Shown: positions 1-64,000, numbered from the stretch's first letter. The stretch: DNA of 64,000 bases from Bacteroidota bacterium (GCA_013112545.1 JABFGJ010000002.1:186001-250000), one strand, 5' to 3'. The notes: generated by a model from the letters alone, not told the origin. Numbers and translations are program-made.

Positions 1-524
1 CAAGTAGCGTAGGATGTACTTCAACAGATCAAGTAATGGTGACAGTTAATTCTGTTGATAATTCGGTTAGTCAATCTGGGTTTGTGTTAACTGCAAATCA
101 AGTAGGTGCTACTTACCAATGGATTGGCTGTGGTTCAACTCCCACTGGACCAATTTCAGGTGAAACTGGAAGATCCTTTACACCAAGTATTAATGGTGAT
201 TATGCAGTTATTGTAAGTTTAGGGAATTGTATTGATACAAGTGCTTGTATTCCTGTAATAGGAGTCGGAATTGAAAAATTTGAAAAAGCAAATTCGATTA
301 GCATCTTTCCAAATCCTAACAATGGTAATTTTAAGATTGATATGGGTACTTATTATTCGAGCACTGCTTTAGTTTCCATTCGTGATATTCAGGGAAAAAT
401 GATTTATAAGACAAATGCACTCAATCAAGTGCTTGAAGTGAATTTAAATATTAGTGCAGGAATTTATTTTATTGAAATAAATAGCATAAAAGGAAATGTT
501 GTCAAAAAGTTAATTGTGAATTAG
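1..524 (+). CDS. T9SS cargo protein, C-terminal part (partial)
   Basis: The reading frame is open from base 3 and enters from outside the window, so the N-terminus is missing and the first ATG at 36 is probably not the start. The visible part begins with a GCTSTDQVMVTV stretch, typical of PKD- or SprB-like repeat modules in Bacteroidota adhesins. It ends with a type A sorting domain of about 80 residues that starts around SISIFPNPNNGNF and finishes at VVKKLIVN. That domain directs export by the type IX secretion system and cell-surface attachment, after which it is normally cleaved off. A strong terminator follows the stop codon. Cargo class is fairly certain; the specific role (adhesin or enzyme) cannot be read from this fragment. 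Confidence 0.85.
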   Translation, partial: SSVGCTSTDQVMVTVNSVDNSVSQSGFVLTANQVGATYQWIGCGSTPTGPISGETGRSFTPSINGDYAVIVSLGNCIDTSACIPVIGVGIEKFEKANSISIFPNPNNGNFKIDMGTYYSSTALVSIRDIQGKMIYKTNALNQVLEVNLNISAGIYFIEINSIKGNVVKKLIVN

Positions 525-548
525 TTTTTATCTGTTAATACTTTTAAG

Positions 549-583
549 GACCTACTTCGAATTTACGGAGTGGGTCTTTTTTT
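549..583 (+). terminator. Rho-independent terminator
   Basis: An 11-bp stem (549-559 with 566-576, containing some G-T pairs) is followed directly by a run of seven T. It ends the transcript of the T9SS cargo gene. Confidence 0.85.
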
Positions 584-584
584 G

Positions 585-873
585 TTTGAAAATTTTACAC
601 CATATAGAAAATCATTATTTCAACAAACTCATTAATTAGGCATTTTAGTTATGGACATTGGATCAAATAACATGTTTTTGCTAATTCAGGTTCAAATCCC
701 TATATCTGGGTTTTATTATAAAAACAAGGAATAGTTATCTATTTGATTATAAAGACATTCAATAAATAAAAATTTTATAAGCAAAAAATCTGAACAAAAA
801 AATACTAGTTTTTAAGTATTTTTTTTTAATAATCTAATATTCAACTTAGCAGTATAGATAATTTGTAAAATAA
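585..873. other. AT-rich intergenic region, no gene seen
   Basis: No convincing ORF lies here. Two minor signals are present. A GGTTCAAATCC string at 689-699 resembles a tRNA T-arm, but the stem does not extend and no tRNA body lies upstream. An A/T-rich hairpin (798-806 with 815-823, loop 807-814) followed by T residues looks like a weak terminator, although no gene ends just before it. A small RNA ending there is possible but unsupported. Confidence 0.4.
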
Positions 874-1193
874 TTGGAGTTGAAGTACCTGCAGATTTTA
901 TTTCTATTGTTTTGTGTTGAACTGTTTTCACAGCCAAGTATGCAGTTTGATACTATCAATGAAAAATTAAATCAATTAGACTGCCACCCCAAACAAATTC
1001 AAAAGCTGAATAAACAAGTAAACATAAAAAATAAGCGACTATTAGAATCTACTAAAAAATCACAAAATCAGGCTAAACCTATATTGATTAAAAATCGAAA
1101 AAGGACTCCAACGTTCAAATCAAGGATAATGGTGATACTACATTATATTTAATGAGTTCCTATTTAATCCAAACAGATAACCCAAAAGCTTGA
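874..1193 (+). pseudogene. Small secreted-type protein gene with apparent -1 frameshift
   Basis: The first frame starts at a TTG (874) and encodes a hydrophobic, signal-peptide-like N-terminus (LQILFLLFCVELFSQ) and then a Lys/Gln/Asn-rich stretch. In this frame it ends at 1152 with an implausible tail. Stepping back one base at the A5 run (1098-1102) gives a natural continuation, KKDSNVQIKDNGDTTLYL and onward to NPKA, stopping with TGA at 1191-1193 inside the 5' arm of a strong terminator. The joined product is about 106 residues. The run reads A AAA AGG in frame, which is not the classic A AAA AAG slip site, so a mutation or a sequencing error is more likely than programmed shifting. No family is recognised. 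The TTG start is uncertain. Confidence 0.45.
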
Positions 1194-1222
1194 AAAAAGA
1201 TAAGCTTTTGGGTTTGTTTTTT
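1179..1222 (+). terminator. Strong Rho-independent terminator
   Basis: A perfect 13-bp stem (1179-1191 with 1202-1214, 10-base loop) is followed by G and a run of T. Its presence argues that the small ORF just upstream belongs, or belonged, to a real transcription unit. Confidence 0.9.
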
Positions 1223-1284
1223 TTATGCTGTTGATTATTAAATGATTGTTATGCGTATTAATATATATACTCATAATTGAGTAT

Positions 1285-1314
1285 TTGATAGGTTTTGATT
1301 TTAAACTAGTTTTG
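1285..1314 (+). promoter_or_regulatory. Bacteroidota-type promoter for the lipoprotein gene
   Basis: The -7 element TAGTTTTG (1307-1314) fits TAnnTTTG, and a TTG at 1285-1287 stands 19 bases upstream as the -33 element. The start codon at 1340 implies a leader of roughly 18-20 bases. Confidence 0.6.
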
Positions 1315-1339
1315 AGTTACTAACAAAAAACAATTAATT

Positions 1340-2458
1340 ATGAAAAATTTAACATTAAAGGCAATCATTATTGCTAGTGTCGTTTCTTTAGGTTCTTGCA
1401 GTGAAGACGAAGCGGTGAAACCTGATACCAATAATAATAATGGCAATAATAGCACATCAATTAATAAGTATTCTGGCTCAGCATCTTATGGGGATTTAGT
1501 TACATTTAGTATAGATAAGTCTAATAATACCTATACTTTAAACAATGAAACATTTGCAAACACTGAAAGTGGATCATTTGAAGTTTTGTCAGACACCGTA
1601 TTTGGTGGGGTTTACGGTAATATTTTTGAAGGAATTTATCAAGTTGTTGCAAATAATGATACCTTTTTTGCAGTAGAATTAGACGATAAAATAATCGCTG
1701 CAAATTTCCCTTCTGGAAACTCAAATAATGACATTTCTTTTGGAGTAAGTTCAGAAATAGATAATTCAGGGAGACAGTCTGAAATTGCAGGATCTTATTT
1801 TTATACCAAATTGGGACCATACTTAAATCAAGGATACCCGATGGAATGGGGAATATTTACAGCCGAAGGGGATAGTTTATTTGGTACATGGGTAGATGAA
1901 AAAGCTCCTGTTGATACTGGGTTTTATATTCCATTAACTTCTCAAAACAACGATTCTTCAGGAACAGGGTTTAATTATGTATATTCAATAAATAATGATC
2001 GTTTAGTAGTTTCAGATGGGTCATCGACAGCTACTGGTTACGTATATATAGGTGGAAATACATCTGTTTTCTTAATTGATTTAGGAACTGGAGCCGGATC
2101 TGTATTTGCCTATAAAATGGATGAATCTTGGCTGGTGAATGGACCAGATGATGCTAGCATTGTTGGTGATTATAAATATGTTGATTTTGAGACAGATGGA
2201 ACAAAGGGAGCTGGAAATTTTAATATTTCATCTTCTGGAATAATAACTGCTAGTTGGACTGATGGGAATTCAGTCGAAATTAATCAGGCTTCGAATCCTT
2301 TAGTTTATACCGGATACCCTAATCTTTACATATTAGAAGATTATGATGGTGCTGGTTCAGATATATATGTAATTTTTGCCGGGGATGCCGTTATGTATTT
2401 TGATTTTGATGGTGCAGGAACATTTACAGGTTACGGAACAGGGGGTAAATTAGGATAA
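1340..2458 (+). CDS. Probable surface-exposed lipoprotein of unknown function
   Basis: This 372-residue protein has a lipoprotein signal peptide with the lipobox LGSC and the acceptor Cys20. The residues after the cysteine are SEDE, which fits the S-(D/E)-(D/E) lipoprotein export signal of Bacteroidota, so outer-face exposure is predicted. An Asn/Ser linker follows (about residues 31-42). The rest is rich in Gly, Asp, Tyr and Ser and looks all-beta, with repeated short strands of the GDYKYVDFE type; no enzyme motif was recognised. The gene is monocistronic, with its own promoter upstream and a terminator at 2477-2512. Domain assignment is open; a calycin-like or beta-sandwich fold would suit the composition. 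Confidence 0.8.
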   Translation: MKNLTLKAIIIASVVSLGSCSEDEAVKPDTNNNNGNNSTSINKYSGSASYGDLVTFSIDKSNNTYTLNNETFANTESGSFEVLSDTVFGGVYGNIFEGIYQVVANNDTFFAVELDDKIIAANFPSGNSNNDISFGVSSEIDNSGRQSEIAGSYFYTKLGPYLNQGYPMEWGIFTAEGDSLFGTWVDEKAPVDTGFYIPLTSQNNDSSGTGFNYVYSINNDRLVVSDGSSTATGYVYIGGNTSVFLIDLGTGAGSVFAYKMDESWLVNGPDDASIVGDYKYVDFETDGTKGAGNFNISSSGIITASWTDGNSVEINQASNPLVYTGYPNLYILEDYDGAGSDIYVIFAGDAVMYFDFDGAGTFTGYGTGGKLG

Positions 2459-2476
2459 TTTTATAGATAGTCAACC

Positions 2477-2512
2477 AAAAGGCAGAAGCGAAAATTCGTT
2501 TCTGCCTTTTTT
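2477..2512 (+). terminator. Rho-independent terminator
   Basis: A GC-containing stem (2481-2492 with 2495-2506, one G-T pair) is flanked by AAAA and a T run. It closes the lipoprotein gene. Confidence 0.85.
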
Positions 2513-2646
2513 ATAATCACAAAATTGAGTTGTTAAAAATTATATGTTTAATGCTTTATTTATTTTCCAATCACTATGAATATCATAAGCATTTAATCGA
2601 ATATTCAATTTTATTGAATTAAACTTGCAAATTGAAATATTCATTT

Positions 2647-3735
2647 ATGAAGTTAGAAGAAGTAAAATTTGATTGTGTCTTTTTTCGTGGTCATATTCCA
2701 TGTAGTCCTAATAAAGAACATGGAGTAGCATGCTCTAATTGTGACTTTTATCAAGCCATTGAAACAAGAATTTTGATAATCAAATTAGGTGCTATTGGCG
2801 ATGTAATTAGAACAACACCCTTAATTGAAAGCTATCGAAAAACACACCCCAATTGCCACATAACTTGGTTGACTCTCTTTCCTGATGTATTACCAAAAGA
2901 ATCGATTGAAGATGTCCTAAAATGGGAAGTGACATCACTATATAAGATTCAGAATAGAAAATTTGATATAGCAATAAATTTAGATAAGGACGAAGAGGCT
3001 TGTCAGTTATTAGCTCATGTTGATGCTAAAGAAAAATATGGGTTTATTTGGGAGAACAATCACATTTCTGCAGCTACAGAAGCAGCAACTCATAAATTGA
3101 TTACTGGGTTTTTTGATCATATTTCTATTCGGAATACTAAAAACTATTTAGAAGAGATTTTTGAAATCTGCCACTTAAAATTTGAAGGCCAAGAATACCA
3201 AATTCGAAAAAACGAAACGCTGATTGAAAAATGGAATTCGCACATTAAATCAATTGCAAATGGTAAAAAAGTAATTGGCTTAAATACAGGTTGTGGACCT
3301 AGGTGGAAAACAAGGCTTTGGTCTAAGGAAAACTGGATTTCGCTAATTAAGGACTTAGAATCTCAGGGTTATTTCTGTATGATTTTAGGTGGAGCAGCTG
3401 AAGATGAGGTAAATCAGTATTATGCGAAACAAACTGGCGCATACTATCCAGGTCATTTTTCTTTAGAAGAGTTTATAACTCTAACCAATACATGTGATTT
3501 AATTGTTACACAAGTTTCGCTGATGATGCATATAGCAATTGCATTACAAAAGAAAATGGTGCTGATGAATAATATCTTTAACGCACATGAATTTGAATTG
3601 TATGGAAGGGGTGAAATCATTCAACCTACAACAGGGTGCGACTGTTATTACGGTAATACTTGTAGTAGAGAAGTGAGTTGTATGAAAGATATTTCAGTTT
3701 CAATGATTTTAGAATCGGTTAATAAATTCAGCTAA
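2647..3735 (+). CDS. Glycosyltransferase family 9 (heptosyltransferase-like)
   Basis: A 362-residue cytosolic protein with an N-terminal Cys-rich segment (CSPNKEHGVACSNC), then the GT9 signature IIKLGAIGDVIRTTPL and a C-terminal nucleotide-sugar half containing GLNTGCGPRWKTR. GT9 enzymes transfer heptose or related sugars in LPS and other glycans. I chose the ATG at 2647. A TTG 15 bases upstream is in frame, but a -7-like TAAACTTG at 2620-2627 would place the transcript start beyond that TTG. The gene converges with the GH20-like gene, with a single base between the two stop codons and no room for a terminator. The donor and acceptor sugars cannot be deduced. It may belong to the polysaccharide locus or be an independent LPS gene. 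Confidence 0.85.
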   Translation: MKLEEVKFDCVFFRGHIPCSPNKEHGVACSNCDFYQAIETRILIIKLGAIGDVIRTTPLIESYRKTHPNCHITWLTLFPDVLPKESIEDVLKWEVTSLYKIQNRKFDIAINLDKDEEACQLLAHVDAKEKYGFIWENNHISAATEAATHKLITGFFDHISIRNTKNYLEEIFEICHLKFEGQEYQIRKNETLIEKWNSHIKSIANGKKVIGLNTGCGPRWKTRLWSKENWISLIKDLESQGYFCMILGGAAEDEVNQYYAKQTGAYYPGHFSLEEFITLTNTCDLIVTQVSLMMHIAIALQKKMVLMNNIFNAHEFELYGRGEIIQPTTGCDCYYGNTCSREVSCMKDISVSMILESVNKFS

Positions 3736-3736
3736 A

Positions 3737-5173
3737 TTATTCTGCATTCCAAAAAGCATTAGCTGAAAATTCTAAGATGGCATCATATTGCTTAAGATGG
3801 TCACTTTTTTCTTTATTCTTTATAGTTCCGTCTAGTAGTTTATGCCATGAGGTCGCTATCATTCCATTAAAACGCGGATGATTTTTCTCGATGATGTAAT
3901 TAGAAAACTGTCTGGTCATTTCATTCACATTATAAGTTGCTCCAATTACCTGAAAGCCTTTATTTATAAAAAAATCTACAGAAGAAAAATCTAATTTTTG
4001 CTTCAATTTGCCTTTATAATGCTTGTAATGCCAATCACAGATGGTTATATTTTTAGGAATACTATCAATTAACCATCGATACTCTTTTGTGGCATGAAAA
4101 TAACCTGGATGCATATTAGGAAAATCTTCAGGAGCAATTAGCATATCTCCCCACATCCATACTGATATGTTTTTGTTAATAAGGTAGTTGTTTATTTTTT
4201 TTACATTGGATAAGAAAAGTTCAGACGGCAAAATTGGACCGTGTTTGACTATATGTTTCTCCCTAAAGCCAATAACTTCATCGTGTCCAATGTTAATAAT
4301 TTTGGGATCAACTAATTCGATTACTTCATCGATAAGGCTATAAATTAATTGATATACTGCTGGATTCCTGGGGTCTAAGGTTTGATTGTTGAACAATAGT
4401 TCCGGGGAAATCTCTTCTAAAACAAAAGACTTGTTTTGATGGCTTAAAAAGGCAAAATCAAGAACTGGTTCTATGTTAAAAATATTACCAAAGTCGCAAA
4501 TAGACTTAAAGTCAGCCTTGCTCATGGCATCTTTTAAGCAATATTTTTTTGATGCTTCAAATTCAACGCTATTGTGAATCGAGTAAAATGCCCCATTAAA
4601 ATGACCTCTCCATAACCTAAGTAGAACATGTTTAACAACTTCGGGGTCCATCGCTTTGAGGTTGATTTGCATGATTCTCTTTTCAATATTAGGCCAATCT
4701 TTAATGTTTTTTTTCGGTGTTTTGTTTTGCGTTAATTCAAACTCCAGGCTAGCTAATCCATTTATTATTCCCTTGGCATCTATAGCCCCAACTGTAATGT
4801 TGTTGCCGTTAAAATCAATTTCGTAATACTCCTCAATTTGAAAATCTTTTAGATTGGGCTGAGCATTAGTAATTTTAATAAGGTTTAGCTTAGCAGTATT
4901 ACCTGGGTTATTTTTTATAGTGTCGTTTATTATTTGAATGATCTGATTATTCAAATCACGTTTAAATTCATTTTGCTTTAAATTGACTTGATTGAACGAA
5001 GTTCTTCCGTAGTCTGGTGTAGAAATTTTGTATTTAGGGGCTTTTATTGTATTTTTTTTAATAACAGATCCACGGTAATCCTTTTGAGAATTTAATTTAT
5101 TATTTCTTTGAGCAATTCCACAGGATTGAAAAAATGCAATTAGTATGATAATTAGTATTATTCTAAGTTTCAT
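3737..5173 (-). CDS. GH20-like glycosidase lipoprotein
   Basis: The ATG at 5173 opens a clear lipoprotein signal ending in FFQSC (Cys18). It is preferred over an in-frame start 20 codons upstream, which lies within the preceding gene. The mature protein has an N-terminal domain of the kind found before GH20 barrels (YEIDFNGNNITVGAIDAKGI), then a barrel starting around the NWPNIEKRIMQINLK-like stretch. The segment INIGHDEVI (His297, Asp298, Glu299) matches the GH20 catalytic Asp-Glu pair, with His in place of the usual Gly before Asp. An MWGDML segment follows later. GH20 enzymes are exo-beta-N-acetylhexosaminidases. No acidic export signal follows the cysteine, so periplasmic anchoring is inferred. 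It sits head to tail behind a glycosyltransferase gene (gap of 1 base) and may trim or edit the polysaccharide. Confidence 0.75.
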   Translation of the reverse strand: MKLRIILIIILIAFFQSCGIAQRNNKLNSQKDYRGSVIKKNTIKAPKYKISTPDYGRTSFNQVNLKQNEFKRDLNNQIIQIINDTIKNNPGNTAKLNLIKITNAQPNLKDFQIEEYYEIDFNGNNITVGAIDAKGIINGLASLEFELTQNKTPKKNIKDWPNIEKRIMQINLKAMDPEVVKHVLLRLWRGHFNGAFYSIHNSVEFEASKKYCLKDAMSKADFKSICDFGNIFNIEPVLDFAFLSHQNKSFVLEEISPELLFNNQTLDPRNPAVYQLIYSLIDEVIELVDPKIINIGHDEVIGFREKHIVKHGPILPSELFLSNVKKINNYLINKNISVWMWGDMLIAPEDFPNMHPGYFHATKEYRWLIDSIPKNITICDWHYKHYKGKLKQKLDFSSVDFFINKGFQVIGATYNVNEMTRQFSNYIIEKNHPRFNGMIATSWHKLLDGTIKNKEKSDHLKQYDAILEFSANAFWNAE

Positions 5174-5174
5174 T

Positions 5175-6293
5175 TTATTGAATAATTGATACATATTCTT
5201 TTGCAATGGTACTCCAAGCATATTCACTTTCAATTTTTATTATAGAATCCTTTGCATAACTTTCTCTTAATACTTTGTCAGAAGCCATTTTTTTAATTTG
5301 TGTATTTAAATTCTCAATGTTTTCTGATTTAAATAATAAACCTTCGTTGTTATTTAAAACTTCTTTATTGGCTGGCAAATCTGATGCTATAATAGGAAGT
5401 CCATAACTCATAGCCATAAGTAATACACCACTTTGGAATATTTCACGATATGGTAAGATGATAAAATCCGCAGCATTGTATAAGTTATCTCGCTCTTCTT
5501 CAGAAATGTATTTAATAAATAGTTTGGTTTTACTAGTTAATCTACGACTTTCTATAATTGATTCATAAATTTGAAATTCATCCTTCCAAGGTTTTCCAGC
5601 AATAATTAAATGTAGGTTTTCAATATCTGTAGGAAAGGCTTTTAGCAATAAGTCCAATCCCTTTACTTTTTTTATTTGTCCAAAAAACAAGGCATATGTT
5701 ACGTCTTCATCTAATCCCAATGTTTTTCTTGCTGTTTTCTGACCAATATTGCTATTAATTATCGCTTTGTGGCCACCATGCTTTATAATTCTAGTTTTTG
5801 CAATTATATCAATAGGCAATACTTGTTTTAGGTAATTATAAGAGTATTGATTATGCACGATTACTTGGTCAATTAATTTTGAGTAAATAAAGTCTCTTGC
5901 TTTTTGATTTTCATTTTTCTCAAAGCTAGTTACATCGTGTGAAATTCCAATTACTTTTAGACCATAAAACTTAAAAATAGACAGCACCACAAGTGGAATC
6001 CATGAGGCTTCAAAAAGATGAAAAATGACTGTTTTAACACGGTTCTTTTTTAATATTCTACAAGCATTAATTGTACCACCGATGAGGTTTGAGAAACCAG
6101 TTAAGTTTCTACTTATGTCAAAATCAAAGGTTTTTTGAATGTGTATTTTTTCTTCATTTAAACCCTCAGTTAAATTAGAAAGGAGATACGTTTCATAACC
6201 TAAGTTAGCTAATGCATCCAGCAAACACAAGCTATAGTAGTGGTTTCCACCCTTTAATCCCACATAATCTATAATTCCTACTTTTTTACTCAT
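5175..6293 (-). CDS. Glycosyltransferase, GT4/GT1 type (GT-B fold)
   Basis: The start MSKKVGIIDYVGLKGGNHYY overlaps the stop of the upstream sulfotransferase gene by 4 bases (ATGA), which fixes the start and implies translational coupling. About 372 residues. The N-terminal half carries the acceptor-side GGNHYYS loop. The C-terminal half carries FFGQIKKVKGLDLLLKAF and ILPYREIFQSGVLLMAM, the E-x7-like nucleotide-sugar site of retaining GT-B enzymes. It acts at the cytosolic membrane face on a lipid-linked glycan. The operon is sulfotransferase, this gene, GH20-like gene. Substrate unknown. Confidence 0.85.
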   Translation of the reverse strand: MSKKVGIIDYVGLKGGNHYYSLCLLDALANLGYETYLLSNLTEGLNEEKIHIQKTFDFDISRNLTGFSNLIGGTINACRILKKNRVKTVIFHLFEASWIPLVVLSIFKFYGLKVIGISHDVTSFEKNENQKARDFIYSKLIDQVIVHNQYSYNYLKQVLPIDIIAKTRIIKHGGHKAIINSNIGQKTARKTLGLDEDVTYALFFGQIKKVKGLDLLLKAFPTDIENLHLIIAGKPWKDEFQIYESIIESRRLTSKTKLFIKYISEEERDNLYNAADFIILPYREIFQSGVLLMAMSYGLPIIASDLPANKEVLNNNEGLLFKSENIENLNTQIKKMASDKVLRESYAKDSIIKIESEYAWSTIAKEYVSIIQ

Positions 6294-7192
6294 AATAACC
6301 AATCGGGTAACTTTTTGCAAAGATTGTTTTTAATTAAATACTCTTTTAGTTCTTGATTTTTTTCTTTGTAAATAGAATCAAGCAATTGTTTTTCTGATGA
6401 ATAATCTTGGCTCTCTCCTTCTTTATTATTTATTAATCGATAAACTCTTCTTAGTTGTTTTTTAATTGTTGGCTGTTTTATAAAAAAACTACTCAAAGTG
6501 GCATTTATTTTTATAGAAATTGAATGAATAAACTTATTTTTATACCTAGCAGTTTTGTTCTCTACCTCGTTTAGTCCTTTTATTATTTCAGTTTCAAGTC
6601 CTAACCAATCAAATATATCATCTACAATAGCCTGAGGATTTGATACCAAATCCTCAAAAAAGATAATTTTATTATTGTTTTGAAATGTATTCGTCCACGC
6701 CTTAATGTAATCTATATAAAAACCTTCCCTTATTCCTCTACTTACTCTTGTGTCTTCTAATTTAGTATAACAAGCATTTTTTGAGTCAATAATGTGTTGA
6801 TTAAGGGTGGTAGCTGGATCTATTTCTAAGATATACTTACCATGATTGAAGAATGAAATAAATCGTTTACTTGGATCCCTTAAAATAATGATAGTTTTAA
6901 TGTCAGCATTTAGTTCATGCTTCAATGTATGAGCTAGCTTTTCTCCTCCATAAAAATAAGATGGGCTTGCTTCTAAGTTCCACAAATGAGTGTTGCTAGG
7001 GCTAAATTGTTTCCAATAATTCTCTATTTTGTCAGGAGTATTTCCAAATCTAATTGGAGTAAAAAAATGAGTTTCTTTAACCGTAGAAGGATTTATTCTA
7101 CTATGTGAACTAAGGTACTTAAATAATGAAGTTGTACCAGCTTTATGCACTCCGGCAATAATTAATAAAGAGGTATTAGACACAAATTTCAT
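6290..7192 (-). CDS. Sulfotransferase (PAPS-dependent), first of four
   Basis: A 300-residue cytosolic enzyme. The 5'-phosphosulfate-binding loop AGVHKAGTTSLFKYL lies near residues 14-28 and the 3'-phosphate-binding segment LRDPSKRFISFF near the middle. KETHFF after the first loop is typical of carbohydrate sulfotransferases. It would move sulfate from PAPS to a sugar hydroxyl or amine. It is the first gene of a minus-strand operon with a glycosyltransferase and the GH20-like lipoprotein. It diverges from the DUF1972-type glycosyltransferase gene across about 107 bases. The acceptor sugar is unknown. Confidence 0.85.
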   Translation of the reverse strand: MKFVSNTSLLIIAGVHKAGTTSLFKYLSSHSRINPSTVKETHFFTPIRFGNTPDKIENYWKQFSPSNTHLWNLEASPSYFYGGEKLAHTLKHELNADIKTIIILRDPSKRFISFFNHGKYILEIDPATTLNQHIIDSKNACYTKLEDTRVSRGIREGFYIDYIKAWTNTFQNNNKIIFFEDLVSNPQAIVDDIFDWLGLETEIIKGLNEVENKTARYKNKFIHSISIKINATLSSFFIKQPTIKKQLRRVYRLINNKEGESQDYSSEKQLLDSIYKEKNQELKEYLIKNNLCKKLPDWLL

Positions 7193-7299
7193 TACAAATT
7201 TTTAATTTTCGAAAGTCGTAAATATTTCTTTTAAATGCAGTCTTATTTAAGTAAGTTTTAATTCGTTGTTTTGCAAACTTGTATATTAGTTAATTTATT

Positions 7300-8379
7300 T
7301 TGAAAATAGCAATAATCGGTTCGGTTGGAATTCCTTCTAAATACGGAGGTTTCGAAACATTAGCACATCAACTGGTAGATCATTTATCAGACAAAGTTGA
7401 GCTTACTGTTTATTGTAGTGCTCAACAATACACTAAGCGTCCAAAATGCTATAAAAATGCTAAGCTTGAATACATCTCTTTAAATGCAAATGGCATGCAA
7501 AGTATTCCATATGATGTCATTTCAATATTAAAGGCCTACAAGAAAAACGATGTTTTGTTGATTTTAGGCGTGGCTGGTGTATTTATTTTACCCTTTGTTA
7601 AGTTCTTTTCTAAAACTAAAATTTGTGTTCATATTGATGGAATGGAATGGAAAAGAGAAAAATGGAGAATTTATGCTAAGATGTATCTTAAATATACAGA
7701 ACGTTTAGCATTATTTATTTCTGATTCTATCATAGCGGACAACCAAGCAATTTTAGCCAATGTGCCTGAAAAATATCACTATAAAACATCCATGATAACC
7801 TATGGAGGAAATCATGCCAATGAAAGTCAACTAACTAAAGTTTTATTGAGCAAACTAGAAATAGATTTTGACGAATATGCGTTTTCGGTTTGCAGAATAG
7901 TTCCAGAAAATAATATTCGGACAATTTTAAATGCTTTTAAAAAGGAAAATAAAAAGATAGTATTTGTTGGGAATTGGTACGACAGTAACTATGGAATTTC
8001 AATTTGGCAAGACTTCAATGAAGAGCCAATGATTAAGTTGATTAATCCAATTTATAATCAAGAGGAATTAGACGCACTTAGAAGCAACTGTAGTTTATAT
8101 ATTCATGGCCATTCTGCTGGGGGCACTAACCCTTCTTTAGTTGAAGCAATAAGCCTTAGCTTAAACATCGTTTGTTACGATGTCTGTTTTAATCGAGAAA
8201 CACTAAAAGGTCATGGATATTTTTTTAAAAGTGAAGGGGAGTTAAGATCAGTTATATCGAAAAAATTGACATATAAATCAAGTAAAAGGGAGCTGCAAGA
8301 ATTTGCAAATGAGAATTATAACTGGAATAAAATTGCAACATCTTATTATGCTTTGTTTAAGGATTTATATGCTAAATAA
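7300..8379 (+). CDS. DUF1972-type glycosyltransferase (GT4-like)
   Basis: A 359-residue protein beginning MKIAIIGSVGIPSKYGGFET, the hallmark of the DUF1972 N-terminal domain found in rhamnosyltransferase-like enzymes; a GT-B C-terminal half contains GHSAGGTNPSLVEA. The start is a TTG at 7300, since no ATG lies in a suitable place before the conserved N-terminus. It is likely the first gene of the long plus-strand polysaccharide operon, 42 bases before the Wza-type gene. It probably adds a deoxyhexose or similar sugar to the growing repeat unit; the sugar is an inference from the family only. Confidence 0.85.
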   Translation: MKIAIIGSVGIPSKYGGFETLAHQLVDHLSDKVELTVYCSAQQYTKRPKCYKNAKLEYISLNANGMQSIPYDVISILKAYKKNDVLLILGVAGVFILPFVKFFSKTKICVHIDGMEWKREKWRIYAKMYLKYTERLALFISDSIIADNQAILANVPEKYHYKTSMITYGGNHANESQLTKVLLSKLEIDFDEYAFSVCRIVPENNIRTILNAFKKENKKIVFVGNWYDSNYGISIWQDFNEEPMIKLINPIYNQEELDALRSNCSLYIHGHSAGGTNPSLVEAISLSLNIVCYDVCFNRETLKGHGYFFKSEGELRSVISKKLTYKSSKRELQEFANENYNWNKIATSYYALFKDLYAK

Positions 8380-8421
8380 ATGCTATATATAATTACTATT
8401 TTTACTGTTTAGATATTCACT

Positions 8422-9180
8422 ATGAGGTATGTAAAATTATTGTTGATTGTAATTTCAATTAGTGCTTTTCAAAGCTGTAGTTACAAATTCAAAAAAATTC
8501 TGTTTAAAACTGCAAACGAGATTGAAACAAGTGAGTCAAATCCAATTGTTGTAATAAATCCACAAGAATATAAACCTTTCCACCAATGCAAAGAAGGCGA
8601 TGTTCTCTATGTTAGATTACTCAACGAAGATGGCGAAAGAAGTGCATATGAAAAGTTAGCAACTTCTAGAGATGATGCCAAATTTGTTGTACACGACAGT
8701 GTGATAACTTTACCAAGTATTGGTGATGTTAATGTATTGGGATTATCAAAAAATGAGATAATTAAGAAAGTTAGCTTAGCATATTCTAAATACATAATAG
8801 ACCCTATTGTTGATGTAGATTTTGTAAGTTTATCAGTAAATATTTTAGGTGAGGTTATTAAACCAGGAAGGTATCCTATTACAGAAAAAATGAATTTAAT
8901 TGAAGCCCTTGGATTAGCGGGCGGATTTTCACCTTATGGAATTTTTAAGAACGTGAAAATTATTCGAGGCGAAGGAGATAAGCAAGAAGTGATTGTAGTA
9001 AATGTTACAGATATCAATATTTTAGGGAACGAAAAATTATTACTTCATGATAAGGATATAGTTTATGTTGAGCCTAGAAGAGTGAAGCAATTTGATACAG
9101 CCGTTAGGCCATATTTATTTCTCACCAGTATATTATCATCTGCAGCAGCAGTTTTTATCGTAATTACACGTACCAATTAA
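8422..9180 (+). CDS. Wza-like polysaccharide export lipoprotein
   Basis: A 252-residue lipoprotein with the lipobox FQSC (Cys19). A polysaccharide export (Poly_export) domain runs from about CKEGDVLYVRLLNEDG, and one SLBB domain covers NILGEVIKPGRYPITEKMNL through ALGLAGGFSP. A C-terminal hydrophobic helix (YLFLTSILSSAAAVFIVI) would span the outer membrane as in Wza. It forms the outer-membrane channel that passes the polymer out. Its stop codon overlaps the ATG of the Wzc-like gene by one base (TAATG), so the two are translationally coupled. Confidence 0.9.
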   Translation: MRYVKLLLIVISISAFQSCSYKFKKILFKTANEIETSESNPIVVINPQEYKPFHQCKEGDVLYVRLLNEDGERSAYEKLATSRDDAKFVVHDSVITLPSIGDVNVLGLSKNEIIKKVSLAYSKYIIDPIVDVDFVSLSVNILGEVIKPGRYPITEKMNLIEALGLAGGFSPYGIFKNVKIIRGEGDKQEVIVVNVTDINILGNEKLLLHDKDIVYVEPRRVKQFDTAVRPYLFLTSILSSAAAVFIVITRTN

Positions 9181-11528
9181 TGAATAAGAATATTTTAGCT
9201 GACAAACTAGAACTAGCCAATTTCATAAATCAAGTGAAGTTGAAATTGCCTTGGCTTCTACTTTTTTTATTCATAGGTTTATCATCAGGATATTTAGTAT
9301 CTAAATACAAAAAACAAGTTTTTAGCGCTAAAGCAACAATAAAAATTGACGATAAATCATCTAATGTTACTGACTTTTTAGCTATTGATATGTTTTCGGA
9401 GAGCTTTAATCAATACAATAAAATATTGACTGAAGCTAGAATAATTTCTTCAAGAACAATGATTGAAAAGGCATTAGAGAAATTGCCTTTAGATGTTAGG
9501 TATTATAAAAAAGGAAGGTTTTCTTCTTATGAATTATATCGTAAATCGCCAATAAATTTAAATTTATTATCAGCGAGTGATGAAATTACACCTTTAGAAA
9601 TAGATTTAGAATTTAAAGACGAAAATCATTTTATTATAAGTTATGAAAAAAATGGGATTAGGGATACATCCATAAACTTAACTTATAATCAACCATTTAA
9701 AATTTTTGAAGAATCTTATTCGATAGATAGAGTTTATAGTGAGCCGTTAAAATCAATTGAGACGGATGGAAGTTACGTAATTAAAGTTGTAGATAAGGTG
9801 AAGCTGGCTCAAGAATTTGCGAAGCAACTTACTGTCACTCAAGTCGAAGAAAAAGTAGCACTATTGTCAATTGTTTATCAATCTTCTAATCCGCTTTTAT
9901 GTAAAGACTTTGTTGATGCTTTGGTCAGCAGTTATTCTAACGTAGAATTTGAATTAAAAGCCCTTGCAGCTAGTAATACCATTCGCTTTATTGACGAAAG
10001 ATTGGATCAATTGTCGAGCACTATGAATGAGGTAGAAGATCAAATCACCCAATTTAAACAAGATAAAAGAATTATTGATTTTGAATCAGTAGAGCGTATT
10101 GAATCCGAGCGGTTGATTGACTTAGAATCAAGTAAGCGAATCGCAGAACTTCGAATATTGAATTTTAATATCGTTGAAAACGAATTAAACCAAGGTAAGA
10201 AATTATCAGAAATTAGTATTAATGCTGAAGGGAATATGGATCCCACATTAAATCAGTTAATAACTGCGTTTAATAATCTTAAAATTCAGAAAGCAACACT
10301 AGGAGTTAACTTTACTATAGATAGTAAAAAAGCAAGAGAGCTTGATTCTCAAATAATTGAAACAATTAATTCTATAAGAGAGAGCATAAAGCTTTCGAAG
10401 TCCGCAGTTGAAAAGGAGATAGAATATTTAGATTCTAAGATTGAAATCCTGAATAGCAGGTATAATATTTTCCCTGAAGACCAACAAGATTATTTTCACT
10501 TGATACGTGATTTTGAAGTCAACCAGAAAGTAGTCTCCTTTTTAATGGAAAAGAAAATCGAAGCATCCATTGCCAATGCTTCATTAATCCCAGATATTCA
10601 GGTGATAGATTTGCCAATACTGCCAGAGGAACCCATTTCTATTAGTACTTTAAATATTTATTTATTGAGTGTTTTCTTATCATTATTAATTGGCACTTCT
10701 ATTATTTTAATTTTTGTATTTCTCAATGATCGTATTTACGATAAAGTTATACTTGAGACTACCACTGATATACCTGTACTGGGGACTCTTACTGTAAGTA
10801 ACTCTAATGAATTTGAAAGTGTTGAAGAAATAATAGGTACAGAAAGAACGATATTTAAAGAGTCTGTAAATGCTTTAAGAACTAATTTAAGATTTTTGCC
10901 AAATTCCTCAAAAGCACAAGTAGTTTCTGTTACTTCTACAGTTAGCCAAGAAGGAAAATCATTTATGCTTATAAACCTAGCTACCTCATTGACTTTGCTT
11001 GGGAAAACTGTTGTGGTTATTGACCTTGATATGCGAAAACCTAAAATCCAAAACTATTTTGATAAAGACAATAAAAAATTGGGAGCTAGCTTGTATTTAT
11101 CAGGTAAAGCAACTTTAGAAGAAGCTGTTGTAAACTCACATATTCCCAATCTAGATGTTATCTTATCAGGGCCAATTCCTCCAAATCCTATGGAATTAAT
11201 TCAATCTGATAAATTTCATGAAATGATTGCGAAATTAAAGGAGAATTACGATTATATCATGATTGACAACCCTCCAATAGGTATAGTTGCGGATGCTATC
11301 TTTGTTTTAAAAAATAGTGACATCAATCTTTTTGTTGTTCGTTCAGGATTTTCAAGAATTGGATTTTTGGATACAGCAATTAATGCTAAAGAAAAAAACA
11401 AAATTCCAAACTTATACTTTGTACTTAACGGTGTAAATAAAACCAGTAGTGGTTATTATAAAAACTATTCTCAAGGGTATTACACAGACCAAAGTCCCAA
11501 GCAGGGTATGTGGTTTAAGAAATCATAA
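9180..11528 (+). CDS. Wzc-like chain-length regulator with tyrosine kinase domain
   Basis: A 782-residue inner-membrane protein. The first TM helix is near residues 24-42, a large periplasmic Wzz/coiled-coil part follows, and a second TM helix lies near residue 490-515. A cytosolic BY-kinase domain then shows Walker A SQEGKS (Lys593), Walker A' VVVIDLDMRKPK and Walker B YIMIDNPP. The C-terminus carries a tyrosine cluster (GYYKNYSQGYYTDQ) for autophosphorylation. In Wzc systems this cycle controls polymer length and export together with Wza. No Wzb-type phosphatase gene is seen in the window. The fused kinase is the normal arrangement in Gram-negative bacteria. Confidence 0.92.
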   Translation: MNKNILADKLELANFINQVKLKLPWLLLFLFIGLSSGYLVSKYKKQVFSAKATIKIDDKSSNVTDFLAIDMFSESFNQYNKILTEARIISSRTMIEKALEKLPLDVRYYKKGRFSSYELYRKSPINLNLLSASDEITPLEIDLEFKDENHFIISYEKNGIRDTSINLTYNQPFKIFEESYSIDRVYSEPLKSIETDGSYVIKVVDKVKLAQEFAKQLTVTQVEEKVALLSIVYQSSNPLLCKDFVDALVSSYSNVEFELKALAASNTIRFIDERLDQLSSTMNEVEDQITQFKQDKRIIDFESVERIESERLIDLESSKRIAELRILNFNIVENELNQGKKLSEISINAEGNMDPTLNQLITAFNNLKIQKATLGVNFTIDSKKARELDSQIIETINSIRESIKLSKSAVEKEIEYLDSKIEILNSRYNIFPEDQQDYFHLIRDFEVNQKVVSFLMEKKIEASIANASLIPDIQVIDLPILPEEPISISTLNIYLLSVFLSLLIGTSIILIFVFLNDRIYDKVILETTTDIPVLGTLTVSNSNEFESVEEIIGTERTIFKESVNALRTNLRFLPNSSKAQVVSVTSTVSQEGKSFMLINLATSLTLLGKTVVVIDLDMRKPKIQNYFDKDNKKLGASLYLSGKATLEEAVVNSHIPNLDVILSGPIPPNPMELIQSDKFHEMIAKLKENYDYIMIDNPPIGIVADAIFVLKNSDINLFVVRSGFSRIGFLDTAINAKEKNKIPNLYFVLNGVNKTSSGYYKNYSQGYYTDQSPKQGMWFKKS

Positions 11529-11533
11529 TTCAA

Positions 11534-12865
11534 TTGATTTTGGGAAAGCTATTTAGTAGGATTAATGAATTGTTAACTGATTCTCATCAGCGAGAATTAT
11601 TTATTAAATCATATAAAAATCTTACTATCAGAATTCTTGGGCGCATTTTAAGCTACCTGTTAGTTTATGCTATAATTAAAATCTATGGGGGGGAAGCATT
11701 TGGGCAATGGTCAATTATTACCTCAATTTTTTTACTCAGTCAAATGATTCTCAATTTAGGGATTAAAACTTCTATTGTCAGATATTTTGCAGAGTACAAT
11801 GAAGAAAAGATAAACCTTAAAAACTTATATCAAAAGGCCATAGTAGTCTTGTTTTTCACTAGTTTGTTAGGTGCCTTTGCCATTAACTTACTTGTTAGTG
11901 ATATTGCAATAGCTTACAGTAAGCCATACATCGTCGATTATTTACCCATTGTGCTTTTAGGTATATTTCCTTTAAATATTGTTGAACTAAATGCAGGTGT
12001 TTTTAAAGGGTTAAGAAATACCGAAAAATTTAGTATACTAGATAGTATATCAAAGCCATTTTTTATTTTATTATTCATATTAATTGCTTTTTCTTTTAAT
12101 TCTAGTTTCTTGTTTGTTTTTGAGCTTTATCTTGCAAGCATAGTGTTGATTGCTTTGTTAAGTTTCTTTATGATTTATAAATGTTTTAAGGTTTTAACAA
12201 TTAACAAAGGTCGAGTAGTGCCTTACAAAGAACTATTTTCTGTATCAATACCTATGTTTTTCACAGAATCCTTAAACTCTTTACTGAGGTGGGTGGATAT
12301 ATTGATTTTAGGATTTTATTGTAGTGATGTTTTAATTGGTGCATATAGCTTAGCTGTACGGCTAACCAATCTAGTGACAATTCCATTGCTTTCCGTAAAT
12401 AGTATTGCTACACCCAAGTTTAGAGAGCTTTTTGTAATTAAGGATTTTAAAAAATTAAAGGCCGTGGTACTTCAATCAAATAAAATGATTTTTCAAATGG
12501 CTATAATACCAAGTGTAATTTTACTTTTTGCAAATGAATTTATACTCGAGTTTTTCGAAAGTGATTATGCTATTGCAAAATGGAGTTTGATTATACTTGC
12601 ATTAGGACAGTTAGTAAATGTGGCTACTGGAGCAATTGGGCAGCTTTTAAATATGACAGGAGGGCATAAAATACTTGCACTGGTTTCTGCAATTTCTACA
12701 GGATTAAATTTAATATTAAATTTTTGGCTGATTCCAATTTATGGTATTACAGGTGCTGCGATTTCAACTGCCATTGCAATTATAGTAAACAACCTTTTAA
12801 GCACGATTATAATTAAGCACAGACTAGGGTTTTTCTCAATTTATATACCCTTTAAAAAGCAATGA
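11534..12865 (+). CDS. Wzx-like polysaccharide flippase
   Basis: A 443-residue integral membrane protein with about 12-14 hydrophobic helices throughout. The N-terminal region contains the GGEAFGQWSIITSIFLLSQM stretch typical of MATE/MVF-type flippases. It would move the undecaprenyl-linked repeat unit across the inner membrane. The start is a TTG at 11534, five bases after the wzc-like stop; a second in-frame TTG follows two codons later. Its stop codon overlaps the next ATG by 4 bases (ATGA). Function as flippase is inferred from topology and operon position. Confidence 0.87.
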   Translation: MILGKLFSRINELLTDSHQRELFIKSYKNLTIRILGRILSYLLVYAIIKIYGGEAFGQWSIITSIFLLSQMILNLGIKTSIVRYFAEYNEEKINLKNLYQKAIVVLFFTSLLGAFAINLLVSDIAIAYSKPYIVDYLPIVLLGIFPLNIVELNAGVFKGLRNTEKFSILDSISKPFFILLFILIAFSFNSSFLFVFELYLASIVLIALLSFFMIYKCFKVLTINKGRVVPYKELFSVSIPMFFTESLNSLLRWVDILILGFYCSDVLIGAYSLAVRLTNLVTIPLLSVNSIATPKFRELFVIKDFKKLKAVVLQSNKMIFQMAIIPSVILLFANEFILEFFESDYAIAKWSLIILALGQLVNVATGAIGQLLNMTGGHKILALVSAISTGLNLILNFWLIPIYGITGAAISTAIAIIVNNLLSTIIIKHRLGFFSIYIPFKKQ

Positions 12866-13725
12866 TAAGTTTAAATAAAATAAACTTCTTTTGTATTGGA
12901 GCTCAAAAATCTGGTACATCCACACTGTTTCAATTGTTAAAACAACACCCTGATGTGTATATTCCAGCCAATAAAGAGGCACATTTTTTTGACCGGGATT
13001 TTATTTATTCAAATGGAATAGAATGGTACTTAAAGAAGTATTATTCTAATTGGCAGGGCCAAAAAATGGTTGGATCTGTTACACCCAGCTACTTATACGC
13101 AGATAAAGTGCCGGGCAGAATTAAAAGCATTTTTAATAAGGAATTAAAGTTTATTGTAATCCTTAGAAATCCAATAGATCGAGCGTTTTCAAGTTACTTA
13201 ATGAACGTAAGCAATGGAAATGAAAAATATAATTTCGAACTTGCAATTCAAAACGAAGTAGAAAGGATAAAGAAATCTGAACAAGCTGATATTTTATACA
13301 GCTACATAAAGAGAGGGTATTATTTTGAACAATTGAATAGATATTTTAAAAAATTTAACTCTAAAAACTTTTTAATACTAACCTTCGAGAAAGATGTGAT
13401 TGCTCAGCCCCAGGAAATGATGAAAAAGGTCTGTGAATTTTTATCTATTGAAGAATTTCAATTTAATTATGCTATTAAAAAAAATGAGTTTAAACCACCA
13501 TTAAATGTTTTAGAAAAAGGTATTAAAAAAATACATAGACTTGCCGCAAAAACTGGACTTGTTGAAGATACATTTGGAAAAAGACAAGCACTTTTTATAA
13601 AAAAGCAAGAAAAGCCCATGTTGCAAAAGAATAGGAGAGAGGAGTTGTTACATCACTATTTTATTGATGACATAGAAAAACTTTCATTGCTTTTAAATAT
13701 GGACTTTAAAGAAATTTGGAAGTAA
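12862..13725 (+). CDS. Sulfotransferase, second of four
   Basis: A 287-residue enzyme. The PAPS 5'-loop is CIGAQKSGTSTLFQLLKQHP and the 3'-phosphate site is LRNPIDRAFSSYLMN. The tail (residues 210-250) is Lys-rich, common in carbohydrate sulfotransferases. It starts within the wzx-like stop codon, so it is translationally coupled to the flippase gene, and the next sulfotransferase begins one base after its stop. Heparan-type domain features (KEAHFFD after the first loop) suggest a sugar acceptor. The acceptor is unknown. Confidence 0.87.
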   Translation: MISLNKINFFCIGAQKSGTSTLFQLLKQHPDVYIPANKEAHFFDRDFIYSNGIEWYLKKYYSNWQGQKMVGSVTPSYLYADKVPGRIKSIFNKELKFIVILRNPIDRAFSSYLMNVSNGNEKYNFELAIQNEVERIKKSEQADILYSYIKRGYYFEQLNRYFKKFNSKNFLILTFEKDVIAQPQEMMKKVCEFLSIEEFQFNYAIKKNEFKPPLNVLEKGIKKIHRLAAKTGLVEDTFGKRQALFIKKQEKPMLQKNRREELLHHYFIDDIEKLSLLLNMDFKEIWK

Positions 13726-13726
13726 T

Positions 13727-14593
13727 ATGAAAATTGAAAGCCCTATCATAATCATCGGGATGCACCGATCTGGAACTACGTTGTTAACCAAGCTTTTGGA
13801 AAAGTTTGGACTCTTTGTTGGTCACAAAAAAAGGAAAAACTATGAAGCGACTTTTTTTCAAAAATTGAATAAATGGCTTCTATACCAAGCCAATGTGACT
13901 TGGGATTCTACCGGGAATATTGCTTATGTAGATGAAGATTTTTTACAGTCTGTATCAGAGGTTGCTAAGAAAAGACTATCAAGTGTATTTAGAATGGAAT
14001 TTTTAGGCCCTAAAAAATTTATCAATAATACCTCTATTAGTGAACTTACATTTAAATGGGGCTGGAAAGATCCAGTAAACAGTATAACCATTGATGTTTG
14101 GAAGAATATTTTTCCCAAAGCTAAGATTATCTATGTCTATAGAAACCCAATTGATGTGGCTCAAAGCTTAAAAGTTAGAGAAGAGAAAAGAAGAAAGGAT
14201 CGAAAACTAGGGATGAAACAAAGAATAAAACAAAAACTATTGTTTAGAGATTACCAATTCAATCAATCTTATTTAATTAACGACTTTTCAAAAGGAATTG
14301 ATTTGTGGAAAGAATACGTTAACCTAAATGAGAAAACTCTCGAGAAGTACCCTAATGATATTATAAAAATTAAATACGAAGATTTATTAGAAAATCCTTC
14401 AGGAAAATTAGCTGAAATTATTGATTTTTGTGAACTTATAGTTTCAAAATCAGAAATAGAGAAAGTTAGTTCTATAATTGATAGTTCTCGCAGATATGGA
14501 TTTATAAACAATCCTGAATTATGCAATCATTACTTAACAATAAAACAAGACCCCTTGATGACAAAATTGGGTTATGATAATATTCCGATATGA
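13727..14593 (+). CDS. Sulfotransferase, third of four (Sulfotransfer_3-like)
   Basis: A 288-residue enzyme that differs clearly from the two flanking sulfotransferases. Its PAPS loop is IIIIGMHRSGTTLLTKLLEK and its 3'-site IYVYRNPIDVAQSLKVR. It lacks the KE-HFF segment. A basic stretch (EEKRRKDRKLGMKQRIKQK) sits near residues 148-166. The end overlaps the next gene by 4 bases. It probably modifies a different position or sugar from its neighbours; a non-carbohydrate acceptor cannot be excluded. Confidence 0.85.
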   Translation: MKIESPIIIIGMHRSGTTLLTKLLEKFGLFVGHKKRKNYEATFFQKLNKWLLYQANVTWDSTGNIAYVDEDFLQSVSEVAKKRLSSVFRMEFLGPKKFINNTSISELTFKWGWKDPVNSITIDVWKNIFPKAKIIYVYRNPIDVAQSLKVREEKRRKDRKLGMKQRIKQKLLFRDYQFNQSYLINDFSKGIDLWKEYVNLNEKTLEKYPNDIIKIKYEDLLENPSGKLAEIIDFCELIVSKSEIEKVSSIIDSSRRYGFINNPELCNHYLTIKQDPLMTKLGYDNIPI

Positions 14594-15549
14594 TAGATAA
14601 AGATGAAAACATTATAATTGTTGGATCCCAAAACTCGAATACTAATGATCGATTTTTAGAACGATCAAATATTAAAAGTGTTCAATACTTTGATAAGAAT
14701 AAATCATTTGAAGAAATCTCGTTTTTTAGCAAACAAGGTGAATTGGGGATTAGTTCTATATGTTGGAAACCAAGTGAACCATTGATTTGGTTTTATACAA
14801 CAGGCACAGAGATTATTCGATTGAATCTTGATACAAAAGAATCGAGAGAACTTCCAATAGACCATTTAAAAGACATTCATGAAATTTCTATTATTGATGG
14901 TTTTTTGTGGATTTCAAATACTTGTTATGATGAATTAGTTTGTGTTGACCTTGAAAGTGAATTAGTGAAAGAGCGGTTTCAACTGGGAGGAGGGAATATA
15001 CAGATTGAAAATGGCAAAAAAAACAAGTATCATAGCAATCAAGTTTTTAGTACTTATGATGGTGAACTAACTGCTTTAGTACATCATGTTAACGGTGAGC
15101 AATTGTTTAATCGAGTGGCACAAAAGCTCATAAAAAGTCAAGGAAATGGAGGAGTTTTATTTCTTAAATCTGGCAAAACAATACGGCTGCAATTAAAAGC
15201 ACCACATTCGGTTAGGAAAGTGAACGGACAGTATTGGATTTTTGATTCAGGTCATGCACAATTAAATGTTTATTCAAAAGAATGGAAACTTATTAAAGAA
15301 ATGAGCATGGCTGGCTGGGGTAGAGGTGGCGACTTTTCAGATTCAAAACAACTATACTATGCTGGTGTTTCAGCTAAAAGAAAACGATACTTAGCATTTA
15401 ACGAAGAAAACAAACAACAAAATATGTTACAAATCTTCAATTATAATTTTGAATTAAAAGCAGAGTATCTTGTGCCAAATATTGAGCAAATCAATAACGT
15501 TTATTTAATTTCTGCAAATCAACTTGAGTTGATTAGAAAACTTGGATAA
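14590..15549 (+). CDS. Beta-propeller-like protein of unknown function
   Basis: A 319-residue protein without signal peptide or membrane helix, so cytosolic. It shows repeated blade-like units with WxF/WIS and hydrophobic strand patterns: ICWKPSEPLIWFYTTG, DIHEISIIDGFLWISNT, APHSVRKVNGQYWIFDSGHA, SMAGWGRGGDFSD. Several His residues sit at equivalent blade starts (DIHE, KYHSNQVF, VHHV, APHSV), which could line a central metal or ligand site; this last point is inference. It is coupled by a 4-base overlap to the third sulfotransferase gene and precedes a GT2 gene. I do not recognise a named family with confidence. A lectin-like or lyase-like accessory for the sulfated glycan would fit the context. 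Confidence 0.6.
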   Translation: MIDKDENIIIVGSQNSNTNDRFLERSNIKSVQYFDKNKSFEEISFFSKQGELGISSICWKPSEPLIWFYTTGTEIIRLNLDTKESRELPIDHLKDIHEISIIDGFLWISNTCYDELVCVDLESELVKERFQLGGGNIQIENGKKNKYHSNQVFSTYDGELTALVHHVNGEQLFNRVAQKLIKSQGNGGVLFLKSGKTIRLQLKAPHSVRKVNGQYWIFDSGHAQLNVYSKEWKLIKEMSMAGWGRGGDFSDSKQLYYAGVSAKRKRYLAFNEENKQQNMLQIFNYNFELKAEYLVPNIEQINNVYLISANQLELIRKLG

Positions 15550-15618
15550 CATTAAACATGAAGTTTCTAAATGCAGAAATGATGAGTGTTTGATTTTAAC
15601 TCGTAAAAAGTATAGTTT

Positions 15619-16533
15619 ATGTCAAATCTTACTTCAATAATTGTTTTAAATTTTAATGGATTTGAAGATACTATCGAGTGTGTTGACTCTTTAATTGAAC
15701 ACATTAAAATTGGATTTGAGCTAATAGTTGTTGACAATTGTTCTGTCAATGATTCCTGGAATCAGTTAAGAAAACAAAAAGAGCAAAATTCGAATTGGAC
15801 TAAGATTCACTTGGTGCAAACAACAGAAAATAGAGGTTTTTCAGCTGGGAATAACTTTGGGGTCAAGTATGCGAAAAAACATTTTAACTCAGCTTACTTC
15901 TGGTTGCTAAACAACGATACAGTCATTAAAAGCGATGCTTTATCACCATTAATAAAAACCTTTAGATCTAATTTAAAAAGTGGAATCGTTGGCTCTAAAT
16001 TGATGTTTTATGATAAACCTGATGTAGTTCAGGCGATTGGCGGGCGTTTTAATAAATATACAGGTAAGTTTAACCAAATTGGTTTTGGAAAATTAGAAGG
16101 CGAGTTAAACTTGGAAGAGAAACATTCGATAGATTATGTAGTTGGCGCTTCTCTTTTTGTATCAATGCAATTTATAGAAACAGTAGGCTTGTTGTCAGAA
16201 GATTATTTCCTTTATTTTGAGGAAGTAGATTGGAGTATTAGAAGTCATAAGAACGGGTACGAAACTTTATCATGTTTAGAAAGTGTTGTTTATCATAAAC
16301 AAGGAAAGTCAACTAAAAACAATGTCAGATCGAAGCGGAATATAAATATGATGTATTTTCAATTTAAAAACCTGATTTTAATATATAAAAAATACTATCC
16401 CCATTTGTTTTTTGTTCCCTATTTTGTAATAACTTATCGGAGCGTGAAATTAATGGTCAAACAAGATTTATCGTACCTAAATTTATGGCTTCAAGTAATT
16501 TTTAAAAAACGGAGGGAGAGTTTTGTCAAATAA
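15619..16533 (+). CDS. Glycosyltransferase family 2 (rhamnosyltransferase-like)
   Basis: A 304-residue GT-A enzyme. It opens with TSIIVLNFNGFEDTIECVDS and VDNCSVNDSW, has the NRGFSAGNNFGVKYA motif, the metal-binding WLLNNDT (DxD equivalent) and the acceptor-side LYFEEVDWSIR. These are the features of inverting GT2 enzymes such as rhamnosyltransferases. Two hydrophobic stretches near the C-terminus (FFVPYFVITYR) may associate with the membrane. It follows the propeller-like gene after 69 bases and overlaps the fourth sulfotransferase gene by 11 bases. Confidence 0.88.
   Translation: MSNLTSIIVLNFNGFEDTIECVDSLIEHIKIGFELIVVDNCSVNDSWNQLRKQKEQNSNWTKIHLVQTTENRGFSAGNNFGVKYAKKHFNSAYFWLLNNDTVIKSDALSPLIKTFRSNLKSGIVGSKLMFYDKPDVVQAIGGRFNKYTGKFNQIGFGKLEGELNLEEKHSIDYVVGASLFVSMQFIETVGLLSEDYFLYFEEVDWSIRSHKNGYETLSCLESVVYHKQGKSTKNNVRSKRNINMMYFQFKNLILIYKKYYPHLFFVPYFVITYRSVKLMVKQDLSYLNLWLQVIFKKRRESFVK
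16511..16525 (+). promoter_or_regulatory. Shine-Dalgarno-like GGAGG before a TTG start
   Basis: GGAGG at 16511-16515 stands 7 bases before the TTG at 16523. Genes in this window otherwise show no clear Shine-Dalgarno sequence. Here the match lies inside the end of the GT2 coding region and could assist re-initiation at a weak start codon, or simply be coding chance. Confidence 0.4.
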
Positions 16534-17371
16534 AATACCAAATTTATTTATTGTTGGTGTAGCTAAAGCAGGCACAACTGTTTTAGCAAACTATTTGTCT
16601 CAACACCCTGACATTTTTATGTCAAAGGTTAAAGAGCCTGATTTTTTTTCTAACCGAGAAATAAATGAGGCAAAACTGTATTATAAAACAAAACCGCTTA
16701 ATAATGAGGGTAAATACCTCTCATTGTTTAAACAGGTTTCTCACGAAAAATGGATAGGCGAGGCAAGTGTTTCTTATTTTTTTTATAAAGCTTGTGCAGA
16801 GAGGATAAAACTGTATTCCCCCGAATCTAAAATTATTTTAATTGTCAGACACCCAATAGATCGGGCTTATTCACACTATTTAATGGATAAAAGACTTGGT
16901 TTTGTTAAGGCTGATTTTGAAGATATTGTTAAAAAACCTGCGAGTCATGAAAAACATTATGATCAATACATACAACAGGGATTTTATTCACAGAAAATCG
17001 AAGAATATCAGAATCAATTTGGCGAAAATTTGTTGATTCTGCCTTGGCAAGGCAACCTAGAGTTAAGTTTAAAAAAAATTTTTCATTTCTTAAATATAGC
17101 TCCTATTGAAGTAACAGAAGTAGAAGCCAACAAAAGTATGTTGCCTAAAAATGATTTTTTGCAGCGTATATATTCTAATGGAATGATTCGAAAAGGTATT
17201 GGGAAAGTACTTCCTGTGCAGCTTATTCAAAATATAAAGTCAAAAGCATTTGTAAAACAAGATGTTAAACTTTCAGACGAAATGCACGAGAACTTAGAAA
17301 AGATTTATCATGCTGATATTAAAAAAACTCAAGAATTAGTTGGTTTTACATTAAAGTCTAATTTTAAGTAA
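16523..17371 (+). CDS. Sulfotransferase, fourth of four
   Basis: A 282-residue enzyme with the PAPS loop FIVGVAKAGTTVLANYLSQH, a KEPDFFS segment after it, and the 3'-site IVRHPIDRAYSHYLMD. It resembles the gene at 12862 more than the one at 13727. The start is a TTG, supported by the upstream GGAGG and by the position of the conserved N-terminus. It is followed after 2 bases by the polymerase-like gene. It would add sulfate to the polymer subunit; the acceptor is unknown. Confidence 0.87.
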   Translation: MSNKIPNLFIVGVAKAGTTVLANYLSQHPDIFMSKVKEPDFFSNREINEAKLYYKTKPLNNEGKYLSLFKQVSHEKWIGEASVSYFFYKACAERIKLYSPESKIILIVRHPIDRAYSHYLMDKRLGFVKADFEDIVKKPASHEKHYDQYIQQGFYSQKIEEYQNQFGENLLILPWQGNLELSLKKIFHFLNIAPIEVTEVEANKSMLPKNDFLQRIYSNGMIRKGIGKVLPVQLIQNIKSKAFVKQDVKLSDEMHENLEKIYHADIKKTQELVGFTLKSNFK

Positions 17372-17373
17372 GC

Positions 17374-18642
17374 ATGAAAAGTCTATCAAGTTTATTTAAA
17401 GAAAGATTTGCAGTTCCTTTCCTGATTCTATTCCTGTTGGAGATATTTAGTTTATTGATAAATATTCCCATTCCATTTGTTTATGAAATTTTAGATTTGG
17501 GATTTATTGTTTTTTTATCTTCATTTTTTGTTTATCTAACAGTTAAGTGTTTTAAAACTAAGCAAATATCAAGATTGTATTTGTTGCTATTAATCCTGTC
17601 TCTAGTTCCAATTCTTGGGGCTGTGCAGGCTATGATATATTATAATCAACCTTTTATTTATGGAATACTGTCTGAGAGGCTTAAAGTATTGGCTATAGGC
17701 GGATTGTTAATTGTTAATTTTCTTGAAAAAGGCCTAATAACTTTAGAGCAAATAAAAAAAACAGTACTTTATCTAGCATTTCTAATCTTAGTAGTATTGT
17801 TATTTCTTAACATATTCGTTCCTGGATCTACCATGGAAGAGTATGACTTTGTAGTTAATACTGCTTCTAAAGGCTATCGTTTTAAATTAAATAACAGCCT
17901 AATTGTGATCTTGTTTTTTTATTCATTAATTGTAGGTGTTGAACAAAATAAAATTCGATACCTCGGACTTGTATTAATTATACTATTCTATTTAACTTTT
18001 CTTTATAAGGCTCGTTCTTTAACCCTTTCAATTATTATTGCAACAGCTTTTTATTTAGTTCAAAGAGTTAAATTTTATAGGTTAATATCATTTGGTGTAA
18101 TATTTACTGTTGTATCAACTTTCATTTTTGCAGTGGCTTTTGTTTTTTTTAACGAACAAATTATTAAAATAGCAGAATTGTTTTCAAGTGCACTTAGTGT
18201 GTTTATTGGTGGAGAAGTGACAGATTCTTCTGCTTTATCCAGATACAGCCAATATGAAATTGCGAGTGAAGGAATAGCAAAACACCCCTTCTTGGGCAAT
18301 GGCTTTTTAAGTAGCAGATTCGGGGGAGGACTAACTGGACTTTATGGTTATTTCTATCCTTCTGATATTGGATGGATGGGAACCTTGTATTTATATGGAA
18401 TCCTTGGGACTGCAATCTATATTATCCCATTTATTTTAACAGCTTATTATTCATTTAAAATTAAAAAATTGAATAAGAAAGTGGATGCATTTGCTTCAGC
18501 TATGGTCTATACTATGCTCTATTTTTTCATACATAGCACAACAGCTGGGTTCTTTGTAAAGAAATTAGGAATTATCATTTTTGTATTCTCGATGGTCTAT
18601 TATTATTACTACTCATTAAAGTTAAAAGAAGTAACAAAATAA
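17374..18642 (+). CDS. Wzy-like O-antigen/capsule polymerase
   Basis: A 422-residue polytopic membrane protein with about 10-12 hydrophobic helices. A larger loop between late helices (residues near 270-335) contains the FLGNGFLSSRFGGGLTG and YPSDIGWMG stretches, which fits the periplasmic loop of Wzy and O-antigen ligase (Wzy_C) proteins. ARSLTLS before it resembles the conserved Arg-Ser region of that family. It would join repeat units on the periplasmic side. Sequence families of Wzy are poorly conserved, so the call rests on topology, this loop and the operon. Confidence 0.8.
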   Translation: MKSLSSLFKERFAVPFLILFLLEIFSLLINIPIPFVYEILDLGFIVFLSSFFVYLTVKCFKTKQISRLYLLLLILSLVPILGAVQAMIYYNQPFIYGILSERLKVLAIGGLLIVNFLEKGLITLEQIKKTVLYLAFLILVVLLFLNIFVPGSTMEEYDFVVNTASKGYRFKLNNSLIVILFFYSLIVGVEQNKIRYLGLVLIILFYLTFLYKARSLTLSIIIATAFYLVQRVKFYRLISFGVIFTVVSTFIFAVAFVFFNEQIIKIAELFSSALSVFIGGEVTDSSALSRYSQYEIASEGIAKHPFLGNGFLSSRFGGGLTGLYGYFYPSDIGWMGTLYLYGILGTAIYIIPFILTAYYSFKIKKLNKKVDAFASAMVYTMLYFFIHSTTAGFFVKKLGIIIFVFSMVYYYYYSLKLKEVTK

Positions 18643-18645
18643 TTT

Positions 18646-20046
18646 ATGCTTTTTAACTCACTCCAATTTCTTTGTTTCCTTCCAATCGTAGTGATGTTGT
18701 ACTTTTCGTTGGCCCATAGGTATAGATGGCTTCTACTTTTAGTAGCAAGTTATTACTTTTATGGAAGTTGGAAAGTTGAGTATCTTTTGTTAATAGTCTT
18801 ATCGACAATAGTCGATTATTATGTGGCTATTAAAATGCACGAGCAAACTACAAAAGGGGCAAAAAAAAGTTGGTTAATTGCTAGTGTACTAATAAATTTA
18901 GGAGTTCTTTTTTGGTTTAAATATTATGGATTCTTTTCTGATAGTATAAATTCAGTATTATCAACTTACACAGATAGTCAGCTACCATTGTACCAATTCC
19001 TACTTCCAGTTGGTATTTCTTTTTACACTTTTCAATCGATGAGCTATACCATCGATGTATATAGAAATGAACGCCTACCCGAAAGACATCTTGGAGTTTT
19101 TGCTTTATACGTCTCTTTTTTTCCACAGCTAGTTGCAGGGCCAATAGAACGTAGTACTAGTTTATTGCCTCAATTCTTTATAAAGCACGATATTAACTAT
19201 TTAAGGATAGTAAGTGGTTTAAAACAAATAGTAAGAGGTTTTTTTAAGAAAGTAGTTGTTGCAGATCGACTAAGTATCTATGTTGATACAATTTACAATA
19301 ATTATGAGAATCACACAGGAGTCACATTGTTGCTAGCTACTATTTTCTTTGCGTTTCAAATTTATTGTGATTTTTCTGGATATTCTGATATAGCCATAGG
19401 AAGTGCTCGATTAATGGGGTTTGAACTAATGGAAAATTTTAAAAGACCTTATTTTTCTAAGGGAATTAGAGAGTTCTGGTCAAGATGGCACATCTCTCTA
19501 TCTACATGGTTTAGAGATTATTTATACATCCCTTTAGGAGGAAATAGAGTGGTTAAGTGGAGGGTTTATTATAATTTAATGCTTGTTTTTGTCGTAAGTG
19601 GATTCTGGCATGGAGCTAACTGGACTTTTATTGTTTGGGGTGTTTTACATGGGATTTATATAGTAATTGAAACTATGATTAATAATCCTAAAACTTTCAA
19701 AAGAAGTAATAAGCTAACTCAAGCAGCTAAAATTAGTTTTACGTTCATTTTAGTTTGTTTTGCATGGATATTTTTTAGAGCAAACAATATTGAAGAAGCT
19801 TTTGAAATTATTAAGCGAATATTAAGCTTTAAAGGCAGTATTTATTTAGGAGGGCAAAGTAACCTTATTTATTCTGTTATTACACTTACAATACTAATTT
19901 TAGTAGAGTTTAAACAAGAGCTAACCAAAAAAGGAACTATCCATCGCTCACCTTATTTTACTTTTTTTAAATATTTGGTGATAGTAATAGTTATTATGCT
20001 TCTTGGTGTATTTGATGAAGGGCAATTTATTTATTTTCAATTTTAA
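18646..20046 (+). CDS. MBOAT family O-acyltransferase (AlgI/DltB-like)
   Basis: A 466-residue polytopic protein. The family features are WLLLLVASYYFYGSWK near the start, EFWSRWHISLSTWFRDYLY in the middle, and VVSGFWHGANWTFIVWG with the catalytic His322. In AlgI and DltB systems this protein moves an acyl group, usually acetyl, across the membrane to a partner that loads it on the polymer. The next gene, 3 bases downstream, encodes such an SGNH-type partner. It follows the polymerase gene by 3 bases, so it belongs to the same transcription unit. Confidence 0.9.
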   Translation: MLFNSLQFLCFLPIVVMLYFSLAHRYRWLLLLVASYYFYGSWKVEYLLLIVLSTIVDYYVAIKMHEQTTKGAKKSWLIASVLINLGVLFWFKYYGFFSDSINSVLSTYTDSQLPLYQFLLPVGISFYTFQSMSYTIDVYRNERLPERHLGVFALYVSFFPQLVAGPIERSTSLLPQFFIKHDINYLRIVSGLKQIVRGFFKKVVVADRLSIYVDTIYNNYENHTGVTLLLATIFFAFQIYCDFSGYSDIAIGSARLMGFELMENFKRPYFSKGIREFWSRWHISLSTWFRDYLYIPLGGNRVVKWRVYYNLMLVFVVSGFWHGANWTFIVWGVLHGIYIVIETMINNPKTFKRSNKLTQAAKISFTFILVCFAWIFFRANNIEEAFEIIKRILSFKGSIYLGGQSNLIYSVITLTILILVEFKQELTKKGTIHRSPYFTFFKYLVIVIVIMLLGVFDEGQFIYFQF

Positions 20047-20049
20047 TAA

Positions 20050-20982
20050 ATGAAAAATAAGGCTATTAACAAATTATTTAAAATGCTTTTCCTTTTTGGA
20101 GTTTCATTGGCAATATTAGACTTTTCTATAGGTTTTGCTCTTAACTACATGACTGTAAATCAAAAAGATGGCAACTATCATAAGTTGATAAATTGTATAG
20201 AAAATAAAGAATTAGACCTTGTTATTTTAGGCAATTCTAGAGCAGAAAGGCAGTTTATTCCTTCCATTATCTCAATGGAAACTGGATTGAGCGCATATAA
20301 TTTAGGTTACGGAGGAAGAGACTTGAACTTTGTCGATGCACTAACTTCTGTAATCGTCTCACGAAATCCCCCTAAATACTTAATGGTAGAATTTCAGCTT
20401 TCAAACTTTAGAATGCCAATAAATCAAGATAGAATGTCTTTCCTAAACCCATTTTATTATAGATACCCAGAATTGCAGCCCTTTTTAAACCGAGGTGAAA
20501 TTTCAAGAAAACTTGCATTTTCTTCATCATTATTTCAGTTTAATTCAAGCTTGTGGGATATAGTTAGTCCGTATTTTCAAAAGGTTGAACTTGAACAAGG
20601 TTACAGACCTTTGTATGGTAAACTAAAAATGAATAAACCTAAACAATTCAAAGAGGAAGAGAGTGAAGAAGAAGTTGAAATAATGCTTCCTGAAATACAA
20701 GTTGTTTTTGAGAATATAGTTGCTGAGACAGCTAAGAATAATATTAAGTTAATTGTTGTTTTGTCTCCACAGTTTAATAAAGAGCATAATGAAAATAAGT
20801 TTGCAATGGAAAAGCAATACTTAAATCAATTTGAAGATATTATTATTTGGGACTACAGCCAAGATTCAAGATTTACTGAAGTGCCCATACTTTTTAATGA
20901 TATTAGGCATCTAAACCACCATGGCTCACAGATATTTACAAAATTAATAGCAGAACGGATTAAAAATGAGTTGTTAAACTAG
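20050..20982 (+). CDS. SGNH-like acyltransferase partner protein (DltD/AlgX-type)
   Basis: A 310-residue protein with an N-terminal membrane anchor (residues 10-32). LVILGNSRAERQF holds the nucleophile-type serine (Ser63), and near the end FNDIRHLNHHGSQ holds Asp284 and His287, completing a Ser-Asp-His set. The arrangement is that of membrane-anchored SGNH proteins that work with MBOAT transporters to acetylate periplasmic polymer. The family is not identified by name; the role is inferred from motifs plus its place directly behind the MBOAT gene. It is the last gene of the operon. Confidence 0.75.
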   Translation: MKNKAINKLFKMLFLFGVSLAILDFSIGFALNYMTVNQKDGNYHKLINCIENKELDLVILGNSRAERQFIPSIISMETGLSAYNLGYGGRDLNFVDALTSVIVSRNPPKYLMVEFQLSNFRMPINQDRMSFLNPFYYRYPELQPFLNRGEISRKLAFSSSLFQFNSSLWDIVSPYFQKVELEQGYRPLYGKLKMNKPKQFKEEESEEEVEIMLPEIQVVFENIVAETAKNNIKLIVVLSPQFNKEHNENKFAMEKQYLNQFEDIIIWDYSQDSRFTEVPILFNDIRHLNHHGSQIFTKLIAERIKNELLN

Positions 20983-20987
20983 AATAA

Positions 20988-21033
20988 AGACTTAAATCTT
21001 TTCCCTTAAGGAAAAGAGAAAAGATATAAGTCT
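20988..21033 (+). other. Hairpin after the polysaccharide operon
   Basis: A 14-bp stem with one mismatch (20989-21002 with 21019-21032) encloses a smaller TTCC/GGAA hairpin. It lies just past the last gene of the operon. It lacks a T-run, so it may be a transcript-stabilising or weak termination structure rather than a standard terminator. The rest of the gap to 21258 shows no gene. Confidence 0.5.
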
Positions 21034-21258
21034 TGTAACCCCCCTTAAACATTCCTGTATTACACTACGTTTCAAACGCTATACTCTGGCCTGAGTCATT
21101 GAATCTAAATTATGATGAATCTAAATGTAATGACTATAACTTAAAACTATATATTTTTTGATGTACTTGTTGTATAGTAGATACATTGTTTAACATATAA
21201 TGTTATAACCATTCACTATTCTTTGTACACAATTAATATGAACAATAGCTTAAAAAGC

Positions 21259-22113
21259 TTACTTTTTTTCAAAAACCAAAATATCTTGAAAATAGGTGCC
21301 TGCTTGTTCTTTCCAATTGCCTGGGTAGTATTTTATAAGATTAAGTCCTGACTCTCTTGTAAGTATCTCAATGCCATTTTTATTAATAGCAATTGCCTCT
21401 TCAGGATTGTTAGACCAACTTGTTGTAAACCAATCTTTAGATTTATAGGCTTTGGTATCATAGATCCACTTCATTTGGTTTGTAGAGTGAAATCTACCTT
21501 TTTCATCCTTTCTGATTGCTAGAGAATCTTCGTATCTTTCATCTAAATAGAAAAAAGTTATAATTGCTTTCCCATTCTTTTTTAACACTCGAGCAATTTC
21601 ATTAAAATAAAATTTAGCATCTTCCTCACATAGGTGTGTCCAAACAGATAAGGCTGTAACTAAATCTTTAGATTCATTTTCTATTGGCCAAGCTTTAAAC
21701 TCTTTATCTTGATTTGCAGCATAAGTTGGGTTTGCTACATCAAAATGTATGAATTTATAATTGCTAGCATTATAGTTTTTTAAGCAAAATTTAATATCAT
21801 GCTTCATTACATCAATACCTGTGTAACTGCCATTTTGATAGGTAAATGGCTCTGAAGCAATCCCTAGAAGCCCTGTTCCACAACCAATATCCAATATATT
21901 GTTACCCGCTTTTTGCTCAATTGTTTGATAAATTACTGTTTGAAATACTCCTATAACATGAGCCCATTCAGCATATGAGACTTTTCCACCTTTTCTGTGG
22001 TTAGCACCAGGAATTAATCTTATGTTTTTAGTTCTTCGAATTTGACTTTTATCAACTTTTAGAAAGATTTTATCCAGAATAGGATATAGTTTAAGAATTA
22101 ATTTTTTAATCAT
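21259..22113 (-). CDS. SAM-dependent methyltransferase (class I)
   Basis: A 284-residue protein with the class I methyltransferase motif ILDIGCGTGLLGIA, an acidic motif II region GIDVMKHD, and LSVWTHLCEEDAKFYF downstream. It ends in a beta-strand-rich part. The N-terminus is basic and unlike a signal peptide, so it is cytosolic. It is transcribed toward the polysaccharide locus from the opposite strand. It may methylate a sugar or lipid, but nothing in the sequence names the substrate. Confidence 0.82.
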   Translation of the reverse strand: MIKKLILKLYPILDKIFLKVDKSQIRRTKNIRLIPGANHRKGGKVSYAEWAHVIGVFQTVIYQTIEQKAGNNILDIGCGTGLLGIASEPFTYQNGSYTGIDVMKHDIKFCLKNYNASNYKFIHFDVANPTYAANQDKEFKAWPIENESKDLVTALSVWTHLCEEDAKFYFNEIARVLKKNGKAIITFFYLDERYEDSLAIRKDEKGRFHSTNQMKWIYDTKAYKSKDWFTTSWSNNPEEAIAINKNGIEILTRESGLNLIKYYPGNWKEQAGTYFQDILVFEKK

Positions 22114-22221
22114 GTTTTATGAGTTTTATATGCAAGATTCATTGCTGATGTTGAGTGGTAGCGTTATTTACAACCTTTATTTTCTATAGAAAGCAATTGT
22201 ATTTATTGTAATAAATCGTAA

Positions 22222-25200
22222 TCACTTCCCATGACACTGCTTAAACTTTTTACCACTCCCACAAGGGCAAGGTTCATTTCTACCTACTTTCTTTTCTACT
22301 CTTACAGGTTGAGCTTTTGGTTTTTCCTGTGTTTGAGTTCCTCCACCTTGTCCAGCATCTCCTCGGCTAAAACTCGGCACTTCAGTTCTTGATGTTTGTA
22401 ATTTTGGCGTTTCTTGCACTCGTTGTGGTGCTTGTTGCACTGTTGGAGCAGCAGCTTGTTGAGGTAGGTTCCCTTTTACTAAAAAGGTAATGATCTCTTT
22501 GTTTGTTCGATCAATCATTTGTTTAAACAGCTCAAATGCCTCGAATTTATAAATCAACAATGGGTCTTTCTGTTCGTAAACAGCACCTTGTACCGACTGT
22601 TTCAAGTCGTCCATTTCTCTTAAATGCTCTTTCCAAGCATTGTCAATCATGGCCAATATAATGTTCTTTTCGAAGGATTTAATTAACTCTTTTCCTTCCG
22701 TTTCAAAAGCTTTCTTTAAAGGAGTTACTACTTGAATAGTTCTTTTTCCATCTGTAAATGGCACAACAATATTTTCATAACTGGTGCCCTCTTCATGATA
22801 TACATTGGAAATTACTGGAAAGGCCACTTTTGCTACCAACTCTGTCTTTTTTTGATAAGAATTTATGGCAGTTTGATAAATCTTATTTGTCAATTCATCA
22901 GCATTGCTGTTCAAGAACTCTTCCTCGTTAACTGGGCTATCTATAGAAAGATTACGAATTAAATCAAATTTAAAATTTTCATAATCTCTACCTTCAAGAC
23001 TTTCATCTGTAATCGAAGCAATGCTGTCGTACATCATATTGGCAATGTCAACTGAAATTCGCTCTCCGTATAGCGCATTTCTTCTTCTGCGATAAATTAC
23101 CTCTCGTTGAGAGTTCATGACATCATCATATTCTAATAATCGCTTACGTACTCCAAAGTTGTTTTCTTCTACTTTTTTCTGAGCTCTTTCTATTGATTTG
23201 GTAATCATTGAATGCTGAATCACTTCGCCTTCTTCTAATCCCATTCTGTCCATTAAGCTCGCAATTCGATCCGAACCAAAAAGTCGCATTAAATTGTCTT
23301 CTAAAGAAACGTAAAATTGTGAGCTTCCAGGATCTCCTTGTCTTCCGGCTCTACCTCTTAACTGTCTGTCAACTCTTCGCGATTCATGTCTTTCAGTACC
23401 AATTATGGCCAAACCTCCAGCTTCTTTTACTTCTTTACTTAGTTTAATGTCTGTACCACGACCAGCCATGTTTGTCGCAATAGTTACTGTGCCCGATTTT
23501 CCTGCTTCGGTAACAATATCGGCCTCCTTCTGGTGCATTTTTGCGTTCAATACATTATGCTTAATGTTTTTCATCTTAAGCATTCTACTTAGCAATTCTG
23601 AAATCTCTACTGAAGTTGTTCCAACTAAAACTGGCCTTCCTTTACTAACTAATTCAACAATCTCTTCACTTACAGCATTGTATTTCTCGCGAGTGGTTTT
23701 AAAAACCATATCTTCTCTATCGTCACGGGCAATTGGCTTATTAGTTGGTATGGTTACAACATCTAATTTATAGATGTCCCACAATTCACCTGCTTCTGTT
23801 TCGGCAGTACCAGTCATACCAGATAATTTGTGATACATTCTAAAGTAATTCTGCAAAGTAACAGTCGCATAGGTTTGTGTTGCAGCCTCTACTTTTACAT
23901 TTTCTTTTGCTTCTATTGCTTGGTGAAGACCATCAGAATATCTTCGGCCTTCCATGATACGGCCGGTTTGCTCGTCAACAATTTTTACTTTGTTGTCCAT
24001 TATCACATACTCTGTATCTTTTTCAAATAGGGTATAGGCTTTTAAAAGTTGATTTACCGTATGAATTCGCTCAGCTTTGATTGAATATTCTTGAATAATC
24101 TTGTCTTTTTCTGCAATTTTTTCTTCATCTACTTTATTGGACGAATCAATTTTGCTCAACTCCATATTAATGTCTGGCAATATGAAGAATTCCTTATCCT
24201 CTGAACCTGAAATTAATTCTATTCCTTTTTCAGTTAATTCTATCGAATTGTTTTTTTCATCAATTACAAAATAAAGTTCAGCGTCAACCAGATGCATTTC
24301 TTTACTTTGATCTTGCATGTAAAAATTTTCTGTTTTTTGCAATTGTGCTTTTATACCAGATTCACTCAAAAACTTTATCAATGCTTTGTTTCGAGGAAGT
24401 CCTCTAAACGCTCTTAACAAAGCCATTCCGCCTTCTTCGTGTAGCTTTTTTTGCTCTTTGCTATCACTTGATTCTGCATGAAGTTTCTTTTTTGCATCAA
24501 CAAGCAATGTTGTAATTAGCTTTCTTTGTTCAGAAACTAATTTATCAACCATAGGTTTTAACTCATGAAATTCATGTTTATCACCTTTAGGGGTTGGCCC
24601 TGAAATTATAAGTGGGGTTCTAGCGTCATCTATTAATACAGAATCAACTTCGTCAATTATTGCATAATGATGTTTTCGTTGAACTAATTCTTCAGGGGTT
24701 CTTGACATATTATCCCTTAAATAGTCAAAACCAAACTCGTTGTTCGTACCATAGGTAATATCTGCTTGATATGCCTTGCGTCTTTCGTTTGAGTTTGGTT
24801 GATGATTATCGATACAGTCAACTGTTAATCCATGGAATTCAAATAGAGGTCCCATCCATTCTGAGTCACGCTTGGCCAGATAATTATTTACAGTAACCAA
24901 ATGAACACCTCTGCCTGCCAGTGCATTTAAATAAACTGGTAAAGTAGCTACCAAAGTTTTACCTTCACCAGTAGCCATTTCTGCAATTTTGCCTGAGTGC
25001 AATACATATCCTCCAATTAACTGCACATCATAGTGTATCATATCCCAAGTGATTTCAGCACCTGCAGCATGCCAAGAATTTTTCCAAATGGCTTTGTCTC
25101 CTTCTATGATAACGCTATCTCTTTCAGCAGCTATATCTCTGTCCATTTGGTTGGCAGTAACTTCTAGTTGAGTGTTTTCAGTGAATCGCCTAGCGGTTTC

Positions 25201-25554
25201 TTTCACAACAGCAAATGCTTCAGGCAAAATTTCTTTTAAAACCTCTTCAATTTTCCCATTTAAGCTGTCCTCAATTTCATCAACTTTTTTATATAGAATT
25301 TCCTTTTGATCAAGATTAGATTCAACTTCTATCTGCGATTTTAATTTAGATATTTCTTCTAATTCGCTTTGAAGATAATCGTTAATTCGCTGCTTAAATG
25401 TTGTAGTTTTGTTTCTAAGCTCATCATTTGACAATGAGGCTAATGAAGGGAAAATAGCTTTAATCTGTTCTACAATTGGAGTGACCTCCTTTAAGTCTCT
25501 ATCAGTTTTGCTACCTAGAATTTTTTTTATTGTACTTGAAAGTGCACCAAACAT
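22222..25554 (-). CDS. secA: SecA preprotein translocase ATPase
   Basis: A 1110-residue motor ATPase, longer than E. coli SecA, as is usual in Bacteroidota, mainly through an insert and acidic linker within the first nucleotide-binding region. Walker A is GEGKT (196-200) and the DEAD-type box is [21 protein letters not shown] and GRGTDIKL belong to NBD2, and [12 protein letters not shown] is the conserved arginine-finger motif. The C-terminus is the zinc-binding tail [17 protein letters not shown] (Cys1096, Cys1098, Cys1107, His1108). It drives post-translational export through SecYEG, the first step for every secreted protein in this window. A TAATTTTG -7 element lies 38-45 bases upstream. 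Confidence 0.98.
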
Positions 25555-25591
25555 AAGTTTTCGGGTTTTGCTCTTATTTTTAAATAGCCTA

Positions 25592-25599
25592 CAAAATTA
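25592..25599 (-). promoter_or_regulatory. -7 element for secA
   Basis: Minus-strand TAATTTTG fits TAnnTTTG and lies between the upstream terminator and the secA start. No clear TTG is found at -33. Confidence 0.45.
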
Positions 25600-25636
25600 G
25601 TATTTTATAAGCGTTAATCTTTTGAATTCGAAGGAC

Positions 25637-25670
25637 AAAAAAAAGGCCAATTGGTATAATCGGCCTTTTT
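25637..25670 (-). terminator. Terminator after the small acidic protein gene
   Basis: The minus strand shows a stem of AAAAAGGCC with GGCCTTTTT (25640-25648 with 25662-25670) and then a T-run (A at 25637-25644 on the plus strand). It separates the small gene from secA. Confidence 0.85.
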
Positions 25671-25685
25671 GTCGTAATGCTTTTT

Positions 25686-25907
25686 TTAATATTCGTCTTC
25701 ATTAAAGAAGAAGTCCTCTTTAGTAGGATAGTCTGGCCAAATATCTTCAATAGTTTCATAGGATTCTCCTTCATCTTCAATCTCTTGAAGGTTTTCAACG
25801 ACCTCTAAAGGTGCTCCAGCACGAATAGCATAATCTATTAATTCATCTTTTGTTGCCGGCCAAGGGGCATCTTCTAAATAAGAAGCTAATTCTAACGTCC
25901 AGTACAT
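25686..25907 (-). CDS. Small acidic DUF2795 family protein
   Basis: A 73-residue, strongly acidic protein (ELASYLEDAPWPATKDELID near the start and an Asp/Glu/Phe-rich tail). The YLEDAPWPATKDELIDYA stretch is the characteristic core of a small DUF2795 protein common in Bacteroidota. No signal peptide. It has its own well-formed promoter and terminator, so it is a single-gene unit. The role is unknown; a nucleic-acid mimic or small regulator is only a guess from charge. Confidence 0.85.
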   Translation of the reverse strand: MYWTLELASYLEDAPWPATKDELIDYAIRAGAPLEVVENLQEIEDEGESYETIEDIWPDYPTKEDFFFNEDEY

Positions 25908-25931
25908 TTCACCGTCATTTTTGATTCAACG

Positions 25932-25961
25932 CAAAAGTAACTTTTTTGAATCTAAATCCAA
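25932..25961 (-). promoter_or_regulatory. Promoter of the small acidic protein gene
   Basis: On the minus strand a TTG (25959-25961) and TACTTTTG (25932-25939) are separated by exactly 19 bases, matching the -33/-7 pattern of Bacteroidota housekeeping promoters. The start codon lies 25 bases after the -7 element. Confidence 0.7.
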
Positions 25962-26014
25962 GGATTATTATAGCTTTTGATTTTTAGCTTAATTGCTTGA
26001 TAGTGTGAGTTTTG

Positions 26015-26563
26015 CTAGATTCGAGCCTCCCAAGCTTGCTCAGATGCGCCCAAATCTTTAGTCAGTTTTCGAGATAAAGTAAAGAGGTAATCGGATAAAC
26101 GATTAAGGTATTGTAAAATTAAATTATCGACTTTATTTTGCTCAGCCAACAAGACAACATTTCGCTCTGCTCTCCTACAAACACAACGCGCAATATGTGT
26201 AAAAGAGATGGTTGTATGACCTCCAGGTAATACAAAAGATTTCATCACTTCTAATTCATTATCCATTGCATCAATTTTATTTTCTAAAAAAGTAACATCT
26301 TTTTCAGACAATTGAGGTAGCTTCATTTTTGACTTTTCTGGGTCAGCGGCTAATAAAGACCCCAAGGTGAATAATCTATCCTGAATTTCTATTAAATCTG
26401 CTTTAATCTTCTCATCAATTGCTTGATCTCTAATTAAACCGATATAAGAGTTTAATTCGTCAACCGTACCATAAGATTCGATACGGATATGATGTTTTGA
26501 AACTCTTGTTCCGCCAATTAGACCCGTTTTTCCTAGATCTCCTTTTTTGGTATAAATTTTCAT
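26015..26563 (-). CDS. Cob(I)alamin adenosyltransferase (PduO/MMAB type)
   Basis: A 182-residue cytosolic protein starting [18 protein letters not shown], the ATP-binding signature of PduO-type corrinoid adenosyltransferases, with [16 protein letters not shown] next and [11 protein letters not shown] in the later helix. It makes adenosylcobalamin for B12-dependent mutases. It overlaps the upstream ABC ATPase gene by 4 bases (ATGA). The full length matches the family. Confidence 0.92.
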
Positions 26564-27276
26564 GAGTTTTGAAATTTATGAATGTTTTCGTTTAAAGTGT
26601 CACTTTCAATAACTCCATCTCTTAGGCGAATAATACGATGTGCATGCTGAGCAATATCTTCTTCATGTGTTACCAATATTATCGTGTTACCTTTCTTGTG
26701 AATTTCATCAAATAAGGCCATAATTTCATAAGAAGTTTTCGAATCTAAATTACCAGTAGGCTCATCTGCCAATATAATCGATGGATTGTTTACCATAGCT
26801 CTAGCAACAGCTACCCTTTGGCGCTGACCACCCGACAGTTCATTTGGTTTGTGTTTAACTCTATCGTCTAGCCCAACCTGAGTCAATACTTCCATTGCTC
26901 TTTTATCGCGTTCAGTTTTAGAAAAACCAGCGTAAATCAATGGAAGTGATACATTATCTAAAGCGGTTGAACGAGGCAATAAATTAAAGGTTTGAAAAAC
27001 AAATCCAATTTCTTTGTTTCTTATTTCTGCTAATTCATCATCACTTAATTTGCCAACTTCTTGTTTGTTTAAAATATAGCTTCCCGAAGTAGGTGTATCT
27101 AAACAACCTAAGACATTCATTAACGTCGATTTTCCCGAACCTGAAGGCCCCATTAATGCAACGTATTCATTTCGTTCTATTTGAAATGAAATCTCTTTTA
27201 AAACTTTAATTACTTGTTTGCCTAATTGAAAATTCCGTACAAGCTTATTTATTGATATTAAAGGTTCTGAATTCAT
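26560..27276 (-). CDS. ABC transporter ATP-binding protein (LolD/MacB type)
   Basis: A 238-residue ATPase with Walker [10 protein letters not shown], the Q-loop FQTFNLL, signature [14 protein letters not shown] and Walker [13 protein letters not shown]. The [19 protein letters not shown] region is typical of the LolD, MacB and FtsE-like group, which powers lipoprotein release or mechanotransmission. No partner permease is adjacent, so its permease is encoded elsewhere. It forms an operon with the adenosyltransferase gene. Confidence 0.9.
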
Positions 27277-27315
27277 ATAACCAAAGTTAATTGAATAATT
27301 GTATTTTGCTTTTAA

Positions 27316-28092
27316 TTAATGATAAATGGTGAAATTTTGCTTTTCTTGGTCTTGTTTAAAAAATACGATCCCAATTTGAAATAAATCGATGCTTACAGTC
27401 ACTTTAGGGTGTTTTTTGATAAACTCCCAAGCCATTTTCATTCCTTTTGACCAATAAATGTCATCAAAAATAAACACGCTATTTTCATTTGCTTTCTCTA
27501 AGCAGAGTTGAAAATAGTCTATAGTTGGCTTTTCTTGATGATTTCCATCGAAATAAACGAAATCAAGTGTTTCTGTTTTTTTCAACAGTTCAGGCAAAGT
27601 ATCATTAAAATTCCCTACAATTTGATTGATATTTTTTATATTGAGCTTCTCGAAATTGATTTTAGCGACCTTGGCGATTTCTGGAGAACCCTCTAGGGTA
27701 TAAATTTTTGAATTTGAAGCTGCATGCGCCATATATGCAGTAGTTATTCCAAATGAAGTGCCTAGTTCGACGATTGTTTTAGGTTTAAATTCATACACCA
27801 AACGAAAGATTAGTTGAGCATATTTTGGTTTTTTTACTGCTGATTTAGCAATTTCATTGATCTTTCGTTTTTGTTTATTCCCTTTTTTTGAGCCAGCTCC
27901 TAAATCTAAAACTTCAATTTCTTTATTGGTTAACAAGAGTTTAGCACGAATGGACTCAATGGCATCAAAAGAATAATACGGAAGGTTTGCTTGTATTACT
28001 TTATCATTTAAATCGAAGATAAAAGGGGAGTGTATGCCATGAAGGTGAAAACTTCGTATTAAGTATTTTAAAAATTGGATGATAGAAAACAT
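27316..28092 (-). CDS. SAM-dependent methyltransferase (Methyltransf_24-like)
   Basis: A 258-residue protein. VELGTSFGITTAYMAHA is the SAM-binding motif I, YTLEGSPEIAKVA motif II, and LDFVYFDGNHQEKPTIDYF the catechol-O-methyltransferase-like metal/product site; FIFDDIYWSKGM follows. An N-terminal segment of about 85 residues (FHLHGIHSPFIFDL) precedes the domain and is conserved in Bacteroidota homologues. It is likely an O-methyltransferase, substrate unknown. It lies 4 bases after the YkvA-like gene stop on the same strand. Confidence 0.8.
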   Translation of the reverse strand: MFSIIQFLKYLIRSFHLHGIHSPFIFDLNDKVIQANLPYYSFDAIESIRAKLLLTNKEIEVLDLGAGSKKGNKQKRKINEIAKSAVKKPKYAQLIFRLVYEFKPKTIVELGTSFGITTAYMAHAASNSKIYTLEGSPEIAKVAKINFEKLNIKNINQIVGNFNDTLPELLKKTETLDFVYFDGNHQEKPTIDYFQLCLEKANENSVFIFDDIYWSKGMKMAWEFIKKHPKVTVSIDLFQIGIVFFKQDQEKQNFTIYH

Positions 28093-28096
28093 AAAC

Positions 28097-28501
28097 TTAT
28101 TTCGATTCTTTTTGGACTTCTTCCCATGCTTTAAATTGTTGTAAATCTACTTGTAAAGAATTGATTACAAAACCAAAAACACCAATGTCATCAATGAATC
28201 CTGCAATGGGTATAAAATCAGGGATGATGTCAAAAGGATTAAGAAAATAGATGATTGCAGTTGTTGCATACAAAATTGTTTTCCAAGGTACTTGTGTGTA
28301 TTCTCCTTTTTTCCATGCTTTAACTAATCGAAAAAGTGTCTGGACTTCTGTCCAAACACTTTTTAGTCTTACTTTTTTATGCTGAGCTTTTTCAATAGCA
28401 GAATTTAAAAGAAACTTTAATTTTGATTCATCATCTAAAATTTTTTTAGCCTTCTTTTTCGCTGCATTAAACCCTTTTGGTTTATCAGTTTCTTTTTTCA
28501 C
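28097..28501 (-). CDS. YkvA family (DUF1232) membrane protein
   Basis: A 134-residue protein. The hallmark FLNPFDIIPDFIPIAGFIDD follows a hydrophobic segment (ILYATTAIIYF), so the protein probably sits in the inner membrane. The N-terminal 70 residues are basic. Function of the family is not established. The gene is directly behind the M13 peptidase gene (4 bases) and before the methyltransferase gene (4 bases), so the three form one unit. Confidence 0.88.
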   Translation of the reverse strand: MKKETDKPKGFNAAKKKAKKILDDESKLKFLLNSAIEKAQHKKVRLKSVWTEVQTLFRLVKAWKKGEYTQVPWKTILYATTAIIYFLNPFDIIPDFIPIAGFIDDIGVFGFVINSLQVDLQQFKAWEEVQKESK

Positions 28502-28505
28502 TTGA

Positions 28506-30551
28506 CTACCAAATTACAGCTTTTATGGAGTCTGCATTAACCATGGGGTCTCCTGGGTTACAACCAAAAGCATCTGCAAATTCAGGCATATTTGCCAATG
28601 GTCCTATCACTCGATATTCACCTGGAGAATGAGAATCAGTTGCAATTCTTTTTCTAAGCTCCTCCTCAGTCATATTCATGTGCCAAACTTGTGCCCATCC
28701 AAAAAAGAATCGTTGTTTATAATTAAAACCATCAATGGGTTCAGGCTTCCCTTTACTTTCTAACTCTTTTTCAAGTGCGTGATAAGCTAATGTCGCACCT
28801 CCTAAATCTGCAATGTTTTCACCTAAAGTTAACTTGCCATTGACAAATAAACCCTCTAGTGGTTCAAAGGAATTAAATTGGTTTACCACATTTTCTGCAC
28901 GTCCGTCAAATTGTGTTCGGTCTGATTCTGTCCACCAGTTTTTTAGGTTTCCTTCATGATCAAATTTACTGCCTTGGTCATCAAAACCATGTGTGAATTC
29001 ATGTCCTATAACAGCCCCAATTCCACCGTAATTTATTGCATCATCAGCATTTGCATCATAAAAAGGAGGTTGAAGTATCCCGGCTGGAAATACTATTTCA
29101 TTTTGAGAAGAACTATAATATGCATTTACAGTCTGAGGAGTCATAAACCATTCGTCTTTGTCAACTGGTTTACCCAATTTATTTATCATGTATTCAAAAT
29201 TGAATTTGCTAGCGTTCATTATGTTTTGAACTGCATTGTCTGCCACGATATTTAAAGGGGCATAATCTCTCCATTTGTCTGGGTAGCCGATTTTTTTATT
29301 GAAAGATTCTAATTTTTGTAAAGCTTTTACTTTTGTTTCTTCACTCATCCATGCTAAGCCATTAATTCTTTCACGAAATACCGTTCTTAAATTTTCAACC
29401 ATGCGTGCAACATCTTTCTTAGACTCTTCAGGGAAATGCCTTGCTACAAAAGCTTTACCGAGAAGTTGACCTATATTACCATCTACTTTAGCCAAAGCTC
29501 TTTTCCATCGTGGTTTCATCTCTTTTGTGCCACTTAAGGTCTTACTATAAAAGTCAAAATGTTGATTTACAAAATCTGAACTAAGACTAGAAGCATAAGC
29601 GTTAAGTATCGACCATTTATAATAAATTTTCCAATCAGAAATAGGTATTGTAATCATCATTTTATCTAGTCCTGCAATGAATTTAGGTTGAGAAACAATG
29701 AGCTCATCTACATTTTGAAGACCTACACTTCTGATGTAATTATTCCAATCGATGTTTTTACTTAACTGGATTAATTCATCTATCGTCATTTTATTATATG
29801 TTTTATCTGGGTCTCTTCGTTCAACTCGAGTCATCGATATCTCGGCCAATCCTTTTTCAATAGCATATACCTTTTGAGCTAATCCCTCAGAATTCTCCAT
29901 GTTGGCTAGCTCAAACATTTTAGAAATATGCTTGATGTAAGCCTGTTGTATTTCAATTGACTTTTCGTCCTCTTTCACATAATAGGCTTGGTCGGGTAAA
30001 CCTAATCCGCTTTGATAGATATGGGTAATGTATTGATCACTTTGCTTGTCGTCTTGGCCAACATAAACTCCAAATAAGGAGCTGATTCCTAGTGTTCTAA
30101 ATTCAGCACTTAATTTAATCAATTGCTCTTTATTTTCTATTCCATCAACTTGTTCCATAACGGATTGCAGCGGGCTTAACTTTAATTCTTCAGCTTGAAC
30201 CGAGTCCATAACACTTGTGTAGAAATCACCAAGCTTTTGCTCCATGCTTCCTTTGTCAAATTGAGAAGTAGAAAACTCTTCTAAGATGGCTTTTAACTTA
30301 TCATTGTTTGATTCGATGACAACATTAAAACTTGCCCATCGACTCTCAGTGCTTGGTACTGGATTTGCTTTTAGCCAACCTCCAATAGCATATTGATAAA
30401 AATTATCACAAGGACTTACGCTGCTATCGAGATTACTCAAATCGAATGAAGCGGGTATTTGAGCTTCTTCAGCTACTTCAACCTTACTGCTGTTGCTCGT
30501 TCCACAAGCGAGTACAAGACTTACAAAAGGTACAAATAAATATTTTTTCAT
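28506..30551 (-). CDS. M13 family metallopeptidase lipoprotein (PepO/neprilysin-like)
   Basis: A 681-residue zinc peptidase. The zinc motif HEFTH is at residues 517-521 (GHEFTHGFDDQGSKFD), with the third ligand in ENIADLGG and NAYYSSSQNEIVFPAG upstream. The N-terminus is a lipoprotein signal (VSLVLAC) and the residues after Cys (GTSNSSK) carry no acidic export signal, so the enzyme is predicted to face the periplasm. I used the ATG at 30551, because a -7 element lies at 30566-30573 and would be inside the coding region if the in-frame ATG at 30572 were used. It degrades peptides. Confidence 0.93.
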   Translation of the reverse strand: MKKYLFVPFVSLVLACGTSNSSKVEVAEEAQIPASFDLSNLDSSVSPCDNFYQYAIGGWLKANPVPSTESRWASFNVVIESNNDKLKAILEEFSTSQFDKGSMEQKLGDFYTSVMDSVQAEELKLSPLQSVMEQVDGIENKEQLIKLSAEFRTLGISSLFGVYVGQDDKQSDQYITHIYQSGLGLPDQAYYVKEDEKSIEIQQAYIKHISKMFELANMENSEGLAQKVYAIEKGLAEISMTRVERRDPDKTYNKMTIDELIQLSKNIDWNNYIRSVGLQNVDELIVSQPKFIAGLDKMMITIPISDWKIYYKWSILNAYASSLSSDFVNQHFDFYSKTLSGTKEMKPRWKRALAKVDGNIGQLLGKAFVARHFPEESKKDVARMVENLRTVFRERINGLAWMSEETKVKALQKLESFNKKIGYPDKWRDYAPLNIVADNAVQNIMNASKFNFEYMINKLGKPVDKDEWFMTPQTVNAYYSSSQNEIVFPAGILQPPFYDANADDAINYGGIGAVIGHEFTHGFDDQGSKFDHEGNLKNWWTESDRTQFDGRAENVVNQFNSFEPLEGLFVNGKLTLGENIADLGGATLAYHALEKELESKGKPEPIDGFNYKQRFFFGWAQVWHMNMTEEELRKRIATDSHSPGEYRVIGPLANMPEFADAFGCNPGDPMVNADSIKAVIW

Positions 30552-30565
30552 GGTGTATATTTTTT

Positions 30566-30573
30566 CAAACATA
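30566..30573 (-). promoter_or_regulatory. -7 element for the M13 peptidase operon
   Basis: Minus-strand TATGTTTG fits TAnnTTTG, 14 bases before the chosen ATG. This decides the start codon of the peptidase gene. Confidence 0.5.
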
Positions 30574-30616
30574 ATCTTTTATAAAATAATTTGGGATATA
30601 GAATTTAAAATGGTGC

Positions 30617-30655
30617 AAAAAAAAACCTTCTCAAAAACGTTTGAGAAGGTTTTTT
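30617..30655 (-). terminator. Strong, probably bidirectional terminator
   Basis: A perfect 15-bp inverted repeat (30621-30635 with 30640-30654, 4-base loop) is flanked by A-runs on one side and T-runs on the other, so it can work on either strand. It ends the 1688-residue cargo gene on the minus strand. Confidence 0.9.
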
Positions 30656-30671
30656 GGGCAGTAGAAAACAA

Positions 30672-33600
30672 CTATTGGATAATTATTCTTTCATTTTGAA
30701 TAAAGTCACCGTTGCTGAATTTCAAGAAGTAAATTCCTTGAGCATCAACATTTAAATCAATTTGTTTTATCACAATTCCAGATTCACTTTGTATGTTTTC
30801 TTGGTAAACTAATTTACCAACCACGTCATACACCTGAATTTGACCATTTACTTTTCCATTATTATTTAATTCGAAGTTAAACGAACCATTATTAGGATTT
30901 GGATAAATAGATAGTTCAATTTCATTGACATCTTTGTTTTCGCTAAACTTAATTCTAAGTGGAGTCAACCCAGTTGTAAATGTTTGTGTACCTGACCAAC
31001 GAGTTCCGGATGAAGTTCCATATTCACACACAGTCTTAACTTGCCATTCATAGGTAGTAGCTGGATTTAAACCTGTTAACCATAGTTTAGTTCTGCCAGC
31101 ATATGCAACATCCATAGTCCAAGGGGTAGTACCTTGAACTCTATACCTTACTCGGTATTTCTTAGCTCCTGGCATTGTATCCCATGCTAATCTTGCTTGG
31201 TTATGACTTAATCCTCCTATATTCATCCCTGTTGGAATTGCACAAGGTGCATCTAAGGTACTAAATCGTTGTGCAGATGGTTCACCGTAACCTGCTTTAC
31301 AATTTGCAATAATTACAAATACATAATTCGTACTTGGAGTTAATCCGTCAATATCATAAATAGGAGTATTGGTTTGTCTAAAATGAACTGGACCAAAATT
31401 AGGGGCACCAGCTTGTTTCCAACGGATTTTATAACCAACAGCATCAGCTATTTCATCCCATCTAAGTGTAGTTGAAGTATCCGAACTAAACTGAGTTCTT
31501 AAATTAATTGGGCTTTCACACACAAAACCATCTGCAATTGAAACATTATCAATAGCGATATCTTTTTGATATCCTGTTCCTACTTCTTCACCAGTAAATC
31601 TAATTTGAATGGTTTTTCCTATATAATCACCTAAATAGATTCGTTGTTTCTCCCAACCAGTATTTTCAATATCTAGGGTTTGAACAGTGTTAAATCCATT
31701 ACCTGAATCAATTGCAACATGTAATAAGAATGAAACGCTATTTCCATGATTTTCAGACCACAAGTAAAATTCTAAACCTGGATTGGTCGCTGCACCTAAA
31801 TCAATTAATGGTGTTTCCATTGATGTATTTGTGTTATTTGGTGAACTATCATCAATCCAAGCATAATAACCTGAACCACCAAAACCAGATGTTGGGCCAT
31901 AAGCTGCATTAGTACCTGATCCAAATATCCAATCTTCTAGATTCCCGCTTCCTTGACTCCAACAAGCTGGTATCGCACCCGCATTTTCAAAACCTTCGGT
32001 ATATGGTAATGTAACTGGAGCACATAAAGTTGTAAAGCTATTTACAGCAGACCATGCACTAGTATCTCCACCACCACAATCTGCACTTACATACCAATCG
32101 TAAGTAGTTTGTGCTGCTAAACCACTTAAACTATGAGGATTTGAACTTGTAGATACAATCGTTCCAGTTCCTTGTATAAAACCAGATGTGCCATATTCGA
32201 TTATCCATGATGTAGCAGAATTGTTTTCTGTCCAAGCTAAATCAACAGAAGTAGAAGTTAAATTCGAATTTGATAGGCTAGTAGGGCTAACACAATTAGG
32301 AGTTTCATACACAGCTATATCATCAATAGAAATATACCATGGACTACCATTCATATAACCCTTAATTCCAATATAATATACACCTGAGCTACCTGGGGTA
32401 AATGTGCCAGTAATTAATTGATATGAAGCATTAATTCCAACTGGGCTAACTATGGTATTAGTCATAGCAGCAATTGAGTTAGATGAACCATAACTTATAC
32501 CGACATTAGAATTAGTAGTCGTACTACCATCTTGTCTTGCATATACATCAGCTGTATAGCTTATTCCACCAGTTAAAGTAATTGGAATAAAAATCCAATC
32601 TTCATTACTGTATTGTAAGAAGGCATTCCAAGAACCGGTGTTTGGCAAGCGACCACGATCTGTAAACGTATTGTTTGCAGTCCACATACCAGCCCCTGAA
32701 GTACTCTCTTGAGATAGACATCCAGCAACAGCTGTATTGTGAGTATAACCTGTTTCAAATCCTTCAAAATAAGGAGTAGTATAAGCATTACATGCTGTTG
32801 TGAAAGAATTCACAATTGACCAAGCACTTAGATTGTTTGTATCACAAATTGCTCTTACATACCAATCATAAGTTGTCTGAGCAGTTAGTCCACTTAAAGA
32901 ATATGGGTTTGATCCGGTATAAATTTGAGTACCTAAGCCTGCGGTAAATCCCGAAGCTCCATAAGAAATTTCCCAAGAAGTAGCTGAGCCATTCTCTGTC
33001 CAAGCTAAATCGACAGAAGTGGTAGTTAAATTTGAAGTATTGAGTGTGCTTGGATCTACACAAGAAGGAATATCTTCATAAGTAAAATCATCAAGAAGTA
33101 TATAATCATATGTTGTATTCATTCCATGTGCAAATGCAATGTATTTATCAGTCCCTATATAAGTTGCAAATGAAATCGTATGTAGTTCCCAAACATCATC
33201 TGCCATTTCCGCTTCTGTAATTGTGTCAAAAGGGGTAAAAGTTGCACTGTTATTAGGATCACTCATAGTTCCAACAATAAAGTCAGAAGTATTAGAATAG
33301 TCATATAAATAAAACTTAATACGTTTGGTGTTATCTAAATCAGATAGAGTAGGACTTACTAGCAGTAAATTAGTAGGTACTGTCATCGTATTATTGTAAA
33401 ACTCGATAGAGTTAGCACCAGAATTAGCCGTTGTGCCGATAGGAGTAGCATCTGAAACAATTCTACCATTTCCTGCATTTAAAACCGTCCAACAAGCATC
33501 AATTGCTGGTGCAGTAGTACCATCAAAATTTTGAGTATATCCAGTTGTGTAAGGATTACAAAGTGTTGCGAATGAATTGACATTAGACCAATCGCTAGTA

Positions 33601-35738
33601 TCTGAAGGGCCACAAATTGCTCTTACATACCAATCATAGTTAGTATTTGCGCTCAATCCACTAACTGAATAAGGATTCAAACTCGTTGTGTCTTGAGTTC
33701 CTAGTCCTGCTGTAAAACCAGTAGTTCCATAAGAAATCTCCCAAAAAGTAGCTGTACCATTCTCAGTCCAAGCTAAGTCAATAGAAGTGTTAGTTAAATT
33801 TGACGTTAAAAGACTTGCAGGTGTTGGACAAGAAACAGCTTGCAACATAATATTGTCGAAATATGCATTATCTCCAGGGGCACTGCTCGCAGCATTATAC
33901 TTCATAGAAGATTGAAAAGTCAATGTAAAGCTTGTGCCTGCATAAGCACTTAAATCTAAATTAATACTTACGCAAGGATCTGCACTGCCTGTAGTAGGGT
34001 GATAATCAGGTGAAATTTGAGTTCCATTCACTAATATTCTAGACCAACTATATCCTGGACCATATGAGTAGGTTTGTTTTAAATCAAAAGACAATTCTAA
34101 ACCACTTGAAACGCCTGTAGCATCAACATTTAATTGAGCACTGCTTATTTTTGTAGAATTTGTCACCCAAGCTTGGGTTGGAGTAGTTCCTGTAATTCCT
34201 GATCCACCAGACCAGCCTGTAGCTGTTCCTCCGGTCATGTGTAAGGAATTGGTGCCTGTACAATTGGAACTAGCATTTATAAGTAAACCTGCATTGCTAC
34301 CAATTGTTGTTTTAAAATCAGCGAGTGGGCTTCCACCCTCAAAATCTTGAGTATAAGGAACTGTTACTGGAGCAACTAGTGTTGTAAATGAACCAAGAGA
34401 AGACCAGGCACTTACGTTTCCTTTACCTCCACAATTAGTTTTAACATACCAATCGTAGGTTGTCTTTGCAGCTAAGCCTGTGATTGAATAAGGTTTTGAG
34501 GTTGCGTTAACTTGTGTGCCAGCTCCGGCGGTAAATCCACTTAAACCATAACTAATTTGCCATTGGCTAGAAGAATTGTTTTCTGTCCAAGATAAATCAG
34601 CTCCAGATGATGTTATATTTGAAGTTAACAAGCCACTTGGCTCTACACATGATGGTAGTGGGCTATAATATGCCACCACTGTCCAAGTTCCATTGTCAAC
34701 TTTATTTTGTGAAGCTTCACAGCCAGAGCCTCCATAGGTTCTCCCAGCATGAAATTCAAAATTAACTGTATCAACTGATCCATTTGCAAAGCTTAATCCA
34801 TTTCTACTATAGCTATAAGTACCGGCAGTACTTCCTGCTCCTGAATTAATTGTTGGTTCTCCTAATAATGTTGATGGAGAATACAACCAAGAGCGTTGTT
34901 CTGACATCCAAGCACCATTAGCTGCTGTCATATCATACCAAGAACTTACGCTATCAATTCGATTTCCAGTTGGGACAACAACATAAAGTGATCCAGGGCA
35001 AGTAGATGTCCCTGGTATAGATGTAAAGTCTTTGTCTGTAGAAATATCACCAGCATAATAAGTGGCACAAACTGCACCAACAGGGCATTGATATGCAGAT
35101 GTAAAAGAACTTACAGCTGACCAGCCACTTGTGTCTCCTGGGCTACATATTGCTCTAACATACCAATCATAAGCAGTGGAACTTGTAAGACCTGTTAAAG
35201 AATAAGGGTTTGAACTTGTTGTATCTTGAGTTCCTAAGCCAGCCGTAAAACCAGTTGTACCATAAGAAATTTCCCAAGTAGTAGCCGAGCCATTCTCAGT
35301 CCAAGCTAAGTCTGCAGATGTTGTTGTAATGTTAGAAACAAGTGAGTTTGTAGTAGGTAAACAATTGGGACATGTTGCCGAAGCCAATTGATAATGTACA
35401 GAAACACTTGGGCTAGACCCTGAAGAATATAGCGTGCTACCACCAGCATCTTTTAATATAAAAGAAACCTCACTAACATAACTCCCGCCACCTTTAAAAT
35501 CCAAAGCAAGAGAGTCTCCTGTATTGACAGTAAGAGGTATCGTCTGATTTGACCCACCACTTAAAGTATAATTAGTGGTTGTTCCGTTAATATACACATC
35601 TATAGTATTGCCATTCCAGCCATCACCATAAGAATCAATTAATTCCAATGAGTAATTACATTGAGCGATTGTGTTATTTACTTGAAATAAAAAAAGTGCT
35701 AGAAATATCGGCACTAGATAGGTAATTTTCTTTTTCAT
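30672..35738 (-). CDS. Giant T9SS cargo protein with seven fibronectin III modules
   Basis: A 1688-residue secreted protein. A signal peptide (ALFLFQVNNTIAQ) is followed by an N-terminal domain with the SYGDGWNG motif. Seven FN3-type modules begin near residues 122, 364, 638, 893, 1149, 1407 and 1500, most with the pattern SWTENGSATSW/YDWYVRA and a leading Cys-x-x-P. Between them are jelly-roll or MAM-like binding domains (for example around QNFDGTTAPAIDACW and FEGFETGYTHN). The C-terminus is a type A sorting domain (SIYPNPNNGSFNFELNN; residues about 1607-1688), so it is exported by the T9SS and attached to the cell surface. No protease or glycosidase motif is seen; adhesion is an inference. 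Confidence 0.92.
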   Translation of the reverse strand: MKKKITYLVPIFLALFLFQVNNTIAQCNYSLELIDSYGDGWNGNTIDVYINGTTTNYTLSGGSNQTIPLTVNTGDSLALDFKGGGSYVSEVSFILKDAGGSTLYSSGSSPSVSVHYQLASATCPNCLPTTNSLVSNITTTSADLAWTENGSATTWEISYGTTGFTAGLGTQDTTSSNPYSLTGLTSSTAYDWYVRAICSPGDTSGWSAVSSFTSAYQCPVGAVCATYYAGDISTDKDFTSIPGTSTCPGSLYVVVPTGNRIDSVSSWYDMTAANGAWMSEQRSWLYSPSTLLGEPTINSGAGSTAGTYSYSRNGLSFANGSVDTVNFEFHAGRTYGGSGCEASQNKVDNGTWTVVAYYSPLPSCVEPSGLLTSNITSSGADLSWTENNSSSQWQISYGLSGFTAGAGTQVNATSKPYSITGLAAKTTYDWYVKTNCGGKGNVSAWSSLGSFTTLVAPVTVPYTQDFEGGSPLADFKTTIGSNAGLLINASSNCTGTNSLHMTGGTATGWSGGSGITGTTPTQAWVTNSTKISSAQLNVDATGVSSGLELSFDLKQTYSYGPGYSWSRILVNGTQISPDYHPTTGSADPCVSINLDLSAYAGTSFTLTFQSSMKYNAASSAPGDNAYFDNIMLQAVSCPTPASLLTSNLTNTSIDLAWTENGTATFWEISYGTTGFTAGLGTQDTTSLNPYSVSGLSANTNYDWYVRAICGPSDTSDWSNVNSFATLCNPYTTGYTQNFDGTTAPAIDACWTVLNAGNGRIVSDATPIGTTANSGANSIEFYNNTMTVPTNLLLVSPTLSDLDNTKRIKFYLYDYSNTSDFIVGTMSDPNNSATFTPFDTITEAEMADDVWELHTISFATYIGTDKYIAFAHGMNTTYDYILLDDFTYEDIPSCVDPSTLNTSNLTTTSVDLAWTENGSATSWEISYGASGFTAGLGTQIYTGSNPYSLSGLTAQTTYDWYVRAICDTNNLSAWSIVNSFTTACNAYTTPYFEGFETGYTHNTAVAGCLSQESTSGAGMWTANNTFTDRGRLPNTGSWNAFLQYSNEDWIFIPITLTGGISYTADVYARQDGSTTTNSNVGISYGSSNSIAAMTNTIVSPVGINASYQLITGTFTPGSSGVYYIGIKGYMNGSPWYISIDDIAVYETPNCVSPTSLSNSNLTSTSVDLAWTENNSATSWIIEYGTSGFIQGTGTIVSTSSNPHSLSGLAAQTTYDWYVSADCGGGDTSAWSAVNSFTTLCAPVTLPYTEGFENAGAIPACWSQGSGNLEDWIFGSGTNAAYGPTSGFGGSGYYAWIDDSSPNNTNTSMETPLIDLGAATNPGLEFYLWSENHGNSVSFLLHVAIDSGNGFNTVQTLDIENTGWEKQRIYLGDYIGKTIQIRFTGEEVGTGYQKDIAIDNVSIADGFVCESPINLRTQFSSDTSTTLRWDEIADAVGYKIRWKQAGAPNFGPVHFRQTNTPIYDIDGLTPSTNYVFVIIANCKAGYGEPSAQRFSTLDAPCAIPTGMNIGGLSHNQARLAWDTMPGAKKYRVRYRVQGTTPWTMDVAYAGRTKLWLTGLNPATTYEWQVKTVCEYGTSSGTRWSGTQTFTTGLTPLRIKFSENKDVNEIELSIYPNPNNGSFNFELNNNGKVNGQIQVYDVVGKLVYQENIQSESGIVIKQIDLNVDAQGIYFLKFSNGDFIQNERIIIQ
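33840..34372 (-). repeat. Jelly-roll block shared with the neighbouring cargo gene (copy A)
   Basis: Residues about 456-633 (YTQDFEGGSPLADFKTTIG to YFDNIMLQAVSC) align nearly end to end with residues about 1337-1517 of the next gene, including TPTQAWVTNSTKIS and GPGYSWSRILVNG. Both blocks lead straight into an FN3 module. Confidence 0.85.
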
Positions 35739-35876
35739 AATATGTTTTTTAATTATAAAGGGTACTTACAATAGATGTAGCATATAAAACTAATTAAATT
35801 TTGTTAATTTTTTGTTAATTGAATTTTTAATTTTTTATAATTTATTTCTGTTATAATTAGACTTATAGCCTTATTT

Positions 35877-35884
35877 TACTTTTG
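35877..35884 (+). promoter_or_regulatory. Orphan -7 element
   Basis: TACTTTTG is an exact TAnnTTTG match, 13 bases before an ATG that opens a 23-codon hydrophobic ORF. No TTG sits at -33. Confidence 0.4.
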
Positions 35885-35897
35885 CAATTTATTGTAA

Positions 35898-35969
35898 ATG
35901 CTTAAATTTAGTATCACACTGTTGTTTTTAATATCAAATTTATTTTTGGTAGGAGAACTTTTACAGTAA
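35898..35969 (+). pseudogene. Signal-peptide-like ORF, probable gene relic
   Basis: Twenty-three codons read MLKFSITLLFLISNLFLVGE and then LLQ-stop. That is a Lys-initiated hydrophobic core very like a Sec signal peptide, with a plausible promoter element in the right place. Nothing after the stop looks coding in any frame up to the next terminator. It may be the remains of a secreted cargo gene, or a small membrane peptide. It is too short for a family call. Confidence 0.3.
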
Positions 35970-36104
35970 GAGTCAGATGTTTTTTAATAGATAAATGATA
36001 TATGTTGGCATATATACCATTTTAATTATAGTATGAATAAGTGATTAAATTCTTTTTCATACAATTCAATACGGAACACATCTAAAAAAAGTTCCTCTTT
36101 TACA

Positions 36105-36138
36105 AAAAAAAAGGTGGTGAAAAAAATCACCACCTTTT
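36105..36138 (-). terminator. Terminator of the 2094-residue cargo gene
   Basis: A 12-bp perfect stem (36109-36120 with 36127-36138, 6-A loop) has a long A-run on its left, giving a T-run on the minus strand. Confidence 0.88.
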
Positions 36139-36169
36139 AATTAAGGGTTAAACTACGTTAAAGGTTGAA

Positions 36170-39100
36170 CTAATGAATAATCAACTTTTTAGTAATTATT
36201 TGCTTTCCATCTTGTAATCTAACAAAATAAACTCCTTTTGCTTGCTCACTAATATCAATGTTTTTGATAAAATTAGTTTTTGCATTGTTGATGGTTTCAT
36301 TCATCACCAATCTGCCGCTTACATCTCTAATGGTCAAGTTAACTTGACTATTTGTAAATCCATCAGTTTTAATAACAAAAGTACCGTGTGTTGGATTTGG
36401 ACTAATTTCAACTAAAGCAGTTGAAGAATTAGAATCATTTATTCCTATACCAATTCTACAAGACAAGGTATCAATATCAGAGAATCTCATTGGGAATATC
36501 TGGTATCCACTTGTATATGGGTTAGAGTTGTCAAATTGACCTCCAATTCCTTTAACACTACAAATGGTATCACCAACAACAAAGGTAATGCTATCATCAA
36601 CATCAGTATCATTGTCAATTCTCATGGCTATAGTGTTTGTTCCATTAGTCATGTTAACATTAGTACCAGAACTACCTGTTGGAGTTACTTGTGTAACTAC
36701 TAATCCTCGTATTTCAATTAAAGTAGATTCCATAGATTCATCGATAAATGTAACCACTTGATGAGGAGGAAGTGTATGTCCAGTACTGATAATTCGGATA
36801 GAATCTGGAACAAACTCTGTTAATCCATTGTATTGTTGAATGTTTCCTCTAAGCATAATAGAATCCCCTTCATTTACAACATAATTGCTTACATCGTTAA
36901 AATTGAATACATTAATACCAGTATGAGGAGTAACACCTTTATCTACTATGGTAAATGAAATACCGTTATTTCCATCTAAATCAACTCCAGCAACGGTTCC
37001 TGATGTCCAACAAACCACAGTTAATGAATCTGCTACACCTGTAGTTGCATCAACTGTATTTATTGTTCCAATTGGGTAATAAGGTAAAGCTTTTTCTTTG
37101 AACTCTACATTGTCGATATATACATTGTAATCTTGATTACTTACTGTAGAAGTAGCATAGAAACCAACCTTTACTAGACCGCTATAACTTGATAGGTCAA
37201 TGGTAACATGAGTACCTGCACTATCTAGCGGGTTGTTTACATCATACGACATCAATGTATTCGTACCTAACCAAGTAGCACCATTATCAGTAGAAATAAC
37301 AACAGAAAGTGTATCATCAGAACCCATAATGTCATTACCGCTACCTGAGTAATCAGTTAAGCCAGCGTCAAACTCTAATTGATAGTTTGTACCACCAGAT
37401 CCTAAATCAATAGATGGTGAAATCAACCATTCGAATTTATTTGTTGACCAAATATTCATTCGAGCTGAACCAGTTGTGCCATTGTTTAAAAATCCATCGG
37501 CTACCCACTGAGAAGATGAAGTATTTGTAAATACCGTTCCTGAACTTAATAATTGTCCAGTTGCTTCTTCCCAACAATTTGGAAGGTAAGTAGAGAAGTC
37601 TTCCATGTATGGAGGTGTGTATGAAGCACATGGCGTATTGAAAGCAGTTGGGCTAGTGTATAAACTAGTATCATTACTTCCACAAATTGCTCTAACACTC
37701 CAAGCATAAGCTGTAGCTGGGCTTAGTGAGCTTATGTTAAAGGTATCATTAGAAACAACCATATTATTTCTAGCAGTTCCTTTAGTGTAACCCAAAGTAT
37801 CCCATTCAACTTGCCAAGAAGTTGCTGAACCTGCTTCAACCCAGGCTACATCTGTAGAAGTAGCTGTTGTATTGAAGGTAGTTAAGCTTGTAGGCTCAGG
37901 ACATGATACAGTTTGTAACATGATGTTATCAAAATAAGCATTGTCACCACCACTAGCATTATTTGCTGCATCATACTTCATAGCAGATTGGAAAGTTAAG
38001 GTGAAGTTTGTTCCAGCATAAGCACTTAAGTCGATGCTTAAATTTGAACAAGGATCTGAGCCTTGAGTAGCTGGATGATAATCTGGAGATACTTGAACCC
38101 CATTAACTAATATTCTAGACCAGCTATATCCTGGGCCAAAAGACCAAGTTTGTTTTAAATCAAATGTTAATCCTAAACCTGCTGTTACACTGGTTGCGTC
38201 AACATTTAATGTAGCATCACTAATTTTAGTTGAATTTGTTACCCAAGCTTGTGTTGGAGTTGTTCCTCCTGCACTTGATCCACCGGACCATCCAGAAGAT
38301 GTCCCACCTGTCATATGTAAAGTATTTGTTCCAGAACAAGTTGTATTTGCATCAATTCCTATACCTGCATCACCTCCAACCGTTGTTTGGAAATCAATTA
38401 AAGGGTTAGAACCTTCAAAATCTTGAGTATAAGGAACAGTTACAGCGTTTGGCAATGTTGTGAAGCTGTTCATAGAAGTCCATAAACTAGAATCAGCAAT
38501 ACCGCAAACAGATCTAACATACCAATCGTATTTAGTATTAGCATTTAAGCCCGAGAAAGTTGTGAAAGTATCCACTAAAACTTTAACAACATTACGACCA
38601 GTACCCAAAGTAAACCCTGAAGTATCCCACTCTACTTCCCATTCAGTAGCCGTACCATTTTCGATCCATCTTGCTAGAGCTGAATTGTTTGTAATATTTA
38701 AAGTAGTAGTAGAATCAGGTACCAAACAACTCGGAGCTGCTAAAACCATCAAGGTATAATCTTCAAATGAAGCATATGAACCAGTGTAGCATGCAGTAAC
38801 AGGATTGTCCCCGCCTCCAATTCTCATTGTATATTGACCTAAAGCTGTACTAACAGGTACAGTAAATGTAGCATTAAGTACAGTAGGATTGTTGCTTGTT
38901 GAAGTTCCAACAAAAACAGTTTCTCCTGCATCATCAAAGTCTAAATCATTATTCCAGTCAACCCACACTTGAGTATCATAGGTATAACCAGTTGAGAAAG
39001 TAATGTTTAGATTTTCAGCAACACCTTGCTGAACATTAGCAGACATATTGGTATAGTCTCCATAATTTCCAGTTTCTGCTCCTGTAGTGTTGTTTAAGTT

Positions 39101-42100
39101 ATTCAATGTTACATTGGTAATTCCTTGTCCGTCAACTGAAGTTGGGGCTGGAATACAATATCCAGTATAAATACGATTTAAACTTGTCCAAACACTTGAA
39201 TCGGCTACACCACAAACTGCTCTAACATACCAATCGTAGTGTGATTTAGCTGTTAATCCAGTCAGAGTAGTAAAGGTATCAACCAATACTTGAACAACAT
39301 TACGACCAGTACCTAAGGTAAATCCTGCAGTATCCCATTCAACTTCCCATTCGGCAGCAGAACCATTCTCAACCCAAGAAATACCTGCACTTGTACTTGT
39401 TAATCCATTTACCGCATTGGTAGTTGGAACAGGACAAGAAGGAGGAGTTCTTACTTTGAAATTATCTATAAATACATCATAATCTTGATTGCTAATGGTA
39501 GAAACACCATAAAATCCAATTTTTATTAAACCTGTATAAGCTGATAAATTAACTATAACTGTTTGACCTGAATTTGATGGAGGATTATTTACATCAAATA
39601 TCCTTAAGGTATTCGCTTTTGACCAAGTTACTCCATTATCTGTTGAGATGACAACGGCGAGCGTATCGTCTATTCCCATCACATCAGGGCCAGAATTTCC
39701 CCAATCTGTTAATCCAGCATCAAATTCTAATTGATAATTGTGGGCTGCAGAGCCTAAGTCTATAGTAGGAGAAATGAACCATTCTTTTCTACTACTTCCA
39801 TAAATATTCAAGCCAACAGCACCAGTAGAACCATTGTTTAACCAACCATCAGCATTCCAATTAGAAGTCGAGGTTGATGTAAAAACAGTGTTAGAAGTTA
39901 AAAAGCCTTGTGCTTCTTCCCAGCAATTTGGAAGGTAAGTTGTAAAGTCTTCATAGAAAGGAATACTAAATGTAGCACAAGCTGTAGTGAAGCTTGAAGC
40001 GATTGACCAACTAGAAGTATCATTTCTACCACAAATTGCAGCTACATACCAATCGTAATTTGTAGCAGGTGTTAAACCTGTTACAACTATAAAAGTATCC
40101 GCAAGAACGATAAATGAGGTACCAGAACCTGGGGTATATCCGCTAGGACCATATTCCACTTTATAATCTGTTGCTATTCCATTTTCTATCCATGAAAGCG
40201 TTGCATCAGTAGAAGTGATGCCAGTTGCAGTATTTGCACTTGGTTCAGGGCATAATGGAGTAGTTCTTACTTTAAAGTTATCTATATAAACATTATAATC
40301 AGCATTTGAAACCGTCGTGGTTGCATAAAATCCAATTTTAATGACACCTGAATAACTAGATAAATCGATGTACTCAGTTGCTCCTGTGTTTAATGGAGGG
40401 TTATTTACATCATATAGTTTTAACACTTTAGTAGATGACCAAGTAGCACCATTGTCTGTAGAAATTACTACAGATAAAGTATCATCAGGGCCCATAGTGC
40501 TAGGACCAGTTCCACTATATGCAGTCATTCCAGCATCATATTCTAAACGGTAAGTATGACCTAGTGCACCTAGATCAATACTTGGAGAGATTAACCATTC
40601 GAATTTACCTGTTGACCAAATATTGATAGAAGCAGAACCTGTTGTACCGTTATTCAACCAACCATCTGCATTCCATAAAGAACTTGTTGTTGATGTGAAA
40701 ACTGTACTTGGTTTTAATTGACCTTTAGCTTCTTGCCAACAATTTGGTATGTAAGTAGTAAAATCCTGAGAATAAGGAGGTGTGTATGTAGCACAAGGAG
40801 TAGTAAAACTACTAGGGCCAGTCCACGCGCTTGTATCATTTGATCCACAAATTGCTCTCACATACCAACTATAAGATGTAACTGGCGTTAAGCCACTTAT
40901 CATTTTAAAGGTGTCAACATTTACGATAGAAGAGTTTCCGCTACCTAATGTAAAGTTTTGAGGACCATATTCAACTTCCCATTTTACAGCAGAGCCTCTT
41001 TCAACCCAAGAAAGGGTTGTTGATGAACCAGTTGAATTAGACGTGCTTAAAGCACTTGGAGAAATACAAGTTGGAGTTTCAATAATAGAAACATCATCAA
41101 TGGCCATATCACCATAAAATACGCTTCCTCCACCTGGTTCGGCTCTAAATCTAATTTGAACTTGATTAGTATTAAAGATATAAGATGTTAGTGTAAAAGT
41201 AAACTCTTCCCATCCTGTAGTTCCTTGTTGTATCATGGAAACTAGGTTCCAGTTTGTACCATCAAAAGCTTCAACATTAAGTTGATTTAAAGGAGTGTAT
41301 CCTACACCACACATAGTAAAGTAAAACTGTAAATAAGGAGCTGTTAAAGCAGATACATCAACTTGAGGCATTGTTAGAATAACACCAGCATCAGGAACTG
41401 AAAAGTCCATGGCTGCATATTTACCAGAATTTCCAGTATGGTCTAAAGGACTAGAACCGGGACAACCACTTGTATTCCAAGAGAAACCTGGACCTCCAAA
41501 TGTCCATGGGCCACCTGAGGTAGCCGATTGAGTCCAGCAGTTAGGAATAGTAGTTGTATTAAATGATTCAGTAAATGGAGCCATAATAGCACCACAAGGA
41601 GTAGAAAAAGATTTTTTTGTAGTCCAAGCACTTGTGTCTGATGCACCAGGTCCACAAATAGCACGTACATACCAGTCATAAGTAGAACTAGCTGACAAGC
41701 CAGTAATTAATTTAAAAGTGTCTGTATTGACGATTGTTTTAATTCCAGTACCTAAAGTATGGCCAGCAGCTCCGTATTCAACTTGCCACTGTGTAGCAGT
41801 TCCTGTTTCTACCCATGATAAAGTAGCTGAGTTACCAGTAATTGCAGTAGCATTGTTGGCAATAGGGTCTGTACAAGATGGAGGAGTTGTGATAGCGACA
41901 TTGTCAACGCCTAAGCCATAAGCCCAAGAACCCTTATCATCAAATCGAATAGCAAAAACAACCTTATCAAAACCAGCACCAGTCAAAGTGCTTATATCAT
42001 ACGTTTTCGTTGTCCATGCAGTAACCATAGGTAAAGTATCAAACGGTATAAATGTCAATCCGCTATCAATACTATAGGCTATAGAAGTCAATTCTGGGCT

Positions 42101-42454
42101 AAAACCACCATTATCATTAAAATAATCAAATGAAACTTGAGCAGCAGATAGTGCTGACAAATCAAATACAGGTGTAATCAATAAGTCGGCTGATTTATCA
42201 CAGTTGCAAACATCATCATTTGTATAAGCGAAATTGGTGTGTGATGGGAAAGTTAAATAAGCCGATGAAGCTGATGTTGAATTTCCTGTTGACCAAATTC
42301 CATCACTAGAGAGTCCTGATTCAGACCATCCATTGGGCAGGTTTGTTGTTGCATTAGGCGTTCCCTCAAAGTTCTCTAGATAAGGAAACGTGCTAATTTG
42401 AGCGCTCAAAGCTAGGGGTAGCCATACACTCAAGAAAATAATAATTTTTCTCAT
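36170..42454 (-). CDS. Giant T9SS cargo protein with FN3, GEVED and triplicated modules
   Basis: A 2094-residue secreted protein. After a signal peptide (IIIFLSVWLPLALSAQ) comes a jelly-roll domain (FPYLENFEGTPN). FN3-type modules start near residues 194, 462, 735, 1007, 1243 and 1517. A roughly 180-residue module occurs three times (about 553-730, 826-1008, 1608-1790). A GEVED domain spans about 1099-1235 (VWVDWNNDLDFDDAGETVFV), and a DUF5689/OB-like region about 1795-2010 precedes the type A sorting domain (VEISPNPTHGTFVIKTDG). Export by the T9SS to the cell surface is expected. No catalytic motif is visible, and its many sugar- or ligand-binding type folds suggest adhesion. It is paralogous to the preceding gene and transcribed in the same direction. 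Confidence 0.93.
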   Translation of the reverse strand: MRKIIIFLSVWLPLALSAQISTFPYLENFEGTPNATTNLPNGWSESGLSSDGIWSTGNSTSASSAYLTFPSHTNFAYTNDDVCNCDKSADLLITPVFDLSALSAAQVSFDYFNDNGGFSPELTSIAYSIDSGLTFIPFDTLPMVTAWTTKTYDISTLTGAGFDKVVFAIRFDDKGSWAYGLGVDNVAITTPPSCTDPIANNATAITGNSATLSWVETGTATQWQVEYGAAGHTLGTGIKTIVNTDTFKLITGLSASSTYDWYVRAICGPGASDTSAWTTKKSFSTPCGAIMAPFTESFNTTTIPNCWTQSATSGGPWTFGGPGFSWNTSGCPGSSPLDHTGNSGKYAAMDFSVPDAGVILTMPQVDVSALTAPYLQFYFTMCGVGYTPLNQLNVEAFDGTNWNLVSMIQQGTTGWEEFTFTLTSYIFNTNQVQIRFRAEPGGGSVFYGDMAIDDVSIIETPTCISPSALSTSNSTGSSTTLSWVERGSAVKWEVEYGPQNFTLGSGNSSIVNVDTFKMISGLTPVTSYSWYVRAICGSNDTSAWTGPSSFTTPCATYTPPYSQDFTTYIPNCWQEAKGQLKPSTVFTSTTSSLWNADGWLNNGTTGSASINIWSTGKFEWLISPSIDLGALGHTYRLEYDAGMTAYSGTGPSTMGPDDTLSVVISTDNGATWSSTKVLKLYDVNNPPLNTGATEYIDLSSYSGVIKIGFYATTTVSNADYNVYIDNFKVRTTPLCPEPSANTATGITSTDATLSWIENGIATDYKVEYGPSGYTPGSGTSFIVLADTFIVVTGLTPATNYDWYVAAICGRNDTSSWSIASSFTTACATFSIPFYEDFTTYLPNCWEEAQGFLTSNTVFTSTSTSNWNADGWLNNGSTGAVGLNIYGSSRKEWFISPTIDLGSAAHNYQLEFDAGLTDWGNSGPDVMGIDDTLAVVISTDNGVTWSKANTLRIFDVNNPPSNSGQTVIVNLSAYTGLIKIGFYGVSTISNQDYDVFIDNFKVRTPPSCPVPTTNAVNGLTSTSAGISWVENGSAAEWEVEWDTAGFTLGTGRNVVQVLVDTFTTLTGLTAKSHYDWYVRAVCGVADSSVWTSLNRIYTGYCIPAPTSVDGQGITNVTLNNLNNTTGAETGNYGDYTNMSANVQQGVAENLNITFSTGYTYDTQVWVDWNNDLDFDDAGETVFVGTSTSNNPTVLNATFTVPVSTALGQYTMRIGGGDNPVTACYTGSYASFEDYTLMVLAAPSCLVPDSTTTLNITNNSALARWIENGTATEWEVEWDTSGFTLGTGRNVVKVLVDTFTTFSGLNANTKYDWYVRSVCGIADSSLWTSMNSFTTLPNAVTVPYTQDFEGSNPLIDFQTTVGGDAGIGIDANTTCSGTNTLHMTGGTSSGWSGGSSAGGTTPTQAWVTNSTKISDATLNVDATSVTAGLGLTFDLKQTWSFGPGYSWSRILVNGVQVSPDYHPATQGSDPCSNLSIDLSAYAGTNFTLTFQSAMKYDAANNASGGDNAYFDNIMLQTVSCPEPTSLTTFNTTATSTDVAWVEAGSATSWQVEWDTLGYTKGTARNNMVVSNDTFNISSLSPATAYAWSVRAICGSNDTSLYTSPTAFNTPCASYTPPYMEDFSTYLPNCWEEATGQLLSSGTVFTNTSSSQWVADGFLNNGTTGSARMNIWSTNKFEWLISPSIDLGSGGTNYQLEFDAGLTDYSGSGNDIMGSDDTLSVVISTDNGATWLGTNTLMSYDVNNPLDSAGTHVTIDLSSYSGLVKVGFYATSTVSNQDYNVYIDNVEFKEKALPYYPIGTINTVDATTGVADSLTVVCWTSGTVAGVDLDGNNGISFTIVDKGVTPHTGINVFNFNDVSNYVVNEGDSIMLRGNIQQYNGLTEFVPDSIRIISTGHTLPPHQVVTFIDESMESTLIEIRGLVVTQVTPTGSSGTNVNMTNGTNTIAMRIDNDTDVDDSITFVVGDTICSVKGIGGQFDNSNPYTSGYQIFPMRFSDIDTLSCRIGIGINDSNSSTALVEISPNPTHGTFVIKTDGFTNSQVNLTIRDVSGRLVMNETINNAKTNFIKNIDISEQAKGVYFVRLQDGKQIITKKLIIH
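37085..37633 (-). repeat. Triplicated module, copy 3
   Basis: Residues about 1608-1790, from CASYTPPYMEDFSTYLPNCW to VYIDNVEFKEK. Boundaries are approximate. It shares NCWEEA, ADGFLNNGTTGSA, EWLISPSIDLG and VVISTDNGATW with the other two copies. Confidence 0.8.
37905..38445 (-). repeat. Jelly-roll block shared with the neighbouring cargo gene (copy B)
   Basis: Residues about 1337-1517 (YTQDFEGSNPLIDFQTTVG to YFDNIMLQTVSC), the partner of the block at 33840-34372 in the adjacent gene. Confidence 0.85.
39433..39978 (-). repeat. Triplicated module, copy 2
   Basis: Residues about 826-1008, from CATFSIPFYEDFTTYLPNCW to IDNFKVRTPPSC. Boundaries are approximate. Confidence 0.8.
40256..40800 (-). 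repeat. Triplicated module, copy 1
   Basis: Residues about 553-735, from CATYTPPYSQDFTTYIPNCW to IDNFKVRTTPLC. Copies 1 and 2 stand one FN3 module apart; copy 3 is separated from them by the GEVED and shared jelly-roll blocks. Confidence 0.8.
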
Positions 42455-42666
42455 AATATTAATGTATTGATTTATAATGCTTTAAATTAGACCTCATGGT
42501 TGAGGGTCAGAAATCAAATCTAATACTAATTTATGACATTAAAAACTATTCTTGGATTTTAACATATTGACTTTAATTATTTTTTTAATTTTTTGAGCAA
42601 AAATTTGATTATTCAAATATGTTTTTATCTTTATAACCGAGTTTTAAAATTAATGTCTCCTTTTTT

Positions 42667-44946
42667 ATGAAAGCTAAATTTCCCTTTGTATTTCGTTTAA
42701 TATTTATTGTTTTTTTAATTGCCTATAACCCTTGCTACATTTCAGCAGGGAATAATGTTCAAGAAGAAAACCAAGAAATCACAATTGAGAATGTTGACCA
42801 TAAACACGATGGAGTTGAAGAACATGTTGCTGAACATGAAGGGGATCATAAAACTGATACTGCACCTTTGTTATTTATTATTTTATCCATCATAATAGGT
42901 GTTGCAACAAGACATTTTGTTAAAAAAAGCCCATTCCCATTTACAGTTTTATTATTAATAATAGGACTGGCATTAGGTTTATCTAATCGATTGGGGTATT
43001 TGGATTTATTGAGTGGAATTAGTGAAGCTGTCAATTTTGCAGCTCACATAGACCCACATATGTTACTTTTTATATTCTTACCCATTTTAATTTTTGAAGC
43101 ATCTTATGCGATGGATTTACATACCTTCAAAAAAACATCAACAAATGCAATTTTATTAGCTGTTCCAGGAATTTTGATAGCATTGGGATTAACAGGTGCA
43201 TTGGCTATAGGTTTAGGTTATGCTGGTGTTGGTTTGTTAGACTGGGATTGGCCATTAGCTTTAATGTTTGGCGCAATTATCAGTGCTACTGACCCTGTAG
43301 CTGTGGTTGCACTATTAAAGGAATTAGGCGCGAGTAAAAAGTTGGGAACTTTAATTGAGGGAGAGTCATTATTAAATGATGGAACCGCCATCGTACTTTT
43401 TATGGTTTTCTTTTTAGGAATAACAGGTGAAGCAAGTGGGAATAGCCCAATATTTGAATTTTTTAGAGTAGCATTTGGTGGTTTGTTAATTGGAGCGGTT
43501 TTCGGATACATTGTAATTTACTGGATTAAGCATGTTTTTAATGATGCCTTGGTGGAAACAAGTCTAGTGATTGCGTCTGCATATTTAACTTTTTATATTG
43601 CCGAACACACTTTTCATGTTTCAGGAGTATTGGGCTTGGTTGCACTTGGACTTATAATTGGGGGAGTAGGACGTTCAAGAATTAGTCCACAAGTTGAGCA
43701 TTTTATGCATGAGTTTTGGGAATTAGCTGGGTTTATAGCCAATTGTTTAATTTTTCTAATTGTTGGTATAGTTGTAGCCGAAAGAAGTGTATTCAACTTA
43801 AATGACTTCTTGTTATTAGGTATATTTTATATCGGTATTCATATTGTTCGAGCTATTGTTATAGCCCTGCTATACCCATTAATGAAAAAAGCAGGATACG
43901 GCCTACCCAAAAAAGATGCAATTATAGTTTGGTATGGAGCCTTAAGAGGAGCTATTGGTCTTGCGTTAGCATTAATTGTAGCGGGTGTAGATGACCAATA
44001 TATTCCTGCTCACATTAAAGATCAATTTTTATTTTTTACAGCAGGTATAGTTACCTTGACTTTATTGATTAATGCTTCAACCATCAAGTATTTAGTAAAC
44101 TACCTCGGTTTAACTAAAATTAGCCCTGCAAAAGCGATGATGGTAAACAATGCAAGACAATATTTACATGAAAGTACAGAGAATCAGATAGAGCGTTTAA
44201 AATCAGATCGCTTTATCAAAAAGTCTAATTGGGAAACGGTTAGCAGGTATTTACCATCTGACCATCAAGAAGAAATTGCTGATGACGTTAAAGGTAAAGA
44301 TGCTATTTACGAATTGAGAAAAAGATTTCTGGAGGCAGAAAAAAGTAGTTATTGGCATCAATTTAAAGATGGCCTACTCGGGCCTGTTGGAGTAAAGCTG
44401 CTGAGTGATAATATGAGTTATTTACTAGACGAAGGTGGAACTGTTCCTTTATCAGACAGAAAAGATTTGGAAGAAGATTGGAAAATACCTGAAATTTTAA
44501 ATAAAGTTAGCCATTGGCCACTTGTTGGCAAATGGGCCAAAGATTGGTATTTAGACAGGATGATGTTAAGTTACGATTGTTGCGTTAGTTTCGTAATGGC
44601 TCAAGAAGAGTTGTTGAAGTTGCTTGAAAGCTTAATTCGAAGTGAAAAAGAAGATAAAAAGCTACTGAAGATAATAGAAAGTGAAATCAATGAAAATAGA
44701 ATAGAAGGACAAACTTTTTTAAGAAACCTAAGGAAAAATTATTCTGGAGTTTATAAAGCAGTATCAACAACTCAAGCTATACGTTCTCTGTTAAATTATG
44801 AAAGTAAAACAATTGAAAGATTACAAAAGAGAGGACGCATAGATAGTGGAGAAGCATCTAGAATGATGAAAGCAATCGATCAAAGATTAAAACAATTGCA
44901 AAAATCACCTCCAGAAATTAAGGATGATGAAAGTAACACAAATTGA
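42667..44946 (+). CDS. Na+/H+ antiporter of the CPA1 family with long cytosolic tail
   Basis: A 759-residue protein. An N-terminal hydrophobic segment is followed by a His/Glu/Asp-rich linker (residues about 35-65), then about 12 TM helices. LFIFLPILIFEASYAMD, ATDPVAVVALL (Thr208, Asp209, Pro210) and EGESLLNDGTAIVLF (Asn237-Asp238) are the CPA1/NhaP ion-binding signatures. From about residue 480 a soluble, charged, helical tail of some 280 residues follows, which in this family often has a regulatory role. It exchanges Na+ (or K+) for H+ at the inner membrane. A weak promoter match (TTG at 42605-42607, TATCTTTA at 42626-42633, 18 bases apart) lies upstream. Confidence 0.93.
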   Translation: MKAKFPFVFRLIFIVFLIAYNPCYISAGNNVQEENQEITIENVDHKHDGVEEHVAEHEGDHKTDTAPLLFIILSIIIGVATRHFVKKSPFPFTVLLLIIGLALGLSNRLGYLDLLSGISEAVNFAAHIDPHMLLFIFLPILIFEASYAMDLHTFKKTSTNAILLAVPGILIALGLTGALAIGLGYAGVGLLDWDWPLALMFGAIISATDPVAVVALLKELGASKKLGTLIEGESLLNDGTAIVLFMVFFLGITGEASGNSPIFEFFRVAFGGLLIGAVFGYIVIYWIKHVFNDALVETSLVIASAYLTFYIAEHTFHVSGVLGLVALGLIIGGVGRSRISPQVEHFMHEFWELAGFIANCLIFLIVGIVVAERSVFNLNDFLLLGIFYIGIHIVRAIVIALLYPLMKKAGYGLPKKDAIIVWYGALRGAIGLALALIVAGVDDQYIPAHIKDQFLFFTAGIVTLTLLINASTIKYLVNYLGLTKISPAKAMMVNNARQYLHESTENQIERLKSDRFIKKSNWETVSRYLPSDHQEEIADDVKGKDAIYELRKRFLEAEKSSYWHQFKDGLLGPVGVKLLSDNMSYLLDEGGTVPLSDRKDLEEDWKIPEILNKVSHWPLVGKWAKDWYLDRMMLSYDCCVSFVMAQEELLKLLESLIRSEKEDKKLLKIIESEINENRIEGQTFLRNLRKNYSGVYKAVSTTQAIRSLLNYESKTIERLQKRGRIDSGEASRMMKAIDQRLKQLQKSPPEIKDDESNTN

Positions 44947-44992
44947 ACACTTAAACTATAGGTTAGCTATTCAATCGTAACAATAAAGATAA

Positions 44993-46663
44993 TTAACGTA
45001 AAATCTTTCTTACAAAGGCAACAGTAAAGTAAGACATAAGAAATACACCGGACCAACCCTCAACAGCAGAAAGCCACCTGACGTGGCCTGAAGGGTAAAA
45101 ATCACCATAGCCTATTGTGAAAAAAGTGATAGCACTATGATAAAATGAACGCTGAACTAAATTTAATTGGTCAGCGTCGTCAACAGAAGAAACGATATCA
45201 GCATGCACAAAATTTGGTAAAATCATATACAATAATGAAAATGCAATTAAGGAAATAATCATACTAGTTAATACCCTCAATGGAGAAGTGGCGAATAAGC
45301 CTGCTTTGTCAAAAACCAACCATTCAAAACCAGTTTGAAAATAGCTCCAAATTAAACCTAATCCTCCCTTTTTTTTAGCTAGTTCGAGTTTTCCCTTTCG
45401 TTCATTTCTCTTAAAAGCAACATAAGCTTTGTCTTCAGATTCATAATCGCCATTAGCTCTAAAACTTTCTTTTAATAAGTTAAATTGCTCTGCTTTGTGA
45501 TCAAAACTAGATTCTTGTTGAGAGTTTATTAGTTGAAAAGTATTGTTTTGTTCCCATGAAATAAACAATTTACCCATGTTTTTAATTCCAATAATCTTTA
45601 GACTTTTTAATTCCACATTCTCTTCTCCAGATTGTAAATCAATGATGTCTTTTATAATTGAATACGATAAATCAATTGTATTTCCTTTTTTTATTTTGAA
45701 ATCACAGTGCCCACCTAATCTTGAATTTATAAAAGTAAGTTCATCAACTATAGAATCGTTGAAACTGAGGAATCCAGTGCCAAAAATGGAGTCGTTAAAT
45801 GAAATAGAACCATGACCAAAATGAACTTTCTCGAAAAGCTTTTCTCCATTTCCAAATACGGCAGACCTGAAGTTTATTTTACCATCTTCAAATTCACACT
45901 CACTAAAATTTACATTTCCATTTCCAAAATGCACTTTTCGAAAATCCACTTTACCATGGCCAAACTCTACTTTTCTAAAGTCAATGTTTTCACCTTTAAA
46001 AATAGATCGATCAAAAGAGATGTTTCCCTTTTCGAACTTAGCATACTGAAAATTGCAATTAGTTTCATGAAATTCACATTGGCTAAAGCTGACATTGCCA
46101 TCTCCAAAGTTTGTACTTACAAAAGTTAGGTCTATACAATCTATACCACAGGAACTAAAATCTACATTGCCGTGATTGTATTCGCTAAATCGAAAAGTAG
46201 CTCCTTCGGCATGAAAAATTGCATGCGAAAAGTTGAGCTCGGAATCGCATCTTGTATATTCAAAATTGACTATTCCTAAGTGAAAAGTGCTATATGCAAA
46301 GTTTGCTTTTTCGCCTGTAAAGTGAGCATTTGAGAAATCAGTTTCAGATTCACTCTCGAAGAAAGAATGCGAAGCATTAATCGAATTGACAATGATCAAT
46401 TCATTGTCTTTTAAATTCCTTGAAGCTCTATATTTTTTTAATGAGAAATCTTTAAAATAGCAATGGCTCATGTTTATCGCTTCTTGCTTATCAATAGACT
46501 CATATATTTTTTCCTCAGGAATAATACCAAGTTTGAATGAAGAAAGTTTAGTTCGTTTTATCCACTTTTCGACTATAGCATATTGACTAAAATTTCTTCC
46601 ATCTGGTAATGAAAAAGATTCATCAATAAGCGTTACATGATAGTCAATGGTAGAACTCGTCAT
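44993..46663 (-). CDS. Two-TM potassium channel with N-terminal 12-residue-repeat solenoid
   Basis: A 556-residue protein. Residues about 110-310 form some 17 consecutive 12-residue units in which aromatic Phe alternates at spacings of 5 and 7, with the consensus F-x4-F-G-x-G-x-(V/I)-x. This implies a regular beta-solenoid. A linker with charged helices (about 385-450) follows, then TM1 (about 465-486), the pore helix and selectivity filter TIGYGD (516-521), and TM2 (about 535-552). The filter marks a K+ channel, expected to be a tetramer in the inner membrane. The solenoid precedes the pore on the cytosolic side and could sense a ligand or another protein. Related proteins are usually called pentapeptide-repeat ion channels, but the period here is 12, not 5. 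Confidence 0.88.
   Translation of the reverse strand: MTSSTIDYHVTLIDESFSLPDGRNFSQYAIVEKWIKRTKLSSFKLGIIPEEKIYESIDKQEAINMSHCYFKDFSLKKYRASRNLKDNELIIVNSINASHSFFESESETDFSNAHFTGEKANFAYSTFHLGIVNFEYTRCDSELNFSHAIFHAEGATFRFSEYNHGNVDFSSCGIDCIDLTFVSTNFGDGNVSFSQCEFHETNCNFQYAKFEKGNISFDRSIFKGENIDFRKVEFGHGKVDFRKVHFGNGNVNFSECEFEDGKINFRSAVFGNGEKLFEKVHFGHGSISFNDSIFGTGFLSFNDSIVDELTFINSRLGGHCDFKIKKGNTIDLSYSIIKDIIDLQSGEENVELKSLKIIGIKNMGKLFISWEQNNTFQLINSQQESSFDHKAEQFNLLKESFRANGDYESEDKAYVAFKRNERKGKLELAKKKGGLGLIWSYFQTGFEWLVFDKAGLFATSPLRVLTSMIISLIAFSLLYMILPNFVHADIVSSVDDADQLNLVQRSFYHSAITFFTIGYGDFYPSGHVRWLSAVEGWSGVFLMSYFTVAFVRKILR
45734..46336 (-). repeat. 12-residue (36-bp) repeat array inside the K+ channel gene
   Basis: Examples of successive units are RKVEFGHGKVDF, RKVHFGNGNVNF, SECEFEDGKINF, RSAVFGNGEKLF and EKVHFGHGSISF. 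Phe occurs at a steady 5+7 spacing from residue 157 to 301, with earlier units having one indel near residue 140. Confidence 0.85.
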
Positions 46664-46701
46664 CTTTAAATCACATTGTTATTATTAGAAATTAATATTA
46701 C

Positions 46702-46732
46702 AAAAAAGGCCTTCAATAAAATGAAGGCCTTT
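46702..46732 (-). terminator. Terminator of the pyruvate dehydrogenase genes
   Basis: An 11-bp perfect stem (46705-46715 with 46722-46732, 6-base loop) with A-run at 46702-46707, so a T-run on the minus strand. Confidence 0.88.
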
Positions 46733-46740
46733 AGTATTTT

Positions 46741-48336
46741 TTATCCAAGAATAGTTACCGGATTTTCTATGAAAGTTTTGAAACTTTGTAAGAATTCCGA
46801 TCCACTTGCTCCATCTACAACTCGGTGGTCGCATGATAGCGTTACCTTCATCATATTGCCAACTACTATTTGGCCATCCTTAACAATTGGGGTTTGTCTG
46901 ATTGTTCCAATTGCTAAAATACAAGCATTGGGCGGATTAACAATTGCAGTAAATTCCTCAATTCCAAACATGCCTAAATTGCTTATGGAAAAGGTACTTC
47001 CTTCCCAATCTTGTGGTTGCAGTTTTTTATCTTTTGCACGTTGTGCAAAATCTTTAACTTCCGAAGATATGTGAGACAATTGCTTGGTGTCAGCATATCT
47101 AACAACAGGAACTAAAAGCCCTTCATCTACAGCTACTGCAACACCTATATTTACGTGTTTGTTTGTTCTAATCTTATCTCCTAACCAAGAAGAATTAACA
47201 TTTGGGTGCTTTTTTAAAGCAACAGCAGCAGCTTTAATCACCAGATCGTTAAATGATATTTTGACATCAGGTATAGCATTGATCGCCTTTCTAGCAGCAA
47301 TTGCTTGCTCCATATTTATATCAATAGTGAGGTAGAAATGTGGTGCAGTAAATTTACTTTCACTTAATCGCTTAGCAATGGTCTTTCTCATTTGAGAAAT
47401 AGGAAATTCTGTGTAATCTTCAACACCTATAGTACTAGCAGATGCAGTTGGAGTTGTTTTAGAACTAGGTTGATAATTTTCAATATCTCTTTTTATAATT
47501 CGTCCACCATCGCCTGTTCCTTGTATCGAGTTTATGTCAATGTTCTTTTCATTTGCTAATCGCAGTGCTAAAGGAGATATTTTTACTCTACCGCCAGAGT
47601 TGACCACATTTGATTTAACAGGCTCAGAACCAGAGTCAGCTTTTGTGCTTTCACTCTTGGCTACTTCTTCTGATTGAGCTTCTTCATCTACGTGGTTTAC
47701 TTCTACTTGGTATGAATCAATCAAAGCTTGAAAATCTGCGTTCTTTTCTCCAATTATAGCTAAAATAGTGTCAACAGCTGCAGATTCTCCTTCTCCTAGT
47801 CCTTGGTATAATAAAATGCCATCTTCGAAAGATTCGAATTCCATAGTGGCTTTATCAGTTTCTATTTCGGCTAATATTTCACCTGATTCAACCTTGTCCC
47901 CAACTTTCTTAGTCCATTTAGCAACAGTACCTTCTTTCATGGTATCGCTTAACTTAGGCATTTTAATGATTTTTGCTGCAATCTTACTTGTATCAGCTTT
48001 TTTTGCAGCAACTGCATCATTCTTAGCTTCAGTTATTGGCTTTGTTTCTTCTTTTATGTTCTTTGAAGAATTGTTTATCATAGCAGAAATATCTTCTCCT
48101 TGTTTACCAACAATAGCTAAGATAGAGTCAACAGCGGCGGCTTCACCTTCTTTTACTCCATGATATAATATTACTCCTTCTTGAAATGATTCATATTCCA
48201 TCGTAGCTTTATCGGTTTCAATTTCAGCCAACAATTCACCATCTTCAATTTTATCTCCAATATTTTTATGCCATTTTGCAACCACCCCTTCTTCCATGGT
48301 GTCACTTAATTTGGGCATTTTTATTATTTCAGCCAT
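46741..48336 (-). CDS. pdhC: Pyruvate dehydrogenase E2 (dihydrolipoamide acetyltransferase)
   Basis: A 531-residue enzyme. Two lipoyl domains carry Lys43 (EIETDKATMEYES) and Lys162 (EIETDKATMEFES). The E3/E1-binding domain follows at about 240-285 (ISPLALRLANEKNIDINSIQ). The catalytic domain ends with DHRVVDGASG (His504, Asp508). It passes acetyl groups from E1-bound hydroxyethyl-TPP to CoA as the core of the complex. It lies 16 bases after the E1-alpha gene on the same strand. No E1-beta gene is in the window, so that subunit is encoded elsewhere; this split arrangement is seen in other Bacteroidota. Confidence 0.95.
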   Translation of the reverse strand: MAEIIKMPKLSDTMEEGVVAKWHKNIGDKIEDGELLAEIETDKATMEYESFQEGVILYHGVKEGEAAAVDSILAIVGKQGEDISAMINNSSKNIKEETKPITEAKNDAVAAKKADTSKIAAKIIKMPKLSDTMKEGTVAKWTKKVGDKVESGEILAEIETDKATMEFESFEDGILLYQGLGEGESAAVDTILAIIGEKNADFQALIDSYQVEVNHVDEEAQSEEVAKSESTKADSGSEPVKSNVVNSGGRVKISPLALRLANEKNIDINSIQGTGDGGRIIKRDIENYQPSSKTTPTASASTIGVEDYTEFPISQMRKTIAKRLSESKFTAPHFYLTIDINMEQAIAARKAINAIPDVKISFNDLVIKAAAVALKKHPNVNSSWLGDKIRTNKHVNIGVAVAVDEGLLVPVVRYADTKQLSHISSEVKDFAQRAKDKKLQPQDWEGSTFSISNLGMFGIEEFTAIVNPPNACILAIGTIRQTPIVKDGQIVVGNMMKVTLSCDHRVVDGASGSEFLQSFKTFIENPVTILG

Positions 48337-48352
48337 AATTCTTTAATAGATA

Positions 48353-49390
48353 TTAATCAACAATAAAAGGATAATCTTCTTCAGTATATACGTCTGTATA
48401 TAGCTCTGAAGCATCAGGATTAGGAGAGTTTTCAGAAAACTCAACTGATTCTGCTACTTGACTTTTTACCCTTTCTTGTATCGTTTCGATTTCACTCTGA
48501 CTTGCGTATTTTTTTTCTTTAATTACCCTTAAAGCACTTTCAATTGGGTCTAGTGATTTATATTGCTCTAGTTCTTCTTTAGTTCTATATTTTGCAGGGT
48601 CTGACATAGAATGCCCTTTATATCGATAAGTCCTCATTTCTAATAAGGTTGGGCCTTCTCCAGCTCTTGCTCTTTTAACAGCTCTTTCAATCGCTTCATG
48701 CACAGTTTCGCATGTCATTCCATCAACTTGCTCGTTTGGCATGTTGTATCCATTAGCCATTTCATGTAAATTGGTAACATTAGAAACCCTGTCAACAGCA
48801 GTTCCCATTGCATAATAGTTATTTTCGATTATAAAAATTACTGGCAACCTCCAATTCATTGCCATGTTTAAGGCCTCATGAAATGCTCCTTGTCGCACAG
48901 CACCATCACCCATGTAGCATAAAGTAACATTGTCGTTTCCATTATACTTATCAGCAAAAGCAATACCTGCTCCTAAAGGAATTTGCCCACCAACAATTCC
49001 ATGTCCTCCAAAAAAGTTTAACTTTCTGTCAAACATGTGCATCGAACCACCTTTTCCTTTGCTACAACCTGTAGCCTTTCCATACAACTCAGCCATTACA
49101 TAGTTTGGATTCATTCCAAGCCCAATGGGGTGAGCATGATCTCTATATGCAGTAATCATATTGTCTGTTGGCTTTGTAGCTGAAATTGCTCCAGCAACTA
49201 AAGCTTCTTGACCAATGTATAAATGGCAAAAGCCTCTAATCTTTTGTTGAATGTATAATTGTCCCGCTTTCTCTTCGAATTTTCGCATCAATAGCATTGA
49301 TTCATACCATTTTAAGTATGTTTCTTTAGAGAATTTTTCAGATTTAGCAGCAACCTTCTTTGTTGCTTTTTTAGTTTTTGTTGTAGCCAT
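48353..49390 (-). CDS. pdhA: Pyruvate dehydrogenase E1 component, alpha subunit
   Basis: A 345-residue subunit. I chose the ATG at 49390, because the ORF can extend to a TTG 9 bases upstream but the ATG fits the promoter at 49413-49420. GDGAVRQGAFHEALNMA and the later NNYYAMGT form the TPP-binding region, and MRTYRYKGHSMSDP carries the phosphorylation-loop region of the family. It decarboxylates pyruvate with E1-beta. It is the first gene of the E1-alpha/E2 unit. Confidence 0.95.
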   Translation of the reverse strand: MATTKTKKATKKVAAKSEKFSKETYLKWYESMLLMRKFEEKAGQLYIQQKIRGFCHLYIGQEALVAGAISATKPTDNMITAYRDHAHPIGLGMNPNYVMAELYGKATGCSKGKGGSMHMFDRKLNFFGGHGIVGGQIPLGAGIAFADKYNGNDNVTLCYMGDGAVRQGAFHEALNMAMNWRLPVIFIIENNYYAMGTAVDRVSNVTNLHEMANGYNMPNEQVDGMTCETVHEAIERAVKRARAGEGPTLLEMRTYRYKGHSMSDPAKYRTKEELEQYKSLDPIESALRVIKEKKYASQSEIETIQERVKSQVAESVEFSENSPNPDASELYTDVYTEEDYPFIVD

Positions 49391-49412
49391 AGAACTCAAA
49401 AATAATAGGACA

Positions 49413-49420
49413 CAAATTTA
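49413..49420 (-). promoter_or_regulatory. -7 element for pdhA
   Basis: Minus-strand TAAATTTG, an exact TAnnTTTG match, 22 bases before the ATG at 49390. Confidence 0.5.
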
Positions 49421-49452
49421 TGATAAAACAATTATTAAAACGTGATATTTGC

Positions 49453-49935
49453 TTAATTAAGTGCTTTCAACTTAAAGGAAAAAGGGAGTAATGACTCAAT
49501 GTCTTTAAATTCCCACACTACCTTTTCCGAATTCATCAGTAAAATTCGGATTGGTTTGTTTTGTTTATGCTCATATTCACTGATTACTTGTCGGCAAGAA
49601 CCACAAGGCGAAATAACATGATTTGACCTTTTTGAATCTTTGGCATAAACAGCAATTGTTTCAACTTCTTGGTTAGGATAATTCGCTGAAGCAGCAAATA
49701 TAGCAACCCTTTCAGCGCATAAACCTGAAGGATAAGCAGCATTTTCTTGATTAGATCCCTTGATAATAGTATTATTAGATAATCGAATTGCGGCCCCAAC
49801 ATGAAAATCAGAGTAGGGGGCATATGCACCTTCTGCTGCTGAAATAGCTATGGTTAGAATGTCTTGATCTTTTTTTGACAATTCCTCCATTCGCTCGTAT
49901 TCGATATAATCAATGGAATGTTTCTTTTCTTTCAT
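49453..49935 (-). CDS. cdd: Cytidine deaminase
   Basis: A 160-residue enzyme. The catalytic Glu75 and zinc Cys73 are in GLCAERVAIF, with zinc Cys111 and Cys114 in SPCGSCRQV; YAPYSDFHVGAAI precedes them. It deaminates cytidine and deoxycytidine to uridine in pyrimidine salvage. It sits between ispF and pdhA with short gaps. It could be cotranscribed with porV and ispF. Confidence 0.95.
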   Translation of the reverse strand: MKEKKHSIDYIEYERMEELSKKDQDILTIAISAAEGAYAPYSDFHVGAAIRLSNNTIIKGSNQENAAYPSGLCAERVAIFAASANYPNQEVETIAVYAKDSKRSNHVISPCGSCRQVISEYEHKQNKPIRILLMNSEKVVWEFKDIESLLPFSFKLKALN

Positions 49936-49967
49936 AAAAACGAATTTAAGAAACTAATATGTGAAAT

Positions 49968-50447
49968 CTACTTTTTATAGATTAATACTGTTGCATAAGC
50001 CGACACCCCTTCTTGCCTTCCTTCAAATCCCAATTTTTCTGTTGTTGTAGCTTTAATGGAGATGGCATCCTCATCAATTTCCATACACATGGCTAAAACC
50101 CGTTTCATTTCTGGTATATGAGGATTAATTTTCGGTAGTTCTAGTGCAATCGTACTGTCAATATTGGATATATAATAGTCTTTTGTTTTAAGCAATGCGA
50201 CAACGTCTTTTAATAGTATCTTGCTATCAATTCCTTTATAAGCATTATCACTGGGAGGAAAGTGAAAGCCTATATCTCGCATGTTGGCTGCTCCCAACAA
50301 GGCATCACAAATGGTGTGTATTAAAACATCAGCATCAGAATGACCTGTAGCTCCTTTTGTATGTGGGATTTTGATACCTCCGAGAAAAAATTCTGCACCT
50401 TCTGTGAGTTGATGTACATCAAACCCAAAACCGACCCTTATATTCAT
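49968..50447 (-). CDS. ispF: 2-C-methyl-D-erythritol 2,4-cyclodiphosphate synthase
   Basis: A 159-residue trimeric zinc enzyme of the non-mevalonate isoprenoid route. GFGFDVHQL gives Asp10 and His12, and GHSDADVLIHTICDALLG gives His44, the zinc ligands. The C-terminus has EGVSAYATVLIYK. It converts the CDP-methylerythritol phosphate intermediate to the cyclodiphosphate. It starts 2 bases after the porV stop, so it is likely in the same operon. Confidence 0.97.
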   Translation of the reverse strand: MNIRVGFGFDVHQLTEGAEFFLGGIKIPHTKGATGHSDADVLIHTICDALLGAANMRDIGFHFPPSDNAYKGIDSKILLKDVVALLKTKDYYISNIDSTIALELPKINPHIPEMKRVLAMCMEIDEDAISIKATTTEKLGFEGRQEGVSAYATVLIYKK

Positions 50448-50449
50448 TT

Positions 50450-51736
50450 CTATTCCTCTTCGTTTTGTGAGCTAAAATCATCAAAGTTTAGTTTTATCGA
50501 AAATCTAAAGGTGTTGGCAAGTGGGTTTTGTTGAGCATTTCCAACTAAATATGATGCATCAAAGCCAAAAACAGACAATTTAAACCCAAACCCGAAAGTA
50601 AGGTATTGCCTATTTCCTTTAAGTGGGTTTTCGTAAAAATAGCCTAAACGAATTGCTAATTGTTTGTCATACCAATATTCTACCCCTGCGCTATAGGAAA
50701 TTTCACTTAATTCTTCAGTCAGTACACTTCCCTTTTTTATACTTGCCTCACCTGATGGCCCAACACTTTCTACAATGCCTGGAGCATCTGTAAATGAACC
50801 TAAAATGCCACTCATAACACTTACGTTGGGATTTTGACCTGCCACGATTACAGGGTCTGCATTTGCATCTTTTACAACAGCACCATTTTCATCAGTTAAG
50901 TATATGGGTGGTGTGGGTACTAATAATTTATTGGCTTCCACAATAAAAGTGATTGCATTGTAATCGTCAAAATCAAGTGTTAATGCTGGACCAAGTCTAA
51001 GATTTGTAGGTAAGAAATCATTTTCGGCATTATCTGTATAAGACATTTTTGCTCCTATATTAGAAATGTTAATACCTGCTCTTAATGTTGTTTTATAGTC
51101 GCCAAGTCGTAATTCTTTATTTTGATAATACGCTGAAACATCGGCTGCAACAGACCTTCCAGGTCTAGTGTCAGTATTGTTTACAGTAATGCCGTTAGTT
51201 AAATTGGAATTGATATACCTTAAAGCCATACCAAAAGAAAATTGCCTAGAAAGTTGCATGCTATATGCTAAATCTAGCGCCCATTCATTGGGTTTGAATG
51301 TTCCTAATGATTGATTGTTGATGTCTGTAAAATTAATTTCTCCAAGGGAGAAATAACGTAGAGACATACCTAGAGTCGAGATTCTGTTTAGCCTTTTATA
51401 TGCTGAAAGGTAAGATAGATTAATATCTCCTACTAAATTTTTTAACCAAGGAGAATATGTTAATGAAACACCACCTTCCTTTTCCATAAAAGCAAGTTTA
51501 GCTGGATTCCAGTGGATAGAATTAGCATCAGGTGAGGTGGAAACCCCAGCATCACCAAGTCCGCCGCCTCTAGAGTCAGGAGCTATTAGTAAAAATGGTA
51601 CTGCAGTTGTTATCGTGTTTAATTGTAGCTCGCTTCTTATTGTGCTTGCGTTCGCTGTATTTTGTGCTTTTATTAGTTGACTGGTTGAAGCCATCAAAAC
51701 AAGCAATACAATGCTTAATCCTTTCCTTTTTATCAC
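50450..51736 (-). CDS. porV: T9SS outer-membrane protein PorV
   Basis: A 428-residue FadL-like barrel with a signal peptide ending near STSQLIKAQ. The early segment LLIAPDSRGGGLGDAGVSTS, with NSIHWNPAKLAF, is the conserved PorV N-terminal region. In the attachment complex PorV brings cargo with type A or B sorting domains from the SprA (Sov) channel to PorU. The start is a GTG at 51736. It has a promoter with -7 TATATTTG just upstream. The porU gene lies upstream on the same strand, 61 bases away. Confidence 0.93.
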   Translation of the reverse strand: MIKRKGLSIVLLVLMASTSQLIKAQNTANASTIRSELQLNTITTAVPFLLIAPDSRGGGLGDAGVSTSPDANSIHWNPAKLAFMEKEGGVSLTYSPWLKNLVGDINLSYLSAYKRLNRISTLGMSLRYFSLGEINFTDINNQSLGTFKPNEWALDLAYSMQLSRQFSFGMALRYINSNLTNGITVNNTDTRPGRSVAADVSAYYQNKELRLGDYKTTLRAGINISNIGAKMSYTDNAENDFLPTNLRLGPALTLDFDDYNAITFIVEANKLLVPTPPIYLTDENGAVVKDANADPVIVAGQNPNVSVMSGILGSFTDAPGIVESVGPSGEASIKKGSVLTEELSEISYSAGVEYWYDKQLAIRLGYFYENPLKGNRQYLTFGFGFKLSVFGFDASYLVGNAQQNPLANTFRFSIKLNFDDFSSQNEEE

Positions 51737-51756
51737 TCTATTTTTTTTGGGTTTAC

Positions 51757-51787
51757 AAATATAATAAAATAGCTATGAGCTACTCAA
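51757..51787 (-). promoter_or_regulatory. Promoter for porV
   Basis: On the minus strand, TTG (51785-51787) and TATATTTG (51757-51764) with a 20-base spacer. It suggests porV-ispF-cdd can be transcribed apart from porU. The -33 TTG lies before the end of porU. Confidence 0.55.
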
Positions 51788-51797
51788 ATGTTTTATT

Positions 51798-54700
51798 TTA
51801 AAGTATAACTAGCTTCTCAAACTTTTCGGTTGTTGTGCCATTTCTGGATCTCACTTTCAATTTATATACATAAACTCCCTTTCCAATTCGATCGCCATAG
51901 TCGTCTCTTCCATTCCAATAAATGTCTCTCGATAAATATCCTTCTGTAACTACTACTTGATCTATTGACTTAACTAATTTGCCCGAAACAGTAAAGATTT
52001 CAAGCTTAACATCCAAAGGGATACCAGGTTGATTGTGTTGAAATATAAATGATGTGTTTGTTGTAAATGGATTTGGATAGTTTAATACATTTTTAATCTC
52101 AATATCTTTGGAACTCACAACATTAAATTCAATTGTTTTTTCAGATGAATTGTTGGCATTATCCCAAGCTTTTAGGGTTAAGGTGTGCTTTCCTTCGCTT
52201 AAACCTTCTAATTGAAATCTAATTTCGCCCTTAGTATAATTATCGATTTCTGATTCATAATAATCATTTAAAATAATTGAATTGTCCGTGTTTTGATCAA
52301 TTATAGCTACTAAATCGTGCCCTATTCCGTTGCCAACAGTATTAATTCCTTGTTCATCATATAATTTTGCATACAATAAAGGGTTCTCGTCTGTGATGCT
52401 ACCATATATAAAAGAAGCATCATTTAAATACACTTCGATTTCAGGGCCTATTTCGTCAGTAAGTGAATTAGTACTACTGCCACCTATAATAAATTTTTCA
52501 GTATAACCATTTCCATCTTCTGTTCCATTTTCTGCATAATATGAGATTTTACCAGAACCAAAACTATATGATATATCTTTTGGAACTATAAAATCAAAAG
52601 TAAAATCACCGTTTGTAATGGTTGTTTTACCTTTAAAAATTTTGCTTTCTCTAGACTTATACTTGAAAATACCACCACCATCATTATTTAATGTGCTTTT
52701 TTCAGTCAATTTATCAAAAATTGTAGGGTATAAAACCCCATTAAAGTTTGTTATTTTCTGTCCGTTCTGATCTGCAATGTAGCCACTAACAGTAGCCTTT
52801 GAAAGGGCTCTTAATGTGTCTGTAGTAGTTAATGGCTTGCCATTAATACTGCTTGTTATTACTTTGTATTTGGGAATTGCTAATCGTAGTGCAGGGTCAC
52901 CAAGCAAAGTAAAGTTTCTGGTATTACCTTGATCTGCATTTGCATTTTTTACCTCAAGCATAATATCCCCGAGTCTCTTGTGCTCTCCATTTGGCAGCAA
53001 GTCAAATACTTTACTATAAAAAGTCTGATTTAGAAAATAATTTGGACTTGAGTAAACTAAACGGGTTGTAGTTAATAAGCCAATTCCTCCACCATTAGGA
53101 TTTAAAATTACCAATTCACCAGCTGAGGTTCTTAATGGATCATCAAATCGACTAAACTCACATGTTGCAGTAACAAACAAAGGCTGTCTATTTATGTTTT
53201 TCCATGCTGTGATGGTGCTTATATCTAAAATTCGTTCATGCGCCCACCCTGTTTCTCCACCATGTCCGGTGTAGTTGATTATTAAAGCCCCATTTTCAAC
53301 ACTTCTTCTTATGGCTTCATTTGCCGCAGGGTATCTGGCTCCTGAGGCAGTAGAGATTTGTTGAAAAGCATCTAGAAATAGTTTTTTTAGATTATAGACC
53401 TTGTTGTAATATTCTACAATGGCAGCTAATTGATTTGATTGTGACATGTGAGTTACTCCATCTTCATCATCTCCAACAAATACAATTTCATTTCGCCAGT
53501 CTCCAAAAGAGTTTTTGTTATAATACGCTTTAATTTTATTTACAATCCCTTGCGCTTCTTCTTGTGTTTGAACAGGAAACCTTCCCATGCTTATATCCAT
53601 CTTGTCAGGGTTATTTCCACCTAGTTTCCAATCGCCTTCAGTGTCGTCTAAAAGGGCAAAATAATCATCTGAAACATAGGAGTCAACAGGGTCAAGTGAG
53701 TTTTTAGATTGATAAGAAATTACAAAGTTTGTATTTCCGTTAATTCTGTCTTTAAAGTCGTACGAAGCATCACCAATTATCAGAGCATATCGAGGAATGG
53801 TTCCGTTTTGTCCTGCACGGTCATAAAACATTTTTAAGAATGTTCGAATTGCAATTGGGTCTTGCGATGCACTTGAAAATTCATTGTAAATCTGTTGAGG
53901 TGTAACTATATGAACAGTCAACCCTTCATTTTGATGTATAGATTTTAATTCATTTGCTTGATTCAAAAATAAAGGATGACTAATAATAATCATATCTGCC
54001 TGATTTAAGCCATGTAAATTTTGGTTTAAAACACTTCCTTTTGCAAACACATTCGTTGTGTCATAACTATTAAATGCGACATACTCTCTTAAGATGCTTG
54101 CATCACTAATAAATGACTTTTGCTGTGAACCAGGTATTAAGGTTTTTTCTTCTATGTCAAAATGATTGCTGACATCCCAAACCCGAAAGTTATGAGTACT
54201 TGAAATATTGAATTGTGCTAAACTGTTTGAATTTAAAGATTCTATATCTCTGAATTGCAATTGACCTCCAGGGAAAACTAAATTTCTTCTTGCATTTATA
54301 TCTATAAAATCAAGCCAGCCCTTTGCTACTGACTGGGGTTTATTGTATATGACCTTGACTTTTGTCAAGCTGTTAGTCGGATTAAAGGTTAATGCTTTTG
54401 ATGAGTTTTTGGCATAGCCAACTTCATATCTGGTTAAAACCGTTGAAAATACATTCATGTCGGTAGATTGATTTCCAGCTTGAATGGTGTATTTGCTGTT
54501 TATCCCAGATCGAGCAGCAGCAGAAACAAACACTTTGGCTTGTCTTGACAAATCGATGTTGGGGAAATTAAAGGTGAATTCTCTTGAAAGCTGGTTTTCA
54601 AACACCTCTCCATACCATGTTTGGCCTGATTTTAATAAATTGATGTTGTCAGCTTCGTGAAAATCATAATCGTCAAATGAGTTTACCTGAGTTGCAGTGC

Positions 54701-55604
54701 CAGTTGGATTTGCAACTTTTTGAATTCTTTTACCAATACCTTGGTCAATACTTATAAAATAAAATGCTGTATCGGAATAGTTGTTCATTTGATGCCTAAA
54801 TAAAAAATTACTCGAATCATAAAACCAGGTTGTTTGACCTTGTCCATAAAATAAGATATAATCAGTTTTATCAAATTTTCCATCATTTTCACCTTCAACA
54901 ACAATAGCATTTTCAACTAAGTCATCTGGTCGTTCAATATTATTTTTTTGTGGTAAAGTGCCACCCCCATACCCAAACAGGCTAATATTTCTAGGGTCGA
55001 TATTGTCTATGTCAATTCCTAACTGGGTTTTTAAGAAATTATAGTTCAATTTAAAAACTCCTGATTTGCTAATACCTATTTTATACCAAGTGCCGGTGCT
55101 TAATGCTGAATTAGAAGCGAAGGTTAAACTTTTTAATCGTTGATTTGGAGGATTTGAAGTATTTGTTGCAAGTTTAAAGTTTACTAATCTTTCTACTTGA
55201 CCATTGTTGTTTACCCTCAATGGGAAAAGCTTTATATATGCTTTTCGCTCTTTTTTTATGTAAGCATGCTCTATGGTGTATTCAAACTGAGCACTTAGAT
55301 TCTGTTTGTTAATCAATAATTCTTCTTCCGGGCTTAACAATTCTGTTTCCAACTCACTTAGTTGAATAGACTCTACCCATGCATTTTTTGCAGTCTCGAG
55401 TTCTTGATAGAAAAAAGGTAAGTTGTTTACTGAAAAATTATATTGAGCATTGTTAAAGTTAAGTGCAATTTGGTCTGAATTTCCATTAATACCATATTTA
55501 ATTGGTGATTGCCAAGAAATATTTATATTTTTTTGACCGTAAGAATTGGCCGTAAAAATGATAAATAGAAATGGTATGGATAACAGTCTAACAAACTTAA
55601 ACAT
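51798..55604 (-). CDS. porU: T9SS sortase PorU (peptidase C25)
   Basis: A 1268-residue secreted protein, started at the ATG at 55604 (MFKFVRLLSIPFLFIIFTAN signal peptide) rather than an in-frame ATG nine codons upstream. The C25 domain carries catalytic His781 (INYTGHGGETGWAHE) and Cys815 (VTATCEFSRFDDP). The C-terminus has a CTD-like domain (LNYPNPFTTNTSF to EKLVIL). PorU removes the sorting domain of cargo and attaches the new C-terminus to lipid-linked sugar at the cell surface, in complex with PorV. Full length matches the family. Confidence 0.95.
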   Translation of the reverse strand: MFKFVRLLSIPFLFIIFTANSYGQKNINISWQSPIKYGINGNSDQIALNFNNAQYNFSVNNLPFFYQELETAKNAWVESIQLSELETELLSPEEELLINKQNLSAQFEYTIEHAYIKKERKAYIKLFPLRVNNNGQVERLVNFKLATNTSNPPNQRLKSLTFASNSALSTGTWYKIGISKSGVFKLNYNFLKTQLGIDIDNIDPRNISLFGYGGGTLPQKNNIERPDDLVENAIVVEGENDGKFDKTDYILFYGQGQTTWFYDSSNFLFRHQMNNYSDTAFYFISIDQGIGKRIQKVANPTGTATQVNSFDDYDFHEADNINLLKSGQTWYGEVFENQLSREFTFNFPNIDLSRQAKVFVSAAARSGINSKYTIQAGNQSTDMNVFSTVLTRYEVGYAKNSSKALTFNPTNSLTKVKVIYNKPQSVAKGWLDFIDINARRNLVFPGGQLQFRDIESLNSNSLAQFNISSTHNFRVWDVSNHFDIEEKTLIPGSQQKSFISDASILREYVAFNSYDTTNVFAKGSVLNQNLHGLNQADMIIISHPLFLNQANELKSIHQNEGLTVHIVTPQQIYNEFSSASQDPIAIRTFLKMFYDRAGQNGTIPRYALIIGDASYDFKDRINGNTNFVISYQSKNSLDPVDSYVSDDYFALLDDTEGDWKLGGNNPDKMDISMGRFPVQTQEEAQGIVNKIKAYYNKNSFGDWRNEIVFVGDDEDGVTHMSQSNQLAAIVEYYNKVYNLKKLFLDAFQQISTASGARYPAANEAIRRSVENGALIINYTGHGGETGWAHERILDISTITAWKNINRQPLFVTATCEFSRFDDPLRTSAGELVILNPNGGGIGLLTTTRLVYSSPNYFLNQTFYSKVFDLLPNGEHKRLGDIMLEVKNANADQGNTRNFTLLGDPALRLAIPKYKVITSSINGKPLTTTDTLRALSKATVSGYIADQNGQKITNFNGVLYPTIFDKLTEKSTLNNDGGGIFKYKSRESKIFKGKTTITNGDFTFDFIVPKDISYSFGSGKISYYAENGTEDGNGYTEKFIIGGSSTNSLTDEIGPEIEVYLNDASFIYGSITDENPLLYAKLYDEQGINTVGNGIGHDLVAIIDQNTDNSIILNDYYESEIDNYTKGEIRFQLEGLSEGKHTLTLKAWDNANNSSEKTIEFNVVSSKDIEIKNVLNYPNPFTTNTSFIFQHNQPGIPLDVKLEIFTVSGKLVKSIDQVVVTEGYLSRDIYWNGRDDYGDRIGKGVYVYKLKVRSRNGTTTEKFEKLVIL

Positions 55605-55726
55605 AGTGGATTTTTGATAGTTAAAACTCATAAACGAAAGCTAAAAAATAATATTGTACAAAGGATGTTTTTAGGATAATAATTTTATCTTTTTTAAATA
55701 ACAATTCAATAATAATGAAGTTTATT

Positions 55727-55734
55727 TATATTTG
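55727..55734 (+). promoter_or_regulatory. -7 element for the porP-like gene
   Basis: TATATTTG, exact TAnnTTTG, 25 bases before the GTG at 55759. No TTG at -33. It stands between the divergent porU and porP-like genes. Confidence 0.55.
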
Positions 55735-55758
55735 CGTTTATGCTGAAGATTTTGACGA

Positions 55759-56706
55759 GTGCTAAAACGATTTAAATATACTACATTCTTCTTTTTTCTC
55801 ATTAGTTTTTGTTACGGTCAGGATCCTACCTTTTCGCAATTCTACGCTAATAGACTTTATTTAAACCCAGCCTTTGCTGGTACTGCAAAGTGCCCAAAAC
55901 TGAGTTTGAATTATCGTAACCAGTGGCCGGGTATTGATAATAGCTTTATTACATATGCTGCTAGTTTCGATCAACAGATAGACGCAATTGATGGCGGTTT
56001 GGGTGTCCAATTCATGTCAGACCGTGCTGGGGAAGGTGTTTTAAAGTCAACTTCTGCTGCTATTATGTATTCATATGAAATTTCAGTGAATCGAAAATTC
56101 TCAATTAGAGCGGGTCTTCAAGGCACAGTAGTTCAAAAGTCCATCGATGTAACTAATTTGCGATTTGGAGACATGATTGACGCCCGTAGAGGGTTTATAT
56201 ACCAATCTCAAGAACAAATTAATGACGATCAAGTAATTTATCCCGATTTTTCTTTTGGGCTAATAGGATTTAGCAAAAAGACCTATTTTGGTTTTGCTAT
56301 TCACCATCTCACTAACCCTAATGAGGGAATAATTGACTTTTCTTTATTACCTAGAAGATATACTGGTCATTTTGGGGCTGTTTTGCCAACAGGAATACGA
56401 CACAAAGATATCACATGGTCACCAAACGTAATTTATCAAAGCCAAGGTGGAAATTCAGAAGTAAATTTAGGAGTTTATTTCACTAAAGGGCCTTTAGTTT
56501 TAGGAGTTTGGAATAGAGTAGGTGATGCATTTACTGGACTGCTTGGTTTAGAGACCGACGAATTTAAAATAGGTTATAGCTACGATATGACAACAAGCTT
56601 ACTTTCTGACAAAACTGGGGGCTCTCATGAGATTTCTTTTAGTTATATTTTCCCATGCAGACCTAAAAAGGTGAAGTTCCAAACAATAAGTTGTCCTTCC
56701 TTTTAG
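55759..56706 (+). CDS. PorP/SprF family T9SS membrane protein
   Basis: A 315-residue outer-membrane barrel protein, GTG start. After the signal peptide (FFFFLISFCYGQ) comes QDPTFSQFYANRLYLNPAFA, the defining N-terminus of the PorP/SprF family. PorP anchors the rotary peptidoglycan ring of the secretion motor, and SprF-type members serve individual large cargo such as SprB. No SprB-like or PorE-like gene is immediately adjacent, so which of the two roles applies is not clear. It lies between porU and gldJ, where a typical flavobacterial locus has no such gene. Confidence 0.9.
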   Translation: MLKRFKYTTFFFFLISFCYGQDPTFSQFYANRLYLNPAFAGTAKCPKLSLNYRNQWPGIDNSFITYAASFDQQIDAIDGGLGVQFMSDRAGEGVLKSTSAAIMYSYEISVNRKFSIRAGLQGTVVQKSIDVTNLRFGDMIDARRGFIYQSQEQINDDQVIYPDFSFGLIGFSKKTYFGFAIHHLTNPNEGIIDFSLLPRRYTGHFGAVLPTGIRHKDITWSPNVIYQSQGGNSEVNLGVYFTKGPLVLGVWNRVGDAFTGLLGLETDEFKIGYSYDMTTSLLSDKTGGSHEISFSYIFPCRPKKVKFQTISCPSF

Positions 56707-56727
56707 TTTTATATATTTTAAAATTGT

Positions 56728-56735
56728 TATTTTTG
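56728..56735 (+). promoter_or_regulatory. -7 element for gldJ
   Basis: TATTTTTG, exact TAnnTTTG, 25 bases before the gldJ ATG, so gldJ may be transcribed apart from the upstream gene. Confidence 0.45.
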
Positions 56736-56760
56736 GAAATTGTTAAAAACTCATTGAGTG

Positions 56761-58242
56761 ATGAAAAACAGAACAAACATATATGCAATAGCCTTATTTG
56801 GAGCAATATTAGCTCTAGGGGCTTGTACTAAACCAGCTTCTACTACAACTGGTTGGGACTACAATGATTCTAAAAATGGTGGGTTTGAGAAAACTCCTTA
56901 CTTAGAACAAGAAACTGGACCTGGCTTGGTTTTAATCGAAGGTGGTCGTTTTACCATGGGTAGAACCGAACAAGACATTTTCTATGATTGGAATAATGTT
57001 CAACGAACAGCAACCGTTTCTTCATTTTATATGGACGAAACTGAAGTTCGAAACATTGATTATAGAGAATATTTATACTGGTTAGAGCGAGTTTTTGGAG
57101 CTGATTACCCAGAAGTTGTTAAAAAAGCTTTACCAGATACTTTAGTTTGGAGAGAAAGATTGGCATTTAATGAGCCTTATGTAGAATATTACTTAAGACA
57201 TCCAGCATACAATGATTATCCTGTTGTTGGTGTTAGTTGGTTGCAAGCTACTGATTACGCTTCTTGGCGTACTGATAGAGTTAATGAATTAATTCTCATT
57301 AGAGAAGGTTTATTTGATTATAACCCTAACCAATTTAATGAAGACAACTTCAATACTCAAGCTTATTTAAAAGGACAGTATGAAAGTGGTAAAAGAGTTG
57401 ATGGTTTGATTGATTATGATCCAAACAAAGAAACTAGAAACGTTAAACTAGAAGATGGTATTCTTTTACCTGAATATAGACTTCCAACTGAGGCCGAGTG
57501 GGAATATGCTGCTTTAGGGTTAATAGGTAACTCTTATGGAGAATTAATTGTTGAAAGAAAGTTTTATCCTTGGAATGGACACGGAGTCAGAAATGCAGAT
57601 GATGCTTATTTAGGTGAAATGCTTGCCAACTTTAAAAGAGGTAGAGGAGATAACATGGGAGTTGCAGGTCAATTAAATGATAATGCAGAAATTACAGCCC
57701 CAGTTTATTCTTACTGGCCTAATGATTATGGTTTATACAACATGGCTGGTAATGTTAGCGAATGGGTAATGGATGTTTACAGACCAATGTCATTAGAAGA
57801 TGTCAATGATTTCAGACCATTTAGAGGAAACGTTTTTAAAACTCTAGTAAGGGATGAAGAAGGGTACATTGCTGAAAAAGATAGTTTAGGTAAGCTGAAG
57901 TACAGAGAAGTTAATCCTGAAGATGATAACTTAAGCGAAAGAAGAAATTATAAAAGAGCTGATGTTAGAAATTACCTAGATGGAGATTCTAAAACCTCTA
58001 AGCATTATAAAGATATTCCAACTTATGATGAAAAAGGTGGAACAAACTCGATGTACGATTTTGGTCAAACAACTTTAATCAACGATAGAGCTAGAGTTTA
58101 CAAAGGTGGTTCATGGAATGATCGTGCTTATTGGATGACTCCTGGAACTAGAAGATTCCTTCAAGAAGACAAAGCCGCTAATGACTTAGGTTTTAGATGT
58201 GCTATGATTCGAGTAGGAAGCCCAGTTGGTTTAATTTACTAG
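56761..58242 (+). CDS. gldJ: Gliding motility lipoprotein GldJ
   Basis: A 493-residue lipoprotein; the ATG at 56761 is preferred over a GTG three bases earlier. The lipid cysteine is Cys22 (ALGAC). The remainder is a formylglycine-generating-enzyme-like (SUMF1) domain with GRFTMGRTEQD, EVRNIDYREYLYWLE, YRLPTEAEWEYAA, NMAGNVSEWVMDVY and RVYKGGSWNDRAYW. GldJ lacks the catalytic role of true sulfatase-activating enzymes and is needed for gliding and T9SS assembly; it partners with GldK. No acidic signal follows the cysteine, in keeping with a periplasmic location. Full length matches the family. Confidence 0.95.
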   Translation: MKNRTNIYAIALFGAILALGACTKPASTTTGWDYNDSKNGGFEKTPYLEQETGPGLVLIEGGRFTMGRTEQDIFYDWNNVQRTATVSSFYMDETEVRNIDYREYLYWLERVFGADYPEVVKKALPDTLVWRERLAFNEPYVEYYLRHPAYNDYPVVGVSWLQATDYASWRTDRVNELILIREGLFDYNPNQFNEDNFNTQAYLKGQYESGKRVDGLIDYDPNKETRNVKLEDGILLPEYRLPTEAEWEYAALGLIGNSYGELIVERKFYPWNGHGVRNADDAYLGEMLANFKRGRGDNMGVAGQLNDNAEITAPVYSYWPNDYGLYNMAGNVSEWVMDVYRPMSLEDVNDFRPFRGNVFKTLVRDEEGYIAEKDSLGKLKYREVNPEDDNLSERRNYKRADVRNYLDGDSKTSKHYKDIPTYDEKGGTNSMYDFGQTTLINDRARVYKGGSWNDRAYWMTPGTRRFLQEDKAANDLGFRCAMIRVGSPVGLIY

Positions 58243-58261
58243 CATGTAAAAATATTTTTCT

Positions 58262-58292
58262 AAAAAGCTCAGCAACTGCTGAGCTTTTTTTA
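58262..58292 (+). terminator. Terminator of gldJ
   Basis: A stem of 12 bp or so (58262-58273 with 58278-58289, 4-base loop) followed by a T-run. It separates gldJ from murF, yet murF starts only 12 bases on, so partial read-through or an internal promoter would be needed. Confidence 0.85.
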
Positions 58293-58303
58293 TTTTCGCT
58301 TTT

Positions 58304-59599
58304 ATGGTATATACTACAATAGAAGAGCTGTATAAGATTTATCTTGCTCACCCTGTTTTAATTAAAGACACAAGACTAATTGAAGATTCTTGTATTTTCA
58401 TTGCAATAAAAGGAGATAACTTTGATGCCAATGAATTTGCATCTGAAGCCATTGAAAAAGGAGCAGCTTATGCTTTAATTGACAATCCTTCTAAAAAATT
58501 GGACGAACGCTATTTGCTTGTAGAAAATACACTTGTCGCCTTGCAAGAATTAGCAAAATATCATCGAGCAAAACTTACCATTCCTGTTATTGGAATAACC
58601 GGAAGTAATGGCAAAACAACAACGAAAGAGTTAATATATTCTGTCTTGTCACAAAAAATGAAAGCCTTTGCTACTCGGGGAAATTACAATAATCACATTG
58701 GTGTTCCATTAAGCATACTTGAAATAAATGATACGCACGAAATTGCAATTATAGAAATGGGCGCAAGTGCTCAAGGTGAAATCGATTTTTTATGTACTAT
58801 TAGCGACCCCGACTGTGGATTGATAACCAACATAGGCAAAGCACATTTAGAAGGCTTTGGTGGAATAGAAGGAGTGAAAAGTGGAAAGTCTGAGTTGTAT
58901 AGACATCTTGAAAAGAAAGGTGGTTTGATTTTTTTGAATGGCGATGACGATACTTTAAAACAATTAATAAATACGGAGCGATTTTTAACTTATGGCAAGT
59001 TACCCAATTTGTATTGCTCTGGAAAATTAGAGCAAACTCATCCAACAATAATTGGAACATGGAAATGCAAGGGAGAAAGTGGTAAAATTGACTCTGCATT
59101 ATATGGGGAGTATAATTTCTATAATATGTTAGCCGCAGTTTGTATTGGAAATCACTTTGAACTTACTGCAACTCAAATCAACCATGGAATTAATACTTAT
59201 CAAGCTAAGAATAACCGTTCAGAACTTATAGAATATAAAGGAGCAAAAGTTTATTTGGATGCTTATAATGCCAATCCCAGCAGTATGGAGTTTTCTATTC
59301 AGAACTTTTCAAAAAACAAGAATCATAAAAAGATGGTCATTCTTGGAGACATGTTTGAGGTAGGAGAAACGAGTTTTGAAGAACATAAATTGCTGATGGA
59401 ATCTGTTATACGATTAGGGTTTATTAGCTGTGTTTTTGTTGGTCAAAACTTCTATAAGCATCAAGTAACTAAAAAAGATGTTTATTTTTTTAAAAGCACT
59501 GAGGAGGCGAAGGTCTGGTTTCAAAATCAAGGACTAAATAATTTTGAGGTATTGATAAAAGGTTCTAGGGGAATGGCTTTAGAGAAATTGTTAAAATAA
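58304..59599 (+). CDS. murF: UDP-MurNAc-tripeptide--D-Ala-D-Ala ligase
   Basis: A 431-residue Mur ligase. The ATP-binding loop is GITGSNGKTTTKELI (about residues 96-110), followed by NYNNHIGVPLSIL and the EMGASAQGEIDFL segment; DAYNANPSSM in the C-terminal part is the MurF/MurC-like ligand region. It adds D-Ala-D-Ala to complete the peptidoglycan stem peptide in the cytosol. murF next to gldJ is a conserved arrangement in Flavobacteriia. Confidence 0.96.
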   Translation: MVYTTIEELYKIYLAHPVLIKDTRLIEDSCIFIAIKGDNFDANEFASEAIEKGAAYALIDNPSKKLDERYLLVENTLVALQELAKYHRAKLTIPVIGITGSNGKTTTKELIYSVLSQKMKAFATRGNYNNHIGVPLSILEINDTHEIAIIEMGASAQGEIDFLCTISDPDCGLITNIGKAHLEGFGGIEGVKSGKSELYRHLEKKGGLIFLNGDDDTLKQLINTERFLTYGKLPNLYCSGKLEQTHPTIIGTWKCKGESGKIDSALYGEYNFYNMLAAVCIGNHFELTATQINHGINTYQAKNNRSELIEYKGAKVYLDAYNANPSSMEFSIQNFSKNKNHKKMVILGDMFEVGETSFEEHKLLMESVIRLGFISCVFVGQNFYKHQVTKKDVYFFKSTEEAKVWFQNQGLNNFEVLIKGSRGMALEKLLK

Positions 59600-59630
59600 A
59601 AAAGGGGAAGTAAAACTTCCCCTTTTAATT
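59600..59630 (+). terminator. Terminator of murF, possibly bidirectional
   Basis: A 12-bp perfect stem (59600-59611 with 59615-59626). It also faces the end of the convergent acyl-CoA dehydrogenase gene on the other strand. Confidence 0.8.
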
Positions 59631-59645
59631 AATAGTTTTCACTCA

Positions 59646-60785
59646 TTATGCTAAAACAGCTCTTGAGATTACAATTTTTTGAACTTCCGTAGTTCCTTCA
59701 TAAATCTGAGTGATTTTTGCATCTCTCATAAGTCTTTCTACGTGGTATTCTTTTACATAGCCATATCCACCGTGAACTTGAATTGCTTCAACTGTCACTT
59801 CCATAGCAACTCTTGAGGCAAATACTTTAGCCATTGCAGATTCTTTATCAAAGTTTTTCTTTTGATCTTTCAAGCAAGCTGCTTGTAAGCATAAAAGTCT
59901 AGCAGCTTCAATTTCTGTAGCCATGTCAGCTAATTTAAATGCGATTGCTTGGTGTTTATGAATAGGTTTTCCAAAAGCTTCTCTTTCTTTAGAGTAAGCG
60001 ATTGCAAATTCCATAGCACCAGAAGCTATGCCTAAAGCTTGGGAAGCAATCCCAATTCTTCCGCCAGATAATACTTGCATTGCGAATTTAAATCCGAATC
60101 CATCTTCGCCGATTCTATTTTCTTTTGGAACTTTTACATCCGTAAACATAAGTGTATGCGTGTCTGAACCTCTAATACCTAATTTGTTTTCTTTTGCTCC
60201 CACAGTAAAGCCTTCCCATTCTTTTTCTACAATAAAAGCATTAATGCCTCTATGGCCCTTCTCTACATCTGTTTGTGCGATTACTATATAATATGATGCA
60301 GTACCGCCATTCGTAATCCAGTTTTTAGTACCGTTTAGTAAATAATGGTCGCCTTTATCAATAGCAGTGGTTCTTTGAGATGTTGCATCAGAACCTGCTT
60401 CAGGTTCAGAAAGACAAAATGCACCTATTTTTTGGCCACTTGCTAATGGCACTAAGTACTTTTGTTTTTGCTCTTCAGTTCCGTGTTTTTCAATTCCCCA
60501 GCAAACTAATGAGTTATTTACAGACATACATACAGAAGCGGAAGCATCAATTTTAGAGATTTCTTCCATTGCCAAAACATAAGAAACAGTATCCATACCG
60601 CCTCCACCATATTTAGGGTCAACCATCATGCCCATAAAACCAAGTTCTCCAAGTTGTTTGATTTCTTCGGCTGGAAATCGTTGATTTTCATCACGTTCTA
60701 TAACCCCTGGCTTTAAAACGTTTTGAGCGAAATCTCTTGCTGCATCTCTTACTGCTAATTGTTCTTCAGTTAATTCTATATTCAT
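59646..60785 (-). CDS. Acyl-CoA dehydrogenase
   Basis: A 379-residue FAD enzyme of the short/branched-chain group. FCLSEPEAGSDA is the FAD-binding signature 1, GGYGYVKEYHVERLMRDAKI the signature 2, and YEGTTEVQ carries the catalytic Glu363. It oxidises an acyl-CoA to the trans-2-enoyl-CoA in fatty acid or branched-chain amino acid degradation and passes electrons to ETF. Full length matches the family. It has a complete promoter upstream. The exact chain length cannot be told. Confidence 0.95.
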   Translation of the reverse strand: MNIELTEEQLAVRDAARDFAQNVLKPGVIERDENQRFPAEEIKQLGELGFMGMMVDPKYGGGGMDTVSYVLAMEEISKIDASASVCMSVNNSLVCWGIEKHGTEEQKQKYLVPLASGQKIGAFCLSEPEAGSDATSQRTTAIDKGDHYLLNGTKNWITNGGTASYYIVIAQTDVEKGHRGINAFIVEKEWEGFTVGAKENKLGIRGSDTHTLMFTDVKVPKENRIGEDGFGFKFAMQVLSGGRIGIASQALGIASGAMEFAIAYSKEREAFGKPIHKHQAIAFKLADMATEIEAARLLCLQAACLKDQKKNFDKESAMAKVFASRVAMEVTVEAIQVHGGYGYVKEYHVERLMRDAKITQIYEGTTEVQKIVISRAVLA

Positions 60786-60819
60786 AACTTTATTTTATAT
60801 TAATCGCTTTTAGTGGCTA

Positions 60820-60849
60820 CAAAAATAACTCATTTAGTGTTTTGAACAA
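60820..60849 (-). promoter_or_regulatory. Promoter of the acyl-CoA dehydrogenase gene
   Basis: On the minus strand TTG (60847-60849) and TATTTTTG (60820-60827) are separated by exactly 19 bases. The -33 element lies within the first codons of the divergent anmK gene. Confidence 0.65.
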
Positions 60850-61906
60850 ACAAAAAAATACATACAAAATTTTAGGTCTAATGTCCGGAACATCTTTAGA
60901 TGGTTTAGACTTATGTTACGCTCATTTTTATCGCAATACAGAATGGGAGTTTGATATAAAATATACTGATACAATTCCTTATTCAACAACATGGAAAAAT
61001 AAATTATCAAAAGCACATGACTTAAATGGAGAATCGCTTGCATTGCTACATGTTGAATTTGGCCAATATATAGGTAAACAGTCTAAAGCGTTTATGATAG
61101 AAAATAATCTTAAACCGGAATTAATTGCTTCTCATGGGCATACTGTATTCCATCAACCCGATAAAAATTTCACATTGCAAATTGGGCATGGAGCTGAGAT
61201 TGCAGCCATAACGGGAGTAAAGACTTGTTGTGACTTTAGAACAACTGACATGGCGTATCAAGGTCAGGGAGCCCCATTGGTTCCAATAGGAGATTTGCTA
61301 TTGTTTAAAGACTTTCAGGCTTGTATAAATCTTGGTGGGTTTTGTAATGTTTCTATAAAAAGCGAACCGTTGATTGCTTATGATATCTGCCCTGCAAATA
61401 TTGTATTAAATGAATTGGCTAATCAATTAAATCTCGAATTTGATTTTAATGGAGAAAATGCAAGTAAAGGAAACACATGTATTCAATTGTTAAATGAGCT
61501 AGACAGTTTAGCCTTTTTCGCTAAACAAGCACCAAAATCTTTGGGAAGGGAATGGCTTGAGAGCGAAGTGCTTCCTATTTTAAATAAAAGTATTGTTTCT
61601 ACTGAAGATAAATTAAATACATTTTCGAAGCACATAGCAAATCAAATTGCACAATCATTAGCAAACCAACATGTAAAAAGCCCCATATTAATAACTGGGG
61701 GGGGCGCTAAGAATAATTTCTTAATGGACTGTATTAAGGAAAAAGGACTTAAAATAAACCGGCCTGATGTTGCTATAATCGATTATAAAGAAGCACTAAT
61801 TTTTGGATTTTTAGGCTTACTTAGAAACCTTGAAACTAAGAATACTTTGAGTTCAGTTACTGGTGCAAAAAAGGACAGTATTGGAGGTTGTATCTTCTTA
61901 CCTTAA
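60842..61906 (+). CDS. anmK: Anhydro-N-acetylmuramic acid kinase
   Basis: A 354-residue kinase of the ASKHA group, with TTG as start codon; the conserved GLMSGTSLDGLD begins 11 residues later, so the N-terminus has the normal length. Further motifs are SHGHTVFHQP and LITGGGAKNNFLM. It phosphorylates and opens 1,6-anhydro-MurNAc, the sugar released in peptidoglycan turnover. It is transcribed divergently from the acyl-CoA dehydrogenase gene. No clear promoter for it was found. Confidence 0.95.
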   Translation: MNKQKNTYKILGLMSGTSLDGLDLCYAHFYRNTEWEFDIKYTDTIPYSTTWKNKLSKAHDLNGESLALLHVEFGQYIGKQSKAFMIENNLKPELIASHGHTVFHQPDKNFTLQIGHGAEIAAITGVKTCCDFRTTDMAYQGQGAPLVPIGDLLLFKDFQACINLGGFCNVSIKSEPLIAYDICPANIVLNELANQLNLEFDFNGENASKGNTCIQLLNELDSLAFFAKQAPKSLGREWLESEVLPILNKSIVSTEDKLNTFSKHIANQIAQSLANQHVKSPILITGGGAKNNFLMDCIKEKGLKINRPDVAIIDYKEALIFGFLGLLRNLETKNTLSSVTGAKKDSIGGCIFLP

Positions 61907-61944
61907 TTAATTGTTAATTATAACTTATAAGTGATAGTTTTTTA

Positions 61945-61952
61945 TACTTTTG
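61945..61952 (+). promoter_or_regulatory. -7 element for the dehydrogenase gene
   Basis: TACTTTTG, exact TAnnTTTG, 17 bases before the ATG at 61969. No TTG at -33. Confidence 0.5.
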
Positions 61953-61968
61953 TGCCAAATTTTTTGGA

Positions 61969-63198
61969 ATGGAAGAATTATTAAAGAAGTACGAAAATAA
62001 GCAACCAGAAATAGTTTTTGAATGGAAAGATTCTGAGACTGAAGCAGAAGGCTGGGTAGTGATAAACTCATTGAGAGGTGGAGCTGCAGGCGGAGGGACA
62101 AGAATGAGGAAAGGCTTAGATAAACACGAAGTAACTTCTTTAGCCAAAACCATGGAAGTAAAATTTACGGTATCAGGGCCAGAAATCGGTGGAGCTAAAT
62201 CTGGCATAAACTTCGATCCGAAAGACCCTAGAAAGAAAGGAGTTTTAGAAAGATGGTTTAATGCAGTCACTCCTTTATTAAAAAGTTACTATGGAACTGG
62301 TGGTGATTTAAACGTCGATGAGATACATGAGGTTATTCCTATTACAGAAAGCACAGGAGTTTGGCACCCTCAAGAAGGAGTCTTAAACGGACACTTCAAA
62401 CCGACTGAAGCAGGGAAAATTAGTCGAATTGGTCAACTTCGATATGGAGTTTTAAAAGCGATAGGTGACACTAAATATTCACCAGACCCAAATAGAAAAT
62501 ACGTTGTTGCAGATATGATTACTGGTTTTGGAGTAGCAGAATCTGTAAAACATTTTTATGATATCTATGGCGGAATTATAGAAGGTAAACGAGTTATCGT
62601 TCAAGGATGGGGCAATGTTGGTTCAGCTGGAGCGTATTACTTGTCACAAAGCGGAGCAAAGATTGTGGGAATAATAGACCGTGATGGAGGGTTGATGAAT
62701 AAAGAAGGATTTAGCTTTAGTGAAATTAAAGAGTTGTTTTTAAAGAAAAAAGGAAATACTTTATATGCTGAAAACATGATTCCATTTGAAGAAATAAATT
62801 CTAAAATATGGGATATGAATGCAGAAGTATTCATTCCATGTGCGGCTTCTAGATTAATAACAAGAGATCAAGTTGACCGAATGGTAAAGTCAGGAATGGA
62901 AGTAATTGCTGCAGGTGCAAATGTGCCTTTTGCAGATCCTGAAATATTCTTTGGGCCAATTGCTGATTATACAGATAATAAAATTTCAGTTATTCCAGAT
63001 TTTATTTCAAACTGCGGCATGGCTCGAGTATTTGCTTATTTGATGACAAATACAGTTTCAATGACTGATGAAGCAATTTTTTCTGATACTTCTAATGTGA
63101 TTAAAAATGCATTAGTTGAAGTTCACTCAGCAAACTCTAATAAAACCGGCATTGCAAAAAATGCATTTAGTATTGCGCTTAAAAAACTTTTAAAATAA
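61969..63198 (+). CDS. Glu/Leu/Phe/Val dehydrogenase family protein
   Basis: A 409-residue NAD(P)-dependent enzyme. The substrate domain has RGGAAGGGTRMRKGLDKHEV and PEIGGAKSGINFD with the catalytic Lys77. The nucleotide domain has VQGWGNVGSAGAYYL. It deaminates an amino acid oxidatively, or runs in the reverse direction to fix ammonia; glutamate is the commonest substrate for this length but leucine cannot be excluded. The downstream antiporter gene starts 5 bases after its stop, suggesting an operon. Confidence 0.92.
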   Translation: MEELLKKYENKQPEIVFEWKDSETEAEGWVVINSLRGGAAGGGTRMRKGLDKHEVTSLAKTMEVKFTVSGPEIGGAKSGINFDPKDPRKKGVLERWFNAVTPLLKSYYGTGGDLNVDEIHEVIPITESTGVWHPQEGVLNGHFKPTEAGKISRIGQLRYGVLKAIGDTKYSPDPNRKYVVADMITGFGVAESVKHFYDIYGGIIEGKRVIVQGWGNVGSAGAYYLSQSGAKIVGIIDRDGGLMNKEGFSFSEIKELFLKKKGNTLYAENMIPFEEINSKIWDMNAEVFIPCAASRLITRDQVDRMVKSGMEVIAAGANVPFADPEIFFGPIADYTDNKISVIPDFISNCGMARVFAYLMTNTVSMTDEAIFSDTSNVIKNALVEVHSANSNKTGIAKNAFSIALKKLLK

Positions 63199-63202
63199 GA
63201 AT

Positions 63203-64000
63203 ATGTACACATTAATGGTTGTCATTTTTATTCTAGGTTATGTAATGATAGCCTTTGAACATCCTTTAAAAATTGACAAAGCAGCTCCGGCTCTTCTCAT
63301 TGCAGTCCTTGGTTGGACTGCTTATGTTTTTGGAGCAGAGGAAATATTGGCAAATAATTCCAATTATTTAAAATACATAAGCGAGTTTCCTTCAGGAGAT
63401 TACAATCATTTTATAGTGCATGAATTATCTCATCATTTAACTCATCATGCAGAAATTATATTTTTCCTTATTGGCGCAATGACCATAGTGGAACTAATTG
63501 ATGCACATGAAGGTTTTGCGGTTATTACAGATCGAATTAAGACTAAGAATAAAGTTAAATTATTTTGGATTATCTGTTTTCTAACATTTTTCTTTTCAGC
63601 TGCTTTAGATAACCTTACAACTTCTATTGTGATGATATCATTACTTAGAAAACTAATTGCAGATAAAAAAGAACGTTGGTTTTTTGCAGGTATAGTGATA
63701 GTAGCTGCCAATGCAGGTGGAGCATGGTCGCCAATTGGAGATGTTACTACAACTATGCTTTGGATTGGGAAGCAAATAACAGCTGCTAACATAATTACAG
63801 AATTGTTTTTCCCAAGTTTGGTGTGTATTTTAGTTCCACTTTTGTATCTAACATTTACTCAAAAAGGAGATGTCCAAAGTCCTGAACCTAGCCAAGAAAA
63901 TGAACATGTAATAAATAAAACAACTCCATTTGAACGTAATCTAATTTTCTTTTTGGGAGTTGGTTTGTTGTTATTTGTGCCTGTATTTAAAACCATAACA
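63203..64000 (+). CDS. nhaD: NhaD-type Na+/H+ antiporter (partial, 5' part)
   Basis: Opens with ATG at 63203 and stays open to the end of the window, 266 codons. The protein starts with a hydrophobic helix (LMVVIFILGYVMIAFE). The family signatures are HAEIIFFLIGAMTIVELIDA, SAALDNLTTSIVM and NAGGAWSPIGDVTTTML, all of the IT-superfamily NhaD group. A loop with seven histidines (VHELSHHLTHHAE) precedes the third helix. It exports Na+ or Li+ in exchange for protons, mostly at alkaline pH, and is common in marine bacteria. It lies directly behind the amino acid dehydrogenase gene. Confidence 0.93.
   Translation, partial: MYTLMVVIFILGYVMIAFEHPLKIDKAAPALLIAVLGWTAYVFGAEEILANNSNYLKYISEFPSGDYNHFIVHELSHHLTHHAEIIFFLIGAMTIVELIDAHEGFAVITDRIKTKNKVKLFWIICFLTFFFSAALDNLTTSIVMISLLRKLIADKKERWFFAGIVIVAANAGGAWSPIGDVTTTMLWIGKQITAANIITELFFPSLVCILVPLLYLTFTQKGDVQSPEPSQENEHVINKTTPFERNLIFFLGVGLLLFVPVFKTIT

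Follow-up and report, generated by a model that had tools for sequence, protein, structure and literature searches.

A gene block with four sulfotransferases and a Wzx/Wzy-type export core in a Bacteroidota bacterium, probably for a sulfated surface polysaccharide

Recent papers describe bacterial sulfated polysaccharides as confined to cyanobacteria and a small number of marine bacteria (including PMC8205485 and PMC13390465). The product of the synechan xss cluster of Synechocystis sp. PCC 6803 is an experimentally proven sulfated exopolysaccharide, and its authors were aware of no such cluster outside cyanobacteria (PMC8205485). In Actinoplanes missouriensis, the function of the wps-1 cluster is seen in sporangium formation, and sulfate in its product is predicted (PMC13390465). 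Sulfate has been proven by NMR in the capsules of Vibrio sp. KMM 8419 and Cobetia marina KMM 1449 (PMC11641403, PMC11766843), and Pontiella sulfatireligans is a marine heterotroph with a sulfated exopolymer (PMC7356697). In a survey of mats, the Bacteroidetes genomes were recorded as having no sulfotransferase, and the open literature searched yielded no description of a comparable locus from Bacteroidota.

Here, we describe some 15 clustered genes from a Bacteroidota genome, lying in a window of 64,000 nucleotides (GCA_013112545.1, JABFGJ010000002.1:186001-250000; "the window" is this whole stretch). The genes present and the low G+C are consistent with a Bacteroidota host. Its closest known relatives in kind are synechan xss and Actinoplanes wps-1, with two sulfotransferases each. 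The likeness to synechan lies in Wzx/Wzy dependence, sulfotransferases of distinct subfamilies and one part encoded elsewhere (the OPX gene in synechan); however, xss has two sulfotransferases, eight glycosyltransferases including the primer, the xssS/R/Q regulators and a cyanobacterial host (PMC8205485), whereas the present locus has four sulfotransferases (five in its counterpart in another genus, genome G013), Wza inside and the primer outside, together with an MBOAT/SGNH pair, a GH20 lipoprotein and a beta-propeller protein. The wps-1 cluster is likewise a predicted Wzx/Wzy cluster with a methyltransferase, a glycoside hydrolase and sulfotransferases (two, one with a heparan-sulfate-type domain), but it belongs to a Gram-positive host without an outer membrane and its hydrolase is GH26 rather than GH20 (PMC13390465). 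The Vibrio and Cobetia clusters share sulfotransferase genes, polysaccharide genes and PAPS genes (cysNDC, cysQ), and the Vibrio polymer is acetylated too, but export is by an ABC transporter (Kps-type), the PAPS genes lie within the cluster and the hosts are Gammaproteobacteria (PMC11641403, PMC11766843). In the putative glycosaminoglycan cluster of P. sulfatireligans, a sulfotransferase also lies among GT2 and GT4 genes; this verrucomicrobial cluster has one sulfotransferase, and no Wza/Wzc core is described in the part of the source used here (PMC7356697). Given the synechan, wps-1 and Vibrio/Cobetia precedents, the present locus fits a known kind, and it stands out for how many sulfotransferases it has and how separate they are, as well as for its host group and its helper genes. 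Its features are as follows (ortholog values are identities to G013).

2632-3735, plus strand: GT9 (heptosyltransferase-like) glycosyltransferase by Pfam; the G013 contig stops short of this position
3737-5233, minus strand: GH20-type beta-hexosaminidase-like lipoprotein with a signal peptide and a catalytic-type D-E pair in GHDEV; ortholog 39%
5175-6320, minus strand: GT4 glycosyltransferase, overlapping ST1 upstream and the GH20 gene downstream; ortholog 43%
6290-7192, minus strand: sulfotransferase ST1, PF00685 at 47.6 bits; ortholog L024:17243-18145, 36% identity
7300-8379, plus strand: GT4 glycosyltransferase with DUF1972, opening the plus-strand operon; ortholog 57%
8422-9180, plus strand: Wza-type outer-membrane polysaccharide export protein, PF02563 (Poly_export) and SLBB; ortholog 70%
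9180-11528, plus strand: Wzc-type chain-length/tyrosine autokinase, PF02706 (Wzz), GNVR and AAA_31, TIGR01007 over its cut-off; ortholog 62%
11534-12865, plus strand: Wzx-type flippase, PF01943 (Polysacc_synt) at 73.3 bits against a cut-off of 28.2, and MatE; ortholog 43%
12862-13725, plus strand: sulfotransferase ST2, 76.5 bits; ortholog 42%
13727-14593, plus strand: sulfotransferase ST3, Sulfotransfer_3 type, PF13469 at 78.5 bits; ortholog 44%
14590-15549, plus strand: DUF4915-like beta-propeller protein without a signal peptide; ortholog 50%
15619-16533, plus strand: GT2 glycosyltransferase by Pfam; ortholog 47%
16523-17371, plus strand: sulfotransferase ST4, PF13469 at 47.2 bits; ortholog 41%
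17374-18642, plus strand: probable Wzy polymerase, PF04932 (Wzy_C) at 30.0 bits, below the 31.7 cut-off; ortholog 45%
18646-20046, plus strand: MBOAT O-acyltransferase, DltB/AlgI-like, PF03062; ortholog 67%
20050-20982, plus strand: SGNH/DltD-like acyltransferase partner of the MBOAT protein, with GNSR and DxxHLN motifs; ortholog 36%
21259-22113, minus strand: SAM-dependent methyltransferase at the block edge, kept beside the block in G013 at 65% identity
22222-25554, minus strand: secA, a flanking gene outside the pathway, at a chromosomal position shared by this genome (G000) and G013

All of the gene calls that the first-pass annotation made across 2632-20982 are present, and the tight packing it described is real: gaps range from -59 to +5 bases with three exceptions, namely a 107-base divergent spacer (7193-7299), 42 bases 5' of wza and 69 bases 5' of the GT2 gene. 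The spacer separates two diverging transcription units. The minus-strand unit comprises ST1-GT4-GH20, and the plus-strand unit comprises GT4-wza-wzc-wzx-ST2-ST3-propeller-GT2-ST4-wzy-MBOAT-SGNH; no Bacteroidota -7 motif of the form TAnnTTTG was found in the spacer. Three members of the conserved block had been overlooked: the GH20-type lipoprotein, the cytosolic beta-propeller protein and the methyltransferase, to which the block extends.

As for the annotated core, Pfam agrees on the Wza-type protein, Wzc, Wzx, MBOAT, two GT4 proteins, one GT2 and one GT9, so that all four glycosyltransferase family calls stand, but the Wzy match is sub-threshold (with no NCBIfam match for this candidate) and membership of the GT9 gene in the locus is not established. 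The GT4 protein at 7300-8379 resembles the beta-1,4-rhamnosyltransferase Cps2T at a score below the cut-off. Since the Wzy_C family includes both polymerases and O-antigen ligases, and the product of the GT9 gene is heptosyltransferase-like, the locus might instead specify a sulfated O-antigen, with both proteins acting in lipopolysaccharide assembly and the sulfotransferases decorating the O-chain. However, Wza and Wzc, which rank with the most strongly conserved genes here, are export parts that an O-antigen does not need, and with the place of the GT9 gene in the locus uncertain we consider an O-antigen quite improbable. The reading that we prefer, and judge to be likely, is that a surface polysaccharide, sulfated and probably O-acetylated, is made and exported by this locus through a Wzx/Wzy-dependent route, and a multiply sulfated exopolysaccharide or capsule is the best reading of the product type. 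The sub-threshold Wzy and the lack of primer and sugar-nucleotide genes in the locus count against this explanation.

The four sulfotransferase genes named in the first-pass annotation are borne out by Pfam searches, in which all exceed the cut-offs of PF00685 (22 bits) and/or PF13469 (27 bits). PAPS-binding residues, whose loss had been named beforehand as grounds for abandoning the proposal, are retained in all four proteins: the loop that binds the 5'-phosphosulfate (G-x-x-K/R-x-G-T) and the motif for the 3'-phosphate (R...S) occur in four of four sulfotransferases here and in five of five in G013. With each loop given from the residue after G-x, these read HKAGTTS and RDPSKRFIS in ST1, QKSGTST and RNPIDRAFS in ST2, HRSGTTL and RNPIDVAQS in ST3, and AKAGTTV and RHPIDRAYS in ST4. 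In ST1 (KETHFF), ST2 (NKEAHFFD, a catalytic-type Glu) and ST4 (KEPDFF), the Glu of a K-E-x-x-F-F motif aligns with the Glu that serves as catalytic base in heparan sulfate 3-O-sulfotransferases. The best solved relatives of these three are 3rnl, to which ST2 and ST4 are each nearest, and heparan sulfate 3-O-/N-sulfotransferases (3-OST/NDST), while ST3 falls outside the 3-OST/NDST group and its solved relatives are, at weak similarity, the Teg glycopeptide sulfotransferases. All four sequences open almost directly with the first strand and have no signal peptide, which would fit enzymes working at the cytosolic face of the membrane, where PAPS occurs.

The lower G+C of the locus (0.306, against 0.351 in the remainder of the window) could be taken to mean that it is a decaying acquired island, silent or with inactive sulfotransferases. 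This seems very unlikely, as every frame is open, the cofactor and catalytic-type residues are retained, and intact orthologs at 36-70% identity exist in another genus.

Only seven PF00685 matches occur in the 3.27 Mb genome, yet the four of the locus lie within 10.6 kb (by our own estimate, a chance of ~5e-6 under random placement); therefore, their clustering is not due to chance. With mutual identities of 15-29%, they form four deep lineages that separated long ago. In a tree of 40 sulfotransferases, ST1 to ST4 each pair with their own G013 ortholog (support 100/99, 92/94, 100/99 and 100/99), and the pairs lie apart. Recent tandem duplication is ruled out by this tree, with the exception of the fifth sulfotransferase of G013, which is encoded between the GT2 and propeller genes and is the sister lineage of ST4. 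A search with ST2 against genome contigs returned distant matches only, in an Acidobacteriota MAG and in Rhizobium setariae.

Four anciently separate, individually conserved lineages lend indirect support to the earlier suggestion of sulfation at several positions. Because lipids, proteins and small molecules are also substrates of enzymes with a sulfotransferase fold, we infer the acceptors from context. The family's broad range of substrates, together with the weak relation of ST3 to the Teg enzymes, would also allow that only some of the four act on the polymer and that the others, carried along, sulfate lipids, proteins or small molecules. We regard such a partial set as rather unlikely, since each of the four genes is tightly packed with glycosyltransferase genes in a transcription unit and each has been retained one-to-one in G013; our preferred reading has the whole set acting on the polymer.

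Synteny of the four sulfotransferases with wza and wzc, named in advance as support for the locus, is present in one other genus. On a contig of G013, from the same family, these genes recur with order and orientation unchanged. Identities between orthologs range from 36% (ST1, SGNH) up to 70% (Wza), against 78-81% for SecA, which indicates that the block has long been evolving in both lineages. The secA gene adjoins the block in both genomes, while in 17 other family genomes different genes lie beside it, their unrelatedness being judged solely by lack of similarity to the proteins of the window. The secA flank is thus unsupported as a general polysaccharide hot spot, and the simplest reading is that the block stood at this site in a common ancestor of both genera, having been either gained there or lost in other lineages. 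With profiles of Wzc and the propeller protein, close matches came from G000 and G013 only; both profiles were run on an even draw of 395 genomes of the class, and that of the propeller protein also on all 46 genomes of the family/order. At the sensitivity used, the idea of a locus widespread in the class is rejected. Conservation of the block in only two of the genomes searched counts against the preferred explanation.

Sulfotransferases themselves are common in the family, being found in 40 of 46 genomes, and an APS kinase occurs in 39 of 46. The kinase is also present in genomes without a detected sulfotransferase (G002, G031, G033 and G034) and is therefore permissive rather than specific. 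Three sulfotransferases fall within about 13 kb in at least five further genomes (G020, G027, G035, G038 and G039), and the largest groups in the family, of four and five, are the present block here and in G013. As relatives of Wzc or MBOAT also occur in several of the family's sulfotransferase neighbourhoods, the locus is the extreme of a family habit and no isolated oddity. In treating sulfated capsules as poorly described in Bacteroidota, the first-pass annotation overstated rarity, given these counts and the two-sulfotransferase Wzx/Wzy clusters published for cyanobacteria and Actinoplanes.

The reported absence of priming transferase and PAPS-synthesis genes is correct for the locus, which also holds no sugar-nucleotide genes, but genes of the first two types are found elsewhere in the genome. 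A single cluster on contig 1 contains cysC, cysD, cysN and cysQ (43.7-52.5 kb) and a DASS anion symporter; a CysH-type reductase is encoded on contig 2, so PAPS/APS also supplies assimilation. Two WcaJ-like priming transferases (PF02397) lie at contig 4:53049 and contig 1:414646. One adjoins its own DUF1972 glycosyltransferase and Wzy, while the orphan at contig 4:53049 has no recognised polysaccharide gene as an immediate neighbour and is the favoured candidate for a primer that would serve the locus.

The GH20-type lipoprotein matches the solved GH20 domain 9fyl (E 7e-22) with a Pfam score of 19.9, below the 22.3 cut-off, and D-E-V is common to both orthologs (GHDEV here, GFDEV in G013); this suggests a beta-linked hexosamine in the polymer. 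The protein at 14590-15549 has a predicted beta-propeller fold (pLDDT 84.5) and stays under the family cut-offs (DUF4915, 31.9 against 35; TIGR03032, 29.5 against 251.5), and by these scores it is a distant DUF4915/TIGR03032 relative that falls outside family membership. A fold search returned generic beta-propellers only and no functional lead, and a literature search found no papers on DUF4915/TIGR03032 or on 9fyl. The DUF4915-like protein was rejected as a marker of sulfated-polymer loci because its nearer relatives in another family (f90) occur in regions without sulfotransferases among the labelled genes. The SGNH-type protein has no Pfam, NCBIfam or PDB match; GNSR and DxxHLN also occur in proteins encoded beside MBOAT genes in L032 and L034, and together with the DltB-like MBOAT protein it resembles known O-acetylation pairs.

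We infer the following order of steps. A primer from elsewhere (contig 4:53049 or contig 1:414646) would load the first sugar onto undecaprenyl phosphate, and the glycosyltransferases of the locus would lengthen the lipid-linked repeat. Each of the four cytosolic sulfotransferases would then place sulfate on its own position or sugar within this repeat, with PAPS supplied by the distant cysC-cysD-cysN cluster and PAP removed by cysQ. Wzx would flip the repeat and the MBOAT/SGNH pair would acylate it in the periplasm, presumably with acetyl, before polymerisation by Wzy and export by Wzc/Wza, probably to the cell surface. The GH20-type lipoprotein may trim or recycle the chain, if it contains hexosamine as suggested above. 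A more specific version would make the product a glycosaminoglycan-like hexosamine polymer with four or five distinct sulfated positions set by a dedicated, largely heparan-type set, with the GH20 and propeller proteins as pathway-specific helpers, and thus a bacterial counterpart of heparan sulfate patterning; we think this unlikely.

As cyanobacteria and a small number of marine bacteria account for most of the experimental cases, the locus widens the range of likely makers of sulfated polysaccharides rather than adding a new kind of system. For enzymology, it offers four bacterial sulfotransferases that are naturally distinct and have no signal peptide. It also brings the expected assembly parts together in a small space, in a family that mostly carries sulfotransferases and APS kinase, and if the polymer is indeed sulfated, heterotrophs of this group would both make and degrade sulfated glycans.

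The orthologous block in a second genus of the family (genome G013) carries a fifth sulfotransferase, which is sister to the ST4 lineage and has no counterpart in the window:

L024 (G013, contig C37), 7913-8812: fifth sulfotransferase, flanked by the GT2 and propeller genes

DUF4915-like proteins, of which the propeller protein is one, also occur as a strongly conserved stand-alone subfamily of about 327 aa in another family of the phylum (L069-L077), with no recognised sulfotransferases in its gene neighbourhoods. At two places in genome G659 (L064 and L065), reading frames of at least 3000 codons, one of them encoding 3611 aa, lie directly downstream of DUF4915 genes.

In the window, the last plus-strand gene is followed at 20983-21040 by an inverted repeat (AAGACTT...AAGTCTT) enclosing a CTTTTCC/GGAAAAG stem, possibly a terminator.

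Region L033 of genome G006 (contig C6, 72000-91000) holds two tandem Wzc genes (6749-9184 and 13627-16056) with neighbours alike in size, together with two identical sulfotransferase-like frames, reflecting either a recent duplication or an assembly artefact.

Outside the window, the source genome (G000) contains three more sulfotransferase matches, one in each of these regions:

L017, contig C11, 1-16000: sulfotransferase match
L018, contig C4, 144500-164000: sulfotransferase match
L019, contig C13, 1-16000: sulfotransferase match

A second Wzc lies close to the C13 match, a proximity suggesting that this organism may produce more than one sulfated glycan.
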